Shown in pieces: positions 1-64,000 of a stretch of 64,000 bases of DNA. The number at the start of each line of letters is the position of its first letter. Within the stretch, counting starts at the first letter, position 1. This DNA is from an uncultured Marinicella sp. (GTDB taxonomy: Bacteria > Pseudomonadota > Gammaproteobacteria > Xanthomonadales > Marinicellaceae). The stretch spans positions 1 to 64,000 of the forward strand of contig CANNAM010000002.1 in NCBI GenBank assembly GCA_947502595.1, in the 5' to 3' direction. The notes beneath the pieces are model-generated. The model was not told the DNA's origin. It was given only the letters and a program-made list of their open reading frames with translations, and did no database searches. The position numbers and the translations under genes are program-made.

Positions 1-268
1 TGTCTCCGGTTGTTAGTCCTTGTTATTATACAAGCCAGGTACTTTGATACCGTCCTGGGGGCGTTCATCACATCAGGCATCATTTAAGAATAGTAAATCA
101 GATCTTTTGAAGTGATTTAGCTTTGAAAATTGTTAATGCGAGCTGTGAAATCACTAAGAAAGAGAACAAGCGGTGACTAATTATGCTTTTAAGGTGGTTT
201 TAGTAGATTTTATTCGAGTTGCACGGTTGCAGACAGAATCTGCTGATGTGTTTTTGATGTTAATTGAG
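1..268. other. Non-coding stretch at the window edge
   Basis: I see no supported gene here. The only recognisable structure is the REP-like palindrome at 229-247, listed separately. The rest is AT-rich flank of the broken transposase gene. Confidence 0.5.
229..247. repeat. REP-like palindrome, copy 1
   Basis: The 19 bases GCAGACAGAATCTGCTGAT contain the inverted pair GCAGA/TCTGC. The identical 19-mer occurs at 6652-6670. Both copies lie exactly 22 bases beyond the stop codon of a RAYT-type transposase remnant. RAYT enzymes are known to act on REP palindromes near their own gene, so this is probably the cognate REP or part of it (inference). Confidence 0.6.
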
Positions 269-1347
269 CTATTCCAGAGCGGATGCGAGCTTAATTCCAA
301 GGGTCCATTTGCGCTTTGTATTAATTGAATATTCTTTAAGTTGTTCAGCTGTTCCAACCGCTGAAAAAATCGTCAGGAACGATTTTTCACGTTAGCCCCG
401 AAGGGGTAAGTATCAGGGATGATACGAATAAAATCCAATTGATTTAAACCCCTTAAGCTCATCCAGCCAAGCATCAGGGTTTATGCCGATTTCATCAATT
501 AATTTGACTGTTTTTTCTGAGATAAACCCTCGCTTATCATCCCTAATACACCTACCAGTTTCATCGACTAAATCAATGTAACTGGAAAGGTAAAATGGTA
601 GGTCACTGAGATCTTTTCCAAACCCTGATAACCAAGTGCTCTGATTCTCAATGCGTTCTTTAATTGAAGTGAAATCAGAACCCTTTAAATCTTTGGCCAT
701 TGCCGATCTAATCGGGTTCAAATCAACACGCACAGCGGCATAAAGTAACCACTTCTTTTGCTTCGCAAAAACCGTAATCACTTTTTAGCCTATGCTGCCA
801 TGCAAGTTAAAAGGGCTCTTTCATCAAGTAAGGCTTGGCTTTTGAAACGTGATTCCCAAAAATGACCTGTGCATTTATCTTCTTCATTAGCAATGCGAGC
901 AACATACTCATTAATCGCTTTCATGTACCATGATACTGACATCAATCTGTCGCGGTATTCAATGACATATTCTTTAACACGCCGAAGCTCAGCTTCGGTT
1001 TTAATTTCACCTTTCAGATATCGATCACACAATACAGGCAGTGAGTATAAAGAACACCAAGTCATAAGTACCTGAGTGGCGTTCCATTCTTCAGTTGAAT
1101 TAATCTTCAGAACGATATGGAAATGATTCGACATAATGGCATATGAACACACATCTATGGCGAATACAGAAGTGACCTTTTTGATGCGGTCAATGAGCCA
1201 TTGACGTCGATGCTCAAACGACTTACCTGATACCATATCTACACCACATAAGAAGGCTCTTCTTACACATCTAGAGACAATGTGATAATACGGCGTCTCC
1301 TCGACACATATCTGCCTATTCCGGGCTAAAGTCATATGAAATTCCAT
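269..1347 (-). pseudogene. RAYT-type (REP-associated, IS200-like) transposase, disrupted
   Basis: The first part reads as a Y1/HUH transposase: TPYYHIVSRCVRRAFLCG near the N-terminus, the NHFH histidine pair, then GHFWESRFKSQALLDE. The frame stops at 790-792 just after CMAA. The expected continuation VRVDLNPIRSAM resumes in another frame near 739, so about 53 bases have been inserted. A second interruption of about 60 bases, containing two palindromes, follows GFKSIG near 430. The last block (AVGTAEQLKE to ASALE) closes with a stop at 269-271. The coding ends are intact but the gene cannot make a full enzyme. ATG at 1335 is a more likely original start than 1347. A second C-terminal fragment of the same family lies at 6692-7015. 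Confidence 0.85.
364..406. repeat. Double palindrome inserted in the RAYT remnant
   Basis: AAAAATCG at 365-372 pairs with CGATTTTT at 380-387. A second small hairpin follows at about 394-406 (CCCC-gaa-GGGG). Together they sit in the segment that separates GFKSIG from AVGTAEQ in the transposase, so they mark an inserted palindromic element and not ancestral coding sequence. Confidence 0.6.
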
Positions 1348-1420
1348 TTAAAAATATGATTTTGGACTTTCAAGGCAAAATTATCTGTAGCAATTTTCTG
1401 ATGAGTCTGTAAGAATATTC

Positions 1421-1542
1421 CTACGGGATGTATGTCCCTGATTAGTTGTGATTAGTTGCTGATTAGTTGCTCTACGGGATGTATGTCCCTGATTAGTTGC
1501 CTGATTAGTTGTCTGATTAGTTCTGATTAGTTCCCTGATTAG
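1421..1542. repeat. Short tandem and direct repeats around CTGATTAGTT
   Basis: The unit CTGATTAGTT recurs about nine times with variable spacing. A longer unit, TACGGGATGTATGTCCCTGA, occurs at about 1421 and again at about 1473. The array runs into the 3' end of the small lipoprotein gene and supplies its last codons (NQGTNQN). No spacer structure is present, so this is not a CRISPR array. Confidence 0.75.
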
Positions 1543-1753
1543 TTCCACTCAATCCATCGAAATCACCTTGGTATTTCTGATGACAGGTTTCAGCCAGTGA
1601 ATCAATTTTATCAAAGCAAGCTGCTTCATTTTCACACAGGGCTTTCAACATTGAAGCCTGAAGATTTAAAATTTCTTGTTCACTGGCATCGGGTTCAATA
1701 CAACCAGATAAAACCACCATCAGCAAAATGGGAACAAGTGTTTTATACTTCAT
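1517..1753 (-). CDS. Small lipoprotein of unknown function
   Basis: This 78-residue protein begins with a lipoprotein signal peptide (MKYKTLVPILLMVVLSGC), with the lipobox LSGC at about residue 18. A helical, acidic segment with several Cys residues follows (ALCENEAACFDK, ETCHQKYQ). I start it at ATG 1753, because the codon before it is only a weak TTG. The last residues are encoded by the neighbouring tandem repeat, so the original C-terminus may have been lost or extended. It lies just downstream of the DUF885 gene on the same strand. I do not recognise the family. Confidence 0.6.
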   Translation of the reverse strand: MKYKTLVPILLMVVLSGCIEPDASEQEILNLQASMLKALCENEAACFDKIDSLAETCHQKYQGDFDGLSGTNQGTNQN

Positions 1754-1775
1754 CAATTCGAGTATATTTCATGAT

Positions 1776-3497
1776 TTAACTGGGTGTAGTTAAAGCAAAT
1801 ATTTTGTAAAACTCATCAATAGGGATAGGACCCGCTTTCATAATCGTATCCATGAACAGCATTAAATTAAATTGACTGCCAAGACGCTCTTTTTCAGCAT
1901 GCAATAATTTAGTGAATTGGCTTCCTCCTAAAAAGTAGGATGTTAATTGCATCGGCGAACTGATAATTCTTCCCCATAGGCTTTTTGCAAATTGTGGTGC
2001 CAGCAATGAGGTCTCGGTTGAAAATTTCATGACCTGATCTTGACTCCATCCATTGCAATGTACTTGCATTGAGGTGTATGCCCGGTTTGCATTTTCAAGC
2101 CGTTTGCGTAAATGTGCCAAATAGGTCAAGTGATTCTCTTTTTCCCAGCCAGCATCAAGCAGTACTTTTTCGGTGAATGTCGCCCAACCTTCTGTGTAGG
2201 TGCCATAAGGGAATAACAAGCGTATTGGGTGCGCAGTTTCCCTGCTTATTTTAAGCTGCATGTAATGACCCGGAAATAATTCATGGATGACGATCATGCG
2301 ATTGAATGGTTTATTGAATGATGCCCAAAAATCCAGCTGTTCTTGCTTGGGAAGTGTTTCAGGAATGGAAGGTAAGTTCAATGTGGTGATTGGATTAGGG
2401 TCAAAAGGTGGCGCACTGGCTACCCATCCAATCCTTGCTGCAGGACCTGCACTTTCAGGAGCAGTGATGATGCGTAAGGTGTTATTCTTGGGTAATGTTG
2501 CTATTTCATTTTCTTTGATGAATTGTACAGCCGCTTCCGAGAGTTGATTCCAAAATTGAAGATATTCTTCAGCGTTTAACGGCGCATCCTTTTCCATGTC
2601 AGCCAGTGCCTTTGCAGTAAGCTCATGGTAATTATCGGGAATGGGTTCATTAGGGTAGGTCGCTTGTAAATACGTTTTTGATACCTCTCCCATCAAAGTC
2701 CTGACAATTTCTATTTCTTCCAATGCCATTTGAGCAAGCGCTTCAGGAGTCAAGTCGCTGTCAGTGTAGAGTTTAAGTCTTCTGGCATATTCGTCGTAAC
2801 CAATGATTTTCTTTGGCTTTAAGACATTTTCACTGAGTGCACCTTTTGCATATGAATGTAACGCATCCAAACGATTGATTACATTTTCAAGTTTCAAGTT
2901 ATAGTCTTGACAACTTATAGTTGAGAATTCAGCTTTAAGAGATTGACTCAATTTATTTTTGTAAAACGCTAAAGAATTATCCAGACTTTTGATGCCTTTT
3001 GATAAATCATCTTCGGCAACCTTTATGAGGTTGTTTTTTGCTGCATGACTGAGTTCTGATACCTGGTCTAACCGTTGACAAATCAAATCGTGTTTTTCAG
3101 GTGTTATTAAATAATCTACTTTTAGTATTGGATCGATGGCACCAGCAATCAGTTTTGTGTACATCAGCAGAGAGCTTTTGTGCAATGACAATTTTTTCCA
3201 TTGATCTATTTCTGACAGAACTTGAACACGCAATAATCGAGCATCAATATTATCAATTTCAGCGACTGTTTTTGAAAGCTTTAATAAAACCTGTTCATTG
3301 AAGCTAAGCCATTTTTCAATGTTGTTTTGGGAAAAATTTTCAAATTGAAAAATGGAAGCATGCATTCCTCTTGACAGTGATTTTGATGGATAGAAACTCT
3401 TCCATTCAGTGATGTATGTCTCATCAAGACCATGCGACCATGTTGTGGTGTGCAGAAAACAGAGTAGTGCAAAGAGTATTTTTTTTAAGGATTTCAT
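1776..3497 (-). CDS. DUF885 family protein, metallopeptidase-like, exported
   Basis: The 573-residue protein has a cleavable signal peptide (about residues 1-21) and a C-terminal half typical of DUF885: a segment IIVIHELFPGHYMQ-like at about residue 405, TEGWA about 30 residues later, then a long helical tail. The HELFPGH segment matches the family motif HExxPGH, which is thought to bind zinc and resembles M3/M32-type peptidases. A role in periplasmic peptide hydrolysis is inferred from the family. The gene is followed by the small lipoprotein on the same strand with a gap of about 20 bases. Its own start has only a weak ribosome-binding site. Confidence 0.85.
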   Translation of the reverse strand: MKSLKKILFALLCFLHTTTWSHGLDETYITEWKSFYPSKSLSRGMHASIFQFENFSQNNIEKWLSFNEQVLLKLSKTVAEIDNIDARLLRVQVLSEIDQWKKLSLHKSSLLMYTKLIAGAIDPILKVDYLITPEKHDLICQRLDQVSELSHAAKNNLIKVAEDDLSKGIKSLDNSLAFYKNKLSQSLKAEFSTISCQDYNLKLENVINRLDALHSYAKGALSENVLKPKKIIGYDEYARRLKLYTDSDLTPEALAQMALEEIEIVRTLMGEVSKTYLQATYPNEPIPDNYHELTAKALADMEKDAPLNAEEYLQFWNQLSEAAVQFIKENEIATLPKNNTLRIITAPESAGPAARIGWVASAPPFDPNPITTLNLPSIPETLPKQEQLDFWASFNKPFNRMIVIHELFPGHYMQLKISRETAHPIRLLFPYGTYTEGWATFTEKVLLDAGWEKENHLTYLAHLRKRLENANRAYTSMQVHCNGWSQDQVMKFSTETSLLAPQFAKSLWGRIISSPMQLTSYFLGGSQFTKLLHAEKERLGSQFNLMLFMDTIMKAGPIPIDEFYKIFALTTPS

Positions 3498-3583
3498 TGT
3501 TCACATAATTTCAATTATCTTTGAGAGTGGCTTAACTTCAACAGTGCGTTCACAGTCATGGTTGGAAACAAATCATTGCTTGG

Positions 3584-4972
3584 TTATTCAAAGCCATTGA
3601 TAAAGATTAAATCTACATTGGCTTCAAAAGCACCGATGTCTCGTAGGGTATTTTCTATTGGGAAGCCACGTTGGTCTAGGGTGGTGGCGGTCATAACATC
3701 GGCAGCATCTAAGGCTTCACTGCCCACCAGCAAGGCATGTGTCAGAACACAGCTGCCATCTGCCAACGGTATCACACAACCATTGTCTTCAAGGTTAGCT
3801 ATGGTAGATGTTGTGAGGTTATTGTCCATGGTTAGCAGACAGTTTTGGTTGTCTTGGTCCGATATGTTATGACTGCCTGCAAAGGATGGTTGATTGCTCG
3901 AGCCAGTGGATATAAAACAGTCTGCACCATTGGCAAAGAATGAAGTGTTACCACTGAATAAAGAGTTATTGACGGTGGTCAGAAAACTTGAACTGTTTAA
4001 TGCACCGCCTAATTGTCCACTGGAATTGTCAATAAAGGTGCTGTTGTTGATGCTGCTGAGTACTTCTCCATTGCTGATGGCGCCACCATAGCTGGCAGAA
4101 CTGTTACCTGAAAAAGTGGTATTTACAATTTGATTGAGCATTTCATTGGTGTAAATCGCGCCTCCACTTGAATCGGCATGGTTACTGATAAAACTGCTGT
4201 CCTCAATTAAAGTGATCACACCTCTGCTGTAAATTGCACCACCTTCTCGGTCTGTGGTGTTATTGTCTAAAAACAGGCTGTTTTTTATCAGTGGAATGCT
4301 GGTATTGAAACTAGTATAAATGGCGCCTCCACTGCGGCTGGCTACATTGTTAACAAAGATACTGTTGGTGATAAAGCTGATGGTATCAAGGTTAAAAATA
4401 GCCGCCCCAAAATGAGATTTACCCGAACTGATGACAGTGTTTTCAAGCGACAAAACCCCATCATTCCAAATGGTGCCCCCAAAAAACTTATCAACGATGT
4501 CATTGCCATCAGTACAACCATGGCTCAAGATGATGTTTTCAAGACTCAGGCTACCAGCACCTTCAATTCTAATCAACCTAAATTCAGAAGCATCTGCGGT
4601 GTCATCACCGTTACAAAGCAGATTTTCATCTCTTTGTAGCATATGCCCCATGCCATTGAGAATAATGGTTGACGTAACATAAGGCAAACCGGTGTTGCCG
4701 TGATTTACATTAGCAGTCTCTGCAGCAACCGCCAGCGTTACATCTTGGGATAATTCAATGGTATCGGCACCATTTCCTGCCACACATTCGCCTGGTGTTG
4801 CACCTGATGCGGTGTCGGTATTTGCAGCAATTATGGCTTCAACAATTGTACAAACCCCATCATCTGCCACCATGCCATCGCTGCCATCAACGACAACAGT
4901 CGCTGCTTGGGTGATGTTGATGCTCATAAAGCAAGTGAGTATAAACAGTTTGTTATTTAAAATATTTTTCAT
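3584..4972 (-). CDS. Exported beta-helix (polymorphic-OMP-like) protein with C-terminal LIFINGFE tail
   Basis: I start at ATG 4972, which follows a strong GGGGGA ribosome-binding site and gives a clean signal peptide of 23 residues. The mature part begins with a motif common in such proteins (CTIVEAIIAAN), followed by many short repeats containing GGAIYS or GGAIYT, FxxN and NS, as in right-handed parallel beta-helix and Pmp-like surface proteins. A repeat-free end segment (LDQRGFPI...RDIGAFEAN) closes the helix. The last eight residues, LIFINGFE, match tails on unrelated exported proteins in this window. Function is unknown. Surface exposure is inferred from the fold. Confidence 0.8.
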   Translation of the reverse strand: MKNILNNKLFILTCFMSINITQAATVVVDGSDGMVADDGVCTIVEAIIAANTDTASGATPGECVAGNGADTIELSQDVTLAVAAETANVNHGNTGLPYVTSTIILNGMGHMLQRDENLLCNGDDTADASEFRLIRIEGAGSLSLENIILSHGCTDGNDIVDKFFGGTIWNDGVLSLENTVISSGKSHFGAAIFNLDTISFITNSIFVNNVASRSGGAIYTSFNTSIPLIKNSLFLDNNTTDREGGAIYSRGVITLIEDSSFISNHADSSGGAIYTNEMLNQIVNTTFSGNSSASYGGAISNGEVLSSINNSTFIDNSSGQLGGALNSSSFLTTVNNSLFSGNTSFFANGADCFISTGSSNQPSFAGSHNISDQDNQNCLLTMDNNLTTSTIANLEDNGCVIPLADGSCVLTHALLVGSEALDAADVMTATTLDQRGFPIENTLRDIGAFEANVDLIFINGFE

Positions 4973-5302
4973 ATTCCCCCATAATAGATGTATTTTGTAG
5001 AAATTATAATTCACAAGATATAAATCTTAAAGCCTGTGTATAAAAAGTATGTTCTGACTATAGTTGATTGTCGAGACGGTGACAGTTTCTAGTTTTAACT
5101 CTTTTGTAAATGATGCGTATTTTCTTGTCATTTTGGACCATAATTAGTTATTAATAACTGTCCAGTTTATTAAGGGAGTTCAGACATTTTTTAGTCTGAA
5201 TTGTTTTGCCTTATATGAGTATTTAAAACCACAGTCGATTTATCAATCGCTGATTGCTTATCTATGTTCAATTGGGTTTAAATAATATTTTATCTTTTTC
5301 AT
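4973..5302. other. AT-rich intergenic region with one hairpin
   Basis: I see no gene here. TTCAGAC at 5179-5185 pairs with GTCTGAA at 5194-5200 across an AT-rich loop. It lies about 100 bases beyond the end of the M19 gene and could help end its transcript, but no clear U-tract follows on that strand. Confidence 0.4.
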
Positions 5303-6406
5303 TTACCAAGATTCTTTAAACAACCGAACGAAATTAACACCTAATATTTTATCAATTGAAGCTGGTGATAAACCACGACGTTTCAATTCATCAGCGATAC
5401 TTGACATTTTGTGAGGGCCATTCAAACCAACTACATAGGGAGGAGGCCCTTCCCCTGGCGCAGCAACACCAGTCTCTTTACGCATGGCGTTAATTTCATT
5501 CCACATTGCCATGTTTTCAGGGCCAGTATCAAAGCCCAAAACAGGCGTATCACTGCCTATTCCAACATGCTCTACACCACAAACATTAATCGCATGTAAA
5601 ATATGCGTCATAAAAGCATCAAGAGATTGTTGTTCAAGGTCTGGTGTAAGATAACTCATCTCATAGATGCCAACCACACCCCCTTGGTTAGCGATGGCTT
5701 TAAGCAGAGAGTCGCTTTTATTCCGTTGGTGAGGGTTCACTGTGTAACAACCTGTATGTGTCATCCCGACAGGCCTTTTGTTAACTTTTAATACGTCCCA
5801 TGCAGTTTGTTCATGCGCATGAGATAAATCCACCAGCACATCTGAATCTTGCATCATTTCAACCGCATCTTCACCTAATTGGGTCAAGCCAAATGGCGGT
5901 TTTTTTGTCATGACACCAGCGCCAAAAACATTGCTGATGTTATAACCAGGTTGCATAATTCGCACACCACGCTCTGCAAAATGTTGGATGTTTTTTAAAT
6001 CATCAACCAGCATGGTGGCAGTTTCAAATGAATAAATGATACCAGTTCTTCCTGTATTGTATGCAATCATTAAGTCATCAAATGAATTGACATGCATGAG
6101 TTCTTTAGGATTGGCTGCGTAAATAGAAGGCAGAGAATCTAAGATTTCATTGCATTCATCGAAAGTGCTTTTGCTACCGCCTAATGATAATTTGAAAGCA
6201 GTTAAACCCGTTTCATGCAATTGAGATTTTGTGATTTCATCGAATGGATCACCAAACTCGGAGGTTATGACCATGTTGCCATTGATAACCATCTTTGGAG
6301 TCTGATGTAATGGGCTTTTTGGCATACATGAAGCCAAACTTAAACCGCCTAATGTTGCACAGCCAAGTAATCCACTTTTTAATAACTTTCTTCTATTGAT
6401 AGGCAT
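5303..6406 (-). CDS. M19 (renal dipeptidase) family protein, Tat-type lipoprotein, lacking the HxD motif
   Basis: The N-terminus has a twin-arginine signal (RRKLLKSG) and a lipobox-like LASC, so the protein is probably exported folded and lipidated. The core matches membrane dipeptidases: the bridging-glutamate region (IYSFETATML), DLSHAHE, GMTHTGC and GIGSDTPV. The family normally has an N-terminal H-x-D that binds the first zinc. Here the aligned segment reads VINGNMVITSEFGD, with neither residue in place. At 367 residues it has the usual length, so this is not a truncation. It may be a single-metal enzyme or a non-catalytic relative. Confidence 0.8.
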   Translation of the reverse strand: MPINRRKLLKSGLLGCATLGGLSLASCMPKSPLHQTPKMVINGNMVITSEFGDPFDEITKSQLHETGLTAFKLSLGGSKSTFDECNEILDSLPSIYAANPKELMHVNSFDDLMIAYNTGRTGIIYSFETATMLVDDLKNIQHFAERGVRIMQPGYNISNVFGAGVMTKKPPFGLTQLGEDAVEMMQDSDVLVDLSHAHEQTAWDVLKVNKRPVGMTHTGCYTVNPHQRNKSDSLLKAIANQGGVVGIYEMSYLTPDLEQQSLDAFMTHILHAINVCGVEHVGIGSDTPVLGFDTGPENMAMWNEINAMRKETGVAAPGEGPPPYVVGLNGPHKMSSIADELKRRGLSPASIDKILGVNFVRLFKESW

Positions 6407-6651
6407 AACTTTAATTTGTGAGTTGACATTTAAAAGTATTAACGAATTTTATTTTATTTAAGTTATTAATAATTTTAATTATTATCTATAAATGGGACAC
6501 ACACTTTTCAAAGATTCCAGCTTGAGTTTTCATATTGACTTTTTGTTTTAGTTGTTTAGAAATGCTGGATGATGTATTAACGAATTTGGTTTGTTGATGA
6601 TTTAGATTGATATTCAGCGGTTTTACTTGATTGTAAACGACTTGGGTGGCT

Positions 6652-6670
6652 GCAGACAGAATCTGCTGAT
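6652..6670. repeat. REP-like palindrome, copy 2
   Basis: This is the same 19-mer as at 229-247, again exactly 22 bases beyond the stop codon of a RAYT-type transposase fragment. The flanking bases differ between copies, so the conserved part is the palindrome itself. Confidence 0.6.
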
Positions 6671-6691
6671 ATGGCCTTGGTGGTTATTTAG

Positions 6692-7015
6692 CTATTCCAA
6701 AGCTGGAATAAGCTTTAATCCTACACTGAATTTCTTGCCAGCTTGTTTACTGAAATCTTTCAGTTGATTAACAGTTCCAACCGCTGTTATTCCGATAGAT
6801 TTAAAGCCATTTAATTCAACCAAACAAGTATCAGGATTCAAATTCAAACGTTCCAGAATCGGTGATAACTCAGCTGGCATAAACCCGCGTTTATGAGCCA
6901 AAATAACTCGCCCGGTTAAATCCACCAAATCAAGGTAAGCGGATAAGGAATAAGGCAAATCATCCTCACCTTTGCCAAATGCCAAAAGCAAGGTAGATAC
7001 TCTGTATAACATCAA
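6692..7015 (-). pseudogene. C-terminal fragment of a RAYT-type transposase
   Basis: The fragment aligns residue for residue with the C-terminal third of the remnant at 269-1347: STLLLAFGKGEDDLPYSLSA, LDLVDLTGR, HKRGF, NPDTCLVELNGFKSIG, then AVGTVNQLKDFSKQ and PALE. It has no HUH domain and no credible start. The missing 5' part ends near the IS110-family element, and no matching N-terminal half is found on the far side of it, so the loss is more than a simple insertion. It preserves the undisrupted GFKSIGITAVGT junction, which shows what the other copy lost. Confidence 0.8.
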
Positions 7016-7046
7016 GCACCATTTTGATTTTTCGCATTAATTTCAA

Positions 7047-8036
7047 TCAAGTTGAACTAACTCGGTAAAACCTTTGTGAACCAAAGTTGCTGTTTTGTTT
7101 GCACATGGAATGAATACACATCAATAGCTTCCGCATGATGGCACATATGGCTTGTTTTTTTGCCAAGTGATTGTCGTTAATCAGGTGCTGATAGTACGCA
7201 GAGACATTGATGTTATGGTGCGCCATCCTCAATGCAGTCATGTACAGTGCATCTCTGATGTATTTGTTACCAGTTTTGCTGATTCTTGATTTTCTGTTGA
7301 TTGAAGATCCAGACTGCACAATGGTTGGGTTCAAACCCGCATGAGCAACCAGTTGTTTGGATGTCATGTTGGGGTCTAACAGCGCCAGTTCGCCTATGAG
7401 TTTGATTGCTGTTTTATCTGCGATGCCATTGATGGCAATCAATCGTTCATACATGGCTTTGGCAACATCACAATCTGAGATGATTTGAATGGTGTGATTA
7501 ACCAGTTGATCAATTTGTTCTTTCAATTGCTTTAAACTTTGATTCATGTTTTCAATGATGAACTCAGGTGTGAAGTCTGTGGATTGATAAGCATGAAGCT
7601 GATTTTTAAGTTTGGTTTGTGCTTTGATTTGTTGGCTCAAGTGCCTGCTACAGCTGCGTATGGCAAACAAAGCCTCCTCTGGAGCCTGCCACTCTTCAAA
7701 CTCCATTCTTAAAGTGAATTGAGCCAATAAATAGGCATCAGTTTGGTCGGTTTTAGACTTTTGCATTAATACTTTAGAGAAGTTATGAGCAACCCTCGGG
7801 TTAATCACCATCAGCTTTATTTTAGGCTGTTTGTCCAGTGCCAATGCCAAGTCCAAATGATAATGACCTGTCGTTTCAAGGCAGACATGAGACACCTTGC
7901 GTTTTGACAAACACTTGATGAACTTTTTGTGACCAGCTGAATCGTTTTCAAACTGTAGACTCTGAGAATCCTTACCATTCAAAACAATCACAACATCAAA
8001 AGTATTTTTACTTACATCGACACCACAAACATTCAT
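7047..8036 (-). CDS. IS110-family transposase (DEDD recombinase)
   Basis: This 329-residue protein has the N-terminal RuvC-like DEDD domain: GVDVSKNTFDV, LETTGHYH and KSKTDQTDAYLLA supply the acidic residues. A central coiled segment follows, then the C-terminal Tnp20 domain with LIAINGI, HAGLNP and the serine-containing block SGSSINRKSRISKTGN. I start at ATG 8036 behind GGAG, giving MNVCGVD; starting further upstream would add only MVILEFV. Both domains look intact, so the element may be active. IS110 enzymes use a bridge RNA to choose their target. Confidence 0.92.
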   Translation of the reverse strand: MNVCGVDVSKNTFDVVIVLNGKDSQSLQFENDSAGHKKFIKCLSKRKVSHVCLETTGHYHLDLALALDKQPKIKLMVINPRVAHNFSKVLMQKSKTDQTDAYLLAQFTLRMEFEEWQAPEEALFAIRSCSRHLSQQIKAQTKLKNQLHAYQSTDFTPEFIIENMNQSLKQLKEQIDQLVNHTIQIISDCDVAKAMYERLIAINGIADKTAIKLIGELALLDPNMTSKQLVAHAGLNPTIVQSGSSINRKSRISKTGNKYIRDALYMTALRMAHHNINVSAYYQHLINDNHLAKKQAICAIMRKLLMCIHSMCKQNSNFGSQRFYRVSST

Positions 8037-8059
8037 AACAAACTCCAAAATTACCAATC

Positions 8060-8255
8060 ATTCACTTATAATAAATATCAGGTTTCCCGACCCTGTCACC
8101 TTGCTAATCGACCTTGTAGATTCAGGCTCAGGAACTTGTTCGAGGCCTCGGATACTCCACGATTTGGACAAAGAGGGCGGGAGGCCTATCTACGTACAAG
8201 CTCACAATTGTGGCTTAAGGTTGGGGCGACCTTCCCGACATTTCCCTAATAATAC
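8060..8255 (-). ncRNA. Candidate bridge RNA region of the IS110-family element
   Basis: This non-coding segment lies upstream of the transposase start and is richer in GC and in inverted repeats than its surroundings. CGAGGCCTCG at 8141-8150 is a perfect palindrome, and TTCCCGAC occurs in direct repeat at 8084-8091 and 8232-8239. In characterised IS110-group elements the upstream end is transcribed into a bridge RNA with target-binding and donor-binding loops. Position, size and structure fit, but I have not folded it or matched loops to flanks. The boundaries are approximate. Confidence 0.5.
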
Positions 8256-8319
8256 AACCAAACCAGATTAGTTATATTAATTTGGTGATTGAATTATTTA
8301 AAGAATGGGTAGCATACAA

Positions 8320-8346
8320 GGTTGGGCTAAGCTCCGCGCAGCCCAA
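8320..8346. repeat. GTTGGGC...GCCCAAC palindromic repeat
   Basis: GGTTGGGCT and AGCCCAAC form an inverted repeat around a CG-rich centre. Related copies are at 8456-8486 and 13370-13400. Similar GTTGGGCTTCGC-type repeats are scattered through many proteobacterial genomes. Confidence 0.6.
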
Positions 8347-8455
8347 CATCAAACCTTCAGTCACACCAAAATATTCAATAAAAAAAACAGCTATAAAATT
8401 TAAGAAATATAGATCTCTTTCGAAATAAACAGCATCATCAAATCAACCACCTATT

Positions 8456-8486
8456 GTTGGGCTTCGCAAGCTCAGCGCCAACCTAC
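8456..8486. repeat. GTTGGGC palindromic repeat, variant copy
   Basis: It starts GTTGGGCTTCGC and ends GCCAACCTAC, matching the copy at 13370-13400 at both ends with a variant centre. Confidence 0.6.
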
Positions 8487-8589
8487 ATTTTTTAAAATAT
8501 TCGCCGAAATTTTGGTTATTGGATAATTGGCTTCCATAGCCCCAATGACCAGCCCAATAAACCACTACCGCTTGTAAAGAGAGTCTTTT

Positions 8590-8615
8590 CATCATGAAAG
8601 CATACTTTCATGATG
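8590..8615. repeat. Perfect 11-bp inverted repeat (hairpin)
   Basis: CATCATGAAAG at 8590-8600 pairs perfectly with CTTTCATGATG at 8605-8615 around a four-base loop, CATA. It lies about 200 bases upstream of trxC and has no U-tract, so it is more likely an operator or mobile palindrome than a terminator. Confidence 0.6.
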
Positions 8616-8811
8616 TTGCTTGGCGAATTCAGTTGGTAGCAGCATGCTGTGGTAATGACAGGGCTCTTTTTATGTATTTGGTAGGTATCTTTTGTTTAGG
8701 CACCATTTATTTAGGCAACAATGCTCAAGTCGGCGTCCACTTGAAATCAGGCGCTGACAAGCCCATATTGAAAGCTTATTAAGTAAAGACTTTTCACTTT
8801 AAGGTTTAATT

Positions 8812-9258
8812 ATGACAAATTCACCCATTCAAATAGTTTGTTCTGGTTGTGGTGCGAAAAATCGTGTACCTGACAGTAAACTCAATGACCAGCCACTTTG
8901 TGGTAAATGTCGGCAGCCGGTTCTCGCAACTCTGCCAGTAATTGGCAGTGACCAAAATTTGATGCGTTTCATTGAGCACAATGATCTGCCGGTGGTTGTG
9001 GATTTTTGGGCAGAATGGTGCGGTCCTTGTAAACAATTTGCACCAACTTTTGCACAGGTTGCTGGTGAATCATTTACCCAGGCTTGTTTTATCAAGTTGA
9101 ATACTGAACTGAATAAAAATACCGCAGGTCGTTTTGATATCCGATCCATCCCTACCTTAATAATCTTTCATCACGGTCAAGAAGTGGCTCGCATGTCTGG
9201 CGCTTTACCTAAGTCGCAATTTAAACAATGGTTGGCACAAAACCTGCCTTCAGCCTGA
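8812..9258 (+). CDS. trxC: Thioredoxin 2 (zinc-ribbon thioredoxin)
   Basis: The 148-residue protein has the thioredoxin-2 layout: an N-terminal zinc ribbon with Cys10/Cys13 and Cys30/Cys33, then a thioredoxin fold with the active site WCGPC (Cys70, Cys73), the SIPT cis-proline loop and a C-terminal helix. It reduces disulfides in cytoplasmic proteins, and the family's zinc-ribbon cysteines respond to oxidative stress. It stands alone between a repeat-rich gap and the convergent cytochrome gene. The start follows an AAGG-type ribosome-binding site. Confidence 0.95.
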   Translation: MTNSPIQIVCSGCGAKNRVPDSKLNDQPLCGKCRQPVLATLPVIGSDQNLMRFIEHNDLPVVVDFWAEWCGPCKQFAPTFAQVAGESFTQACFIKLNTELNKNTAGRFDIRSIPTLIIFHHGQEVARMSGALPKSQFKQWLAQNLPSA

Positions 9259-9338
9259 TCAGGTAAATACACCCTGAAAAGTGTTTGGTTACAAAGTGCT
9301 TGGTTACAAAATGATTGGCCAGGTTTTTACTGCAGTTG

Positions 9339-9764
9339 CTATTCAAAACCATCTTTAAAAATCAAAAGCTGATTAATCCAATCACGAATTAAGGCTTGGT
9401 CATTGAGGCTCAAAGGTGGTGCATCGCGAGGCATGCGGTTGCCTGATAATTGGTTGCTGCAGTTTATTTTAAAGAACAGATAACTCAGGCTGACCAATCC
9501 GGGTTCAACTCGATTTAATTCCGGGATTTGGAAACTGGGAACCGCTACTGTGTCCTGCTCACCCAGGGTTAAGTCCATGAAGGCAATCGGATCAGGCGGA
9601 CCGTGACAGGCGATACAGTGGTTATCAAATATCGGTTGTATGTCATGATCGATGGTTACATTTGGTGCTGCAACAATGGCACTCAGATCATCACAGCCGC
9701 TGATGCCAGCGATGCTCGAATCAGCCAATAAAAACCCTACCAATAACAACCATACATGTCGCAT
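9339..9764 (-). CDS. Small exported c-type cytochrome-like protein with LIFKDGFE tail
   Basis: The 141-residue protein has a signal peptide (about residues 1-19) and a single haem-binding motif CIACH at residues 50-54, preceded by IQPIFDNHC as in planctomycete-type cytochrome c domains. A later GNRMPRDAPPLS supplies a plausible axial methionine. It ends LIFKDGFE, the tail shared with other exported proteins here. Its ATG overlaps the stop of the DUF1501 gene by one base (TAATG), so it is translationally coupled. It may carry electrons for, or anchor, the DUF1501/DUF1800 products, but that is inference. Confidence 0.82.
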   Translation of the reverse strand: MRHVWLLLVGFLLADSSIAGISGCDDLSAIVAAPNVTIDHDIQPIFDNHCIACHGPPDPIAFMDLTLGEQDTVAVPSFQIPELNRVEPGLVSLSYLFFKINCSNQLSGNRMPRDAPPLSLNDQALIRDWINQLLIFKDGFE

Positions 9765-11149
9765 TAGGTGATATTCATAAAACCCAAGTCACTGCTGTTA
9801 AAACGGCCGATATTGGGCAAAATGTCAGGAATCTGACTGATACCCACACCAAACCATTGGGCAATGGTGGCCACATATTCATCCACGGCGGTGGTTGGGA
9901 TACAACGACCGTGATCACTGACGGAATCAATACTGCCCGGTTCGATGATGGGCATATCACCGTAAAAATCACCGCCATTTACCGCACCACCCATGACAAT
10001 ATGACTGGCACCCCAGCCATGATCTGAACCCTGACCATTGGACACCCAGGTGCGAGAAAAGTCTGAAGCAGTAAACAATGTCACTTGGTCTTCAACCCCC
10101 AATTCGGCCATGGCTGCTTGAAATGCCGTTAGCGCACCATCAACATTTTGCATACCGATGGCATGGTCATTGAGGTGGTTGTCATGGTTATCAAAACCAC
10201 TTAAGCGGCAGAAGAACACCTGCCGATTCATACTTAAATCACTTTGGACCGAGATCATGCGTGCCACCATCTCAAGCTGTTCTGACAATGTATTCCTGCC
10301 TTGTTGTGGTGGAAAAGTCGTGCTCAAAGGATTGGCATTGTCTAAAGCCACTGAAATCACGCCGTCTAAATCCAGTGAACGTCGAAAAATATCTGCATAC
10401 CCTTGTTTAAAAAGATTGGTCTGAGGTTCGTTCAGCAGTGCATTGATTGCAGCTAATCGTGCTGTACCTGCTCCCCACTGCACATCATTTAAACTTAAAC
10501 TGCCTTGATTGGTCATGTGGTATTGATTGATAATTTCACCCACTTGCAACTGATTACTGCCTGAAAGTGAAATGTTCATGGACAAGTCATTACCGCTGTT
10601 CATGGAACTGTGCAACAAATCGGCAATCCGGCCAGACCAACCAGATAATGAGGCCTTGTCAGCCACCGATGTTTGCCACTGAATTTGCTGATCTAAATGA
10701 GAAAACAAATTAATTGGCACCGGTACTGACCCGTTGTTGTATTCTGCTTGATTAATCGGGTATGCCAAGGAACCGACATTACTCACTACAGCCACCCTAT
10801 TTTGATCAAATAAACTTTGAATACCGGTTAAATTAGGGTGTAAGCCCCAATTACGACCACCGTTATTGGCTGGAGAAATGGCCAATAAACCAGTGCGATC
10901 CAAGGCCAAATCACCACGAACCTGCGCATAGGCGTTGTGTTCTGCCACACCTCTTGGTACCACCATATTGGCAGAATCATTCCCACCATCTAAGAAAACA
11001 CAGACCAAAGCTTTATAGCCAGTGCCCCGAGTACCGCTGTTATTCAACGCAGCCGCCTGAGCCAGTTGTAATACACCACCGGCAGACAACAACCCTCCGG
11101 TAGCCAAAGCGGTGCACATGGATCGCTGTAAAAAATCTCTTCTTTTCAT
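9764..11149 (-). CDS. DUF1501 family protein, Tat-exported
   Basis: The 461-residue protein starts with a twin-arginine signal (MKRRDFLQRS). It has the family pattern of a sulfatase/alkaline-phosphatase-like fold: VCVFLDGGNDSANMVVPRG near the mature N-terminus, WGLHPNL, GWSGRIADLL, DNHDNHLNDH, TASDFSRTW and HGWGASHIVMGG. DUF1501 genes typically neighbour DUF1800 genes, as here, with DUF1800 upstream at a gap of about 147 bases. The biochemical role is unknown. The cytochrome-like gene follows with a one-base overlap. Confidence 0.9.
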   Translation of the reverse strand: MKRRDFLQRSMCTALATGGLLSAGGVLQLAQAAALNNSGTRGTGYKALVCVFLDGGNDSANMVVPRGVAEHNAYAQVRGDLALDRTGLLAISPANNGGRNWGLHPNLTGIQSLFDQNRVAVVSNVGSLAYPINQAEYNNGSVPVPINLFSHLDQQIQWQTSVADKASLSGWSGRIADLLHSSMNSGNDLSMNISLSGSNQLQVGEIINQYHMTNQGSLSLNDVQWGAGTARLAAINALLNEPQTNLFKQGYADIFRRSLDLDGVISVALDNANPLSTTFPPQQGRNTLSEQLEMVARMISVQSDLSMNRQVFFCRLSGFDNHDNHLNDHAIGMQNVDGALTAFQAAMAELGVEDQVTLFTASDFSRTWVSNGQGSDHGWGASHIVMGGAVNGGDFYGDMPIIEPGSIDSVSDHGRCIPTTAVDEYVATIAQWFGVGISQIPDILPNIGRFNSSDLGFMNIT

Positions 11150-11295
11150 CTTATAACTCCTAGCCCGAATATTTCATGTAAGAATGGAATTTAGGGATAA
11201 AACCATTCAGTTAAACACTGTACTCAGAATTTGTTTAAATTTATGAAACATATATTAATATTACTTATTTTTATGGGTTACGCGAAATGTTCGGG
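11150..11295. other. Short gap between the DUF1800 and DUF1501 genes
   Basis: The gap is AT-rich and has no gene. The sequence does not show whether DUF1501 has its own promoter or is read through from DUF1800. Confidence 0.35.
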
Positions 11296-12972
11296 CTAAC
11301 GTTGCACCACAAAATCCGGTGATAACACCAGAACATAGATTAAGGAAGCCAGCCGGGTAATTGCAGGTTCCTGATTGATCTCAGTCAATAAATTCATACC
11401 CACAGCTCTGGTCTGGGTCGACATTTGTCCGGAAAACAGCAACAAATCCAAGTGATCTAATAATGCCGCCGGGGTATCAATCAACAGCAGCTCTCGCTGT
11501 AACTGCAAGCGTGGCATATTTTCATTCCAATGGGTCACCAAGTGATGTCCCCGGTTAATGGCTTCATTCATTTCATTGGCGACACTGATGACAGTGGTTT
11601 CACTGGTAATCTGAAATTCTGGTGACACCAGACCTTGGTCACGAACAGGTCCGGGCAATTGAAACCCTGGTGTAAAGAAATTGAACACCGAAGGAGCGCC
11701 CAAAGGCCGTTGTAAATAACCATATTCAGGGTTCCAGTTACCGTAACGACCAGTGGGACTGCGCGCTTCAAAAGCGCGCAGTAAATTGAGATAACGTAAC
11801 AGCGGCTCTTTTAATTTTCCGTATGCAGGATCAGTGAGGTGACTCGGATTACGCGCCTCATCGTCAGTTAAAATGGCCCGAATAACCGCTGCCAAATCAC
11901 CCCGCACACCGGCGCCATTGTCCACAAAGACTTCTGCCACCCGCTGCACATAAGCCGGCGATGGGTTACTGGAGACAAATCGCTGTATCAGTTGTTTGGC
12001 TATAAACGGTGGTACATTGGTGTGATTAAAAATGTTGTCCAATGCCGCAGTCAAATCTTGGTAGGCAGTTTGTCCGGCTGGAATTTGAACATTATTTAAC
12101 AGGGTTTTGGCACCGATGTCATGATAATTTTCAAAGGGTTCCATTGGTGCATAAGCATCAACAGTGGCTTCAGTTGGATTACACCACAACCAATTCCATT
12201 CAGGACAACCGGCATAATTCCAGCCGGTAAAAACCCGCGCAAAGTTCTCGATAGTGGTTTGATCATAGGTGGGAATGGGGTTGTCATCAAGATCCAAAAT
12301 TTCAGTACCATCTAAGTTAAGTTGATGCAAACCAATTGAAAATAACTGCAAAACTTCACGGGCATAATTCTCATCCGGCTGCGTGCCTTGTACCGGATCG
12401 GCTTTGGCATTTCGGAACATACCTAAATAAAACCCCATCATGGTATTGAGCGTCACATCTTCCAACAAGTCCCGGTAATTACCAAAGGCATTGATGGCTA
12501 ACATGTCATAGTATTTAGCCAAGCCCATGACTTCATTACCTAAACTGGCGCCATCGGACACCACAAATATTTCCGACCAGGCAAAAGCCATGCGTTGGCG
12601 TAACTGATCAGGACCTTCTGCCGAGTTAAGAAACCATGATTCCATCCTTGAATTTTGATACAAAGGCCATTCGGGGTTGTTCAAAATGGCTTGCATACAG
12701 GGTTCTTGCAAAGTAGCCGGTTGATTGATTTGTTCAGTTATCCACTGATCCACACCCAGCGCTTGTAAGCGACGAATTTCAGACAACTTGGCTCCATAGG
12801 TGGCCTGATACAACAAGCGAGCAGCCGCTTGATCAGTGAGTAAGGAATTACTCGGGGCGGCCGGATACAGGTTCTCTACACCCGATTTAAAAATACTGTC
12901 CGAGGTGCAATAAGCGCCAACACCTTGGCACCAAATCAATACCAATACAAACCCACAAGTTCGGCTTAACAT
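11296..12972 (-). CDS. DUF1800 family protein, exported, with an N-terminal SIFKSGVE segment
   Basis: I start at ATG 12972; the codon six bases upstream is only TTG. A signal peptide of about 20 residues precedes YCTSDSIFKSGVENLYPAAP, so residues 26-33 (SIFKSGVE) sit at the mature N-terminus and resemble the I-F-x-x-G-F-E tails of other exported proteins here. The body has DUF1800 features: AARLLYQATYGAKLSEI, RQRMAFAWSEIFVVSD, YYDMLAINAFGNYRDLLEDV, YAREVLQLFSIGL and FARVFTGWNY. The family is paired with DUF1501 across many bacteria, and its function is unknown. Confidence 0.9.
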   Translation of the reverse strand: MLSRTCGFVLVLIWCQGVGAYCTSDSIFKSGVENLYPAAPSNSLLTDQAAARLLYQATYGAKLSEIRRLQALGVDQWITEQINQPATLQEPCMQAILNNPEWPLYQNSRMESWFLNSAEGPDQLRQRMAFAWSEIFVVSDGASLGNEVMGLAKYYDMLAINAFGNYRDLLEDVTLNTMMGFYLGMFRNAKADPVQGTQPDENYAREVLQLFSIGLHQLNLDGTEILDLDDNPIPTYDQTTIENFARVFTGWNYAGCPEWNWLWCNPTEATVDAYAPMEPFENYHDIGAKTLLNNVQIPAGQTAYQDLTAALDNIFNHTNVPPFIAKQLIQRFVSSNPSPAYVQRVAEVFVDNGAGVRGDLAAVIRAILTDDEARNPSHLTDPAYGKLKEPLLRYLNLLRAFEARSPTGRYGNWNPEYGYLQRPLGAPSVFNFFTPGFQLPGPVRDQGLVSPEFQITSETTVISVANEMNEAINRGHHLVTHWNENMPRLQLQRELLLIDTPAALLDHLDLLLFSGQMSTQTRAVGMNLLTEINQEPAITRLASLIYVLVLSPDFVVQR

Positions 12973-13246
12973 CTGCAATATTCCATACTGTTTAATAACA
13001 AGCTTTTACTATAATCAAAAGCGTATTATTTAATTCAAAATTATCTTAACTATCGGATTAACGGTCATATAAAGTGACTAAACGGTCGCAGTACAACTGA
13101 ATTGCTCCCTACAAACGCCTCCAAAGTTAAACAGCGCAATCCAACGGTTTATGGCGAGTCTAACCCTGCCTATACAGTTAAAATGATTCAGTAAATGGTG
13201 GTTTTTAGCCATGCTAATTGAATATTTCAAACCAACAACAGTTGTT

Positions 13247-13318
13247 TAGAGTTGTCAGCTGCTGCCGACCGACAAAACCGCAAATTTTGTATCTGTTTGA
13301 CTGAAGTCAACAGCCCTA
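13247..13318. repeat. 72-bp REPIN-like element, copy 1
   Basis: This element matches the one at 46262-46333 in reverse orientation and has the same 72-base length. Shared parts are the end near GTTGTC, a GCTGCTGCCGAC palindrome half, AAAACC, and the inner palindrome TTGACTGAAGTCAA followed by AGCCCTA. Two palindromes facing each other in one short unit is the layout of REPINs or small MITEs. Confidence 0.6.
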
Positions 13319-13369
13319 AAGGTTGGTTTTTATGCCGTACAATTCTATTGAATTACAGTAATTTAAGGT

Positions 13370-13400
13370 GTTGGGCTTCGCGGAGGTCAGCCCAACCTAT
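13370..13400. repeat. GTTGGGC...GCCCAACCTA palindromic repeat
   Basis: GTTGGGCTTCGC and TCAGCCCAACCTA form an inverted repeat related to the copies at 8320-8346 and 8456-8486. Confidence 0.6.
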
Positions 13401-13465
13401 CTGGCTGAACTTTGTTTTATTTATTTAAAATGCTAAAGTGAGTTATTTCAAAAATACAGTCAGGT

Positions 13466-13672
13466 ATGGATTTTTTGATATTATTTGGTGTTATTTTATT
13501 GGCAATCACTTATTGGGACAGCCAAAGAGAAGAAACTGACACGGTGTTGTTGTTGGAGTGGTGGGCATGGTTTGATGTCAGCAAAGAAGAACACCCAACA
13601 CTGTTCAAAACAATCATATACATCCAAACAATTATTGGGATTGGTATGATTGTGGTTGGCCTCTTGTTTTAA
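13466..13672 (+). CDS. Small membrane protein of unknown function
   Basis: The 68-residue protein has two predicted membrane segments: residues 1-16 (FLILFGVILLAITYW) and about 48-67 (IIYIQTIIGIGMIVVGLLF). A charged, Trp-rich loop containing EREETD-like and WWAWFD stretches joins them. An AGG lies a few bases before the ATG, closer than ideal. I do not recognise it. The two-helix pattern and a credible length support a real gene, but homologs are needed to be sure. Confidence 0.5.
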   Translation: MDFLILFGVILLAITYWDSQREETDTVLLLEWWAWFDVSKEEHPTLFKTIIYIQTIIGIGMIVVGLLF

Positions 13673-13783
13673 AGAAGACGGATGTTTAACCCGTTATTGG
13701 TCAGTAAAACCCATCTTATGACACTCTGCTCACCACCATAATTAAGTTATAATCACATCAAATTTCAACTGATTGGATTATGC

Positions 13784-14437
13784 ATGTACCCCGCTGTTAA
13801 ATCTTTTGCCAGAGAACATCCTACGATGGTCCTAACCCTCAGTTATGTTTTGATTACAGCCATTGGAACTATTTATAGTTTTTTCTTTTATGGTGAATTC
13901 GATATCAACATCATTAAGTTTGCCGACCTGAGTGACTTTCTGCTTGTGGCCATACTAGAGCCGCGCTCGCTGTTCATGTTTACTTTTATTGTTTTATTGA
14001 TGTTGGCAGCCTACTGGTTTGATACATTACTCAGAAAACGGTTTAAATTTTATCATAATTTTGTGCACAATCGAATGAAGGCCAAGTACACCGACCCTAT
14101 TATGGTTATGGGCATCGTGTTGTTATTCACAGTGATAATGATGCGTGATTTGGCAGTCAAGAATGCTGAGCAGATTAAAACTCATGGCAAAGACAGTTAC
14201 CAAGTGATGTTTTCAGAAAACGGTGAAGAGGTTTCATCAAAACAACTTGAATTGTTAGGCAGTACCTCACGGTTCGTTTACCTCTATGACCAAAACAATA
14301 ACAAGGCGGTGGTCATTGCTCCTGAAAATATAGGTTACATGCGCAAGTCAGTGACTGAAAAGAATACAGCCAAAGAAGCTGAAAGCACCCCAAAGGAATC
14401 AGATAAAAATCAAGACAAAAGCGAAAAGACCAAGTGA
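13784..14437 (+). CDS. Membrane protein of unknown function with a charged C-terminal tail
   Basis: The 217-residue protein has three likely membrane helices: about residues 15-36, 60-85 (FMFTFIVLLMLAAYW) and 105-122 (IMVMGIVLLFTVIMM). A soluble domain follows, with a small beta-like part (FSENGEEVSSKQLELLGSTS, YLYDQNNNKAVVIAP). The last 30 residues are very rich in Lys, Glu and Ser. It lies about 110 bases after the small membrane gene on the same strand and may be cotranscribed with it. No family is recognised. Confidence 0.7.
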   Translation: MYPAVKSFAREHPTMVLTLSYVLITAIGTIYSFFFYGEFDINIIKFADLSDFLLVAILEPRSLFMFTFIVLLMLAAYWFDTLLRKRFKFYHNFVHNRMKAKYTDPIMVMGIVLLFTVIMMRDLAVKNAEQIKTHGKDSYQVMFSENGEEVSSKQLELLGSTSRFVYLYDQNNNKAVVIAPENIGYMRKSVTEKNTAKEAESTPKESDKNQDKSEKTK

Positions 14438-14653
14438 ATTTGAGCCGTTAAAAACATTGTTTTTTGCTACAGAAAGAGCCTGCAAAAATAAATTTTTAGA
14501 ATGGCGTAAAGACCAGTTAAACCAAAGCATAAATACCCTGTTTAATTAGTGAAAACACCTACAACACATGGCTTTTTATAACCCGGGCTTTTGCTCATAC
14601 CCGCGCAGCGACATGAAGACGATGAATACCAGAACCCATTAAATAAAGCAAAA

Positions 14654-14677
14654 GGGTGCCCCGCTCAGGAGCACCCT
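14654..14677 (-). terminator. Hairpin terminator after the VPS10-like gene
   Basis: GGGTGCCCC and GGAGCACCC form a strong stem with a short loop. Read on the minus strand it is followed by CCCTTTTGCTTTATTT. It lies about 35 bases beyond the stop of the minus-strand gene that starts at 17981. Confidence 0.7.
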
Positions 14678-14711
14678 GATTAACTTTTAAAACTCGTTCA
14701 ATACTTCACGA

Positions 14712-17700
14712 TCATTCAAAACCTCGCCCAAAGGTATAAGGTGCGCCAGCGGCTTCTAGCGCTGCTTCATAGTTTGCTAATGTATTGAAATAAGCCTTCA
14801 AATCAGCTCGAAAGGTTTTGAAATCTGTTGTCGCGATTTCAATGTTCCGTTGCTGAGTTGTTGTTGGGTTTTGAGTTGTTTGCCAATGTCCCCAGACAAC
14901 CAGTCCTACCCTTGCTCTGATGGACGGCGACGTACTTTCATCTAAACTTTGACGCACAGCATCACCATAAAGGCGTTGCTGTAGCTTGGCTAAATCCAAT
15001 TCCAAATTTTTGAGGTCTTGGAACATTTTTTCGGTCGCTTGAGGGGTTCTTAACAGCGCATTTTTCAAGTGTTTTAAGCGCTTACCCGCTTCGCTCAGTT
15101 TGCTGCCAGCGCTAGAAACTTGCCGAGACAGCTCACTGGTTTTTGCTTGAAAGGCAGCTATGGCATTAAAGTCAGCAGCTGAGCTGGAAACAGGTTTAAC
15201 TTTAAATGCTTGCGGCGCACCTACTGATTCCAGCTTTCCATCATGCGCAATATATAATGCCACATGGTAGTTACCAGGCGCTGCAAGCGGACCTTCTGCA
15301 TCACTAACCCAAGGTGGTTTGAATGCGGGTTGGGTTAAATTGATTGGGTCTGGAGCTGCTAATTTCAAATCCCAACTGACGCGATGTAAGCCTTCTTTGG
15401 CGGCACTTTTTATCCAGCGCACAGGCTGGCCGTTTGCATTGCTGACCAATAACAACACTTGCGGTTCATCTTCTCCAGATTCCTGCAACAGCTGTTGCCA
15501 TCCTGGGAAAGCAATGTTGGCATTTTTTTCTACCAAGGCTTTTTCAGAACGCTGCCGTTGCTGTTTTGCGGTTGTTGGCACAGCATTCAGATAATAGGTA
15601 AATACAGCACCAAAAGGTGGATTTTCTGACGCGAAACTGGTGGTGCCCTGTCCTGGCATGCTCTTGGCTTGCATCGGCACACTGGGCACATACCACCAAG
15701 CATCTCTGACTGGGAAAAGTTTGTTTGTTTGGTCTTTTATTGCGCTGCTGATACCTCTCAACGGCGCATAATCATCCAGCACATAGAACCCACGACCAAA
15801 GGTAGCTCCAACCAAATCATCATCTCTTTGATGCAATTCTATATCACGAAACGCAATGGTAGGCACGCCAGCATTTAACATGATCCAATTAACCCCTTTG
15901 TTGGGTGAAAAGTACAGGCCAAACTCAGTGCCAACAAATAACAGATTTTCATCAATATGGTCTTGTTTGACAACCCAAATAATCGTGTCCTTGGGCAAAT
16001 CTCCTGCAATTGACTGCCAATGGCGACCCCGATCGTTACTGATGTAAAGATAGGGTTTATAATCACCCAATTTATGCGCATCTGCTACCGCAAAAACAGT
16101 GTTTGCATTGTGACTAGATGCTTCGACATCATTGATAAAAGCCCGTTCTGGCACTTTTGGCAATGTGCTTTTTCGCCAATTTTGGCCACCGTCTTCGCTG
16201 ACATGTATCAGCCCATCATCTGAACCGGTATACAGCAAACCTTCGACTTGAGGCGATTCTGAAATGGCTGTAAGTGTTGCATATTTAGACATGGCACTGT
16301 TGTCATAAAGTGCATCAACACTCCAAACACGTTTATCCATGGTTGCCAGCTCATAACGATTGGTGTTGGTGGTTAAATCCTGACTGATGGCAGTCCATGA
16401 ATTGCCTTGGTCCTCACTTTTCCAGACCCTTTGTGAGGCAAAATAAACACGTTTGTTATTGTGCGGACTCACTTCAATGGGGCTGTCCCAATTCCAGCGT
16501 TCGGGCGGCTCATTCGGTTCTGCTTGGGGCTGGATGTTGATCACTTCATCAGTGCGGCGATCAAGTCGGTACAAAGTGCCTTGTTGAATTTGCAGGTAAG
16601 CAATGTTGGGATCTTTTGGGTCAAAAACCGCATCAGATCCATCTGCACCCAGAGGCACATACCAGTCTTGATTGCGTACACCTTCGGTATTCATTGTTCT
16701 GGAAGGTCCAATTAAAGTACCTAAATCTTGAGTACCCCCGACGATGTTATAAAAAGGTTCCGAATTATCCAAATCAAGTTTGTAGAACTGCGAAATGGGT
16801 AAGTTCGGAAAAAGCCGCCAAGTGGTGCCTTCATCAAAGCTCTCGTACAATCCACCATCGGTGCCTGAAATCAAATGCCTGCCATCCTCTGGATTAATCC
16901 ACAAGGCGTGATTATCACTGTGCTTTTCACTTCCATTACCCAAATAATCAAAGGTTTTTCCGCCATCCCGCGAGACGTGATAGAACACATCCATTTGGTA
17001 AATAAGATCGGCATTTTGGGGTGACACTACAATTTCTTGGTAGTAATGTGGGCCGGTTCCTCCTGATATATAGCTGTTTCTTTTTTCCCAACTCTCGCCT
17101 TTATTCGTTGACCGATAAAAACCTTTTTCCTCATCATTGGCTTCAATGGTTGCATAAACCAGATTGGGGTTTGCGGGAGTAACAGCCAACCCTATCTTGC
17201 CCATATCACCTTTTGGTAGGCCCGTTTTGACTTGCTGCCATGAATCACCGTTATCAGTTGACTTGTAGATACCAGAATTGGGACCACCGGCTATAAATGA
17301 CCATGTTTTTCTTTGGCGTTGATAAGTTGCTGCATAAATGACATCAGGATTGGATGGATCAAATACTGTATCGGTAACACCGGTATTTTCGTCAATTTTG
17401 AGCACCGATTGCCAAGTTGTTCCACCATCTGTGGTTTTATACAGGCCACGCTCACCACCTGCAGACCAAAGCGGTCCTTCAGCAGCCACAAACACCACAT
17501 CGCTGTTTCTTGGGTCAACTAAAATTTTGCCAATGTGTTCGGATTGTTTCAGGCCCATGGCCTGCCACGTCTTACCACCATCTTTACTTTTATAAACACC
17601 ATCTCCCCAAGCCACATGGCGACCACTTACATTCTCTCCAGTACCCACCCAAATAACTTCTGAATTATTAGGGTCAATGGTTACTGTACCAATGGAGTAT

Positions 17701-17981
17701 GATTTTTGGCTGTCAAAGATGGGGGTCCAAGTGGTTCCTCTGTTGGTGGTTTTCCATACACCGCCAGAGCCAACAGCAACATACCAAGTGCTTTTATCTG
17801 TATGACTAATTGCAATATCAGCAATTCGCCCACCCATCAATGCAGGACCAATACCACGTATTTGGAGCCCTGAAACAGCCTTAGCAATGGCAGCTTTGTT
17901 GCTTGTTTTTGCCACAACATTTGGGCTTAAAAAAATAACTAAAATGAATGATAATGTCAGGGCAAAGCGGATTTTGTACAT
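14712..17981 (-). CDS. Large exported VPS10/BNR-repeat (sortilin-like beta-propeller) protein
   Basis: The 1089-residue protein has a signal peptide (about 1-24) followed by many BNR/Asp-box-type repeats with the pattern S-x-D-x-G-x-T/S-W: GVWKTTNRGTTW, GVYKSKDGGKTW, GLYKTTDGGTTW, GIYKSTDNGDSW, FYRSTNKGESW and others to about residue 740. These are typical of VPS10-domain propellers annotated as WD40/YVTN-like or glycosyl hydrolase-related. The last 250 residues form a beta domain plus a helical region. No catalytic site can be assigned. It ends FGRGFE, which fits the F-x-x-G-F-E tail pattern but could be coincidence. A peptide-binding role is inferred only. Confidence 0.85.
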   Translation of the reverse strand: MYKIRFALTLSFILVIFLSPNVVAKTSNKAAIAKAVSGLQIRGIGPALMGGRIADIAISHTDKSTWYVAVGSGGVWKTTNRGTTWTPIFDSQKSYSIGTVTIDPNNSEVIWVGTGENVSGRHVAWGDGVYKSKDGGKTWQAMGLKQSEHIGKILVDPRNSDVVFVAAEGPLWSAGGERGLYKTTDGGTTWQSVLKIDENTGVTDTVFDPSNPDVIYAATYQRQRKTWSFIAGGPNSGIYKSTDNGDSWQQVKTGLPKGDMGKIGLAVTPANPNLVYATIEANDEEKGFYRSTNKGESWEKRNSYISGGTGPHYYQEIVVSPQNADLIYQMDVFYHVSRDGGKTFDYLGNGSEKHSDNHALWINPEDGRHLISGTDGGLYESFDEGTTWRLFPNLPISQFYKLDLDNSEPFYNIVGGTQDLGTLIGPSRTMNTEGVRNQDWYVPLGADGSDAVFDPKDPNIAYLQIQQGTLYRLDRRTDEVINIQPQAEPNEPPERWNWDSPIEVSPHNNKRVYFASQRVWKSEDQGNSWTAISQDLTTNTNRYELATMDKRVWSVDALYDNSAMSKYATLTAISESPQVEGLLYTGSDDGLIHVSEDGGQNWRKSTLPKVPERAFINDVEASSHNANTVFAVADAHKLGDYKPYLYISNDRGRHWQSIAGDLPKDTIIWVVKQDHIDENLLFVGTEFGLYFSPNKGVNWIMLNAGVPTIAFRDIELHQRDDDLVGATFGRGFYVLDDYAPLRGISSAIKDQTNKLFPVRDAWWYVPSVPMQAKSMPGQGTTSFASENPPFGAVFTYYLNAVPTTAKQQRQRSEKALVEKNANIAFPGWQQLLQESGEDEPQVLLLVSNANGQPVRWIKSAAKEGLHRVSWDLKLAAPDPINLTQPAFKPPWVSDAEGPLAAPGNYHVALYIAHDGKLESVGAPQAFKVKPVSSSAADFNAIAAFQAKTSELSRQVSSAGSKLSEAGKRLKHLKNALLRTPQATEKMFQDLKNLELDLAKLQQRLYGDAVRQSLDESTSPSIRARVGLVVWGHWQTTQNPTTTQQRNIEIATTDFKTFRADLKAYFNTLANYEAALEAAGAPYTFGRGFE

Positions 17982-18297
17982 GATGAAATCTCTTAAGATG
18001 GTTATGAATGTAACTTAATTAATCTGATCACAAATAGCAAGCACAAACAACTAAGGAAAAGGCTGTCATTGGATGTTATACCAGTGTTTGATTGGGTTTA
18101 GGTGGCATATTTACCAGGTAATTGATTATCTCAAATAAATTACACCTTCACCAAATTACCCACAATGGCTGCGCTTCATCTCTTTAGGCTATGGTTGGTT
18201 CGATTGATAAGCAATATAAAATAGTTGCAGCATGTAAGGGCTGAGTGCAGCTCAGACCCTTACAACTAAAACCTAAAACCTAAAACCACAGTATCTT
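17982..18297. other. Intergenic region with a long palindrome
   Basis: No gene is seen. TGTAAGGG at 18233-18240 pairs with CCCTTACA at 18257-18264, with extra pairing CTGAG/CTCAG inside. It lies about 35 bases past the stop of the second beta-helix gene and may end its transcript, though no U-run follows. A short CCTAAAA repeat lies beside it. Confidence 0.45.
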
Positions 18298-20022
18298 TTA
18301 GTTAAAATTATCTTTGAAAATCAAATCAAAATCATGGCGTTCAAGACCGCCCAAATCGTATGGACCATTCACATTTGGCACACTGTTGTCGAACGGCCTT
18401 GGTAAGCCATTGGCAGAAACATTAGACAAAACACCCATGAAACTTGAGTCACACCTGTCTACTGGAAACGAAAATTCTTGCAGCCGATAATCACCACCTG
18501 CTTGGTCTTCAAATGCAATGGCAAAAGTGTATGATCTGGGTTGGCCAATCAAGTCACCTGTAGAAGCGGACTCATTGCGATTACAATCGCCTACCGGAAA
18601 TGCGCCAAAAGTAGTCAGTTCAGCTGATGGTAATGTGTTCCCCGCATGCTCAAATATTGACCCTGAAACAAGCACTTCATGTCCATCATTGGAGGTGGTC
18701 GGATAAGACACCTCAATCACCCTTTCCATGTCTTCATTATCAACAAATGTTGTGAACGCAACTTGTGCCGAAGTTTCATCCAAATACAATACTTGTGGCG
18801 CGTTGCTATTTTTGGCTACCACATTACCTACCATGGTAAAACTGCTGTCAAACTCGAATGGCATGTGTCTGGCTCTGATGGCACTGCCAAAATTGGCACT
18901 GTTCTCTTCAATATATGTGCCTTTGATTTCTAGAGTACCACCAAATGTAGCTATTGCACCACCGCCTCCATAAGCTGGCTCGGTACTTGATACAGAATTA
19001 TTTGATACAGTAGAACAACGCACTTCTCTGTGACATTGGGCCCCAGGCTTGGTTCTTCTTATATTCACATGACCTGCAGTCGAACGAATACCACCACCTG
19101 TTATGGTTGCGCTGTTGTTATTTATTAAGGCATCCAACGCTTCCAGTCTTGACCCCCCTGACACAAAAATACCACCACCATTGGCCGCACTGTTGGATGA
19201 CACAAAAGCAGCTCCTGCATTGAATACATTGCTGTTTATATAAACCAATGAATCGTTTGATGCAGCGATACCACCACCTGATTGGCCGGCAGTGTTTAAC
19301 AGAATGCCTTGGAACAAGCCGCCACCGTATTGATAAAATTTACAACCGTTGTTTACGAACACAGCACCACCATTCATTTCGGCATCATTGAATGCCAGTT
19401 GTGATTTCCAAACAGAAACAGATCCTTGTCCATCACAAGCAATGGCACCACCATTTACGGCTGTATTGTTGCTCAGAATACTGTTGCCATATATGCTCAC
19501 CTTAGGAGCTAAAACATTGACATCAGAAGCTGGCTGGATTGCTATCGCGCCACCAACTTGATTGCTGTGGTTATGCAGTAATGAAGTATTGTTCAAGACT
19601 AAATCCCAGCTTCCAGTTAGGCTGAGCACACCGCCATTACTGTTAGAGTTACCGCCACTGATTTCTAAGTTGATCAGACTAAGTCGAGTTAAAGTTGTGG
19701 TGCTGGTGCCTTCAACAACCACAAAAATTGCGCTTGAGCCAGTGCCCGTTAATACTGTCTTGCCTGAAATTGTGGTGTCTGAACATGTGTCATAACCACC
19801 CCTAAGCGTGGTGTTACGATCAGCCAACAGCTCAAGACCGGTTAAGCTGTAATTTTTAGGCACCCTGATTTCCAATAGCTCACTGGTTGGCGCTTGGAAA
19901 CTGGCTGCCGTGATGCTGCTGTAGTCACAACTTGGGTCAGCGCCTACAGTAGCCACAATTGTTGTTCCTGCTTGACTGACAGCAGTCATAAATAATAAAC
20001 CACATAATATAATAATTTGCAT
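18298..20022 (-). CDS. Exported parallel beta-helix protein with C-terminal LIFKDNFN tail
   Basis: I start at ATG 20022 because AGGTGG lies at good spacing before it; the codon further upstream is only GTG. A signal peptide of about 19 residues (ending SQAG) is followed by Cys-containing mature sequence and many beta-helix-type repeats (GGAIAC, NGGAVFVN, GGGIAASN, NGGGIFVSGGS). The end block has ANGLPRPFDNSVP and GPYDLGGLERHD, then the tail LIFKDNFN. It resembles the protein at 3584-4972 in architecture but not in close sequence. A decayed copy of its C-terminal part lies just upstream (20225-20400). It is probably surface-exposed, with unknown function. Confidence 0.8.
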   Translation of the reverse strand: MQIIILCGLLFMTAVSQAGTTIVATVGADPSCDYSSITAASFQAPTSELLEIRVPKNYSLTGLELLADRNTTLRGGYDTCSDTTISGKTVLTGTGSSAIFVVVEGTSTTTLTRLSLINLEISGGNSNSNGGVLSLTGSWDLVLNNTSLLHNHSNQVGGAIAIQPASDVNVLAPKVSIYGNSILSNNTAVNGGAIACDGQGSVSVWKSQLAFNDAEMNGGAVFVNNGCKFYQYGGGLFQGILLNTAGQSGGGIAASNDSLVYINSNVFNAGAAFVSSNSAANGGGIFVSGGSRLEALDALINNNSATITGGGIRSTAGHVNIRRTKPGAQCHREVRCSTVSNNSVSSTEPAYGGGGAIATFGGTLEIKGTYIEENSANFGSAIRARHMPFEFDSSFTMVGNVVAKNSNAPQVLYLDETSAQVAFTTFVDNEDMERVIEVSYPTTSNDGHEVLVSGSIFEHAGNTLPSAELTTFGAFPVGDCNRNESASTGDLIGQPRSYTFAIAFEDQAGGDYRLQEFSFPVDRCDSSFMGVLSNVSANGLPRPFDNSVPNVNGPYDLGGLERHDFDLIFKDNFN

Positions 20023-20224
20023 AATTTCCACCTGAAATAGTTTATTTGTCTGTCATGGCTGATAACGCTTAAGCCACAACTCTTCTTCGTCTTTATACTG
20101 TTTCGCAAATGGACAGAAATTCATGACAACTAAAACACAATGAATTGTAAAAAGGTTCAAGCATACGCTTATGAAATCAGCCTACAACACCGATTTTTTA
20201 AGTGTAGATTGGAGTTCAAAATTT

Positions 20225-20400
20225 GAACTTTATAATCTGCGAAGACTGCTTTCAAAATAGGTACACTGGTATCAAAAGACCTTGGCAAACCATTGGCAGA
20301 GACAACAGAATGAAAGACCCTTCAATCTTGATTCACAGCTGCTAACCAATTACAGATTATGGCGAAAACTTCAACTGAACTTTGCCTTACCAGGCTCTGT
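20225..20400 (-). pseudogene. Decayed 3' fragment of a beta-helix gene paralogous to its neighbour
   Basis: On the minus strand this stretch encodes SANGLPRSFDTSVPILK, matching SANGLPRPFDNSVPNVN in the intact gene at 18298-20022. Just before it, a frameshifted stretch corresponds to CDSSFMGVLSN. No start codon and no long frame remain. It is probably the leftover end of a tandem duplicate. The limits are approximate. Confidence 0.6.
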
Positions 20401-20540
20401 AAAAGCAGTGCCTGGAAGTTTTTTGCTTAGTTAATTACAAATTTTGTGTTACTATGACTTAACTGTATGTTATCTAAAATATTTTTTATTTTCTTAAAAA
20501 CACATTATTAGATGCGATTAAAACAATAAGGGGAATTTTA

Positions 20541-21503
20541 ATGAACAATCGAACCATTGCTTTTTTACTGATCTTAGGCGGTTTAATTTTTACCACACAC
20601 GCTCAAAGCCTTGGGCGTTTTCCTTGTGTGATGCCAGGCTGTCCAGACGGTGTAGACAGTAATCCAGGCATAATAGACATGCTGGCAATAGAACGCAGCA
20701 ATATGCCTGCATCTTTGCTTGGCAAATCATTTTATCACAGTATTCCAAACACCAAAAATGGATCAGGCATAGTGTGTGGCGTCAATGCCATGTGCGCATC
20801 ATTCCCAGTTGCACAATCTGGAGATGTGATGGCATGGATAGGGTTTGATTATCAGGACGAAGATGGGGAGTTATTTATTGCCACCTCAGGCGAAGAGGCC
20901 TTCCAAGTAGATGATACGACTTACGCACTGCCGCTTTGGGAAGAAAAGCATTTCTGGATTACGGTGGATCAGAACAGTGCGCCATTGGCTATTCAACCTA
21001 GATATGCCGCAACTGACATAATAACGGGCTTTGAAGTTTATATAGTCGACTTTTTAGGGTACAAATTACCAGGCGTTGATTATTCAGCATTCCAATTTGA
21101 AATGTCAGTGAGTAGCTTAATTGTTGTTGTTGATCCTGATGAAGGAAGTATAGAAGATTTGTATATAGATTATTACGATGAAAATAATGATTATGTTGAG
21201 TCCATTGATATAAATAATGGGGATCAGATTATGACCTTTTTTCTTGGTTTAGATAAAATCTCTCCCGATACAGTCACATTTTTTTCGATTGAAGACCCCG
21301 TTACTGTAACCCAAACACCAGAGCTATTTTATGAAGAATGGTATCCCGGCACCACCTTCCCTTGCACTTATTGCGGTGTTTTGGATTTATCACAGGTTCA
21401 GTTCAAATACATATTTGAATCTATTGAAAGCTTCCCAAGAATAAACTATACAGATCCCTTACCTATTATTGATGAGATAATTTTCAGAAATAACTTTGAA
21501 TAG
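20541..21503 (+). CDS. Exported protein of unknown function with C-terminal IIFRNNFE tail
   Basis: A strong GGGGAAT ribosome-binding site precedes the ATG. The 320-residue product has a signal peptide (about 1-21, ending HAQS), a Cys-rich mature start (FPCVMPGCPDG) and a beta-rich acidic body. Further Cys pairs (CGVNAMC and TFPCTYCGV) could form disulfides. It ends IIFRNNFE, the shared tail. The body matches no family I know. The stop is followed after 26 bases by an apolipoprotein N-acyltransferase-like gene on the same strand, so the two are probably cotranscribed. Confidence 0.75.
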   Translation: MNNRTIAFLLILGGLIFTTHAQSLGRFPCVMPGCPDGVDSNPGIIDMLAIERSNMPASLLGKSFYHSIPNTKNGSGIVCGVNAMCASFPVAQSGDVMAWIGFDYQDEDGELFIATSGEEAFQVDDTTYALPLWEEKHFWITVDQNSAPLAIQPRYAATDIITGFEVYIVDFLGYKLPGVDYSAFQFEMSVSSLIVVVDPDEGSIEDLYIDYYDENNDYVESIDINNGDQIMTFFLGLDKISPDTVTFFSIEDPVTVTQTPELFYEEWYPGTTFPCTYCGVLDLSQVQFKYIFESIESFPRINYTDPLPIIDEIIFRNNFE

Positions 21504-21529
21504 CCCAGCGCAGTTAATAACAATTTAAA

Positions 21530-23068
21530 TTGAATTTACTTCGACTGTTTGCATCTGGACTTTCTGGATTACTCTATATACTGTCATTTCCATCTAACCC
21601 ATATCCATTACTGGTATGGGTTTGTTTGGTGCCCTGGCTCTTAGTTTTAGAAACAAGCAGCCGGTGGAACTGCATAATAAACAGTTGTTTTATGGCAGCA
21701 TTGGCCTACTTGGTTTACCTGTGGTCACCCTTCTATGTTTCTACAACAGCCATCACCACTTCTGATTCGTTTGCGGCTTTATTAACTTTTATCTTTCTTT
21801 TTCTCTATGTATTGCCGTTTGTTTTGTTTGGGGTAATTTACCCATGGTTCCGCAACAACACCATAGCAAATAGAATTTATTTAAGCTCATTGTTAACCAC
21901 TTTTACTGTTTTAATCTCAAATCTTTTTACCCACAATTTAGCCTTTCATTTGTATGACAATCCGCTGGTTATTCAGATTGTTGATATAAGCGGTGTTTCT
22001 TTATTATTTTGGGTAATTGTATTTGTTAATTTGTCTTTGAGCCATGCAATACATAACATGTGGATATACAAAAACAGATTAAAATTGCTCCCTAAACAAT
22101 TCTATTTCGGCTTAATGGGTTTAATGACAGCTGGGATTGCGGTGCTCGGATACGGCTATTACCAATTAAATATTAACAACATCAATCAGCAAGACAATAT
22201 AAGTGTCGCCAGTGTTCAAGCAAACTTAGGCAGCCGGTTGAGTCCGCTAGCCATTGTAAGGGACAGCAAACAAGGACAGGCATTGTCTTATATAGAAATG
22301 ACTCGAGAACTTATGCAAGAACATAAGCTAATTGACCTCATTGTGTGGCCGGAAAATGGCATGCCGGTTGATTGTAATAATACTTACATAAAAAATAAAA
22401 TCAGCCTTTTTGTTAAAGAAATTAAAACACCATTAATTTATCAATGCAATGAGTGTAAAGTCAGTGACGGCAGCTCTCAGTGTTACAATCAATCGAGGTT
22501 TCTTGATCCTGATGGTGAATTGGTTAATCAGTACAATAAACACAATTTATTTCCACTTGTTGAACATATACCAAAGAAATTTTCCTATGAATTTATAGTT
22601 GATAAATTGAAAATTACTGAAGACTATATGGTAGGCAAAAAAGTGAGTTTATTTGAGAGTACTAAGGCGAGAATAATCCCATCAATATGTTTTGATGCGC
22701 ATTCAATTGACCTGATATTAGCGGGTATAGAACTGGGTGGAAATCTATTGGTGATACAATCTAATAATCGAATTTTCAAACAGTCTTTTATTGGTTTGTT
22801 TGATTTATCAATCAATGTCATGAACTCTGTTTCATTACGAATGCCAACAGTTAAAGTCAATAATTCAGGCTATGGGGCTTTTATTTCAGAGTCTGGAATG
22901 GTTCTTGACGGTTCTATAACACCAGTTTATCAAAAAACCAGCTCAACTCATGTTCTTAACCTCAACAGTCGTTACTCGGTCTTTCGATCTATTGGTGACT
23001 GGTTTATTTATTTGAGTGGTATCATATCTATCTGTGGATTCATTTACAAAAACAAACTCAAGGCCTAA
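21530..23068 (+). CDS. Apolipoprotein N-acyltransferase (Lnt)-like membrane enzyme
   Basis: The 512-residue protein has about six N-terminal membrane helices, then a nitrilase-type periplasmic domain and a final helix, as in Lnt. All three catalytic residues are visible: Glu in VWPENGMP, Lys in YNKHNLFP and Cys in IPSICFDAH. Lnt adds the third acyl chain to lipoproteins. The start is a TTG at 21530; any later ATG would remove the first helix. It follows the gene for an I-F-x-x-x-F-E-tailed protein by 26 bases and is not beside the usual housekeeping partners of lnt (ybeX/corC), so it may be an extra, specialised paralog. Confidence 0.8.
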   Translation: MNLLRLFASGLSGLLYILSFPSNPYPLLVWVCLVPWLLVLETSSRWNCIINSCFMAALAYLVYLWSPFYVSTTAITTSDSFAALLTFIFLFLYVLPFVLFGVIYPWFRNNTIANRIYLSSLLTTFTVLISNLFTHNLAFHLYDNPLVIQIVDISGVSLLFWVIVFVNLSLSHAIHNMWIYKNRLKLLPKQFYFGLMGLMTAGIAVLGYGYYQLNINNINQQDNISVASVQANLGSRLSPLAIVRDSKQGQALSYIEMTRELMQEHKLIDLIVWPENGMPVDCNNTYIKNKISLFVKEIKTPLIYQCNECKVSDGSSQCYNQSRFLDPDGELVNQYNKHNLFPLVEHIPKKFSYEFIVDKLKITEDYMVGKKVSLFESTKARIIPSICFDAHSIDLILAGIELGGNLLVIQSNNRIFKQSFIGLFDLSINVMNSVSLRMPTVKVNNSGYGAFISESGMVLDGSITPVYQKTSSTHVLNLNSRYSVFRSIGDWFIYLSGIISICGFIYKNKLKA

Positions 23069-23227
23069 CGGTGATTTAATCTTTTATTCGTCAGCCAAAG
23101 TAACAATGGAACTTTCAATCAGCAAATCTTTTTAATTAATCGAGTTATATCTCAAAAAATTCGCGGAATACTCAGACTAATTTAACCTTAATTTGAGTGG
23201 TCTAAAAGAGCATACAAACGAGGAACT

Positions 23228-23503
23228 ATGTCTAATTTGGTTGAACGCAAAACACTCTCAGAGCTCGAGGCAATGCACACTGGTACATTAATGAATCGGC
23301 GAAAAGCGCTACTCAAATGTGATGAGACACCTGAATTGTCAAGACAAAATAAACCACCGAGCACTGATAAAATTGAATTCAAAAACACCGCTGAATGGCA
23401 GCAAGCCTATCAAGAATTAAAAGCAGTCTTAAGCACCCGAGAAAACATTCCCAACAAACAACAACGCAAAGCCATTAGACAAGCCAAAGCCAAACGAAAG
23501 TAA
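23228..23503 (+). CDS. Small basic hypothetical protein
   Basis: The 91-residue protein is hydrophilic and helical and ends in a strongly basic segment (KQQRKAIRQAKAKRK). The start ATG follows GAGGAACT, a good ribosome-binding site (GAGG), which supports it being translated. The middle contains ALLKCDETPELSRQNKPP. No family is recognised. The basic tail suggests nucleic-acid or ribosome contact, but that is a guess. Confidence 0.6.
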   Translation: MSNLVERKTLSELEAMHTGTLMNRRKALLKCDETPELSRQNKPPSTDKIEFKNTAEWQQAYQELKAVLSTRENIPNKQQRKAIRQAKAKRK

Positions 23504-23626
23504 CTGTCTGGAAAAGTTTTTATTCTGAAAACCCAGTACTCGATAAAATTATGGTGGCTAAAAAAACCTCCACATATGCTGAAACCTGTGATTTATAATT
23601 AATTCTGAATTATCAATGAGTGAGTT

Positions 23627-24223
23627 ATGGGCAAAAATAGATTAGAAGCATTCAGTGATGGCGTACTGGCAATCATCATCACTATTATGGTGCTTGAATT
23701 AAAAATACCAGTTGGCTCTGAAATAGACACCTTGGTTGCCATGTTACCCAGTTTCCTGAGTTACGTGCTGAGTTTTGTCTATGTTGGCATTTACTGGAAC
23801 AACCACCACCATTTGATACATGCCGCTGGTCAAGTTTCAGGCAGTGTCCTTTGGTCTAATCTTAATTTGCTGTTTTGGCTTTCACTGTTCCCTTTCTCTA
23901 CCGCTTGGATGGGCACCAACCATTTTGAACCATTGCCTACAGCTGTTTATGGATTTGTGTTGTTTATGGCAGCAATTTCTTACCACCTGCTGCAACGATG
24001 TATCATGGCTACAGATGGCTGCAGCTCAGTGCTGCGCAAGGCCATTGGCTCGGACTGGAAAGGCAAGCTCTCACCCGTACTTTATTTGACCGCAATTGGC
24101 TTGTCATTTGTATTTCACTGGGCCGCACAGTTCATTTATGTCGCAGTGGCACTGATGTGGCTGGTACCAGATAAACGAATAGAGCGGGCAATGCAATCAA
24201 GCCAAACTCACACTGATCTTTAG
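23627..24223 (+). CDS. TMEM175/DUF1211 family membrane protein (potassium-channel-like)
   Basis: The protein opens with RLEAFSDGVLAIIITIMVLE, the family signature in the first helix (RxxxFSDG). Five more hydrophobic segments follow, giving the six-helix bacterial form of about 200 residues. Bacterial members form tetrameric potassium-permeable channels in studied cases. The gene stands alone between two unrelated genes. I have not checked every pore-lining residue, so the channel function is inferred from the family. Confidence 0.88.
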   Translation: MGKNRLEAFSDGVLAIIITIMVLELKIPVGSEIDTLVAMLPSFLSYVLSFVYVGIYWNNHHHLIHAAGQVSGSVLWSNLNLLFWLSLFPFSTAWMGTNHFEPLPTAVYGFVLFMAAISYHLLQRCIMATDGCSSVLRKAIGSDWKGKLSPVLYLTAIGLSFVFHWAAQFIYVAVALMWLVPDKRIERAMQSSQTHTDL

Positions 24224-24363
24224 CTACCAATAACTTCATTGGTGCTGAAACAAGACCTCAAAAATGGGTTTAACGGTATTGATCAAACACTTCTGGCAGT
24301 GATTCAGCAATTGGATAAAATATTAATCCATGATTACTACTTGGCATGCTGTATATTGTTGCT

Positions 24364-25014
24364 ATGAAAAAGATTTGCTCACTGTTGATACTCAGTTGCT
24401 TTGCTGGTGTGGCTATGGCTTGGGAGTTAGAGAAGGATAAGGACGACATTCGCTTGTATTCATTGCAACAACCTGGCCATAAATTAAAACACTTTAAAGC
24501 CGAAACCCGCATTGAAAAAGATGCTGATACCATCTTAGCCGCTCTGCAAGACACTGCAGCCTGTGCTGAATGGGTGTATAACTGTGTATCTAATAAAATG
24601 GTAGGTATGAATGATGTTTCTGAACGTATTTACCACACCATTATTCATTCACCTTTGTGGTTCAAGGATCGCGACTTTTACCTGCAGTCCAAAGTGCTCT
24701 ATGATCCAGATAAGAAGTTGTTTACCATCACCCTAGCAGCTAAACCAAACCATGGCAAATCAAACAAAGGCATGGTGAGGGTAACTCAAGTAGCAATGAT
24801 ATGGCGGTTACAGTCCTTAGCCGAAGGTGTGACGGCAGTTTCTTACCAAGTGTATATTGACCCAAAAATACCGCTTAAACCCATCAACCATTCAATGATA
24901 AAAAAATCTGTTTTTCAAACCATGCGAGGCTTGAAGCGGGTAGTTGAAAAGCCCATTTATGCTGAAACCAAATACTCTGAATCCGAACTTGAGATGTTGA
25001 TTGAAGCCCATTGA
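24364..25014 (+). CDS. START-domain lipid-binding protein, exported
   Basis: I start at ATG 24364, which gives a standard signal peptide (MKKICSLLILSCFAGVAMA). An earlier ATG at 24346 would add six residues, and neither has a strong ribosome-binding site. The mature part of about 197 residues is a START/SRPBCC fold: WELEKDKDDIRLYS, DTAACAEWVYNC, SPLWFKDRDFYL and a long C-terminal helix (MIKKSVFQTMRGLKRVVE). Proteins of this kind bind hydrophobic ligands in the periplasm. A perfect 11-base inverted repeat overlaps the stop codon. Confidence 0.85.
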   Translation: MKKICSLLILSCFAGVAMAWELEKDKDDIRLYSLQQPGHKLKHFKAETRIEKDADTILAALQDTAACAEWVYNCVSNKMVGMNDVSERIYHTIIHSPLWFKDRDFYLQSKVLYDPDKKLFTITLAAKPNHGKSNKGMVRVTQVAMIWRLQSLAEGVTAVSYQVYIDPKIPLKPINHSMIKKSVFQTMRGLKRVVEKPIYAETKYSESELEMLIEAH

Positions 25015-25042
25015 GACAGTCAAAAATTTGTCTGTCTCAATG
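25009..25042. terminator. Inverted repeat between convergent START and amidase genes
   Basis: CATTGAGACAG at 25009-25019 pairs perfectly with CTGTCTCAATG at 25032-25042 around a 12-base AT-rich loop. It overlaps the START-gene stop codon and lies just past the convergent amidase stop. Its position fits a bidirectional terminator, although the U-tract is weak on both sides. Confidence 0.5.
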
Positions 25043-25053
25043 AATGAATTAAT

Positions 25054-26922
25054 TCAATTTCCAGCCCGGTACTGCACATCATCAATGTACATATTAACTA
25101 CATAGCTGGTTTGGGCCCTGAAAAACCATATCGCATCCAAGCTCACTTGACTGCTTAGTACCCCGTTACCGTTGTACCATGGGTTCCATTGTGAAGCGTT
25201 ATCTAGGTTCCATTCTACATAGGTCCATTGGTTGGCATTCAAAGCAATTTTATCCGAACGCTCAGTGCCATCATTGTCATCCACACTGACGGCTACTTGC
25301 ATGCCACTGCCAGCAGCCAAAACCCAAAACCCAATGCGCCCACCAGCTTTTTGCAATTTAGGGTTATTGCTGCTTGAACCTGAAGCAGAAAGAAAACGCA
25401 CCGACCAGCTTGATGAGGTGTTGGGGTTGTCACGTAACTGAATGTGTTCGCTGTAAGCGCCCGAACGCTTAACTTGACTGGTTCGCTGTGCAAATGACGC
25501 CGAGGAGATACCTGTGGTGCTGCCCGAATAGGTGGGCGTGGTATTGAATCGACCTTCACTTTGTTCAAAGTTATCCAGCATGATATTACTGGCAGTCCCA
25601 CCACCGTTGATTAATTGATGGTATCTGGACCAATCCCAGTTGATGCCTGGATCGGTGTGGTTCTGACCACTGAAATGTTGGTGTCCTTTGACCTTGATTG
25701 CCGATGACAAAACCACAACGCCACTGTGCGCTGAGCCACTGTAGGTGGAGGCACAGTTGATGTTGTAGGCTTGACAAAAGTGTTTGGTCAGGTTGGCTGA
25801 GGCATTGTACATAGCAGTGGTGTACCAAGCGGCATTATTGACAAAACCCTCGTGCTCAATACCTAAAGTTGCGCTGTTGTGGATACCTATGTGATGGGCC
25901 CGTCGGTACTCTCGTACCATTTGAGTCACTTGACCATCAGAACTTCTGATCACATAGTGGGCGCTGACACTGTAAGGGTTATTTTGAAACCAATTTAAGG
26001 TGCCTGCATAACTGCCTTGGGTGGTATGAACTGCCACCGCACTGATCGAAGCTGAACGCGTTCCATGATAAGGTGATGCAATCCAATTGGCTGCTGGGTA
26101 ATCTGGAGACGCTGCTTTATTCTCTGTTACTGTAAGCTGGTAGGTTTCGTCAATTGGGTCAACCACCAAACTAGGCACCGTAACAGTACCTTGCTTTTGG
26201 TTCAACCTGACTGCTGGCGCTTTGAGTATACCCAACATATCAGCACTGAAAGCTTCGGTCCATTGGATGTTCTTATCCAAAATAAAAACACCGTGGTCAT
26301 CATGACCTTTATCTAACACCAATAGCATGTCATAGAACTGACTGGCAGCAATGAACTCGCCCACCTGATTGGTTTTTGTATTTTTAGGACTGCCCAACAT
26401 CATGTCGGTTACAGCTGCCATGTCTTCCAGTTCAGGTTGTTTGCTGCCGGTCTTCTTGATGTAATGAGCGATCAATGCAGCTGTTGCTAAGATGTTCACT
26501 TCAGTAGAGTTTCTGACCTCAGCTGGTGAAACACCCAACAATTTAGCTGCGGTTGTAACTTGGTCAAGGTAATTAAAATCACCTTGATGCAAACCCATGA
26601 TACCAACTGTTTGCGGCCTTTCTTGGTGACCCTCAAGCGCCTTATTTGTAGGCACCTGATGCTGCCAACGGGTATTCACAAAAGCCATTGCCTCCAGATA
26701 GCCCGAAGGGATTTCAGGGTAAAGCTGATAAGCACTGGCAAAATAATCCAAATGCTCTATTTCGTTACTTGCTGCATTGATTGTGGCACTTGCCATAAAC
26801 ATAAAGACAGCAGTTAACCACATATATCTGGTGTTGTTAATTATCCGTTGAGTTGGATTTTTGACTTGAAAAACCAATTCATCCTGTTGATCACTGCTGA
26901 TCGTTGAGTGATGATAATTCAT
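25054..26922 (-). CDS. Multidomain N-acetylmuramoyl-L-alanine amidase
   Basis: ATG 26922 follows AGGAG at good spacing. About 32 cytoplasmic residues precede a hydrophobic segment (MWLTAVFMFMASATINA), a signal anchor or unusually long signal. Residues about 60-200 resemble a lytic-transglycosylase-like helical domain (IPSGYLEAMAFVNTRW, VGIMGLHQGDFNY). The central amidase_2/AmpD-type domain has AVHTTQGS, LGIEHEGF and QNHTDPG, which give the zinc and catalytic residues. A C-terminal beta-sandwich (IMLDNFEQSEGRF to MYIDDVQYR), like a carbohydrate-binding module, ends the 622-residue protein. It probably cleaves or remodels peptidoglycan outside the cell membrane. Confidence 0.85.
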   Translation of the reverse strand: MNYHHSTISSDQQDELVFQVKNPTQRIINNTRYMWLTAVFMFMASATINAASNEIEHLDYFASAYQLYPEIPSGYLEAMAFVNTRWQHQVPTNKALEGHQERPQTVGIMGLHQGDFNYLDQVTTAAKLLGVSPAEVRNSTEVNILATAALIAHYIKKTGSKQPELEDMAAVTDMMLGSPKNTKTNQVGEFIAASQFYDMLLVLDKGHDDHGVFILDKNIQWTEAFSADMLGILKAPAVRLNQKQGTVTVPSLVVDPIDETYQLTVTENKAASPDYPAANWIASPYHGTRSASISAVAVHTTQGSYAGTLNWFQNNPYSVSAHYVIRSSDGQVTQMVREYRRAHHIGIHNSATLGIEHEGFVNNAAWYTTAMYNASANLTKHFCQAYNINCASTYSGSAHSGVVVLSSAIKVKGHQHFSGQNHTDPGINWDWSRYHQLINGGGTASNIMLDNFEQSEGRFNTTPTYSGSTTGISSASFAQRTSQVKRSGAYSEHIQLRDNPNTSSSWSVRFLSASGSSSNNPKLQKAGGRIGFWVLAAGSGMQVAVSVDDNDGTERSDKIALNANQWTYVEWNLDNASQWNPWYNGNGVLSSQVSLDAIWFFRAQTSYVVNMYIDDVQYRAGN

Positions 26923-27385
26923 AATTTCTCCTCTTTTATAGGTATTTATAATTTACGTTTTTACTAAAATCACTGCTGGAGCCAAGCAGCTTGTTTTCTG
27001 CTGACCCAAAACATGAAAATAAAATCGCCAAATTACTTTAAGGTATAAAGGATGGACAAATACTGGACTGGTTCACATAATTATTGTGTGTAATTGTAGA
27101 AAATTCAGGTAATTTATTCTTACCTATGCCGGCCATTAAGTTTCTGAGTTTTGTACTGAATACACACCTTACCAGGCAATTGATTTATAAAATTAGCCAG
27201 TTTTGACGGTTAAATCAGCAGGAAAAATGAAATAATTAGTTGGATTTAAAGTGACTTATCTGATTTCTATTTTCTTTTTGCTGCGCTTCAGTTTAAATAG
27301 TCAGTAATTAGGAGCTTGGTTTTAATTCACAGTTACAGTAAAAAATCGGCTTCAATAGCTGACTGAACGAACTTGGAGCCCTTTT
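26923..27385. other. Intergenic region with no recognised feature
   Basis: This stretch lies between the divergent amidase and ATP-grasp genes, so it should hold both promoters. I see no gene and no clear operator. Only the amidase ribosome-binding site at its left edge and the GGAG before the GTG start at its right edge can be assigned. Confidence 0.4.
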
Positions 27386-28531
27386 GTGTCACATTACATC
27401 TTGATCACTGGCTACCGCCAACAACTGGCCAAAGCAATTTATCAATTGGGCATCCCATTTTCGGTGGTGACTGAAAAACCACTTAAAACCAGGCCGCCTG
27501 GTGTAGATGAAGTGTTGATTTCACCTTTTTCACAAATCAGCAAAGCATCAGATGCAGTAGACCTAAACCTTAAAAACACCCCCACCCATGTGATTGCTGG
27601 CACTGAAGCAGGCGTTTTCCCTGCTGCAGTGCTCAGGCGAATTTATGCAGCTCGACGCTCTTCTAAAACACTGCTGATCCGTTGTACCGACAAGATGGCA
27701 ATGAAAAAGTACTTGCGTAAACATGACATACCCATGGGCGGTTTTGTCACCCATCACAAAGGCTTAACCGCTGCAGAGCTGGTTGCTCAATTGGGTCTAC
27801 CGGTGGTGGTCAAAGACCGTAAAAACTCAGGTGGGCGCAATGTAGTGGTCGCTGCAACGGCTGAAGCCTTGCAGCCCTTATTGGCTCCTCAACGACTGTA
27901 TGAACAATTTATTACTGCCGTTGAAGGCAGCATCGAATCGTTTGTTGAAGACGGTAAAATCATCTTCACCAACCTAACTGAATACCACACCAATAAAGTA
28001 GCCAATATAGTGCCCGCTGGCTTTGCAGCAGACGAGACTGCTCGCCTTCAAGCGCTGAATGCCAAAGTCATCAAGGCCTTGAATATCAAATGGGGTTTGA
28101 CCCACCTTGAATACTACCGTCATGCGGGAGGTGAACTGTTTGGCGAAGTTGCACTGCGCCCACCTGGTGGTTACATCATGGAATTAATCAAGCGCGCCTA
28201 TGACTTTGATCCTTGGCAGGTATTTGTCCAAGTTGAACTGGGCTTGCCAATCAAGAACTTACCTGCTGATGCAGCCCGCTTTTGTGGCACCGTTTTACTG
28301 CACCCCGGTGCAGGCACTGTTACCAGCATAACGCCACCTGATAACAGCGATTACCCGACCTTAACCAAGGCCAATATTAAGGTCAAACCAGGTGATCAGA
28401 TCAGCCCCCGCCACGGGGTAGGTGAGGACGTCGGTTACTGTATTTTTAGTGCTGAAAAATACACCGCGCTGCGACAAGACATGGATAAAATGTGTAACAA
28501 CAGCCCGATTGAAATTAAACCGGTAGAATAA
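27386..28531 (+). CDS. ATP-grasp family carboxylate-amine/thiol ligase
   Basis: The start is GTG 27386, preceded by GGAG at eight bases. The 381-residue protein has an N-terminal nucleotide-fold domain and a central ATP-grasp domain: TDKMAMKKYLRKHDIPMGGFV, LPVVVKDRKNSGGRNVVV, the gating YEQFI, and the metal-binding GEVALRPPGGYIM. Such enzymes join a carboxylate to an amine using ATP. The neighbours give no clue to the substrate. Confidence 0.85.
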   Translation: MSHYILITGYRQQLAKAIYQLGIPFSVVTEKPLKTRPPGVDEVLISPFSQISKASDAVDLNLKNTPTHVIAGTEAGVFPAAVLRRIYAARRSSKTLLIRCTDKMAMKKYLRKHDIPMGGFVTHHKGLTAAELVAQLGLPVVVKDRKNSGGRNVVVAATAEALQPLLAPQRLYEQFITAVEGSIESFVEDGKIIFTNLTEYHTNKVANIVPAGFAADETARLQALNAKVIKALNIKWGLTHLEYYRHAGGELFGEVALRPPGGYIMELIKRAYDFDPWQVFVQVELGLPIKNLPADAARFCGTVLLHPGAGTVTSITPPDNSDYPTLTKANIKVKPGDQISPRHGVGEDVGYCIFSAEKYTALRQDMDKMCNNSPIEIKPVE

Positions 28532-28700
28532 AGTCACAGACATGGATAAACAAAGCCACCGTAAATAACATTCAACCTGAATCAACCCCTTGTATTGCTA
28601 TTTATCTCTGAGTCCGTTCAACCATGGTAAAATATCATTTGGAATCACAGCATTGTGTTGTCGATAAAACCTAAACAACAAAAACACCAGGGTGGACTGA

Positions 28701-29054
28701 ATGTCTTATATTGATGGATTTGTGGCCGCAGTACCCACAGAAAATAAACAACTGTACATTGAACATGCGAAATTATCGTTTCAGGTTTTTAAAGACCATG
28801 GCGCACTGAAAATCACTGAAGCTTGGGGCGATGATGTGCCAGATGGGGAAGTGACTTCATTACCCATGGCGGTGAAATGTGAGGCCGGTGAAACCGTGGT
28901 TTTTTCCACCGTTGTCTGGCCATCTAAAGCAGTTCGAGACGCTGGTTGGCAAGCCATAATGGAAGACCCAAGAATGCACCCAGACCAAAACCCAATGCCT
29001 TTTGATGGCAAGCGATTAATCTACGGTGGATTCGACGTCATACTAGAAGGCTGA
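28701..29054 (+). CDS. DUF1428 family protein
   Basis: The 117-residue protein matches DUF1428 throughout: SYIDGFVAAVPTENKQLYIEHA, TEAWGDDVPDGEVTSLPMAVK, VFSTVVWPSKAVRDAGWQAIM and DPRMHPDQNPMPFDGKRLIY. The fold is a dimeric alpha/beta barrel. The role is unknown. An AGGGTGG ribosome-binding site precedes the ATG. The stop overlaps the ATG of the next gene (TGATG), so the two are coupled. Confidence 0.92.
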   Translation: MSYIDGFVAAVPTENKQLYIEHAKLSFQVFKDHGALKITEAWGDDVPDGEVTSLPMAVKCEAGETVVFSTVVWPSKAVRDAGWQAIMEDPRMHPDQNPMPFDGKRLIYGGFDVILEG

Positions 29055-29428
29055 TGCGTAAAATAAATGACTTCAAGCCTTTTGTTCCATCAAATGATTA
29101 TGCTGAATCGAAAGCCTTTTACCAATGCCTGGGTTTCAGCGTAAACTGGGATGATGGAGAAGTTTGTGAAATAGACACCAATTTTGGATTCCGCTTTTTA
29201 CTGCTGCCAAAAAATCATAATAATTATGCGCACAGCTTGATGTTGCATTTTATGGTCAACTCTGCTCAACAATGGTATGACCATTTCAAAGCAGTGCAGT
29301 TGGTGGAAAAGTTTAAAGGCACTAAAGTTTCACAGCCCGAATTGATGCCTTGGGGTTTGTTAATTACCCATGTTTGGGACCCCGCTGGTGTGTTGTTGCA
29401 TTTTGCAGAAAAACCCACTGATAATTGA
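29054..29428 (+). CDS. Glyoxalase/bleomycin-resistance (VOC) superfamily protein
   Basis: The 124-residue protein is a single VOC unit of two beta-alpha-beta-beta-beta modules: KPFVPSNDYAESKAFYQCLGFS, FRFLLLPKN, LMLHFMVNSAQQWYDHF, WGLLITHVWDPAGVLLHFAE. The family includes antibiotic-binding proteins and metal-dependent lyases. The metal site is not clear here, so no reaction is assigned. It is translationally coupled to the DUF1428 gene by a one-base overlap. Confidence 0.85.
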   Translation: MRKINDFKPFVPSNDYAESKAFYQCLGFSVNWDDGEVCEIDTNFGFRFLLLPKNHNNYAHSLMLHFMVNSAQQWYDHFKAVQLVEKFKGTKVSQPELMPWGLLITHVWDPAGVLLHFAEKPTDN

Positions 29429-29541
29429 TGAACCACTCAAACAATAAAAGATTGCAGCATTTTATCCCCCAAGCTGAACAATCAACAGGAATACATGCAC
29501 CGTAATTGCTGTGATTAACCCCACTTTAAGAGACCATTTTT

Positions 29542-30075
29542 ATGGCAATCAAGCCAACCATATATAAACTCAATATTGCCATTTCAGACTTTAACCGTGA
29601 TTATTATGACACGGTAAGTTTGACTGTTGCTCTGCACCCTTCAGAAAACCTGGCAAGGATGATGGCCAGAATCGTGGCCTACTGCCTCAATATGCAAGAC
29701 AACATCACTTTCACCAAAGGACTTTCACAAGTTGACGAGCCAGATATTTGGGTCAAGACCTTGGATGATCAAATCACTTTGTGGATTGACATGGGCGAAC
29801 CTTCAGCGGATCGCATCAAAAAGTCCAGCCGCTTGGCACCGCAGGTCAAAGTCTATAGTTTCAACAGCAAATCTGATACCTGGTGGGAACAAACTAAAAA
29901 CAAAGTACAGCAATTCAGCAAGGTTAAATTCTATCAATTCGATTGGTCACAGGTTCAAGCTTTGGCCACTTTCGCTCAACGCAATATGCATTGGTCGCTG
30001 AGCATCAGCGGTGATACTGTCTACATTGCTGCTGAGGACCAGGCATGTGAATTGTTGATCAAAGCACTTACTTAA
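29542..30075 (+). CDS. yaeQ: YaeQ family protein
   Basis: The 177-residue protein matches YaeQ over its whole length: KPTIYKLNIAISDFNRDYY, TVALHPSENLARMMARIVAYCL, GLSQVDEPDIWVKTLDDQITLWID and GEPSADRIKKSSR. The family has a restriction-nuclease-like (PD-D/ExK-related) fold. An old link to haemolysin expression in E. coli is weak, and the true role is unknown. The sugE gene follows after 23 bases. Confidence 0.94.
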   Translation: MAIKPTIYKLNIAISDFNRDYYDTVSLTVALHPSENLARMMARIVAYCLNMQDNITFTKGLSQVDEPDIWVKTLDDQITLWIDMGEPSADRIKKSSRLAPQVKVYSFNSKSDTWWEQTKNKVQQFSKVKFYQFDWSQVQALATFAQRNMHWSLSISGDTVYIAAEDQACELLIKALT

Positions 30076-30098
30076 GGAAATCCTGAAGGAGATTAAAT

Positions 30099-30431
30099 AT
30101 GGCATGGGTTTATTTGGCAGTGGCAGGCTTGTTTGAATGTGCTTGGGCAATAGGCATCAAATACACAGATGGTTTTACTAAACCACTGCCTACTGTGTTG
30201 ACTTTAACTGCAATGGCCATCAGCTTGTGGCTGTTGTCAGTCGCCATGAAAACCATTCCCATTGGCACAGCCTATGCCGTGTGGACTGGGATTGGTGCAG
30301 TGGGTGTGGCTATACTGGGCATGTTGTTGTTTGATGAGTCTAAAGACATATTAAGAATATTTTGTCTGTTACTCATCATTTCAGGCATTGTTGGCCTTAA
30401 ATTGGTTTCATCAAACACTACAGGCACTTGA
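30099..30431 (+). CDS. sugE: SMR family exporter SugE/Gdx
   Basis: The 110-residue, four-helix protein has the SMR-family glutamate in helix 1 ([16 protein letters not shown]) and the loop [15 protein letters not shown]. The WAIGIKYT-type first helix is typical of SugE, now called Gdx, which exports guanidinium in exchange for protons. No guanidine riboswitch is visible in the short 23-base gap upstream, so expression probably comes from the yaeQ transcript. Confidence 0.92.
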
Positions 30432-30582
30432 TAAACTGATGGCACCCAGGCCAGTCACTATCACCCAATTAAATCACGGTTCATCAACCAACACTATACG
30501 GATGAAAATATCTTTGGATATGTTTCGACTACCAACTCACTTGATTCGGTATAATTGACCCATTCAAAAATCAAACAAAATC

Positions 30583-31629
30583 ATGGCTACGGAATCAATC
30601 ACCCTCACCCAACCTGACGATTGGCATGTTCACTTGCGCGATGGTGAAATGTTACACCAAGTAGCTGGGTACACGGCACGCCAGTTTGGTCGCGCCATCA
30701 TTATGCCCAATCTCCCAACGCCAGTAACCACTGTTGCCATGGCCAGCGCTTACCGTCAGCGCATCTTGGCAGCCACGCAAGCATACCCTGAATTCAAGCC
30801 ATTGATGACCGCCTATTTGACCGACACCATCGGGCCACAGGAGCTGATCTCTGGCCATCAACAAGGTGTATTCACCGCAGCCAAACTCTACCCAGCCAAT
30901 GCCACCACCAATTCAAGTTTTGGTGTCAGCGACATCAAGAAAATCTATCCTGTGCTTGAAGCCATGCAAAAAATCGGCATGCCCTTATTGGTACATGGTG
31001 AAGTGGTCAGTAATGAGATTGATATTTTCGATAGAGAAGCGGTGTTTATTGATGAGATCATGCAGCCTTTGCTGCGTGACTTGCCCGAATTGAAAGTGGT
31101 GTTTGAACACATCACCACCCAAGATGCAGCCGACTTTGTTGTATCGCAAAGCGCGAACATCGCAGCAACCATCACCGTGCATCATTTACAAATCAACCGC
31201 AACCACATGCTGGTCGGTGGTATCAAACCACACTTGTACTGTTTACCTGTTGCTAAACGTGAAATACACCGTTTGGCACTGCGAAAAGCCGCCACATCAG
31301 GCAGTCAAAAGTTCTTCCTCGGTACCGATACTGCACCACACGCCATTGGTGATAAAGAGAGTGCTTGTGGTTGTGCCGGTATTTTCAGCGCACCACATGC
31401 ACTGGAAAACTACGCACAGGTGTTTGAAGAAGAGGGTGCACTGGAAAATTTGGAGGCTTTTGCGTCACTGAATGGCCCGGCTTTTTATGGCCTGCCCGTG
31501 AACCAAAAGAAAATCACTCTAGTCAAAGAAAATCAACAAATACCATCCACCTTTGGTCAACAAGCCTTATTGGTTTCACCTTATAAAGCAGGTGAAACGC
31601 TGGCTTGGCGTTTGCTCAGCGAACAATAA
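30583..31629 (+). CDS. pyrC: Dihydroorotase
   Basis: The 348-residue enzyme has the class II dihydroorotase layout: metal ligands in [10 protein letters not shown], the carboxylated lysine region [29 protein letters not shown], and the catalytic GTDTAPH. It closes carbamoyl-aspartate to dihydroorotate in pyrimidine synthesis. It has no other pyr genes beside it, as is usual for pyrC. It ends upstream of two hairpins. Confidence 0.96.
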
Positions 31630-31720
31630 ACAATCACATAAGATTTTTGTGAATTAAGTAAGTATAACTTAAGTCGCTATGTGTGCCCGCATATGCATCA
31701 CATACAGTGAAGTTCAATAA

Positions 31721-31759
31721 GGTTTAGACGGCTTTGCTTATCCTTTTGCAGTCTAAACC
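31721..31759. repeat. 9-bp inverted repeat with a long loop
   Basis: GGTTTAGAC at 31721-31729 pairs perfectly with GTCTAAACC at 31751-31759, followed by TTTAATTT on the plus strand. It may end the pyrC transcript. Confidence 0.4.
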
Positions 31760-31946
31760 TTTAATTTCAACTCGCAAAACCAAGATTTAAAAATGCGCCA
31801 GATGGATGTAGCTAATAAAGCAGCTGCAAACGTCATTATCCTGTTGCATGGCAAAAACTTTTCAGGCTATTATGCAGAGCAAAAGTAAAGATCAGTTGGC
31901 GTCACAAAGAATTATGGTCTTTTATTGCAGTTTAATTACTGCCAAT

Positions 31947-31974
31947 AAAAACGCCCACTGATGTGGGCGTTTTA
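31947..31974. terminator. Rho-independent terminator, bidirectional
   Basis: AAAACGCCCAC and GTGGGCGTTTT form a stem around TGAT, with an A-run on the left and a T-run on the right. It can therefore end transcripts from both pyrC and the convergent gene at 32013-33767. Confidence 0.85.
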
Positions 31975-32012
31975 TCGAACTATATACTGTGTTAACCACA
32001 GCAACTTAGGCT

Positions 32013-33767
32013 TTAATCTAAGAATTCAGTCCAACCAGATGTCCATGCTGTAGATTGGTCTTTAAAGGCACCAATGTAATTCACTTTATCAAAGAAAGGT
32101 CCCCATTTTTCCGCATCAATAGCCATACCAGTAGGTGTATCTGTGGTTGGGTATATGCCATTTAAAGCAGGGTCAATCACCCTATTACCAGGCTGTGCTT
32201 CAAAAAAAGATTGCACTGTAAATGTATCTTCAGCTTCTTCTTTGAAGTTAAGGTCACAACTGATGACCATGTTTTCCATGGTCAACGTACCGGTTAAATT
32301 TTCTGGGGTACCCGCAGCATCAAAAGTAGCTACAGAATCCAAATCAATACATTCTTCAAATCCAGTTACAATAACATTAGTAAAATTAGCACCTGTACCA
32401 CGACGTAAAACCATACCCGTAGTCGTTTTATCCTCAGAAGGACCGCCGATGAATGTTGCATTAGCGATCATAGGCTGAGAACGGGGCGTAGCTTCGTTGT
32501 TGTTTTCAAAGTTATCGGCTTCAATACCACGCTCTTTAACTGACGAAGCGTTTGGGTTTTGTTTAACCAAGACATACTGTAAATTACCCTGCCAGCCATG
32601 GGTCCAGTCCAATGAATCATCTTTGATATCTGTCATTACCAAATGCTTGGCATTGGCTGTACCACCATAAAATTCAATACCATCATCTTCGTTGGCATGA
32701 ATTTGAATGTAATCTAAAACAGTTCCTGAACCGGCACCTTGAACAGACAAACCATTTAATTCGTCTTCGTCGTTGATACGAAAACCACCAAATTGAATGC
32801 GCACGTATTTAATTACACCACTGGAATCATAGGGGTCATCTCCACCATATAAACCAGAACCACCTTCACCAACTGCTTCACATTGTCCGAAAGGAACAGA
32901 GTCATCACAAATATTCAATGGCGCTTTACCAGAGATGATTAATCCACCCCAATTACCTGAACCAGCTTCTGGAGATGATGCATTGTATGGGCCTGTAAAC
33001 ACAATAGGTGCTGTTGGTGTGCCTTCGGCAAAAATTTTAGAACCACGTTGTACTGCCATGAAATCATTACCCGACACACCCAAAACACGTGTACCTGGTT
33101 CGATGGTTAAATTGGCTGTTGTGCCGCCGTCTTCACCAACGAAAACAGGTCCATTCAACACCCAATTGGTGTTGTTAGTCAACGTTTTGTTGCCGGTCAA
33201 AGTGCCTTGGATGATACAAGTTCTAGGCTGTTGTGCTGGTGTTGAAAATGATGGACAAGATGTGAATTCAACTTGGTAAGGACATACATCGGCATCACGA
33301 GCGTTCAAGCCTTGGCCATCGAAAGGAGTGAGTTCAAAACTTAAGTCAGTGTTATCTATCAAATCCGTGCTGATGTTATCAATTGTAGCTGAGATTTTAG
33401 TACAGCTATCAAAGGTCATTGTTAAATCAGCAAAATCAAGAACAGAAACAGTACCTGATGAGTTTAAAGTACTGCCTATGTGTTCTACAGTTTTTAATGC
33501 AAAGTCAACACTGCTGTCGCCAGCATTTACAAAGCTTTGAGCAGAAACCCAAGTTGGTTGACCTGCTGTGTCATAAACATAACCGGTTAAGTTCAGCAAA
33601 CCCCTTTCTGGCCCAACTTTAACGTAATCCAAAGCCCAGCCAGTTCTTGTTTGAACGTCTGTTCTGTACCAAAGGCCATTAAAATTGGCATCTACATTGA
33701 TTGCATCTGCTGCTGTTGCTGCAAATAGGCCGCCTAAGATGGCGGTTTTGATGGGAGTCATTTTCAT
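32013..33767 (-). CDS. Large exported beta-rich protein with a Pho-box-like array upstream
   Basis: I start at ATG 33767, which follows GAGG and gives a signal peptide (MKMTPIKTAILGGLFAATAADA). Starting further upstream would place the Pho-like boxes inside the gene. The 584-residue product has an N-terminal domain (FNGLWYRTDVQ, GWALDYV, YVYDTAGQPTWVSAQ). A longer part follows with NLTIEPGTRVLG, GNWGGLIISGKAPLN, IKYVRIQFGG and QIHANEDDGIEF, which reads like an irregular parallel beta-helix. Similar proteins occur near TonB-dependent receptors. It is probably secreted or surface-attached. It may capture or hydrolyse the substrate of the divergent transport system (inference). Confidence 0.75.
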   Translation of the reverse strand: MKMTPIKTAILGGLFAATAADAINVDANFNGLWYRTDVQTRTGWALDYVKVGPERGLLNLTGYVYDTAGQPTWVSAQSFVNAGDSSVDFALKTVEHIGSTLNSSGTVSVLDFADLTMTFDSCTKISATIDNISTDLIDNTDLSFELTPFDGQGLNARDADVCPYQVEFTSCPSFSTPAQQPRTCIIQGTLTGNKTLTNNTNWVLNGPVFVGEDGGTTANLTIEPGTRVLGVSGNDFMAVQRGSKIFAEGTPTAPIVFTGPYNASSPEAGSGNWGGLIISGKAPLNICDDSVPFGQCEAVGEGGSGLYGGDDPYDSSGVIKYVRIQFGGFRINDEDELNGLSVQGAGSGTVLDYIQIHANEDDGIEFYGGTANAKHLVMTDIKDDSLDWTHGWQGNLQYVLVKQNPNASSVKERGIEADNFENNNEATPRSQPMIANATFIGGPSEDKTTTGMVLRRGTGANFTNVIVTGFEECIDLDSVATFDAAGTPENLTGTLTMENMVISCDLNFKEEAEDTFTVQSFFEAQPGNRVIDPALNGIYPTTDTPTGMAIDAEKWGPFFDKVNYIGAFKDQSTAWTSGWTEFLD

Positions 33768-33831
33768 GTCAAAAACCTCGTTTTTTAAATAAAAGAAAAC
33801 GTCAATGATAAGAAGATACTGTGTCATCTCT

Positions 33832-33860
33832 GTGACACAAATATGAAGATTGTGTGACAG
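33832..33860 (-). promoter_or_regulatory. Pho-box-like array facing the exported-protein gene
   Basis: Read on the minus strand, three 7-mers stand at 11-base intervals: CTGTCAC (33860-33854), TCTTCAT (33849-33843) and GTGTCAC (33838-33832), each separated by four bases. PhoB boxes are direct repeats of CTGTCAT-like 7-mers with 4-base AT-rich spacers. The array ends about 65 bases before the ATG at 33767. Confidence 0.65.
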
Positions 33861-33918
33861 CAAAGCTCCCTATTCCTTGATATATAAAAAGGTTTTATAT
33901 TTAAAGAAAATGTCACAG

Positions 33919-33947
33919 ACGTCACCTAACTGTCATATTAGGTTCAT
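33919..33947 (+). promoter_or_regulatory. Pho-box-like array facing the TonB operon
   Basis: Three 7-mers lie at 11-base intervals: ACGTCAC (33919-33925), CTGTCAT (33930-33936, identical to consensus) and GGTTCAT (33941-33947). The array ends 35 bases before the ATG at 33983, where an activator would be expected to replace the -35 element. Confidence 0.6.
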
Positions 33948-33982
33948 AAAATTACCGCAAATTTTATGCAATTAATTCCATC

Positions 33983-34777
33983 ATGACTTTATTCAAACTA
34001 CCGAAATGCAACTTTAAGGCCTCGGCTTTAAAGTTTTCCTTATTGACTTTGGTCTCAACCTACGCAAACGTCACTTTGGCTCAAAGCAGCGATGAGCAGT
34101 TGATTCAAAACTTAATCAAATTGCGTGGGCAAGTAGAAGATTTGCAAGCTGAACTGCAAATCATGAAAGCTGAACACACGCAATCAATGACCTACTTAAA
34201 TACACGTAAAACAGAACTGGAAGCCAATCTAGACAGAAAGCGATTACAGACTAAGCAGTCGGAGACTGAACTGCTTAAGTTGCAAGAAAAGATCAAATCA
34301 TTGGGTGCCGATTCCGAACAAATGATTCCAGATGTAATGTCTTATGCTGCAAGCATTAAACAAGGCATTGAGTACGGGATTCCTTTTAAGGTAATAGAAA
34401 GAACATCTGTTGTTGAAGGTGTTGAAAGGGACCTAATAGGCAGAAAAATCACCTCTCAACATGCCATCAATCGATTGTGGGCATTTTTAGAAGATGAAAT
34501 GCGATTGGCCAAAGAAAATGCCATTTACTCGCAAACGGTTCAACTGAATGGTGAAAATGTGTTGGTTGATGTAGCGAAGTTGGGCACGGTCATGATGTAT
34601 TTTAAAACCCGCGACAATTTCTATGGCCAAGCTGTTCGTCAAGGCCAATCATGGGAATTCAATGTTTTTGAAAATGCCACAGAAGCAGAAGCGGTAGCAA
34701 CGTTATTCGATTCATTGAAAAAACAAATCAGACAAGGCCTTTTTACTTTGCCTTTGAACTTACAAACGCAAGGTTGA
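33983..34777 (+). CDS. DUF3450 family periplasmic coiled-coil protein of the TonB cluster
   Basis: The 264-residue protein has a signal peptide (to about residue 33, ANVTLAQ), a long coiled coil (about 40-115) and a C-terminal globular part containing IPFKVIERT, AINRLWAFLEDEMRLA and WEFNVFENATEAEAVATLF. DUF3450 genes typically open TonB clusters of the Vibrio TonB2 type. The stop is 12 bases before the TtpC-like start. It probably works with the TtpC-like protein in the periplasm. The exact role is unknown. Confidence 0.9.
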   Translation: MTLFKLPKCNFKASALKFSLLTLVSTYANVTLAQSSDEQLIQNLIKLRGQVEDLQAELQIMKAEHTQSMTYLNTRKTELEANLDRKRLQTKQSETELLKLQEKIKSLGADSEQMIPDVMSYAASIKQGIEYGIPFKVIERTSVVEGVERDLIGRKITSQHAINRLWAFLEDEMRLAKENAIYSQTVQLNGENVLVDVAKLGTVMMYFKTRDNFYGQAVRQGQSWEFNVFENATEAEAVATLFDSLKKQIRQGLFTLPLNLQTQG

Positions 34778-34789
34778 TTGGAGTACATC

Positions 34790-36172
34790 ATGAGAAAAAT
34801 AGTTATTATTATATTGTTGGCTTTCTGCGCCATCACATGGGCACAAGAAAATACTGAAACAGCAGCTGTTGAAACAGCCCCATTACCTAAGGTTGATGAA
34901 GCAAAGTCTCAGGTTGATATTCAGCTGGCCTACAAAAAAGAGTATGCTTTTTTAAGTGGGCAGGTGGCCAATATTCAATCCCGTATCGAACAATACGACG
35001 CAACTGCTGAATCTGAAAAAAGCGAAATTGAAGACGCAATTTCAGTCCTTGAAACTCAATTGCTGAATGCAGAAACAGAAGCCTCATCACTAGAGGATGA
35101 AATTTATGAAATTCAACGGAATTCAGAATCAGCCCAAGACAATCAAGGCTTGATGGAATCTACCCTCATTCAAGCGTCATCGACCTTGACTGAGTATGGT
35201 TTCGAAGGCTTCGGAGACAACAGCTCATTGAGCGATTTGAAAAAAATATCACTGCTGATCAATCAAGCCAATGCGCTGATTAAAAAACAGGCAACCATAA
35301 CAAAACGTCCAGGTGAATTTTTCCTGCCTAACGGCACCAAGGTCAAAGGTGAAATTTTACATGTGGGCCAAGTGGCCTCATACGGTAAAAGTGTACAAGG
35401 TGGTGGTGTCTTGGCACCAGCAGGTGAAATACAATTCAAAGTTTGGGCTGACAACGGACAAGCCGTAGACGTGGATGTATTTGGCAGTAAAAATTCAGGC
35501 TTGCTTCCTGTGTTCTTATATGAATCTTCTGTCAAAGCAATTGAGGAAAAAGAAGGTAAAACAGTATTATCTGTAATTAACTCAGGTGGCGTAATAGCTT
35601 GGGTCATCGCTATTTTGGGTTTGTTTGCCTTGTTACTTATCACCATGCGAATTGGCTTTCTGAAAAGCGCTTCAGCCAGTACTGAGAAATTATTGGCTCA
35701 TGTGGTAGGGAAAATCAAAGCCAATGATTTGCAAGCAGCCATTGACTATGCCAGTTCAAAATCTTCATCATCGGCACGGGTTTTATTGTCTGCTTTACGT
35801 AATCTGAATCGAGACCGAGACCACCTAGAAGACATTATTTCGGAATCAATTTTGCATGAATCTGCTCAATTGAATCGATTTGGTTCTTTGATTATGGTGA
35901 TTGCTACTGTGGCTCCTTTATTGGGCTTGTTAGGTACAGTAACTGGAATGATTTCAACATTCGACATCATTACAGAATTTGGTACCGGTGATCCTAAATT
36001 ATTGTCGGGTGGTATTTCTATTGCATTGGTAACCACAGAAGTGGGCTTGGCTGTAGCAATTCCTGCATTGATGTTTGGTAATATTTTGTCAGGATGGGCG
36101 GAGCGCATCAAAGATGACATGGAAAAAGCGGCCTTACGTGCCATCAATGTTTACCAAAAAGTAGCAGAGTAA
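34790..36172 (+). CDS. ttpC: TtpC-like fused MotA/TolQ/ExbB proton-channel protein
   Basis: ATG 34790 follows GGAG at six bases; an upstream TTG is unlikely. The 460-residue protein has a signal peptide (about 1-18), an acidic periplasmic coiled coil (about 45-120), a beta domain with FFLPNGTKVKGEI, then a first membrane helix near residues 265-290 and the ExbB-like core with VAPLLGLLGTVTGMISTF and LSGGISIALVTTEVGLAVAIPALM. In Vibrio TonB2 systems TtpC is required in addition to ExbB, ExbD and TonB. It should couple proton flow to the energising of the receptor. Confidence 0.9.
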   Translation: MRKIVIIILLAFCAITWAQENTETAAVETAPLPKVDEAKSQVDIQLAYKKEYAFLSGQVANIQSRIEQYDATAESEKSEIEDAISVLETQLLNAETEASSLEDEIYEIQRNSESAQDNQGLMESTLIQASSTLTEYGFEGFGDNSSLSDLKKISLLINQANALIKKQATITKRPGEFFLPNGTKVKGEILHVGQVASYGKSVQGGGVLAPAGEIQFKVWADNGQAVDVDVFGSKNSGLLPVFLYESSVKAIEEKEGKTVLSVINSGGVIAWVIAILGLFALLLITMRIGFLKSASASTEKLLAHVVGKIKANDLQAAIDYASSKSSSSARVLLSALRNLNRDRDHLEDIISESILHESAQLNRFGSLIMVIATVAPLLGLLGTVTGMISTFDIITEFGTGDPKLLSGGISIALVTTEVGLAVAIPALMFGNILSGWAERIKDDMEKAALRAINVYQKVAE

Positions 36173-36178
36173 ATAGAG

Positions 36179-36781
36179 ATGAATGTCGTCCAAGAAATCT
36201 TAGGTTATTTGGCATCAGGTGGCTATGTGATGCCACCTTTGGTCATCGCAACCGTGGTGTTGTGGTGGACCCTGGGATATCGAATGATGTCGTTACAACG
36301 AGGCACGGTTCGAGGCACCCGAAACTTAGTTTACCGTTATCTACATGGCAAACTACCCAGCAATAAAGAGGGAATTTTGGTTCGTGCTTTATACAAAGGC
36401 ATGGATTTACGTAAACAAAATTTAACGCATTTACGTCGTCATTTAGATGATGCTTTCGCCGAAGAATACCGTGAAATTAGCAGGTACAAAGTTTTGATAA
36501 AAACACTGGTAATGGTGTCACCATTACTGGGTTTGCTTGGCACCGTTTCGGGCATGATTGAAACTTTTGACTCTTTGGGAAACATGACTTTATTCTCTCA
36601 ATCAGGTGGCATCGCAGGGGGCATCTCTCAAGCCTTGATTACCACGCAAATGGGTTTGGCTGTGTCCATTCCTGGTTTGATAGTAAATGGACTTTTAGAC
36701 AAAAAACAAAAACAACTTGAAATTGATTTGGCTCAATTGAAAGACTTTTTATGCAGCCCTATCCCGGGCTTGGAGGCATAA
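36179..36781 (+). CDS. exbB: ExbB proton-channel subunit
   Basis: The 200-residue protein has three membrane helices and the MotA/TolQ/ExbB core: VMVSPLLGLLGTVSGMIETFDSL and GGISQALITTQMGLAVSIPGLIV. It forms the inner-membrane proton channel with ExbD. It starts six bases after the TtpC-like stop and ends one base before exbD. It carries only the ExbB core, unlike the TtpC-like paralog, so the cluster has two different channel-type subunits. Confidence 0.94.
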   Translation: MNVVQEILGYLASGGYVMPPLVIATVVLWWTLGYRMMSLQRGTVRGTRNLVYRYLHGKLPSNKEGILVRALYKGMDLRKQNLTHLRRHLDDAFAEEYREISRYKVLIKTLVMVSPLLGLLGTVSGMIETFDSLGNMTLFSQSGGIAGGISQALITTQMGLAVSIPGLIVNGLLDKKQKQLEIDLAQLKDFLCSPIPGLEA

Positions 36782-36782
36782 C

Positions 36783-37193
36783 ATGCGTTACAGAGAAAAC
36801 AAAGAAACAGTACAAGATTTAAATATTTCACCTTTGATTGACATGGTTTTTATATTGCTGATTTTTTTTATGGTCAGCACCACATTTGTTAAAGACATGA
36901 AGTTAGAGCTTGAACGCCCTTCGGCTTCCAGTGCAACCACTGCATCGACCAAAGCAATCCGGTTATACATTGACAATTCGGGGGAGGTCTATATGAATGG
37001 CGAAAGTATCAGGGTTTGGGTTATTCAGTCACGATTACGCGATTTGTTAAAAACCAAAACACAAAAATCGGTGTTGGTTGTTACTGATGAAAATGTACCA
37101 TCAGGAAAGCTGGTAGAAGTGGTTGATCAGGCACGATTAGCAGGTGCATCTGATGTCGGTGTTGCAACAGAAAAAGAAGTCGGAGCTGGCTGA
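36783..37193 (+). CDS. exbD: ExbD/TolR family protein
   Basis: The 136-residue protein has the ExbD pattern: a short cytoplasmic tail, one membrane helix with the proton-carrying Asp (ISPLIDMVFILLIFFMVSTTFV), then a periplasmic domain (LYIDNSGEVYMNGE, VLVVTDENVPSGKLVEVVDQARLAGASDVGVAT). Its stop overlaps the tonB start by one base (TGATG). Confidence 0.95.
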   Translation: MRYRENKETVQDLNISPLIDMVFILLIFFMVSTTFVKDMKLELERPSASSATTASTKAIRLYIDNSGEVYMNGESIRVWVIQSRLRDLLKTKTQKSVLVVTDENVPSGKLVEVVDQARLAGASDVGVATEKEVGAG

Positions 37194-37849
37194 TGAGCAT
37201 GAAAATAGGCGGCGGTCAAAAAACCAAGAGGGTTTTGGTGGCTTTTGGTTCAATGGTGTTTGGCACAGTATTGGTTTTAAGCACAGTGATATTAATCAAT
37301 GACTCTAAAGATCAAATGGAGGCGGTTAAAAATGGTCAAGGTGTAAAGATCAATGTGCAACGTCAGAAATCCAAAGCCAAGCAAGAAGTAAAGCGCGCTA
37401 AGCCCAAACCCAAACCCAAACGCACCAGATCAGCACCACCCGCTCCCATCCTTGGGTTAAACAGTCAGCTCTCAGGTTTAGATTTAGGTCTGCCTGATTT
37501 TTCAATGACAGGCCTGAATGGCTTGGATAGCGATTTACTGGGATCAAGTGCAGGTGTAGTTATGACTGATGACACCGTAGATCAGGCGGTAAAAGCAGTG
37601 GTACAAACGCCCATGATGTACCCACCAAGAGCGCGTGCTAAAGGAGTTGAAGGTTATGTGGTGTTTTCTTTATTGATAGGAATTACCGGTGAAATAGAAC
37701 AAATTAAAATAATTGAGTCAGAACCACCAGGTGTTTTTGATGAAGTGGCGACCCAAGGCGTTAGTGCTTGGAAATTTGAACCAGCACAATACCAAGGACA
37801 GTCAGTTAAATCTTGGGCCAAACAGCGCATACGCTTTGATTTGAGTTAA
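37193..37849 (+). CDS. tonB: TonB energy-transducing protein
   Basis: The 218-residue protein has one N-terminal membrane helix (about 12-35), a Lys/Pro-rich linker (RAKPKPKPKRTRSAPPAP) and a C-terminal TonB domain with TPMMYPPRARAKGVEGYVVF, EPPGVFDEVA and VSAWKFEPAQYQGQSV. It carries energy from the ExbB/ExbD/TtpC-like complex across the periplasm to outer-membrane receptors, most likely the one at 39024-42137. The start overlaps exbD. Confidence 0.95.
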   Translation: MSMKIGGGQKTKRVLVAFGSMVFGTVLVLSTVILINDSKDQMEAVKNGQGVKINVQRQKSKAKQEVKRAKPKPKPKRTRSAPPAPILGLNSQLSGLDLGLPDFSMTGLNGLDSDLLGSSAGVVMTDDTVDQAVKAVVQTPMMYPPRARAKGVEGYVVFSLLIGITGEIEQIKIIESEPPGVFDEVATQGVSAWKFEPAQYQGQSVKSWAKQRIRFDLS

Positions 37850-37853
37850 GCAA

Positions 37854-38996
37854 ATGAAAAAATTATTGATACTTTGCCTGCTGTTGAGTTACTTGACATC
37901 ACAGGCTGCTGAAGAAGAAAACACAGATACCGTTGATTACTTGGAATTGGCTTCTTTGATGTTAAAAGACAACAATTTGGATCGAGCCACACAAGCATTA
38001 TCACAGGTTGATTTAGCTCAAGAAGGTGTTGATGTACAACGATTTTACATTTTAACTGGCCTGCTTTCAGTCAGGCTGTCTAAACACCAAGAGGCCATTA
38101 ACGCATTCTTAAAAGCGAAACAAGCAGGTCATGTAGATTCTGTCATCAATGTGTATTTAGCCCAAGCGGCTTTTTCGGTGCAAAATTACCCTTTGGTGAT
38201 TAACGCTTTAAACAGTGCAGGAGCAGCTGTAGAGCGCATACCATCTGTTTACCATATGCGAGCTCAAAGTCACTGGTTAATGAAGGACTATGCCATGGCC
38301 ATGGCTGTTATGGATCAAGCAAGTTTGGTATTTCCCGAAGAATCGGGCTTTATGCGGCGCAAAATATTTTACTTGATTGAATTAGGCATGAACACCACTG
38401 CCGCTGAGTTGGGTGCCATTTATTTGTCTCAATACCATGCTGAAGCCAATGATTATGTAGCCATTGGTAATGCACTGCGCGTGTCTGGTGATATGAATAC
38501 TGCATTAAAGTTTCTGGAAAAAGCACACTTGATGTTTCCCCTGAATGCCGATGTGGCGAAATCATTGGCTGCTGCTTATATTGAAAATGAAGCCTATCAT
38601 TCTGCAGCTAAGATAGTTCATGACTTTGCTTTGATTGATAACAGTTTAATCAGCGAATCGGCTGAACTATACCGCCGCGCCGGACAGCTATTTATGGCTT
38701 TAACATTGAATGGCTTGATAGAAAATCAGGAACAAAAGCTGACTCAGCGACTGGCCTTATTAATTGAGTTAGAAAAATTTGATCAAGCTGCAGCAATGGA
38801 ACAAGACATCCTTCGCGTGCGTATCAATCAAGATGAAAATATCAAATATGCATTGGCTTATGCATTTTTTAAAGTCGGTGATTACAGACAATCAGAACAC
38901 TATTTAAGTCAAATAACTGACACTGAACTGTTCCAAAAATCCATCGAAATCCGAAAAATTATTGCAGACTGCGAAGCAGAAAGCTGGCGTTGTTAA
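37854..38996 (+). CDS. TPR-repeat protein of the TonB cluster
   Basis: The 380-residue protein has a signal peptide (about 1-18, ending SQA) and many helical TPR-like repeats: YLELASLMLKDNNLDRATQA, YHMRAQSHWLMKDYAMAMAV, YVAIGNALRVSGDMNTALKFL and YALAYAFFKVGDYRQSEHYL. A TPR gene commonly closes Vibrio TonB2-type clusters. It follows tonB by four bases. The protein is probably periplasmic and may help assemble the energiser. The exact role is unknown. Confidence 0.88.
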   Translation: MKKLLILCLLLSYLTSQAAEEENTDTVDYLELASLMLKDNNLDRATQALSQVDLAQEGVDVQRFYILTGLLSVRLSKHQEAINAFLKAKQAGHVDSVINVYLAQAAFSVQNYPLVINALNSAGAAVERIPSVYHMRAQSHWLMKDYAMAMAVMDQASLVFPEESGFMRRKIFYLIELGMNTTAAELGAIYLSQYHAEANDYVAIGNALRVSGDMNTALKFLEKAHLMFPLNADVAKSLAAAYIENEAYHSAAKIVHDFALIDNSLISESAELYRRAGQLFMALTLNGLIENQEQKLTQRLALLIELEKFDQAAAMEQDILRVRINQDENIKYALAYAFFKVGDYRQSEHYLSQITDTELFQKSIEIRKIIADCEAESWRC

Positions 38997-39023
38997 AAAC
39001 AGCCAACCTTCACGAGAAACACT

Positions 39024-42000
39024 ATGAAAACATTTGATTTGAAATTAATCTTGCTACTTTTATGCCTGAATACAAGTGTTCAGGCTACAACAGAAAGCCA
39101 TGCCTCAGTCACTTTTTATATGTTTTTGACTGGCGGTCCATTAAACCAGATTGATGTATTTGAGGACGATATAAAGCTAGGGCAAACCGATCAATTTGGC
39201 CGTGTTCAATTGAAGTTACCCACAGGCAACCATAATCTGGTGATGAAATCAGAAGGAGATTTTGTATACCAGCATAACATGGTCTTGCGACCTAATGAAA
39301 TCGTACAAGTTTTGGTCGATTTTAAGGTTAAAGGAGAACAGCCTTTGGTTGATACTGAATCCTCTATTGACCATGAGACGGTGGCTAAAGAGACGAATCA
39401 CGAGCGTGAAAAAGAAACCGTTCAAGTGTCTTTTTCGGGCCAGGTCACCTCAATAGAAAATCAAAAAGGTATCAAAGGAGCCAAAATTTTTATCAGTGGG
39501 CGGTCAAATCATTTGGTAACTGATGAATCAGGTAATTTTACCACCACCCTAATGAGCGGTAGCTACAATGTTTCAGTTTTACACTCACAGTACAACAGCC
39601 AAATTAAAAACAATGTGGCATTGACTGAAGACCATAACACCTTAAACATAGAATTGACACCTGCAGGTTCAGAGTTACCTGAGTTTGTTGTTGTGGAGCC
39701 TTACATAGAGGGGTCTCTGGCATCGGTCCTTGAGGAGCGACGTTCAAATAATTCTGTGGCTAACTACCTAAGCATGGAACAAATGTCTAAATCAGGCGAT
39801 TCGGATGCCGCAGGCGCTTTGAAACGTGTCACAGGTTTGACCTTGGTGGATGGTAAATTTATTTTCATACGTGGTCTAGGTGAACGTTACTCTAGTACCC
39901 TATTGAATGGTGCCAATATGCCCAGCCCTGACCCAACAAGGCGTGTGGTGCCATTGGATTTATTTCCTACAGGAATCATTCAAAGTATTGAAGTGCAAAA
40001 AGGCTACAACGCCTCCCTTCCCGCCGAATTTGGAGGAGGTTCTGTTATTTTAGAAACCATTAAAGTGCCGGATGAAAATTTCTTAAGTATGGGCATGTCT
40101 TATGGTCAAAACAGTTTAACTACAGGCAAAAAAGGTCTGACTGGCAATAAAGGAAGTAAAGATTGGACAGGCTTTGATGACGGCACACGTCGCATGCCCA
40201 GAATATTGGTTGAAGCCACAGAAGGTGACACAGAATTACGCCCTGCCAATCCATTTTTCCCAGGCGGTTATTCACCTGAAGAATTAGAAACGATTGGTGA
40301 GTCATTAAATAATGCGTATGACATTAAACAAAACGCATTAGATCCAAATTTGGGGTTTGATTTGAATGGGGGTATGCGATTTGATTTAGACTCTGGTGCC
40401 GTATTAGGTTTTTCATCTGCTTTAGAATACGGCAGTGATTATGAAAACCGCGAAGAGATGCGTCGATCTTATGTTTCCTCTGGAGAAAATTTAGTGTTAG
40501 AGTCAGAAGAACTGACCAACACCACCAGTCGCAACATCAGTGCTTCATTATTTACCACACTAAGCACTGAGTTAAATGAAAATCACAGCATATCTTCTAA
40601 TTTGATATGGTTACGCAACACTGAAAATTACAATGAAATTGGAGAAGGATTTAATGAAGACCTTGGAAATGCACGACGCATCTCTGAGTTACGGTGGACT
40701 GAACGCAGCCTAGAATCGTTTCAATTTTCTGGAGAACACAAATACACTACTTTGGGTGACTTAAAGTTAAATTGGCAATATACCAATTCAACGGCGAATT
40801 TTGACGAACCTGATAACCGCATTTATAGGTATGACCAAAGACAAGAAGGAGATTTTGTCTTTTCGACTCGAAATGATTCTAACTCACGTGTTTGGAGCGT
40901 GTTGAATGATGCCAGTATAAACATACGTTATGACTTGGCGTGGCCTTTGATGATAGGTAATAGCCACAAACTGTTGTTTAATTACGGTCAAAACTGGATT
41001 AATAAAGACCGCGATTCAGAAATAAGGCGTTTTGTTTTTGAAGACAGGGGCTCGCTAACGAACGAAGCCAACAGCTCTGCCCCCTTGAGTGAAATTTTAA
41101 ATCCAGACTTCATTGCTCCCAATGGATATCAGCTACTCGAAGTGACACGATCAACAGATAACTATTTCGCAGCCTTGGACATCAAAGCAAAGTATTTAAG
41201 CATTGATTATGCTTTCCAAGAAAATTTCCGCATCACCACAGGGGTGCGAGAAGAACGCTTTGACCAAACGGTAACTACATTTAGGTTGTTCGACCCCAAC
41301 TCTAGCCCAGTGGTTTCTGGCTTACGCGACAGTGATTATTTCCCTGCTTTTTCATCGACCTATATTTGGGGTAAACATCAGTTTAGAATGAATTATTCAG
41401 AAACAGCAGCACGTCCAGATTTTAAAGAGTTGTCGCCTGCACAGTTCAAAGACCCTGTTGTTAATAGAAATGTGATTGGTAATCCAGACTTAGAAGTGGG
41501 TAAAATCAAACACTATGATTTGCGTTGGGATATGTATTTTTCGCCGGGCGAATTTGTTTCCTTGAGCTTTTTTTACAAAAAATTTCTCAAACCAATTGAA
41601 TTAATTATTCTACCAGGAGCTGCGGGCACCATCAGTTTTCAAAATGCAGATTTTGCTGAAAATTCAGGTGTGGAACTAGAGTTTTTCAAAGACTTTTCTT
41701 TTATCAGTGACTCTTGGTCAGATTATTATTTAAGTGCCAATTTTGCCTACATTGACTCTGAAATCACACTCAGCACCAATCATACAGGCAGCCAAACTAA
41801 CAACACCAGACCTTTACAAGGACAATCACCTTATGTCGCCAATATTCAAGTCGGATATGACAACAAAGAGCGTGGAATCAATGCCTCACTGTTGTTTAAT
41901 ATTTTTGGTGAACGCATATCAGAGGCTGGCACATCAGGTTCACCTGATGTTTATGAACAACCATTCAAACAGCTCGACTTTGTTTACAGTCAAAAATTTG

Positions 42001-42137
42001 CAGACCGTTGGAAAATCAGTTTCAAAGCACAGAATCTACTTGATGATGAAGTCGAATTTCTTCAGGGCGAGGACATCACCAGATTGTATAAAAAAGGCCG
42101 GTCATTAGGCTTTGGTGTTGCTTACGACTTTTTTTAA
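39024..42137 (+). CDS. TonB-dependent outer-membrane receptor with carboxypeptidase-regulatory-like domain
   Basis: The 1037-residue protein has a signal peptide (about 1-22). Two N-terminal beta domains follow: a PEGA-like one (about 26-95) and a CarboxypepD_reg-like one (about 133-215, with GVKGAKIFISG-type and VTDESGNFTTTLMSGSYNVSV stretches). The plug follows, with GALKRVTGLTLVDGKFIFIRG, ERYSSTLLNGANMPSPDP and LPAEFGGGSVILE, and then a 22-strand-type barrel ending VAYDFF. It lies 27 bases after the TPR gene, so the cluster carries its own receptor. The substrate is not visible in the sequence. The Pho-like boxes upstream suggest a phosphorus-containing ligand. Confidence 0.92.
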   Translation: MKTFDLKLILLLLCLNTSVQATTESHASVTFYMFLTGGPLNQIDVFEDDIKLGQTDQFGRVQLKLPTGNHNLVMKSEGDFVYQHNMVLRPNEIVQVLVDFKVKGEQPLVDTESSIDHETVAKETNHEREKETVQVSFSGQVTSIENQKGIKGAKIFISGRSNHLVTDESGNFTTTLMSGSYNVSVLHSQYNSQIKNNVALTEDHNTLNIELTPAGSELPEFVVVEPYIEGSLASVLEERRSNNSVANYLSMEQMSKSGDSDAAGALKRVTGLTLVDGKFIFIRGLGERYSSTLLNGANMPSPDPTRRVVPLDLFPTGIIQSIEVQKGYNASLPAEFGGGSVILETIKVPDENFLSMGMSYGQNSLTTGKKGLTGNKGSKDWTGFDDGTRRMPRILVEATEGDTELRPANPFFPGGYSPEELETIGESLNNAYDIKQNALDPNLGFDLNGGMRFDLDSGAVLGFSSALEYGSDYENREEMRRSYVSSGENLVLESEELTNTTSRNISASLFTTLSTELNENHSISSNLIWLRNTENYNEIGEGFNEDLGNARRISELRWTERSLESFQFSGEHKYTTLGDLKLNWQYTNSTANFDEPDNRIYRYDQRQEGDFVFSTRNDSNSRVWSVLNDASINIRYDLAWPLMIGNSHKLLFNYGQNWINKDRDSEIRRFVFEDRGSLTNEANSSAPLSEILNPDFIAPNGYQLLEVTRSTDNYFAALDIKAKYLSIDYAFQENFRITTGVREERFDQTVTTFRLFDPNSSPVVSGLRDSDYFPAFSSTYIWGKHQFRMNYSETAARPDFKELSPAQFKDPVVNRNVIGNPDLEVGKIKHYDLRWDMYFSPGEFVSLSFFYKKFLKPIELIILPGAAGTISFQNADFAENSGVELEFFKDFSFISDSWSDYYLSANFAYIDSEITLSTNHTGSQTNNTRPLQGQSPYVANIQVGYDNKERGINASLLFNIFGERISEAGTSGSPDVYEQPFKQLDFVYSQKFADRWKISFKAQNLLDDEVEFLQGEDITRLYKKGRSLGFGVAYDFF

Positions 42138-42516
42138 TTCTCAACCAATTTAATTATTAAAATATGTGTGATGTTGACTCGGCTTATTGGTCACATAACT
42201 GAATGGCAACTAAACCAGAGTTTTTTTACTTTAAAAATCTATCCTCTTTGGCACCACATAATTGGGCCTTTTCATATTTCAGAGGCGGTCCCGGTGTTTT
42301 AGTTGCTGGTTTAATTTGGAGTATTACGGGCTTGGTTGCCATAATACTGATTCAGTCAGGAAAGCCCCCAACAACACATTGGCCAATATAAGTTAATTTG
42401 TCCCTACAGTTACAGTGCCAGTAATTAATCACTGAAAAAACACAATTTGATGATTTAGTTTATGCACATACAGCGATATACTTAATGTTCACTATTGTTA
42501 AAAGAGGGGTTTTTCA
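42138..42516. other. Intergenic region, possibly with one tiny gene
   Basis: Apart from a doubtful 62-codon frame (42203-42391) I see nothing. The right end carries AGAGGGG, the ribosome-binding site for the broken LamG gene. Confidence 0.4.
42203..42391 (+). CDS. Possible small single-helix membrane protein
   Basis: The 62-residue product has one likely membrane helix (VLVAGLIWSITGLVAIILI) after an aromatic-rich N-terminal half (FFYFKNLSS, NWAFSYFRGG). There is no clear ribosome-binding site and I know of no family. It is included because the helix and aromatic pattern look more protein-like than chance. Confidence 0.3.
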   Translation: MATKPEFFYFKNLSSLAPHNWAFSYFRGGPGVLVAGLIWSITGLVAIILIQSGKPPTTHWPI

Positions 42517-43212
42517 ATGCGACATACATGGTTAATAGGTGCCACTTTGATGATGACACAAATGACAACGCAAGCTGAAATAAGAGCAGATTATAATTTT
42601 GCTGGCAATTTATCTTCTGATGTAGTCGGCGCACCCGATATTGAATATTTGGGTGTCACTAAAAGTTATGAAACGGGTGTGGCTCAAGGTGTTGATGTTA
42701 ATGCAATATCCATCGAACATCATACTGGTTTAAAACTTGATTCACTTAATTTGAGCTTATGTGAAGAATACTCAGTTGTGATTCAAGGTTAAGTGGACAA
42801 CATTTCCGGATACAATAAAATGGTTGACTTCAGCGAGCTACAAAGCGATACCGGTTTGTACCTCTTAACAGGCCAACTATATTACTATTTTTATTCAGAT
42901 ATAGGTCAAGACACCATCAATGTTGATGAATACTTTCGTATAGTTTGGACTCGAAACATCAGCAATGAGGTCAAAGGCTATATCGATGGCCTATTACAAT
43001 TCACTTATGATGACAACTCGCTGGGTAGCAGCATGTGTTCCAGCAATAGCATGTACTTATTTAGAGACGATGGGTCTGGTAACGAAAGCCCGTCAGGTGC
43101 CGTATCACAAGTCACTATTTATGACCGTGCCTTAACACCTCTAGAGGTGAGGGTTTTGCAATTCGGGGATGTTATTTATAAAAATGACTTTGAGTCTGTG
43201 ATGTTGCATTGA
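42517..43212 (+). pseudogene. Exported LamG (concanavalin-like) protein gene with an in-frame stop
   Basis: A good ribosome-binding site and signal peptide (ending TTQA) open the gene. The LamG start (IRADYNFAGNLSSDVVG) and the rest (VDNISGYNKMVDFSEL, DEYFRIVWTRN, VKGYIDGLLQFTYDDN, VSQVTIYDRALTPLEV) are in one frame, broken only by a TAA at 42790-42792 in the middle of a strand. The C-terminus has VIYKNDFE, the shared tail motif, followed by five extra residues (SVMLH), so the original stop has also been lost. Both changes point to decay, though a sequencing error at the TAA cannot be excluded. Confidence 0.75.
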
Positions 43213-43395
43213 GGTATTTTGGGTGGTCTACACACAGCCTGTCTCTCTCAAGTGACTTTAACAGCAAATAAACGAAAGCCATTACCGCTGTTCCTGAGAC
43301 TGAGGCACCGATGTAAACCGTGAACCATTAACAGTATCAAGAAGCTGTCATGATGCCAAAAAGGCTTGAAGTGACTCATCCAAAGTTATCAAGCC

Positions 43396-44025
43396 TCACT
43401 TTGCATAATCAAAAAACTGCCTGCGCTTCGGTCCTGAAGCATTTGAGCTCACCTTGTTAGGGTGTTTGATGTCCTTCCAAGTGGTGACCATACGGCCGGC
43501 ATTCAGGTGAGGGAAATCAAGCTTGGTTGGCGTATTTTTACCCAAAAAATTCAATAATGTGCTTAAACAACCTGGTTCACTGACATCGATACTTAAAAAA
43601 TCATTGCGGCCGGTAAAATAGGCATAAACCTGTTGCTGGTGTTGTCTGTAACAATGACTTAAATGTCGCGCTGATAATGGGTCATCAGCGGTCAGCAACT
43701 CAAAAGTCTGGTTGAAACAACGTTTCATGATTGGGTTGAAGTGCCCTTTGGCACTGAGGTTGTTTTGCATTTTACTCAACAGCATTTGCATGGATGGTAC
43801 CCACGCATCAATAGCTCGATCTAAATAAACAAACTGAGCACCTGGAAACAGTGCATCGAGGTGTGCATAATCGCAATAACAAGGCGTATCTGAAAACACT
43901 TGTGCCAGTTCAAAAGTACGTTGGGTGAATGCCGTATGCGCCACTTTAAAACCCTGCTCAAGCAGGGCCACACTGACGCTGGTGGTGCCCGTTCTGGGCA
44001 GGCCAATGATGAACAATTTATGCAT
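43396..44025 (-). CDS. Sulfotransferase family protein
   Basis: I start at ATG 44025, giving MHKLFIIGLPRTGTTS, so the PAPS-binding P-loop-like motif GLPRTGTTS begins near residue 8 as usual; a TTG further upstream is less likely. The 209-residue protein then has FVYLDRAIDAWVPSMQ, the 3'-phosphate-binding-like region. A C-terminal LSIDVSEPGCLSTLLNFLG matches the end of sulfotransferase-like folds. It would move a sulfuryl group from PAPS to an unknown acceptor. The PAPS-making Sat-CysC enzyme lies about 9 kb away. Confidence 0.8.
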   Translation of the reverse strand: MHKLFIIGLPRTGTTSVSVALLEQGFKVAHTAFTQRTFELAQVFSDTPCYCDYAHLDALFPGAQFVYLDRAIDAWVPSMQMLLSKMQNNLSAKGHFNPIMKRCFNQTFELLTADDPLSARHLSHCYRQHQQQVYAYFTGRNDFLSIDVSEPGCLSTLLNFLGKNTPTKLDFPHLNAGRMVTTWKDIKHPNKVSSNASGPKRRQFFDYAK

Positions 44026-44180
44026 GTATTTTTGCTTTTGGAGCAACTTAGTTCAGTATCCAATCAGTTTAATCGAAGGCGCTGCTGACTGTCACTGTAA
44101 ATATGGGCTACCAATAACATTTCTGACGTTGAAGATTTCACCACTCATTGAAATATGCTTAACCTTATAAGTACAGCCTA

Positions 44181-44207
44181 AAAAAAAGCGCCCCAAAGGA
44201 CGCTTTT
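44181..44207 (-). terminator. Terminator of the PRC-barrel gene
   Basis: On the minus strand AAAAGCGTCC and GGGGCGCTTTT form a stem around TTTG, followed by a run of T. It lies about 25 bases past the PRC-barrel stop. Confidence 0.85.
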
Positions 44208-44229
44208 AAAAGTGTTCAAGCAGTTACTA

Positions 44230-44562
44230 TCAACTGATGTAAAAACTATTGATGTTGGCTCGCCATTTAGGATCTGCCATGTTTGGCCAATTGTCTTTAT
44301 CAAAACCTTCAGCCTGTTCTAGGCGCTCTTTGGGTTGGTTGATTTTGTAACATTTTTCTTGGGTATCCAATTGTAATGCTTGCATTGGAACTGCAAAATA
44401 CTTGTTACCCATGTTCATAAATCCACCAAAGTCTAATACTGCATATTCGACCCTACCACTGTTAGAATCTAACATAAAATCTTTGATTTCACCTAAACTC
44501 TCGCCTTGAAAGTTTTTAACTTCGTTGCCTGTCAGTGAATCTGCTGATAATAAAGTAGTCAT
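44230..44562 (-). CDS. PRC-barrel domain protein
   Basis: I prefer ATG 44562, eight bases after AGGAG, over the ATG two codons upstream, which is too close to it. The 110-residue product is a single PRC-barrel (LLSADSLTGNEVKNFQGESLGEIKDFMLDSN-like order, YAVLDFGGFMNMGNKYFAVPM). It has a charged C-terminal tail of the stress-protein type (AEGFDKDNWPNM). The family is linked to stress responses and RNA or photosystem binding. Its role here is unknown. It has its own terminator. Confidence 0.88.
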   Translation of the reverse strand: MTTLLSADSLTGNEVKNFQGESLGEIKDFMLDSNSGRVEYAVLDFGGFMNMGNKYFAVPMQALQLDTQEKCYKINQPKERLEQAEGFDKDNWPNMADPKWRANINSFYIS

Positions 44563-44756
44563 AATCATTACTCCTGTGTTGATTTACAAAATAAGACTTA
44601 ACTGAGAAATTAAGCCTTGCCCTTTAAGTAGCTCCACATGGTGTCACAACAACCATGAAGTCATCGTGAAATTATTGTTAACCAAACAAGTACCCCCTAC
44701 AATAAATATCTTTGTTGGTTTAATGCTGTAAAATAATAACCAGCAAAAATACAGCC

Positions 44757-45992
44757 ATGATTAAAATAAAATCCTCCCAACAACTGAAAAAAGTGCGTCG
44801 CTTAGCCCTGGCTGCACAGGGATTAACCCAAGCCCAAAGATTCGGATCCGGCTTGGTCGGTACGCGCAAGGCAATCAACCACATTGGCTATGTGCAACTG
44901 GACAGCATTTCAGTAATAGAACGTGCACACCACCATGTCTTGCACACCAGAGTACCGGGGTTTAAGCCTGCGATGGTCGACCAATTGTTAAGCCAGACTG
45001 ACATTTTTGAATACTGGTCACACGCAGCCGCGTTATTACCCATCAATGATTTTCGTTTCACTTTACCTTACAAACACGCGATTAAAAGTGGCCAAACTCA
45101 TTGGTTTAAGAACCCTGATCAAAAATTAATGGCTGAACTGCTGCACCGCATACGAATTGATGGACCATTGCGTGCTCGAGAAGTTACTGACCAATATATA
45201 CCTAAATCAAACAGCACAAGTAAGGCCACCTGGTGGGACTGGAAACCGGCCAAAAAAGCCCTGGAACAGTTGTATATGCAAGGCGACTTAATGGTCAGCA
45301 AGCGCGAAGGTTTTCAAAAAACCTATGACCTCACTGAACGGGTGCTGCCGAATCAATGCAATACCCAGCTACCCAATACCGCAGAATTTGCTGAACATCT
45401 ATTGAACCAACAGTTACGTTGTCATGCGCTGATATCACTCAAAGGATTGACCTATTTACGCCGCAATGTCGAGTTACGCCAAACAATGAAAGCCTTGGTT
45501 CAGTCAAAATTGTCACAAGGCACATTACAACAAGTCCAATTACCCAACCAAACAATGTTCCTGGTTAAACAAGGCACTTTGGAAGAACCATTGCCGCGAC
45601 GACATGATCGTTTGGTCATTGTTTCGCCATTCGATAACAGCGTCATTCAACGCGACCGGCTCAAAGCTTTGTACGAATTCGATTATCAAATAGAATGTTA
45701 TGTCCCAGCTGCCAAGCGTCGCTATGGCTATTTTTCACTGCCATTGCTGTACCGCGACACATTCATCGGTCGCATGGACTGTAAAGCGCACCGCCAAGAG
45801 CGACTTTTTGCAATCAATTCATTGCATATAGAGGCGCATGATTTTGACCTTGAAACCCTCTGTCATGCCTTGTTCACTGCGCTCAAGGACTTCATTAAGT
45901 TTCAAGCCTGTGATCGCATAACTTTAGGGCAAGTATCACCAAAATACCTGAAAGCAGCTTTACAAAACCACCTGAACATATGGAATGATTGA
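44757..45992 (+). CDS. ycaQ: YcaQ-like winged-helix DNA glycosylase
   Basis: The 411-residue protein matches the HTH_42/YcaQ family: RRLALAAQGLT, GYVQLDSISVIERAHHHVLHTR, YWSHAAALLP, REGFQKTYDLTERVLP and a C-terminal part with PFDNSVIQRDRLKALYEFDYQIECY and GYFSLPLLYRDTFIGRMDCKAHR. The Q-L-D in VQLDS corresponds to the catalytic Q-x-D of the YcaQ/AlkX branch. These enzymes unhook DNA crosslinks or remove alkylated bases. It is monocistronic. Confidence 0.9.
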   Translation: MIKIKSSQQLKKVRRLALAAQGLTQAQRFGSGLVGTRKAINHIGYVQLDSISVIERAHHHVLHTRVPGFKPAMVDQLLSQTDIFEYWSHAAALLPINDFRFTLPYKHAIKSGQTHWFKNPDQKLMAELLHRIRIDGPLRAREVTDQYIPKSNSTSKATWWDWKPAKKALEQLYMQGDLMVSKREGFQKTYDLTERVLPNQCNTQLPNTAEFAEHLLNQQLRCHALISLKGLTYLRRNVELRQTMKALVQSKLSQGTLQQVQLPNQTMFLVKQGTLEEPLPRRHDRLVIVSPFDNSVIQRDRLKALYEFDYQIECYVPAAKRRYGYFSLPLLYRDTFIGRMDCKAHRQERLFAINSLHIEAHDFDLETLCHALFTALKDFIKFQACDRITLGQVSPKYLKAALQNHLNIWND

Positions 45993-46008
45993 AGAAATGC
46001 CAATCATT
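45984..46008. terminator. Weak hairpin at the end of ycaQ
   Basis: AATGATTG at 45984-45991 pairs perfectly with CAATCATT at 46001-46008, overlapping the ycaQ stop. No U-tract follows, so its terminator function is uncertain. Confidence 0.35.
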
Positions 46009-46153
46009 GTGCTTGGTTGATGAATAGATCAACCATGATAATATTGTGATTTCTCAAATTAAGCGAAGATTATGAAACCATGCCATCAAAACCATGAAAT
46101 TTGAATTTATATACTCGTTTGTAATTTTAGCAACCACAGGTTCACAAGCCATA

Positions 46154-46215
46154 CAAAGGTGGGCACCGTCCATCACTTAAGACAGGTAGGGTGGGCTCTG
46201 CCCTCCACAAACACT
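46154..46215. repeat. Dispersed repeat GGTGGGC...CCACAAACACTT, copy 1
   Basis: It shares GTCCATCACTTAAG, CAGGTAGGGTGG and CCACAAACACTT, in the same order and spacing, with the copy at 46466-46529. Small inverted pairs (GGTGGGC/GCCCTCC) lie within it. Confidence 0.7.
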
Positions 46216-46261
46216 TAAGCTACTGTAATTAATACAGTCATACGGCAAAGAAAAGGTCTTT

Positions 46262-46333
46262 TAGGGTTGTTGACTTCAGTCAACCAGTGATAACACCTGT
46301 GGTTTTATGGGTCGGCTGTAGCCGACAACCCTA
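46262..46333. repeat. 72-bp REPIN-like element, copy 2
   Basis: The ends TAGGGTTGT and ACAACCCTA are inverted repeats. Inside are two palindromes: GTTGACTTCAGTCAAC (about 46268-46283) and GTCGGCTGTAGCCGAC (about 46311-46326). The element at 13247-13318 has the same length and the same order in reverse orientation. Confidence 0.7.
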
Positions 46334-46413
46334 GACAGCTGTCGTTGGTTTGAGGGCGAAAAAATCGGGAAGAAAGTTGGATCAGACATTGAGCCAAACA
46401 CCTCGTTGGCATC

Positions 46414-46451
46414 AGGAGATTGCCACAGTCGCTTCGCTCCTTCGCAATGAC
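46414..46451. repeat. GGAGATTGCCAC...CGCAATGAC dispersed repeat
   Basis: The stretch GGAGATTGCCACAGTCGCTT, followed by CGCTCCTTCGCAATGAC, belongs to a type of intergenic repeat seen in many bacterial genomes. Only one copy is in this window. Confidence 0.55.
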
Positions 46452-46465
46452 AGGCTGCTTTTGCG

Positions 46466-46529
46466 GCAGGGTGGGCTCCGTCCATCACTTAAGGCAGGTA
46501 GGGTGGAATCTGCCCACCACAAACACTTC
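46466..46529. repeat. Dispersed repeat GGTGGGC...CCACAAACACTT, copy 2
   Basis: It repeats the unit of 46154-46215 with a few changes (GGAATCTGCCCACC in place of GGCTCTGCCCTCC). It ends close to the symporter stop. Confidence 0.7.
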
Positions 46530-46544
46530 AATTACCCTAAGCAC

Positions 46545-48005
46545 TCAGTCTAAGGACTTGTAGTTGATTGGTCGACTCACCAACCACAAGCCAAAATAAA
46601 CCAAGCCGCCATTGATCAACAGAATTTCATAACCAAATTGATAACCGCCAAGCCAAGCGCTGCCATAATTAGCCAACAGGTAAGAAAGTATGGGTGCAAC
46701 CACCGCAATCATTGGGATCAAGCGACCCTTCGGTTGCCTGTTGCTGAACATACCGAATGCAAACAGACCCAACAAGGGGCCATAAGTGTAACTGGCGGCT
46801 TGCAATAAGGCATCGATGGCGTTGGTTTGCATGGAGTAGTAAAACAGCACCACCAAAACGAAAATCAACAATGAAAAACCCAGATGAATCCAATGCCTGG
46901 TATTTATTTGCTCGTTCTCACCTTTATCCAAAATGTCCAAATAAAACGATGTAGTCAATGAGGTCAAAGCCGAATCGGCACTGGAATAAGCACTGGCCAA
47001 TAAACCCAAGACAAACACCATGGCCAACTCAACCGGGAAGTGGCCCAACGCCAGGGTTGGGAACAGCAGGTCTGATTTTTCAGGCAACGGTACGTTAAAT
47101 GCCTCAGCATATAAGTACAAACCAGCACCGAGCAGCAGGAACATAAAGTTCACCGCCACTAAAATCAGCACAAATGAATACATGTTCTTTTGTGAGGACT
47201 TGAGGTTTTTACAGGACAGGTTCTTTTGCATCATGTCTTGATCCAAACCAGTCATCACAATCACAATCAAGACCCCACTGAGGAATTGTTTGTAGAAATT
47301 TTTGCTGTCGCTCCAACCGTCAGCAAAAAAGAAAACTTGGCTGTAGCTGCTCTCGGCCATCAACTTGATTCCATCCCATGAGCTGGCAGCCAGTTGACTG
47401 GCAACAAACCACAAAGCACCTAAAGCAGCGATGAGCATAAAACTGGTTTGTAATAAATCACTCCACACGATGGTTTTGATTCCGCCTTTCACTGTATAAG
47501 TCCAAATCAACGCAATAGAAATAAGTGCCGTGAGCCAAAATGACAGCCCGAAATGTACCAACACAAAAGTGTGTAACACCAAGGCCACCAAATACAAACG
47601 AAACGCACAGCCAACCACCCTTGAAAGGATAAAAAATACTGAACCGGTTTTGTGTACATGCCAGCCAAATCGCTGTTTAAGGTAGGTATATATGCTGGTA
47701 TAACCATGGCGGTAATACAATGGCAGCAAGACCTGCGCCACAATGGCATAACCGATGATATACCCCAACACCATCTGAAAATAAGCAAACTGCGAACCAC
47801 CCACCCAACCTGGAATGGATATGAAAGTGACACCAGATAAGCTGGCGCCTAGCATGCCAAAAGCCACCACTGGCCATGGCGATTGCCGGCTACCTATAAA
47901 AAAGTCTGAGTTCAAAGCCTTGCCTGCAGTCAGGCGAGCAATCAACATCAGACCCGCAAAATACAGTCCAGCCACCAAGGCCAAAGTCATCGGTTCAATA
48001 CGCAT
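46545..48005 (-). CDS. Sodium:solute symporter (SSF family)
   Basis: I start at ATG 48005 (MRIEPMTLALVAGLYFAG), where SSF homology begins; 24 more upstream codons do not look like membrane protein. The roughly 486-residue product has 12-13 membrane helices, with family features GSRQSPWPVVAFGMLGASLSGVTFISIPG in the first third, a GGIKTIVWSDLLQT segment and LLASAYSSADSALTSLTTSFYLDI. It should import a solute with sodium. The substrate is not evident. The gene is divergent from the LplT-PlsC fusion, and a dense repeat region lies beyond its 3' end. Confidence 0.9.
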   Translation of the reverse strand: MRIEPMTLALVAGLYFAGLMLIARLTAGKALNSDFFIGSRQSPWPVVAFGMLGASLSGVTFISIPGWVGGSQFAYFQMVLGYIIGYAIVAQVLLPLYYRHGYTSIYTYLKQRFGWHVHKTGSVFFILSRVVGCAFRLYLVALVLHTFVLVHFGLSFWLTALISIALIWTYTVKGGIKTIVWSDLLQTSFMLIAALGALWFVASQLAASSWDGIKLMAESSYSQVFFFADGWSDSKNFYKQFLSGVLIVIVMTGLDQDMMQKNLSCKNLKSSQKNMYSFVLILVAVNFMFLLLGAGLYLYAEAFNVPLPEKSDLLFPTLALGHFPVELAMVFVLGLLASAYSSADSALTSLTTSFYLDILDKGENEQINTRHWIHLGFSLLIFVLVVLFYYSMQTNAIDALLQAASYTYGPLLGLFAFGMFSNRQPKGRLIPMIAVVAPILSYLLANYGSAWLGGYQFGYEILLINGGLVYFGLWLVSRPINYKSLD

Positions 48006-48138
48006 GGCAGAGATTGTACAACGAATCGTGTCAAATCCATCGACTGAGGTGGCGCTATTTGCTACCAGCCTAAACAATCAAACAAAAATTAATTCGGTGA
48101 TGATAAACTTAAAAACATTCTTCAGCTGATTTGCAAAC

Positions 48139-50079
48139 ATGTCAAACCACTCACAGTTTCAATTGCTCAAAGAACGTCGTTTCTTGCCGTTTTTTTTAAC
48201 CCAGTTTTTTGGGGCGTTTAATGACAATGTGTACAAAACATCTTTGGCCACAATGATCACTTTTAAAGTCGCCGACCAGTATGTAGATATTTTGACTAAT
48301 TTGGCTTTTGGCTTATTTATTTTGCCGTTCTTTCTGTTTTCTGCCTTTGCTGGACAAGTGGCTGATAAATTTGAAAAATCTGTACTGATCAGACGGGTTA
48401 AACTGGGTGAAATCCTGATCATGCTTACAGCATCATTAGGCTTTTACCTGAACAGCATTCCTTTGTTGATTTTCGTGTTATTTTTAATGGGCAGTCAGTC
48501 TTCTTTGTTTGGACCAGTAAAATACGGTTACCTGCCTGAAAAACTCAACAGCCATGAACTGCTCGGCGGCAACGGCTTGGTTGAGGCCAGCACTTTTATT
48601 TCAATATTACTGGGCACAATTTTGGGTGGTGTATTGATTGCTTTGGAATCCATCGTGCCGATTTCACTGGCGGTGGTTACATTTGCTGTGCTGGGCTACT
48701 TATCTGCCCGCAAAATTCCGTTGTGTGTCGCTGCAGAACCGGAAATAAAATTAAACTGGAACATTTGGAAAGCAACCATCAATAACCTGAAAATACTGCC
48801 TGAAAAAAAGGTGGTGTTTTTGGCCATTCTGGGCATTTCTTGGTTTTGGTTCTTTGGCTCAGTCTTTCTGGCTCAAATGTTCAATTATGGAAAAACGGTA
48901 TTACATGGCAACGAATATGTAGTCACTCTGTTGTTGACCATGTTTTCCATCGGAATTGGCTTGGGCTCCTTGATTTGTGAAAAACTCTCCGGTCAGCGCG
49001 TTGAAATTGGCTTGGTGCCAGTGGGGGCGCTGGGATTAGCCATTGCAGGTGGCGACATTTATTTCGCCAGCCATTCACTGCCTGTTATTGAAGCATCTAA
49101 CCTTTCCATCCCAGCCGTTTTACAACTGCATGGCGCCTACCGAATAATGGCAGATTTATTATTCATTGGGGTGTTTGGCGGCCTGTATATAGTGCCGCTG
49201 TATGCTTTGGTTCAAGAGCGCTCGAACCCCAATCAAGTGTCGCGCATCATTGCCGGCAACAACATCATCAACGCCTTATTTATGGTGGTGGCAGCGGTGA
49301 TGGGCATGGTGGTATTAGGGGTGATTGGTTGGAGCATCCCCGAATTATTCATGATTACTGTGGTGTTACATGTCATTGTTTGTCTGTATATATTCACCAT
49401 TGTGCCTGAGTTTGTTTTGCGCTTAATCGCTTGGCTGTTGGTGTCTTTGGTGTATCGAGTCAGGTACAAGGGCTTGGATAAAATTCCTCAAGAAGGGCCC
49501 GTGGTATTGGTCTGCAACCACATTGCATTTGTTGACCCTGCCATCATTATGGGTCGGGTGCGGCGACCAACCAAATTTGTGATGCACCATAAAATATACA
49601 ATAAATTTGGCTTGAAACCATTGTTCAAAGCAGCCAAAACCATACCAATAGCCAGCGCCAAAGAAGACCCTGAAATGATGGAAGCAGCTTTTGCATCGGT
49701 CAAAGCTGCGCTGGAAGATGGTGATGTGGTGTGTATCTTTCCAGAAGGGCGCTTAACTCCTGATGGTCAAATTGGGCCGTTCAAAAGAGGCATTGAACGC
49801 ATCATTGCTGCAACACCAGCACCGGTGGTGCCCATGGCGTTAAATAACTTGTGGGGCAGCTTGTTTTCTCGCCACAGTGAAAGCGTCATAAAACGCTTAC
49901 CGAGGAAGCTCTTGGCCAAAGTGGAACTGATTGTTGGCGATCCTGTGCCACCAGAGCTGGTGACTGCCGAGCACCTCAGAACTTTGGTCATTGAACTGAA
50001 AAATCAGGCCAAAATTGCCAATCCGCTGGGTGAGAAACAATTGCCTGAAGCTGCCGAAAACACCGATTCTAAGGCTTGA
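48139..50079 (+). CDS. LplT-like MFS transporter fused to a PlsC acyltransferase
   Basis: Residues about 1-420 form a 12-helix MFS transporter of the LplT type (RRFLPFFLTQFFGAFNDNVYKT, FGPVKYGYLPE). Residues about 430-630 form a PlsC domain with the catalytic VLVCNHIAFVDPAI (HxxxxD type), FPEGRLTPDGQIGPFKRG and PVVPMALNNLWGS. In E. coli, LplT and the acyltransferase Aas are separate, and Aas also has an AMP-ligase domain that is absent here. The fusion would flip a lysophospholipid inward and re-acylate it. The 3' end overlaps the convergent methionine gamma-lyase gene by 76 bases. Confidence 0.9.
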   Translation: MSNHSQFQLLKERRFLPFFLTQFFGAFNDNVYKTSLATMITFKVADQYVDILTNLAFGLFILPFFLFSAFAGQVADKFEKSVLIRRVKLGEILIMLTASLGFYLNSIPLLIFVLFLMGSQSSLFGPVKYGYLPEKLNSHELLGGNGLVEASTFISILLGTILGGVLIALESIVPISLAVVTFAVLGYLSARKIPLCVAAEPEIKLNWNIWKATINNLKILPEKKVVFLAILGISWFWFFGSVFLAQMFNYGKTVLHGNEYVVTLLLTMFSIGIGLGSLICEKLSGQRVEIGLVPVGALGLAIAGGDIYFASHSLPVIEASNLSIPAVLQLHGAYRIMADLLFIGVFGGLYIVPLYALVQERSNPNQVSRIIAGNNIINALFMVVAAVMGMVVLGVIGWSIPELFMITVVLHVIVCLYIFTIVPEFVLRLIAWLLVSLVYRVRYKGLDKIPQEGPVVLVCNHIAFVDPAIIMGRVRRPTKFVMHHKIYNKFGLKPLFKAAKTIPIASAKEDPEMMEAAFASVKAALEDGDVVCIFPEGRLTPDGQIGPFKRGIERIIAATPAPVVPMALNNLWGSLFSRHSESVIKRLPRKLLAKVELIVGDPVPPELVTAEHLRTLVIELKNQAKIANPLGEKQLPEAAENTDSKA

Positions 50080-51248
50080 TGCAAATCAGCAATGATGTCA
50101 TCAACATGCTCCAGACCTACCGACAGTCGAATCAATGTTGGACTGATTAAATGTGCCGACAATTCATCTTCGGTATAAGTTGAATGAGTCATCGAAGCAG
50201 GGTGCTGAATTAAAGTTTCAGCATCCCCTAAACTCACGGCGCACATAATCATTTGCAATTGGTTAACAAACTGTGCTGATTGCTCCTTGGTGCCATTCAA
50301 CTCTAAAGCAATCATGCCACCGGCTTGACGCATTTGCTTGCTTGCCAATGGTTGTTGTGGAAAGTCTGTTAAACCAGGGTAATAAGTGTTTTTTACATGC
50401 GGCGATTGGGCCAGGTATGCAGCCACTTTTTGTGCATTTTCACAGTGGCGGTCCATGCGCACATGCAAAGTCTTCAAACCACGCAACAGCAAAGACACAT
50501 CAAACCCAGAAATCACTGCCCCAGTCATGTCTTTGAGCCCAAACATCCTGATGCGGTCCATGTCCTCTTGCGAGCCAGCCACAAATCCCGCGATTAAATC
50601 TCCGTGACCACCCAAGTATTTGGTTGCCGAATGCACCACCAAATCAGCACCCAGCACAATTGGGTTTTGTAAGTAGGGTGTGCAATAGGTGTTATCAATC
50701 ATTAATTTGCAATCATATTGTCCAGTTATCTCTGCCAATGCTGCAATGTCAATTAAACGCATATTGGGGTTACTTGGAGATTCTGAATACACCAGTTTAG
50801 TTTGGCTGGAAATATGATGTTTCAGGTTCTCAGGTTCGGTTAAATCGACGTAACTGATTTTCACTCCAAACGTTTTTAAGCCGTGCTCTAAAAAACTGAA
50901 GGTACATCCGTATAAACTCAAGTCTGCGATGATTTCATCACCAGGTTTAACCATCGACCACAAAGTGGCGGTTATGGCCCCCATTCCTGAGGCTGTGGCC
51001 AATGCTGCTTCTGCTTGCTCTAAAGCTGCCAAGCGTTGTTCTAAAATATGTTGTGATGGCGAACCCAATCGCGCATAAATGTATCGATCATTCTCACCTT
51101 GGAAGGCTGCGCCACCTTGTTCAACGCTTTCAAAAGCATAAGTGGAACTGATATGCACCGGTGGAGTTAATGCGCCTTGATGCTGTTTGGCATCGTAAGC
51201 GGCATGGATGGCCAAAGTGGCAAAATTTGCTTCATGTTTTACTTTCAT
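50004..51248 (-). CDS. megL: Methionine gamma-lyase (Cys/Met-metabolism PLP enzyme)
   Basis: The 414-residue protein has the PLP lysine in HSATKYLGGHGDL and phosphate-binding RYIYARLGSPSQ and ATASGMGAI blocks. It also has LYGCTFSF, whose Cys matches the active-site cysteine typical of methionine gamma-lyases and not of cystathionine enzymes. It would split methionine to methanethiol, ammonia and 2-oxobutyrate. The last 20 or so residues (SAASGNCFSPSGLAILA) extend past the usual end and overlap the convergent gene. A TyrR-box-like palindrome lies 72-89 bases upstream of its ATG. Confidence 0.85.
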   Translation of the reverse strand: MKVKHEANFATLAIHAAYDAKQHQGALTPPVHISSTYAFESVEQGGAAFQGENDRYIYARLGSPSQHILEQRLAALEQAEAALATASGMGAITATLWSMVKPGDEIIADLSLYGCTFSFLEHGLKTFGVKISYVDLTEPENLKHHISSQTKLVYSESPSNPNMRLIDIAALAEITGQYDCKLMIDNTYCTPYLQNPIVLGADLVVHSATKYLGGHGDLIAGFVAGSQEDMDRIRMFGLKDMTGAVISGFDVSLLLRGLKTLHVRMDRHCENAQKVAAYLAQSPHVKNTYYPGLTDFPQQPLASKQMRQAGGMIALELNGTKEQSAQFVNQLQMIMCAVSLGDAETLIQHPASMTHSTYTEDELSAHLISPTLIRLSVGLEHVDDIIADLHQALESVFSAASGNCFSPSGLAILA

Positions 51249-51319
51249 AGCGATCGACTCAATTGGTATTACAATGCATTGATTTTAGGTTGTGGTGGCG
51301 TGATAACCAAGTTAGAATA

Positions 51320-51337
51320 CGTAATAGTTTCATTACA
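51320..51337 (-). promoter_or_regulatory. TyrR-box-like palindrome upstream of methionine gamma-lyase
   Basis: Read on the minus strand it is TGTAATGAAACTATTACG, an 18-base near-palindrome close to the TyrR box TGTAAA-N6-TTTACA in its outer positions. It lies between megL and the TyrR-like gene. Confidence 0.4.
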
Positions 51338-51386
51338 ATAGCATATGACAAACCCATAAGTCATTGAATATAAACCATTTAATTAA

Positions 51387-51404
51387 TGTACGTAATTGCT
51401 TACA
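51387..51404 (+). promoter_or_regulatory. TyrR-box-like palindrome at the start of the TyrR-like gene
   Basis: TGTACGTAATTGCTTACA has TGT-N12-ACA geometry and a TTACA half that match the TyrR box consensus. It ends three bases before the ATG at 51408, in the expected ribosome-binding-site position. This would suit autorepression. Confidence 0.5.
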
Positions 51405-51407
51405 CCC

Positions 51408-52892
51408 ATGAAGTTAGCCATAACAACTGAAAATAAGCTCGGAATCACCTATGCCGTCCTGTCATTGTTGAAAAATCACCAAGCTGATTTAATCAAGGTT
51501 GAGGTAGATGATGGCAAAATCCACCTACACACCCAAGATTTAGAAAAACCTATTCAGGGCACCATTGCCAGCCAGCTGATGAAAATTCCAGGGGTTAAAT
51601 GGGTCAACCAAATTGATGTGTTGCCAGGGGTCGAAACACAAAATATGCTGGCTTCTTTGATGCAGGTGATGCCCGATCCAGTGATTGGAGTTAATACCAA
51701 AGGTCAAATCGCTTACGCCAACCGCAAGGCTGGATCACTGTTTAAACCACACACCGAAAACCACAAAATACCCGATCACATGAAACAAATATTTGTTTCC
51801 GAAGGGTGGCAAGAAAAAGTCAATGCAGCGGCCAATTCAAACCTGCCAGTCACCATCAACACCATCGCAGGCACCATGTTACTTGAAGTCCAAGGCATAA
51901 AAAACCAGGCTGGCCAAATGAACGGTGCGATGTTACTGTTCCGGGATTACGATAAAATCAGGGCCAGCAGTTATGTGATGCAAGGTGAAGAAATTGATGG
52001 TTTGGAAAGTTTGGTTTATCAATCAGCTGCATTCAAGGCAGTGGTACAAAAAGCCAAAACTTTTGCCCATGTAGAAGCACCGTTGAGCATCGTTGGCGAA
52101 ACCGGCACCGGTAAGACCCTACTGGCCCATGCTTGTCACAGCTTAAGTCAACGCAGCAATGAATTGTTTACTTTGATTGATTGCCAAGCGATGAAAAGTG
52201 ATGAAATGGAAACCATGTTATTTGGCGCCAACAACCACCCTGGGGTTTTACAACTCAACCAAACTGGCACCTTGTTCTTTTCACACATTGAGTTCATGGC
52301 CGCTCACATTCAACAAAAACTACTGAAGCACTTCAACCAAACCGGCACCAACGGCAGCAATGACAAAGTACGCATCATGGTTTCTTCCGCACAAAAACTG
52401 GACCAGTACCAACAGTCAGGCAAGCTAATACCTGAACTGGTGCTGTTGCTAGATGTGTTGCGTCTGAATGTGTTGCCATTGCGCGAAAGGACTGAAGACA
52501 TTGAACCTTTGATGCAACACTTCTTACATCAGTTCAACCAGCAACTGGGGCAAGATGCGGTATTTTCTTTAGATGCCAGCGTAAAAATGAAACGCTACTA
52601 TTGGCCAGGTAATGCCAGCCAATTAAGGCATGCCATTTACAAAGCCATTATGACAGCCAAAGACAGTACCATCCAAGCCCGTGATTTAGATCTCGAAGGT
52701 GCCATCAGTTTAGAGGCTGATTTAGAAGGACTTACGCTGAATGAAGCGGTCAATGAATTTGAACGACACTTCCTTCAACACTGGTACCAAAAATACCCAT
52801 CCACCAGAAAACTTGCTCGTCAATTGGGTGTTTCACACACCACCATTGCGCAGAAAGTGAACAAATACAACTTAAAACAAAACCGAGATTAA
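51408..52892 (+). CDS. TyrR-family regulator (ACT-PAS-AAA+-HTH) with degenerate Walker B
   Basis: I start at ATG 51408, giving MKLAITTENKLGITY, which aligns with the ACT-domain start of TyrR; the upstream TTG would add four residues. The 494-residue protein has an ACT domain (about 1-75), a PAS domain (about 80-185), an AAA+ domain and a Fis-type HTH at the end (STRKLARQLGVSHTTIAQKVNKYNL). Walker A is intact (GETGTGKT, 230-237). The usual Walker B DE is replaced by SH (GTLFFSHIE) and no GAFTGA loop is present, so it cannot activate sigma-54. It leads an operon with Sat-CysC and sits divergent to megL, so it may regulate sulfur amino-acid metabolism (inference). Confidence 0.88.
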   Translation: MKLAITTENKLGITYAVLSLLKNHQADLIKVEVDDGKIHLHTQDLEKPIQGTIASQLMKIPGVKWVNQIDVLPGVETQNMLASLMQVMPDPVIGVNTKGQIAYANRKAGSLFKPHTENHKIPDHMKQIFVSEGWQEKVNAAANSNLPVTINTIAGTMLLEVQGIKNQAGQMNGAMLLFRDYDKIRASSYVMQGEEIDGLESLVYQSAAFKAVVQKAKTFAHVEAPLSIVGETGTGKTLLAHACHSLSQRSNELFTLIDCQAMKSDEMETMLFGANNHPGVLQLNQTGTLFFSHIEFMAAHIQQKLLKHFNQTGTNGSNDKVRIMVSSAQKLDQYQQSGKLIPELVLLLDVLRLNVLPLRERTEDIEPLMQHFLHQFNQQLGQDAVFSLDASVKMKRYYWPGNASQLRHAIYKAIMTAKDSTIQARDLDLEGAISLEADLEGLTLNEAVNEFERHFLQHWYQKYPSTRKLARQLGVSHTTIAQKVNKYNLKQNRD

Positions 52893-52903
52893 AAGAGAAT
52901 TTT

Positions 52904-54613
52904 ATGAAAATCATTGATGCCCATGGCGGCAGCTTAATCAACTTGATTCCAGACAGCGAAGTAAAACTTGAACGCCAAAAATTGGCCAACGAATTACCCG
53001 ATTGGAACCTTACTAGCAGGCAAATTTGCGATTTGGAATTACTGCTTAACGGTGCATTTTCACCACTACAAGGGTTTATGACTCAGGCTGACTACCAGTC
53101 AGTTCTACAAGACATGCGTTTGGCTGATGGCACATTGTGGCCCATGCCAATCACTTTGGATGTGGATGAGAAAACCATGCAAGCGGCTAAACAAGTCGGA
53201 CAATTAACCTTGCGCGATATGGAAGGTGTGGTGCTGGCCATTTTAACTGTGAGCGATGCTTGGCAAGTGGATAAAAAAGCCGAAGCCGAAGCCGTCTTTG
53301 GCAGTGCTGATTTAAAACATCCTGCGGTCAACTATTTATTCAATCAAGCGGGTGATTATTATTTGGGCGGTGAACTGTTGGGCTTACAACTGCCTACTTA
53401 TTACGACTACAAACAACACCGCCATACCCCACACGAGATCCGTGCTAAGTTCCAAAAACTGGGCTGGTCAAGAGTGGTGGCATTCCAAACCCGCAACCCC
53501 ATGCACCGTGCTCATCAAGAACTGACTTTTCGAGCAGCACAACGGGTTGAAGCCAACTTATTAATACATCCAGTAGTGGGCATGACCAAACCTGGAGACA
53601 TTGATCACTTCACCCGCGTGCGCTGCTATGAAAAAGTCATGGACCGCTACCCTGAACGCACCACAGCATTGTCTTTATTGCCATTGGCAATGCGCATGGG
53701 CGGCCCCAGAGAAGCTTTGTGGCACGCCATAATTCGAAAAAACTATGGCTGTACCCACATCATAGTGGGGCGTGATCACGCTGGACCCGGTGATGACTCC
53801 AATGGCCAACCATTTTACGATCCCTATGCCGCGCAAGACCTGTTGCAACAACACCAAGAAGAACTGGGTATCAGCATGGTTGAGTTTGAAATGATGGTCT
53901 TTTCACAAGACAAAGCACAGTACATTCCAGTCTCGGAAATCGAAGAAAATGAAAATATTTTGAACATTTCCGGCACTGAATTGCGTCGTCGCTTGCAGCT
54001 GGGACTGGACATTCCAGACTGGTTTTCTTACCCAGAAGTGGTGGAAGAATTGCGCAAAAGCTACCCACCAAGAAACAAACAGGGCTTTACCGTATTTTTC
54101 ACCGGCCTATCAGGTTCAGGGAAGTCAACCATTGCCAATGCCTTGAGAATTAAATTGATGGAAATGATCAATCGCCCAGTGACTTTATTGGACGGTGATG
54201 TGGTGCGCAAACATTTATCCAGTGAACTGGGTTTTTCTAAAGAACACCGCAACATCAACGTGCAAAGAATTGGCTATGTGGCCAGTGAAATCACCAAAAA
54301 TGGTGGTGTGGCTATCTGTGCGCCCATCGCACCGTATGAAAAAATGCGTGAAGAAGTTCGCAACATGATAGAACCATTGGGTGGTTTCATTGAAATCCAT
54401 GTCTCTACACCTTTGGAAGAATGCGAAAAACGTGACCGCAAAGGACTGTATGCCTTGGCCAGAAAAGGTGTGATTAAAGAGTTTACTGGTATCAGTGACC
54501 CTTATGAAGCACCCAAATCTCCAGAAATGGACATCAACACCTTGAATTTTTCACCCGATCAAGCAACCCAGCGCATCGTACTAAAGCTTGAAGCCATGGG
54601 ACTGATTGCTTAA
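52904..54613 (+). CDS. sat-cysC: Bifunctional ATP sulfurylase/APS kinase (Sat-CysC fusion)
   Basis: Residues about 1-385 are ATP sulfurylase with QTRNPMHRAH (195-204) and VGRDHAGPG (288-296). Residues about 395-569 are APS kinase with the P-loop GLSGSGKST (401-409), DGDVVRKHL and PYEAPKSPE. The enzyme makes APS from sulfate and then PAPS. This fusion order is known from several bacteria. It begins 11 bases after the TyrR-like gene and ends in TAATG, overlapping the exonuclease start. PAPS could feed the sulfotransferase-like protein at 43396, although no reductive sulfate genes are adjacent. Confidence 0.95.
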   Translation: MKIIDAHGGSLINLIPDSEVKLERQKLANELPDWNLTSRQICDLELLLNGAFSPLQGFMTQADYQSVLQDMRLADGTLWPMPITLDVDEKTMQAAKQVGQLTLRDMEGVVLAILTVSDAWQVDKKAEAEAVFGSADLKHPAVNYLFNQAGDYYLGGELLGLQLPTYYDYKQHRHTPHEIRAKFQKLGWSRVVAFQTRNPMHRAHQELTFRAAQRVEANLLIHPVVGMTKPGDIDHFTRVRCYEKVMDRYPERTTALSLLPLAMRMGGPREALWHAIIRKNYGCTHIIVGRDHAGPGDDSNGQPFYDPYAAQDLLQQHQEELGISMVEFEMMVFSQDKAQYIPVSEIEENENILNISGTELRRRLQLGLDIPDWFSYPEVVEELRKSYPPRNKQGFTVFFTGLSGSGKSTIANALRIKLMEMINRPVTLLDGDVVRKHLSSELGFSKEHRNINVQRIGYVASEITKNGGVAICAPIAPYEKMREEVRNMIEPLGGFIEIHVSTPLEECEKRDRKGLYALARKGVIKEFTGISDPYEAPKSPEMDINTLNFSPDQATQRIVLKLEAMGLIA

Positions 54614-55515
54614 TGACCATTGAGACCACTGAAAAACCGACTGTTTTCTTAATCGATTCGTCGGTTTTTGTGTTCCGCAGTTATTATTCGATGTCACCAG
54701 ACTTGGTCGACCAACAGGGCAACACCAACCATGCTGTGTATGGTTTTGCTCGATTTTTGATTCGCTTCCTCAAACAAACCAAGCCACAGTACATTGCCAC
54801 TGCTTTTGATGAAGCATTGACCACTTCGTTTCGCAATGAAATTTATCCGCTGTACAAGGCCAACCGGGAACCGGCTCCTGCAGACCTGAAATTACAGTTC
54901 AAAAAATGCCAAGAATTGGCCAGCTTATTGGGCATTGCGGTGTTTTCAGACACCAGTTATGAAGCCGATGATTTGATTGGCACACTGCATAAAACATACG
55001 TCAACCGTGGCCACAATGTCTGTGTGGTAAGCGCAGATAAAGACCTGGCGCAACTGATCAGACCAACTGACTGGTGGTGGGATTATGGCAAGTCTAAACC
55101 ATTGGGCTTTGAAGCCTTAACAGAAAAGTTTGGGGTCAGACCAGATCAAATTTGTGACTTTCTGGCGCTGGCCGGAGATCAAGTAGATAACATCCCTGGC
55201 ATCAAAGGTATTGGAACCAAAACCGCACAAATTTTACTTAACCATTTCAATGACTTAGATACTTTGTTGGCGCGTTATAAAGAAGTAGAGTTTTTAAGTT
55301 TTCGCGGTGCAAAGTCATGTCAATTAAAGCTTAAAAACAACCAAGATGCGGCCAAGCTTTCAAAACAGCTGTCTCAAATTGTAGTTGATGCACCCATAGA
55401 AAATGATGATATAATCAAAACACAAGTAAGTCAGGAACCCCTTATTTCATTCATCGAAGCAATGAATTTTGGACCCATGTTACGCAGAGAATTATTGGAA
55501 GCAGCAAACTTATGA
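54613..55515 (+). CDS. 5'-3' exonuclease (PolA N-terminal domain-like, Xni type)
   Basis: The 300-residue protein covers the FEN/5'-3' exonuclease domain only: VFLIDSSVFVFRSYY, ATAFDEALTTSFRN, YPLYKANREPAP, YEADDLIGTL, VSADKDLAQLI and the H3TH GDQVDNIPGIKGIGTKTA. The metal-binding aspartates of the first cluster look present. It may process flaps or RNA primers. It overlaps Sat-CysC by one base and the response-regulator gene by four (ATGA), so all are translated from one message. Confidence 0.92.
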   Translation: MTIETTEKPTVFLIDSSVFVFRSYYSMSPDLVDQQGNTNHAVYGFARFLIRFLKQTKPQYIATAFDEALTTSFRNEIYPLYKANREPAPADLKLQFKKCQELASLLGIAVFSDTSYEADDLIGTLHKTYVNRGHNVCVVSADKDLAQLIRPTDWWWDYGKSKPLGFEALTEKFGVRPDQICDFLALAGDQVDNIPGIKGIGTKTAQILLNHFNDLDTLLARYKEVEFLSFRGAKSCQLKLKNNQDAAKLSKQLSQIVVDAPIENDDIIKTQVSQEPLISFIEAMNFGPMLRRELLEAANL

Positions 55516-56732
55516 CAGCTGAACAAAAAAGAATTCTGGTGGTCGATGACGAACCAGATATATTACAGCTATTAGAAATTTCATTGACCCGCATGGGTTT
55601 TAAAGTTTACAAGGCCGAGAACTTGGGTTCAGCCAAGTACCAACTTTCTAAAATCACTTTTCACTTGTGTTTATCTGACTTTAAATTGCCCGATGGTTCA
55701 GGCAGTGAATTGGTTGAACATGTGAATCAGAATTACCCCAATACCCCCATCGCGGTCATCACCGCCTTTGGCACCATCAACCACGCTGTTGAAACACTCA
55801 AAAAAGGGGCCTATGACTTCATCACCAAACCCATCAGTTTAGACACGCTCAGACAACTGGTCATCACCGGTTTACAAAAGCATGAAAAGAAGCACGAAAA
55901 CTTGGAGTCCCCATCTTTAGGGATTGAGCTTGAGTATTTTAAACGTTTAGACGAATTAATCAGCAAATATGCACAAAGCAATGTGCCAGTCATCATCTAC
56001 GGTGAAAGTGGCAGCTGGAAAGAAAAAGTGGCTGGTTTGATTCACGAAAACAGTGAATTAAGACGTCATGAAACCACCTTCATTGATTGTGCCGAGTCAC
56101 CCAATGAATTGACTCCTGAACAGCACGGCACATTGATTTACCACAACATCGAGAAACTTAAACCAGAACAACAGACAACATTGATTAAATTCGTTAAATC
56201 ACTGTCAGACCAACAAAGAATCATTGTCACCACCAATTGGAGTGAAGATGAGTTCAAACACTCCTTGGGAGTAAAAAAAGCCTTAATCAGGGCCTTATGT
56301 GTGGGTGAAATTCACACCAAAACCATGTTAGAACTGAAAGACCACTTGAGTGAAATTTGCAAAGCTCGCTTGGAACAACTGGCTGAGTCCTGGAACAAAC
56401 TGCCGTGCAAAATTCACCCAACAGCCATGTCAAAGCTCAAAAACCATGAGTTTCCAGGCAACATGAAAGAGCTGGACTTGGTGTTAGCCAAAGCCGCTGT
56501 CAACTGCCAGAATCAATTGATACGTGAGTGCGATATCCAACTTGAAAACACCGGTTTTCAACCTCAATTGAACAAAGAGATGAATTTAGAAAAATACATC
56601 GAAGACATTGAGATCCGCGAAATAACCAACGCCTTGGCAAAAACCAACAACAACAAAACCAAAGCCGCTGATCTATTGGGCATCAGCTTTCGTGCCCTGC
56701 GCTATAAAATCAAAAAACTGGGTATCGACTGA
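55512..56732 (+). CDS. NtrC/PilR-like response regulator with a degenerate AAA+ domain
   Basis: The receiver domain (1-120) is intact: Asp12/13, phospho-acceptor Asp56, Thr84 and Lys106. The middle domain has lost what a sigma-54 activator needs. Walker A reads GESGSWKE (164-171), the segment that would hold GAFTGA is missing between IDCAESPNEL and GTLIYHNIEK, and Walker B has no DE. The C-terminal Fis-type HTH (TKAADLLGISFRALRYKIKKLG) is complete. At 406 residues it is about 40-50 shorter than typical NtrC proteins. It probably binds DNA without using ATP to activate sigma-54. No partner histidine kinase is adjacent. Confidence 0.88.
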   Translation: MTAEQKRILVVDDEPDILQLLEISLTRMGFKVYKAENLGSAKYQLSKITFHLCLSDFKLPDGSGSELVEHVNQNYPNTPIAVITAFGTINHAVETLKKGAYDFITKPISLDTLRQLVITGLQKHEKKHENLESPSLGIELEYFKRLDELISKYAQSNVPVIIYGESGSWKEKVAGLIHENSELRRHETTFIDCAESPNELTPEQHGTLIYHNIEKLKPEQQTTLIKFVKSLSDQQRIIVTTNWSEDEFKHSLGVKKALIRALCVGEIHTKTMLELKDHLSEICKARLEQLAESWNKLPCKIHPTAMSKLKNHEFPGNMKELDLVLAKAAVNCQNQLIRECDIQLENTGFQPQLNKEMNLEKYIEDIEIREITNALAKTNNNKTKAADLLGISFRALRYKIKKLGID

Positions 56733-56863
56733 CTGTTGTTTTGTGCTGACTTGCCATTCTAAAGTGGTTCATAATGGCTTATAAAACCAGCCAGTTTATT
56801 ATTTTAAGTCGCAGATAAATTATGTGATAATGTTTTATATCAACTTAACTAACTAAGAATTAA

Positions 56864-57730
56864 ATGACTGATAAAAAAATCGAACACATCATTGCGCCCA
56901 GAGAAAGGGATTTGGGCGGCTTCACGGTTAAACGCATCCTGCCAGTGGTTAAACAAAAAATGATTGGTCCTTGGATCTTTTTCGACCACATGGGACCGGC
57001 TGATTTTCCAGCAGGCCAAGGCATCAATGTCAGACCACACCCGCACATCAACTTGGCCACAGTGACCTATTTATTCGCCGGTGAGATTTGGCACCGGGAC
57101 TCTTTAGGCTCCAATGAACCAATCCTGCCAGGAGACATTAACTTGATGGTCGCTGGCAAAGGCATTGTTCACTCTGAACGAGAAAGGGCTGAAGTGCATC
57201 AACAAGACCATCATTTGGATGGTTTGCAATTGTGGATGGCTTTGCCTGAAGCAGATGAAGAGATTGAACCTGCTTTTTACCACCATGACAGTGCTGAAAT
57301 TCCAAGCACAGATTTAAATGGTGTACCAGTGCGGGTGATGATGGGCTCAGCTTATGGCTTAACCTCACCAGTAAAGACTTTCGCAGATACCATCTATATA
57401 GAAGCCACTTTACAAGCAGGACAAAGCCTGCTGCTGCCTGCCGCTCAAGAGCGTGGACTGTACGTGGCCAACGGCCAGGTTACCATTGATGACCAAGCAA
57501 TAGACAGTTTTCACATGGCGGTGTTGTCAGGTGCTGAAGTGCGCATCACTGCCACTACAGGAAACACCCGAATCGCAATGATTGGTGGTGATCCAGTTGG
57601 CCCACGTTTTATAGAATGGAATTTCGTGTCCAGCCGCAAGGAACGCATTGAACAGGCCAAAGATGATTGGCGCCATCAGCGTTTTGCTCAAGTACCTGGT
57701 GATAACGAAGAGTTTATCCCACTACCCTAA
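56864..57730 (+). CDS. Pirin family protein
   Basis: The 288-residue protein has the double-cupin pirin fold: [23 protein letters not shown], the metal-binding [15 protein letters not shown], and GKGIVHSER with the later metal-binding Glu. It ends with [22 protein letters not shown], typical of pirins. Some members have quercetinase activity or act as redox sensors. Its last nine bases overlap the convergent patatin gene. Confidence 0.94.
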
Positions 57731-58843
57731 AAACGCTTTGATCTCGGCAGCTTGTTTCAGTGCATCTTGATAACCCAGTTCAATCAAGGCTTTGGTATAA
57801 CTGGGTTCAAACAACAAATAACTCGGCATGCGCCAATCTTTGCCCCAGCCCCCAATCATTTTCAACAGTGATTTCACGGGCTTAGGGATGCAGTGCGCGT
57901 GTGCCTGAGTGATGTCTCTGACATCTACACTGGGTTTAATGACCAATGTCTCAATCGGCTTTAAATGGGTTTGTGATTGAGCCGATTTTGGCATCAAGCC
58001 GAGGGTTTGATTGATGCGTTGTAAGCGTGATAAATCAGCCAATAAGGTGTCCATAAAAATGGTGTCCAACATGTATCCGCCCAACTCACCCATACTGGGG
58101 TAATCGCCAGCTTCTTGTGGGACATTGATGGGACTTTCATCGCGGGTACCTATCACCAAAATACGTTCAGCACCCAAGTGGATGGCCGGTGACAAGGGCG
58201 CTGAATTGCGCAGGCCACCGTCACCGTAATATTCATGGTCAATCAATTGTGCTGGAAACAAAAACGGCAAAGCAGTGGAAGCCATGATGTGTGCCACCTT
58301 GATTTTTTGTGGCAAACCAACCCGGCGGGTGCGGTGCCAAGGTATGACGGCATCATTGGCTTGGTAAAAACATTTAGCCACTGCCGTATCGTAGGATGAT
58401 GCAGCTATCGACAAACCTGTCAACGCACCTGTATCAATAGCCACTTGGATTTTATCTAATTGCAATTCACGGCTCAACAACTCAGCCAACGGTGCATTGT
58501 CTAACAACGACTTCGGCGGCCTAACTCCTAAACGTCCAAACAACAATGAACCAAGCACTTGTGCCATGGTTTTGAAAATTTGCCGGCCATCGGTGCGGTA
58601 CACATCGGCACAGTGAATGGTTGACCAAAAATGATTGAGTCTGGCTGCACCGTGACTTTGGTCTTGGGCGTGAGATGCCATCACCACCGCGTTGATGGCC
58701 CCGGCAGAAGTACCATTGACTATTGGAAAACGAAAGCCATCAGGCATAAATGCCATGATGGCCTTAATCACCCCAACCTGGTAAGCACCACGCGCTCCAC
58801 CACCGGGTAACATCAAGGCTGTTTTGTTGTTATCACTTTGCAT
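57722..58843 (-). CDS. Patatin-like phospholipase
   Basis: The 373-residue protein has the patatin signatures: the oxyanion loop GGGARG (14-19), the nucleophile motif GTSAG (44-48) and the catalytic Asp in [11 protein letters not shown]. It has no clear signal peptide and is probably a cytoplasmic or membrane-associated lipid acyl hydrolase of the RssA/YjjU type. The C-terminal third has a long helical region specific to bacterial members. It converges on the pirin gene with a nine-base overlap. Confidence 0.93.
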
Positions 58844-58920
58844 GTTGACTATTATAAATGTTTTTCAGGCTATGATTTGCTATAGTGAATTGGTTAGTTA
58901 TTTTAATCGCAATACCAATT

Positions 58921-59802
58921 ATGAGCTCAAATTCTAAACTGACATACTTTTTAATAGGATTATCAGGTCTTTTCCTCAGCAACGTGGCCTGCACCATCAA
59001 CGCCAAATCCCCACCAGCTCCACTTAACCAACTGCCATTCCAAGTTGCTACAGTAAACCCTCAAGTGAGTTTCAAAACAGTGACACAACTGACCAGCTTA
59101 CAACCCCAGCATAAAATTGCTTATGGTAAGGATCCACTACAATATGGTCTGTTGTGGCAAGCAGCAAACCAATCAAACAAACCCTTAATTGTAATGGTCC
59201 ATGGCGGCTGTTGGCTCAATGCATTTGGGGTTGATCACACTTACCCTTTGGCGAGCGCATTATCCCAAGCCGGATTTCCAGTTTGGTCATTGGAATACCG
59301 ACGAACTGGCGATACCGGTGGCGGCTGGCCGGGCAGTTTTGCAGACATCAAACTGGCTTTAAATCAATTGAGTCTTTTAAAAAATCACCAGATTAATGTA
59401 AATGAGGTTGTTCTCATGGGACATTCTGCCGGCGGGCACTTGGCCTTGTTGGCTGCCAGTGAAATGAATCACAGCACTTTTAAACAAGTTTTTGGTTTAG
59501 CAGCCATCACTGACATCAGTCGATATGCCTTAGGTAATAACAGCTGCCAACAAGCTACCACGTCATTCATGGCAGGGCTACCTAATGAACGCAGCCATGC
59601 ATTTCAAACTGCCAACTTAATCTACCGCAAATTACCAGACAATGTCACCTTGCTGCATGGCGATGCCGATCAAATTGTACCCACCACACAGTCTCAACTG
59701 CCTGATGTAACCACTGAAATTATCCCAGAGGCCGGTCATTTCGACTGGATACACCCAGGCTCACCCGCATTCAAGCGCTTGCTCGAACTGCTGTCAGACT
59801 GA
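58921..59802 (+). CDS. Exported alpha/beta hydrolase (esterase-like)
   Basis: I start at ATG 58921 (MSSNSKLTYFLIGLSGLF); an upstream GTG at 58885 is possible. A signal sequence precedes a Cys (SNVAC) that is not a canonical lipobox. The mature enzyme has the oxyanion motif MVHGGCW, the nucleophile GHSAGGHLALLA, the acid in LHGDADQIVP and the His in IPEAGHFDW, so the triad is complete. It resembles carboxylesterase/lipase-like and kynurenine-formamidase-like hydrolases. The substrate is unknown. Confidence 0.85.
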   Translation: MSSNSKLTYFLIGLSGLFLSNVACTINAKSPPAPLNQLPFQVATVNPQVSFKTVTQLTSLQPQHKIAYGKDPLQYGLLWQAANQSNKPLIVMVHGGCWLNAFGVDHTYPLASALSQAGFPVWSLEYRRTGDTGGGWPGSFADIKLALNQLSLLKNHQINVNEVVLMGHSAGGHLALLAASEMNHSTFKQVFGLAAITDISRYALGNNSCQQATTSFMAGLPNERSHAFQTANLIYRKLPDNVTLLHGDADQIVPTTQSQLPDVTTEIIPEAGHFDWIHPGSPAFKRLLELLSD

Positions 59803-60072
59803 TTCAATTTTGTCCCATTGCGTACCTTTAACCATTACTTATCAGTGCCTAACTTGGCAAGATAACTGTTATTTGCTGTGTAGCCTTGCACCTAAAAACA
59901 TTGTCTTTGTAATGGTATTTTACAAAAATATAACTGTTCACATTATCCCATCAGTGGATTGTCATGTATACTCATACTGTGTGCTGTGCTGCTAACGATT
60001 AACAGTTGTATGATTGATTGATAATTGGGTTCGCAGTGAGTCAATTTACCCCATATATGTTAGTGTGTATTT

Positions 60073-61059
60073 ATGAAAAAAATCCAAACTTTACTGCTCG
60101 CAGTACTTATTTCATCGTTGTTGGCAGCTTGTGTCAATCAACCCACCGATGTCAAATCAGAGTCTGTTAAACCTGAGCCGGTTAAACCTGAACCAGTTAA
60201 ACCTGAACCAGTTAAACCTGAACCAGTTAAACCTGAGCCGGTTAAGCCTGAGCCGGTTATACCTGAGCCGGTTATACCTGAGCCGGTTAAACCTGAACCG
60301 GTTAAACCTGAACCAGTTAAACCTGAGCCGGTTAAGCCTGAGCCGGTTAAGCCTGAGCCGGTTATACCTGAGCCGGTTAAACCTGAACCGGTTAAACCTG
60401 AACCGGTTAAACCTGAACCAGTTAAGCCTGAGCCCGTTAAGCCAGTATCAAGCGCTTATTTGTCTGGCAACATCACCTTAGACCAATCAAAACTCAGTCG
60501 CCAGAATGCAGAAGTGAGTAACACCATAGTGTATTTTGAACCCAACGACACCAACACTGTGCAGAACATAGCGCCAACCAACAAAGTAATATCTACACAG
60601 AATAAACGCTTTGTGCCCAGTGTGCTGGCTGTCACCGCTGGCAGTGAAATCAGTTTTCCAAATATGGATCGAATCTTACACAATGTTTTTTCAGTCTCAC
60701 CATTGAGCGAATTTGACCTAGGCCTTTATTCTGCAGGAACCACTAAATCGGTTAAATTTGATGAACCTGGGATTATCTATGTTCACTGCAATGTTCATCA
60801 TTCCATGCAGGCTGATATTTTAGTGTTAAACACACCTTATTTTACCCAAGTAGACAGCAACGGTCATTTTACCCTCAATGACTTACCAAATACCGCCGGC
60901 ACTTTGAAAATATGGCACCCCAGAGGCAACATCACCAGTTTGGTTCTGGACCAACAAAACAACATTGATAACATCAATCAAACCTTGGTGATAACCAGGC
61001 CAAAAGTACCTAAGCACAGCAACAAATTTGGGCAATCTTACCGACCCACGAGAGACTGA
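60073..61059 (+). CDS. Cupredoxin-domain lipoprotein with an (xKPEP) repeat linker
   Basis: The protein opens with a lipoprotein signal (LLAVLISSLLAAC), so it is anchored by Cys near residue 20. An 18-unit V-[KI]-P-E-P repeat (about residues 32-121) forms a long extended stalk. A cupredoxin domain follows with the type-1 copper ligands in ILHNVF and VHCNVHHSMQADI (His, Cys, His, Met) and a C-terminal Ig-like part (VDSNGHFTLNDLP). Similar proteins are often labelled methylamine-utilisation-like. The gene is followed after four bases by the kinase gene. The copper site may sense redox state or carry electrons (inference). Confidence 0.85.
   Translation: MKKIQTLLLAVLISSLLAACVNQPTDVKSESVKPEPVKPEPVKPEPVKPEPVKPEPVKPEPVIPEPVIPEPVKPEPVKPEPVKPEPVKPEPVKPEPVIPEPVKPEPVKPEPVKPEPVKPEPVKPVSSAYLSGNITLDQSKLSRQNAEVSNTIVYFEPNDTNTVQNIAPTNKVISTQNKRFVPSVLAVTAGSEISFPNMDRILHNVFSVSPLSEFDLGLYSAGTTKSVKFDEPGIIYVHCNVHHSMQADILVLNTPYFTQVDSNGHFTLNDLPNTAGTLKIWHPRGNITSLVLDQQNNIDNINQTLVITRPKVPKHSNKFGQSYRPTRD
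60166..60435 (+). repeat. 18 tandem copies of a 15-bp unit within the cupredoxin gene
   Basis: The unit is close to GTTAAACCTGAACCG, with GTTAAG and GTTATA variants, repeated 18 times without spacers. It encodes V-K-P-E-P or V-I-P-E-P. All variants keep the frame. Unit number is likely to vary among strains by slippage. Confidence 0.9.
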
Positions 61060-61063
61060 AATC

Positions 61064-63061
61064 ATGGCCAATAAGACCGGGCTTAAATTAAGCACTAAAC
61101 TCACGTTGATGACTGCATTTTTAATCACTTTAACGGTGTTGGTTTCTGTATTCATCACTTTGTATTATGGCAACCGAATAGCTGAAGAGTCGATCAACAA
61201 AAAACTCAACGGCAGCCAATTAATTCAACAAGAGTTCAATCAACAAAAACTGCGTCAGCTCGAATTGGTTTCATTGGTGGTGGCATCCGACCCTGCCTTT
61301 GTGGCGTATGTGGCACAAACCATTTTTGACCTTGAAAATGGTCAACAGGCTGACGTTGCCTCGATTGCTGACCTGCTGCTAGAACGCAAGCAACAGTATG
61401 GTTTTGATGTGGCTTTCATCGTCTCAGTTGATGGTGAACAAATTGCCCGGTCAGATCAAGCCATGGCTGCTGCAAGAGACTTAAGCGCAGCACCGTTGCT
61501 GCAAAATGCCATGCAGCAACTGCTACCAGTCAGCGGTTACTGGCGCGACCAACAGTCTATTTATCAAGCAGCTGTGGTGCCTTTAGCCCGAGGCAGAAAC
61601 CTGGTTGGCTTCCTGGTCACTGGATTAACTGTTGATGACCAACTAAGTAATGACATTGCTAAATTAACTGGCACTGAAGTACTTATTTTGGCCAAGCAAG
61701 ACCAACATTTTACCAGCATTGCCAGCACCCTCGACTTAGACAATAACAACAGTTTGATGGAAAAAATCAATGACCAACAAAGCATCACCACTGGTCAACA
61801 GTTTAACCTAACTGTCAATAATTTAAACTTAGCCAACAGGCTGAATCCACTGACTGAGTTGAATCAACACAGTTACTATATTTTAAATGGCGTATCAGTG
61901 ACACAAGCATTGGCACCATTCATACAAACCAGGAATATATTGGTCGCCGTAGGATTGGGCATCATTGTGCTTTCGCTGTTAATCGCTCGCATGTTTGTTA
62001 ACCAATCATTGGCACCATTGAGCCAAATATCTGCGGCCACACGACAATTTTCTTACGGTAATTATGCTGCCAAGTTCCCTGAAAAAGTGAGTGGCGATTT
62101 GAGTGACCTCAGCGGCTCAATCACCCAGCTCATGCAAAACCTCAGAGGCAAAGATGCTTTGGCAGCACATATGGTGGAATTGAGTAAAAAATCACATCAT
62201 GTGGTTGATAAATTACACAACCCAGAGAAGGTCATCATTGAGCCGGGTAAGATCATCAATAAGCGTTTTGAAATCATTAAGAATATTGGTGTCGGTGGAA
62301 TGGGTGCTGTGTTTCAGGCCTATGACCAAGACCTTGAAGAAATTGTGGCTTTAAAAGTACTGAAAACCCAACAAGCTGATGCTGCGGAAATTGCTCAACT
62401 TAAAGATGAAATCAAAGTAGCACGGCGCATTTCTCACCCCAATGTGGTGCGCATCCATGATTTTGGCCAGCTGGCCAGCAATGTATTTATTTCAATGGAA
62501 TTTGTGCAGGGTTATACCCTTGAACAGCTGTTGAAGTATGCCAAAAAGTTACGTCCACTGGCGGCCAAGCATGCAGCCATTCACATTTGTGAAGGCCTCA
62601 AAGCTGCCCATGATGCAGGTGTGGTCCACAAGGATTTGAAACCGGCCAACATCATCGTTGAACTGGATTCTTCCATTAAACTGATGGATTTTGGAATAGC
62701 CGATATTGACAGCGTCATCAGCGCCAAACGATCCGATGCTTTGGTTGGTGGTACAGCTGCCTACATTGCACCAGAACAAGCTTTAGGCAAAGGGGCTGAT
62801 GAGCGGACCGATATTTATACACTGGGCATCCTGCTGATGGAAATGTTCATAGGCCAACGCCCATTCTATGCCACCAGTGATGAAGACTTGATGATGAAAC
62901 AAGTCAACGAAGAACCGCTGCCAATTTCTTACCAATGGGCCGATGCGCCTGAGGCACTGGAGAAACTGATTCAAAGTTGTTTGGCCAAATCACCTAAAGA
63001 CCGACCACAATCAGTACAACTGGTGCTCAGCCAACTCAAACAAATTAAATTCGACAGTTAA
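61064..63061 (+). CDS. Membrane sensor Ser/Thr protein kinase (Cache-HAMP-PknB type)
   Basis: I start at ATG 61064 after GAGAG, four bases past the cupredoxin stop. The 665-residue protein has a first membrane helix (about 13-37), a large periplasmic Cache-like sensor (about 38-290), a second helix (about 291-312), a HAMP-like linker (about 313-365) and a kinase domain from about 402. Kinase motifs are complete: GVGGMGAVF, the ATP lysine in ALKVLK, HKDLKPANI, MDFGIAD and APEQALGKG. It should relay a periplasmic signal, possibly from the cupredoxin partner, to cytoplasmic phosphorylation targets. Ser/Thr kinases of this layout are less common than histidine kinases in gammaproteobacteria. Confidence 0.9.
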   Translation: MANKTGLKLSTKLTLMTAFLITLTVLVSVFITLYYGNRIAEESINKKLNGSQLIQQEFNQQKLRQLELVSLVVASDPAFVAYVAQTIFDLENGQQADVASIADLLLERKQQYGFDVAFIVSVDGEQIARSDQAMAAARDLSAAPLLQNAMQQLLPVSGYWRDQQSIYQAAVVPLARGRNLVGFLVTGLTVDDQLSNDIAKLTGTEVLILAKQDQHFTSIASTLDLDNNNSLMEKINDQQSITTGQQFNLTVNNLNLANRLNPLTELNQHSYYILNGVSVTQALAPFIQTRNILVAVGLGIIVLSLLIARMFVNQSLAPLSQISAATRQFSYGNYAAKFPEKVSGDLSDLSGSITQLMQNLRGKDALAAHMVELSKKSHHVVDKLHNPEKVIIEPGKIINKRFEIIKNIGVGGMGAVFQAYDQDLEEIVALKVLKTQQADAAEIAQLKDEIKVARRISHPNVVRIHDFGQLASNVFISMEFVQGYTLEQLLKYAKKLRPLAAKHAAIHICEGLKAAHDAGVVHKDLKPANIIVELDSSIKLMDFGIADIDSVISAKRSDALVGGTAAYIAPEQALGKGADERTDIYTLGILLMEMFIGQRPFYATSDEDLMMKQVNEEPLPISYQWADAPEALEKLIQSCLAKSPKDRPQSVQLVLSQLKQIKFDS

Positions 63062-63187
63062 TTAAGGTGGCTCTGAGCAATACAATATACCCCTGGCTTA
63101 CAGCAATTTTCAAGGTCAAGACGGATGATGGAAGAGCCAGTCATTCCCCCTCAACAACATCCACCGCAGAGATTGGAAATTGCTATA

Positions 63188-63201
63188 AGCCCCGCAGGGC
63201 T
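63188..63201. terminator. Short hairpin between kinase and globin genes
   Basis: AGCCC and GGGCT form a small GC stem followed by ATTTATT on the plus strand. It lies between convergent genes and could act as a weak terminator. Confidence 0.35.
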
Positions 63202-63216
63202 ATTTATTAAAGTGCT

Positions 63217-63639
63217 TTATTCGTAGGTGATGTCTTCACGCATGGGTGCAAAAATAGCCAGCACTTTATTTTGTAACCTAAAGGGCACTTCAGCAGCTTC
63301 CATCGCCAAGATAAACTCCTCGACAAAAATATCAAACTCTGAATACTTGATGTCCATACCACTGTGAGTCTCTACCATGTCTAAGCCTTCATACTTACAC
63401 GGACCACCTGTTTCCATGCAAATTTGGTTAACAATTTTAGGGTGTAAATCTTCACGTACGGTATCGACGAATAGAAAATCAATTTTTGGGTTGGTCAGAA
63501 CCCTGTCCAATAAGTTTTTGGTGATGGACTCTATAGTCTGCTGACCACCCAATTGTTCATACAAGGTTTCTTCAGCAATCGCTGTAGTAAAACTGAGCAG
63601 TAAAACGGCTGAACACAATATTGTTTTGATGGCTTTCAT
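63217..63639 (-). CDS. Exported group 1 truncated haemoglobin
   Basis: The 140-residue protein has a clear signal peptide (about 1-22, ending IAEE) before a truncated-haemoglobin domain: TLYEQLGGQQTIESI, LDRVLTNPKIDFLF, QICMETGGPCKYEGLDMVETHSG and VLAIFAPMREDI. The His in VETHSG is the expected proximal haem ligand. A signal peptide is unusual because most members are cytoplasmic. It lies two bases after the DUF3034 gene on the same strand and faces the cupredoxin-kinase pair. Confidence 0.9.
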   Translation of the reverse strand: MKAIKTILCSAVLLLSFTTAIAEETLYEQLGGQQTIESITKNLLDRVLTNPKIDFLFVDTVREDLHPKIVNQICMETGGPCKYEGLDMVETHSGMDIKYSEFDIFVEEFILAMEAAEVPFRLQNKVLAIFAPMREDITYE

Positions 63640-63641
63640 GA

Positions 63642-64000
63642 TTAAAAACTCCCGTTGATGGATAAGTACAGACCTTGCTGGTCTTGTAGGGTACCAACTG
63701 TACCAAGATCGACATAAGCTGCAACCACCGACACATGTCGATTAGGCACCCAAGCCACAAACACGTCTCGCCAATGGTCTTCACTGGCAAAACTCAAATT
63801 AGACCGTTTTTGACGAAAATCAAAACCGATGGCCCAGCTTTTATTTAAAAACAAACCCAATGAAGCCTCTGCGTTGATGTGTCGGTTACCAAGGTCACCG
63901 CCGAACCCCAACAATCCCAATTCATTGCCCGCGGTCGAGCGAAGCGTAAGTGTGCTGAATCCATTGAACCCCCAAGGGTTACCCAAAAATAATTTAGTGG
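63642..64000 (-). CDS. DUF3034 family outer-membrane-like protein, partial
   Basis: Only the C-terminal part of about 119 residues is inside the window; the frame is open to the right edge. Recognisable family stretches are LFLGNPWGFNGFSTLTL, GLLGFGGDLGNRHINAEAS, FVAWVPNRHVSVVAAYVDLGT and QQGLYLSINGSF. Alternating beta strands with an aromatic C-terminus suggest an outer-membrane barrel. The globin gene follows after two bases. DUF3034, globin and cupredoxin genes also recur together in related bacteria, by recollection and not checked here. Confidence 0.85.
   Translation of the reverse strand, partial: TKLFLGNPWGFNGFSTLTLRSTAGNELGLLGFGGDLGNRHINAEASLGLFLNKSWAIGFDFRQKRSNLSFASEDHWRDVFVAWVPNRHVSVVAAYVDLGTVGTLQDQQGLYLSINGSF

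What the first reader, a model, noticed from the sequence alone, without database searches (positions are those of the whole stretch)
3584..21503. A shared short C-terminal tail (I-F-x-x-G-F-E type) on unrelated exported proteins
Seen directly: LIFINGFE (beta-helix, ends 3584), LIFKDGFE (cytochrome-like, ends 9339), LIFKDNFN (beta-helix, ends 18298), IIFRNNFE (unknown Cys-rich protein, ends 21503), and VIYKNDFE near the end of the broken LamG gene (42517-43212). The VPS10-like protein ends FGRGFE. All carry signal peptides, their folds are unrelated, and the tail follows the folded part. The pattern is roughly [LIV]-I-[FY]-x-[ND]-[GND]-F-[EN]-end. Independent attachment to unlike proteins suggests a sorting, surface-anchoring or secretion tag. 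Unlike PEP-CTERM or GlyGly-CTERM it has no membrane helix or basic cluster. I know of no described tag of this form.
Basis: partly seen in the sequence, partly recalled or inferred. Interest (0 to 1): 0.85.

Follow-up and report, generated by a model that had tools for sequence, protein, structure and literature searches.

The report
Nine-residue secretion tag on exported proteins
Dozens of unrelated exported proteins in this marine bacterium and its relatives carry the same nine-letter tag (about D-L-I-F-x-D-G-F-E) at one end, and the tag comes and goes with a second type II secretion machine, so it may be a portable 'send me out' label of a kind that machine was thought not to have.

Summary
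In the window, 4 of 51 ORFs end exactly in the motif (0.005 expected from shuffled tails). In the fetched part of the genome (Marinicella-like, inferred) 63 tails of the type D-[LVI]-I-F-x-[DN]-G-F-E were read, all on different DNA, nearly all on proteins with signal peptides.

It also sits just after the signal peptide or a few residues before the end. (2) It is confined to part of one gammaproteobacterial order. (3) There it tracks a second type II secretion system ("T2SS-B": GspC with a PDZ domain, GspDEF, and a separate GspG operon). Of 176 genomes at least 95% complete, 58 have both motif and GspC, 109 neither, 3 motif only, 6 GspC only. An xps-type T2SS present almost everywhere shows no such link. 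(4) Of 14 GspC-positive genomes that lacked the strict motif, 9 proved to carry variants such as IFxDRFE.

Best explanation: a portable linear recruitment signal for T2SS-B, perhaps read by GspC's PDZ domain. Co-occurrence is shown; binding and secretion are inferred. Raw p-values are inflated by phylogeny, and one family keeps a few motifs without GspC. T2SS has been said to lack a linear signal.

The parts
3587..3613 (-). C-terminal tag DLIFINGFE of the beta-helix protein 3584-5014; the tag follows directly on the choice-of-anchor Q domain
   Evidence: translation; NF041518 matches residues 416-465 of 476
9342..9368 (-). C-terminal tag LLIFKDGFE of the small CxxCH (cytochrome c-like) protein 9339-9764
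   Evidence: kept in 4 of 4 Marinicella-type homologs, two with one extra residue (FEP, FEE)
12874..12900 (-). degenerate copy of the motif (DSIFKSGVE) at the mature N-terminus of the DUF1800 protein 11296-12978, right after the signal peptide
   Evidence: Pfam DUF1800 starts at residue 54; a like stretch in 4 of 4 Marinicella-type homologs (three IFKSGVE, one VYKSGIE), not in the first 70 residues of the 2 more distant ones
14715..14738 (-). possible degenerate tag (YTFGRGFE) of the VPS10-like protein 14712-17981
   Evidence: keeps F-x-x-G-F-E but not I or the upstream D; homologs not checked
18301..18327 (-). C-terminal tag DLIFKDNFN of the beta-helix protein 18298-20031
21474..21500 (+). 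C-terminal tag EIIFRNNFE of the protein 20541-21503 (no Pfam or NCBIfam family matched)
43168..43209 (+). tag DVIYKNDFE plus five residues (SVMLH) at the end of the downstream half of a broken LamG gene
   Evidence: in-frame TAA at 42790-42792

Best explanation
The motif is a portable, linear recruitment signal for a second type II secretion system (here T2SS-B). Proteins enter the periplasm by Sec or Tat, lose the signal peptide and fold, leaving the nine-residue tag on a flexible end, usually the C-terminus and sometimes the mature N-terminus. The tag then docks on T2SS-B, most likely on the PDZ domain of its GspC as a short beta-strand or tight hairpin (I-F / x-[DN]-G turn / F-E), and the pseudopilus pushes the protein out through GspD-B. 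The final location, surface or medium, is unknown. Shown: the tag, its placement, its protein-level conservation, the split second T2SS with a PDZ-type GspC, and their co-occurrence. Inferred: binding, which component reads the tag, and outer-membrane transport.
For: 1) Co-occurrence over 250 genomes of the order (widened motif, GspC PF11356, counts): motif in 3 or more places and GspC at 45 bits or more: 97 both, 16 motif only, 14 GspC only, 123 neither. Genomes at least 95% complete (n=176): 58/3/6/109. Genus level (n=78): 34/3/5/36. Stratified by family, at least 95% complete: odds ratio 45, p=5e-13. Thresholds were chosen by me; at 5 motifs the 176 genomes give 56/1/8/111. The first, strict pattern with stop codon gave 59/6/52/133 for 2 or more.
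2) In the two families that mostly lack both, the motif-bearing lineages all have GspC: f2, 2 of 2 (29 and 18 motifs) against 0-1 motif in each of 50 GspC-negative genomes; f12, 5 of 5 (17-44 motifs) against 0-2 in each of 46. One GspC-positive genome in each family has no motif (G246, G229).
3) A second, unlinked component agrees: canonical GspG at 166-191 bits in all 18 genomes I chose as motif-positive and in none of the 14 others, which have only the xps-type GspG, or none in G001. One of the 14, G088, has 7 motifs.
4) G001, an own-family relative without the motif, has no match for GspD, GspC, XpsM or GspG.
5) A prediction mostly held: GspC-positive genomes with zero strict motifs should carry a variant. 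Of 14 such genomes looked at, several show choice-of-anchor Q proteins ending in IFxDRFE-type tails, and 9 have 4-40 matches to the widened pattern; 5 have 0-2.
6) Control machine: XpsM of the xps-type T2SS is in 225 of 250 genomes; of the 20 listed without it, 11 have 3 or more motifs.
7) GspC-B has HR and PDZ domains. Published passages: the EpsC PDZ is needed for secretion of one substrate (PMC12369372), and a 9-residue loop of PelI, which contacts GspC and GspD, acts as a secretion signal (PMC7949064).
8) Tagged proteins include Sec-type and, by eye, Tat-type exports of several folds, as T2SS substrates do.
Against: No binding or secretion data. The widened pattern was drawn up after looking at GspC-positive genomes, so its counts are not fully independent of the idea. 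Raw p-values are inflated by shared ancestry: an unrelated family, flagellin, gives raw p=2e-18 (negative) and p=0.003 after stratifying. Few independent losses may carry the signal; no tree was made. With drafts included the stratified odds ratio for GspC falls to 6.3 (p=5e-6). Family f8 breaks the rule: of its 33 genomes without GspC, 24 keep 1-10 motifs (three at least 97% complete have 3 or more: G082 4, G088 7, G116 4), and G088 lacks canonical GspG too. Six genomes at least 95% complete have GspC and fewer than 3 motifs (G031, G048, G104, G109, G229, G246); one of them, G031, shows an IYKDDFD-type end. Classical PDZ ligands need a free C-terminal carboxylate (recalled); this motif occurs in other places and ends in an acid or N. 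No enrichment of tag genes next to T2SS-B genes was shown. Two motif-free genomes also have more than one GspD over the cut-off (G086, G097).
Confidence: 0.55

Rival explanations
1. Surface-retention tag: the proteins leave through T2SS-B by other features, and the tag afterwards holds them on the cell surface by binding a receptor or polysaccharide. It depends on T2SS-B only because the cargo must first get out.
For: NCBIfam calls the domain that sits next to the tag a 'choice-of-anchor' domain. Some proteins of relatives that carry the same domain end instead in a VP-type membrane helix plus arginine cluster (L187, L191, L194, L202). Tandem tags (L032, L096) would suit avidity. GlyGly-CTERM is a known tag that works together with a separate T2SS signal (PMC13393428, passages).
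Against: No candidate receptor was found or sought. The tag is also on a small cytochrome-like protein and Tat-type proteins with no other sign of surface attachment.
Confidence: 0.22
2. Processing signal: a periplasmic or surface protease or transpeptidase cuts or links at the tag, as exosortase, rhombosortase and the T9SS sortase do for their tags.
For: Shared tag on dozens of cargo proteins and patchy distribution are typical of such systems.
Against: Tag has no membrane segment and occurs at the N-terminus, in tandem and internally, which a C-terminal sortase would not explain. No co-varying enzyme was searched for.
Confidence: 0.1
3. Hitch-hiking: the tag serves some other unknown machine that was lost in the same few lineages as T2SS-B, so the association reflects shared ancestry.
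For: Flagellin also gives a strong raw, and a weaker stratified, association. Family f8 keeps some motifs without GspC.
Against: Stratified association is much stronger for GspC (odds ratio 45, p=5e-13) than for flagellin (0.08, p=0.003) in near-complete genomes. A second unlinked T2SS-B gene splits 32 genomes the same way, G088 being the one motif-bearing genome on the wrong side. The variant-tag prediction held in 9 of 14 genomes.
Confidence: 0.11
4. No tag function: a leftover first strand of a LamG/jelly-roll domain (such domains often start ...F-x-D-D-F-E-S-G..., recalled) or a DNA-level repeat copied to gene ends.
For: Resemblance of the motif to that first strand (recalled, not tested); one tagged window gene is a LamG protein.
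Against: 63 of 63 tails differ in DNA and third codon positions vary, tags sit on beta-helix, cytochrome-like, DUF1800 and subtilase-like proteins, and they are absent or frequent by whole genome.
Confidence: 0.02

Closest known systems
GlyGly-CTERM / rhombosortase (C-terminal tag on T2SS cargo)
   Same: Short portable tag on several exported proteins; linked with type II secretion (PMC13393428, passages).
   Different: GlyGly-CTERM is a Gly-rich stretch, membrane helix and positive tail at the C-terminus, cut by a rhomboid protease; this tag has none of these and can be N-terminal.
PelI loop 3 and VesB Ig-fold secretion determinants read through GspC
   Same: A short exposed stretch (9 residues in PelI) acts as T2SS signal and contacts GspC and GspD (PMC7949064, passages); the VesB Ig-fold depends on the EpsC PDZ (PMC12369372, passages).
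   Different: Those are parts of folded domains of single substrates; here one linear consensus is shared by dozens of proteins and sits mostly on chain ends.
PEP-CTERM / exosortase and MYXO-CTERM / myxosortase
   Same: Dozens of tagged cargo proteins per genome (MYXO-CTERM, start of abstract); PEP-CTERM was found by phylogenetic profiling too (start of abstract).
   Different: C-terminal signals with a membrane helix, recognised in the inner membrane (recalled).
T9SS C-terminal domain (Bacteroidota)
   Same: C-terminal targeting of exported proteins across the outer membrane (recalled).
   Different: A folded domain of about 70-100 residues (recalled); here nine residues, either end.
IPTL/VP-type C-terminal sorting signals on choice-of-anchor Q proteins
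   Same: End some proteins of relatives that carry the same domain.
   Different: Membrane helix plus Arg cluster, in L187 and L191 after further domains, instead of the I-F-x-D-G-F-E tag (family name recalled).

Membership tests
GlyGly-CTERM / PEP-CTERM / MYXO-CTERM class | C-terminal membrane helix followed by basic residues | tested here: not met
   tails end on the motif (50 of 63) or 1-4 residues beyond it (13 of 63; the regex allowed up to 4); no helix or basic cluster follows
GlyGly-CTERM / PEP-CTERM / MYXO-CTERM class | signal only at the C-terminus | tested here: not met
   mature N-terminal copies in window DUF1800 (degenerate), L018, L099, L104, L121
GlyGly-CTERM / PEP-CTERM / MYXO-CTERM class | match to an NCBIfam CTERM model | tested here: not met
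   no tail match in the 10 proteins scanned, 7 of them with a C-terminal tag, E up to 5 asked, though HMMER's filters drop most weak matches
Known sortase partner (rhombosortase, exosortase) | co-occurring enzyme gene | not tested
T2SS substrates | signal peptide for Sec or Tat export | tested here: met
   39 of 272 exported-like ORFs (crude hydropathy rule) against 4 of 412 others carry the strict tag near the C-terminus; three of the 4 show signal peptides by eye and one is a gene fragment (loci were chosen around tag hits)
T2SS substrates | outer-membrane transport depends on the T2SS | not testable with these tools
   needs a gsp mutant
Type II secretion system (T2SS-B itself) | GspC, D, E, F genes | tested here: met
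   own genome, locus L135: GspD and GspF pass the NCBIfam cut-offs; GspE is just under (626.3 of 630.25 bits); GspC passes Pfam PF11356 but not TIGR01713
Type II secretion system (T2SS-B itself) | pseudopilins GspG-K of its own | tested here: met
   canonical GspG at C5 (180 bits) with four adjoining pilin-like or GspK-like ORFs; H-K named by position and N-terminal sequence only
Type II secretion system (T2SS-B itself) | GspL and GspM of its own | not tested
   only xps-type GspM was sought
PDZ-type GspC | HR plus PDZ domain in the periplasm | tested here: met
   Pfam PDZ 30.7 bits, cut-off 23.2; profile of 23 GspC matches PulC and EpsC PDZ chains at 1e-19 and 4e-18 and OutC at 2e-39; model: GspC HR Z 12.4, rmsd 1.3, 64 aligned; PulC PDZ Z 8.8, rmsd 2.8, 79 aligned
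Classical PDZ ligand | hydrophobic free C-terminus (recalled) | tested here: not met
   ends in E, D or N and may be internal or N-terminal; binding as an internal hairpin is not excluded

The most novel reading that the evidence does not exclude
This is a genuine linear, transplantable secretion signal for a type II secretion system: a nine-residue motif, placed at either end of a folded protein, that docks on the PDZ domain of GspC and is both necessary and sufficient for outer-membrane export of dozens of unrelated proteins in one bacterial order, with lineage-specific dialects (GFE against RFE) co-evolving with the receptor.
Probability: 0.35. Interest if true: 0.95.

Novelty: new variant of a known kind. 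Interest (0 to 1): 0.85.

Why it matters
How type II secretion systems choose their cargo is an open question. Passages of two papers state that a common linear signal is lacking and that the information is held to be structural (PMC12369372, PMC7949064). A short shared tag tied to one T2SS would make the question directly testable: peptide binding, tag swaps and dialect swaps. It would also let one list the secretome of these bacteria by text search, give labels to the many proteins of unknown function that carry the tag, and offer a compact export tag for engineering.

Tried and rejected
DNA repeat or mobile element at gene ends: rejected. Chance: rejected. C-terminal sortase-type tag: made unlikely by N-terminal and tandem copies. 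xps-type T2SS as partner: no association. Linkage of tag genes to T2SS-B genes: tags occur in 3 of the 19 gspC/gspD-B loci (L135, L137, L140; L135 has a second, incomplete one) and in 3 of the 13 gspG loci (L221, L223, L227; two further regex matches in L228 and L229 look spurious); no expectation was computed, so no claim. Coupling of GspC PDZ residues with the RFE dialect: 38 sequences were aligned but no test was made. Structure of a tagged protein: model too poor (pLDDT 43). Structure comparison of GspC adds only that HR and PDZ look as expected. Genome-contig scan with the DUF1800 protein gave 6 loci, enough to name the genus and see the N-terminal stretch kept. Single motif hits outside the order (19 genomes of the class sample, 1-2 each; the reversed control hits 14 genomes) look like background; 4 of those hits contain in-frame stops. 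Flagellin as phylogenetic control showed that raw p-values cannot be taken at face value. My memory of similar endings in other proteins of this order was only a lead.


Full report
What was checked. In the window, which was not chosen for the tag by me, 4 of 51 ORFs of at least 100 aa end in it, against 0.005 on average after shuffling the last 30 residues; one internal match was counted in 18,251 residues. In the whole genome (3.24 Mb) a loose pattern gave 79 hits and its reversed control 14. I fetched stretches around all 75 hits outside the window and later around non-terminal hits. 63 tails passed a loose regex that fixes [ILVM][FY]xxxF[EDN] and up to 4 further residues: D at -2 in 58, D or N at +3 in 45, G at +4 in 42, E at the last motif place in 52; 50 end exactly on the motif and 13 have 1-4 more residues. 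A few of the 63 may be chance. All 63 DNA stretches differ and third codon positions vary.

Which proteins. Of 684 ORFs from the fetched part of the genome, 39 of 272 exported-like (crude hydropathy rule) and 4 of 412 others carry the strict motif within 12 residues of the end. Of the 4, three show signal peptides by eye and one is the LamG fragment. The loci were chosen around hits, so these are not genome frequencies. Two tagged proteins have Tat-like signals by eye (L036:15466-16797, L048:4781-6064). In the window the tag is on two beta-helix proteins, a small CxxCH protein and a protein with no family match.

Not only C-terminal. The window's DUF1800 protein has DSIFKSGVE after its signal peptide, with V in place of the second F. 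All four Marinicella-type homologs keep a like stretch there (IFKSGVE in three, VYKSGIE in one), while the first 70 residues of the two more distant homologs show none. Fuller mature N-terminal cases are L018:1757-2857 (ADLIFYNGFD), L104:6875-8677 (TIFESGFD, on a protein that by eye opens like DUF1800), L099:5629-7614 (PIFADGFE) and L121:3922-4707 (EIFVNGFE). Tandem copies are in L032 and L096, copies well inside the chain in L068, L089 and L050. So the motif behaves as a short linear motif, mostly on a chain end.

Where it occurs. With stop codon: 31 of 33 genomes of the family and 82 of 250 of the order, with near-zero controls. In 370 genomes of the class, 21 have a match without stop codon; two of these are in the order, and the 19 outside it have 1 or 2 each, while the reversed control hits 14 genomes. 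NCBI places Marinicella in Lysobacterales. That the window is Marinicella-like is inferred from 86-87% identity of DUF1800 to M. pacifica and two close records.

The partner. Of 50 genomes searched for GspD, G001, an own-family genome without motif, has no match, and each of the 22 that carry the strict motif with stop has two over the cut-off; some motif-free genomes (G086, G097) also have two or three. Own genome: system B is gspC-gspD-gspE-gspF next to ftsEX-like genes (L135) plus a separate operon of gspG and four pilin or GspK-like genes (L219). System A is an xps-type cluster (L154); its ORF in the place of XpsC/XpsN has no Pfam match. GspC-B carries HR and PDZ domains, and 38 GspC from as many genomes align over the PDZ region. 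In Xanthomonas, XpsC has a single helix in place of the PDZ (PMC11981180, passages).

Profile. First pass, strict motif with stop (2 or more) against GspC: genus level 23 both, 0 motif only, 16 GspC only, 39 neither. I then looked at 14 GspC-positive genomes with no strict motif: their choice-of-anchor Q proteins often end in IFNDRFEQP, IFRDRFEEP, VFSDRFEQP and the like. That search gave 30 loci, 23 from GspC-positive genomes: 16 tag-type ends (one of them the loose IYKDDFDH of G031), 3 membrane-helix ends, 1 neither, 3 not readable. Of 7 loci from GspC-negative genomes: one tag (G088), one helix end (G049), 5 not readable or unclear. The widened pattern, drawn up after this look and without the stop codon, found 4-40 matches in 9 of the 14 and 0-2 in 5. 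Counted against GspC: 97/16/14/123 for all 250, 58/3/6/109 for the 176 at least 95% complete, 34/3/5/36 by genus. Of the 16 motif-only genomes, 13 are under 95% complete. GspG gives the same split in 32 genomes, with G088 as a motif-bearing genome on the wrong side. XpsM, the control machine, is in 225 of 250.

How far to trust it. Flagellin, unrelated, also gives a raw p of 2e-18 because both traits follow families; stratified by family it falls to 0.003 (odds ratio 0.08), while GspC stays at 5e-13 (odds ratio 45) for near-complete genomes, and 5e-6 (odds ratio 6.3) when drafts are included. The contrast rests mainly on families f2 and f12, so independent events may be few. Most f8 genomes without GspC (24 of 33) keep 1-10 motifs. 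This may be decay after loss of the system, missed genes in drafts, or a sign that another machine reads the tag.

Mechanism. T2SS cargo folds in the periplasm before crossing the outer membrane, and passages of two papers state that no common linear signal is known (PMC12369372, PMC7949064). In single cases a 9-residue loop (PelI) or an Ig fold (VesB) is read through GspC. A nine-residue tag shared by dozens of proteins, present where PDZ-type GspC and a canonical GspG are present, fits a recruitment signal. The hairpin idea rests on the central [DN]-G and on the indifference to chain end.

Novelty. No family model hit the tail in ten proteins. Of six spellings of the motif searched in full text, five gave no paper and one (ifangfe) gave 18, unrelated by their titles. 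Searches on CTERM tags and on Xanthomonadales C-terminal motifs listed nothing alike (listings only). The library lacks most subscription papers.

Noticed in passing
42517-43212: LamG-domain gene split by one in-frame TAA (42790-42792); the downstream half still ends in the tag, so the break looks recent.
   Followed up: partly
9339-12978 (-): Gene row DUF1800 - DUF1501 (Tat-like) - small CxxCH protein, kept in four Marinicella-type relatives; the first carries a degenerate tag at its N-terminus, the last one at its C-terminus, the middle one has none.
   Followed up: yes
L187, L191, L194, L202: Choice-of-anchor Q proteins of relatives that end in a VP-type stretch, membrane helix and arginine cluster instead of the tag, a natural exchange of C-terminal signals on proteins with one shared domain.
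   Followed up: partly
L061, L067, L071, L084, L116: Small tagged exported proteins (74-133 aa); L061, L071, L084 and L116 show a ...GFW... stretch before the tag. They come from families f5, f9 and f12 (L067 from f5).
   Followed up: no
L135:16467-18254: Exported 595-aa protein near gspCDEF-B ends SDLIFANGF, the tag without its final E.
   Followed up: no
7047-8057, 413-1347: IS110-like transposase and a REP-type transposase-like ORF near the tagged beta-helix gene (names by eye, not scanned).
   Followed up: no
60073-61059: Exported protein with a long PEPVKPEPVKP repeat followed by a cupredoxin-like region (by eye).
   Followed up: no
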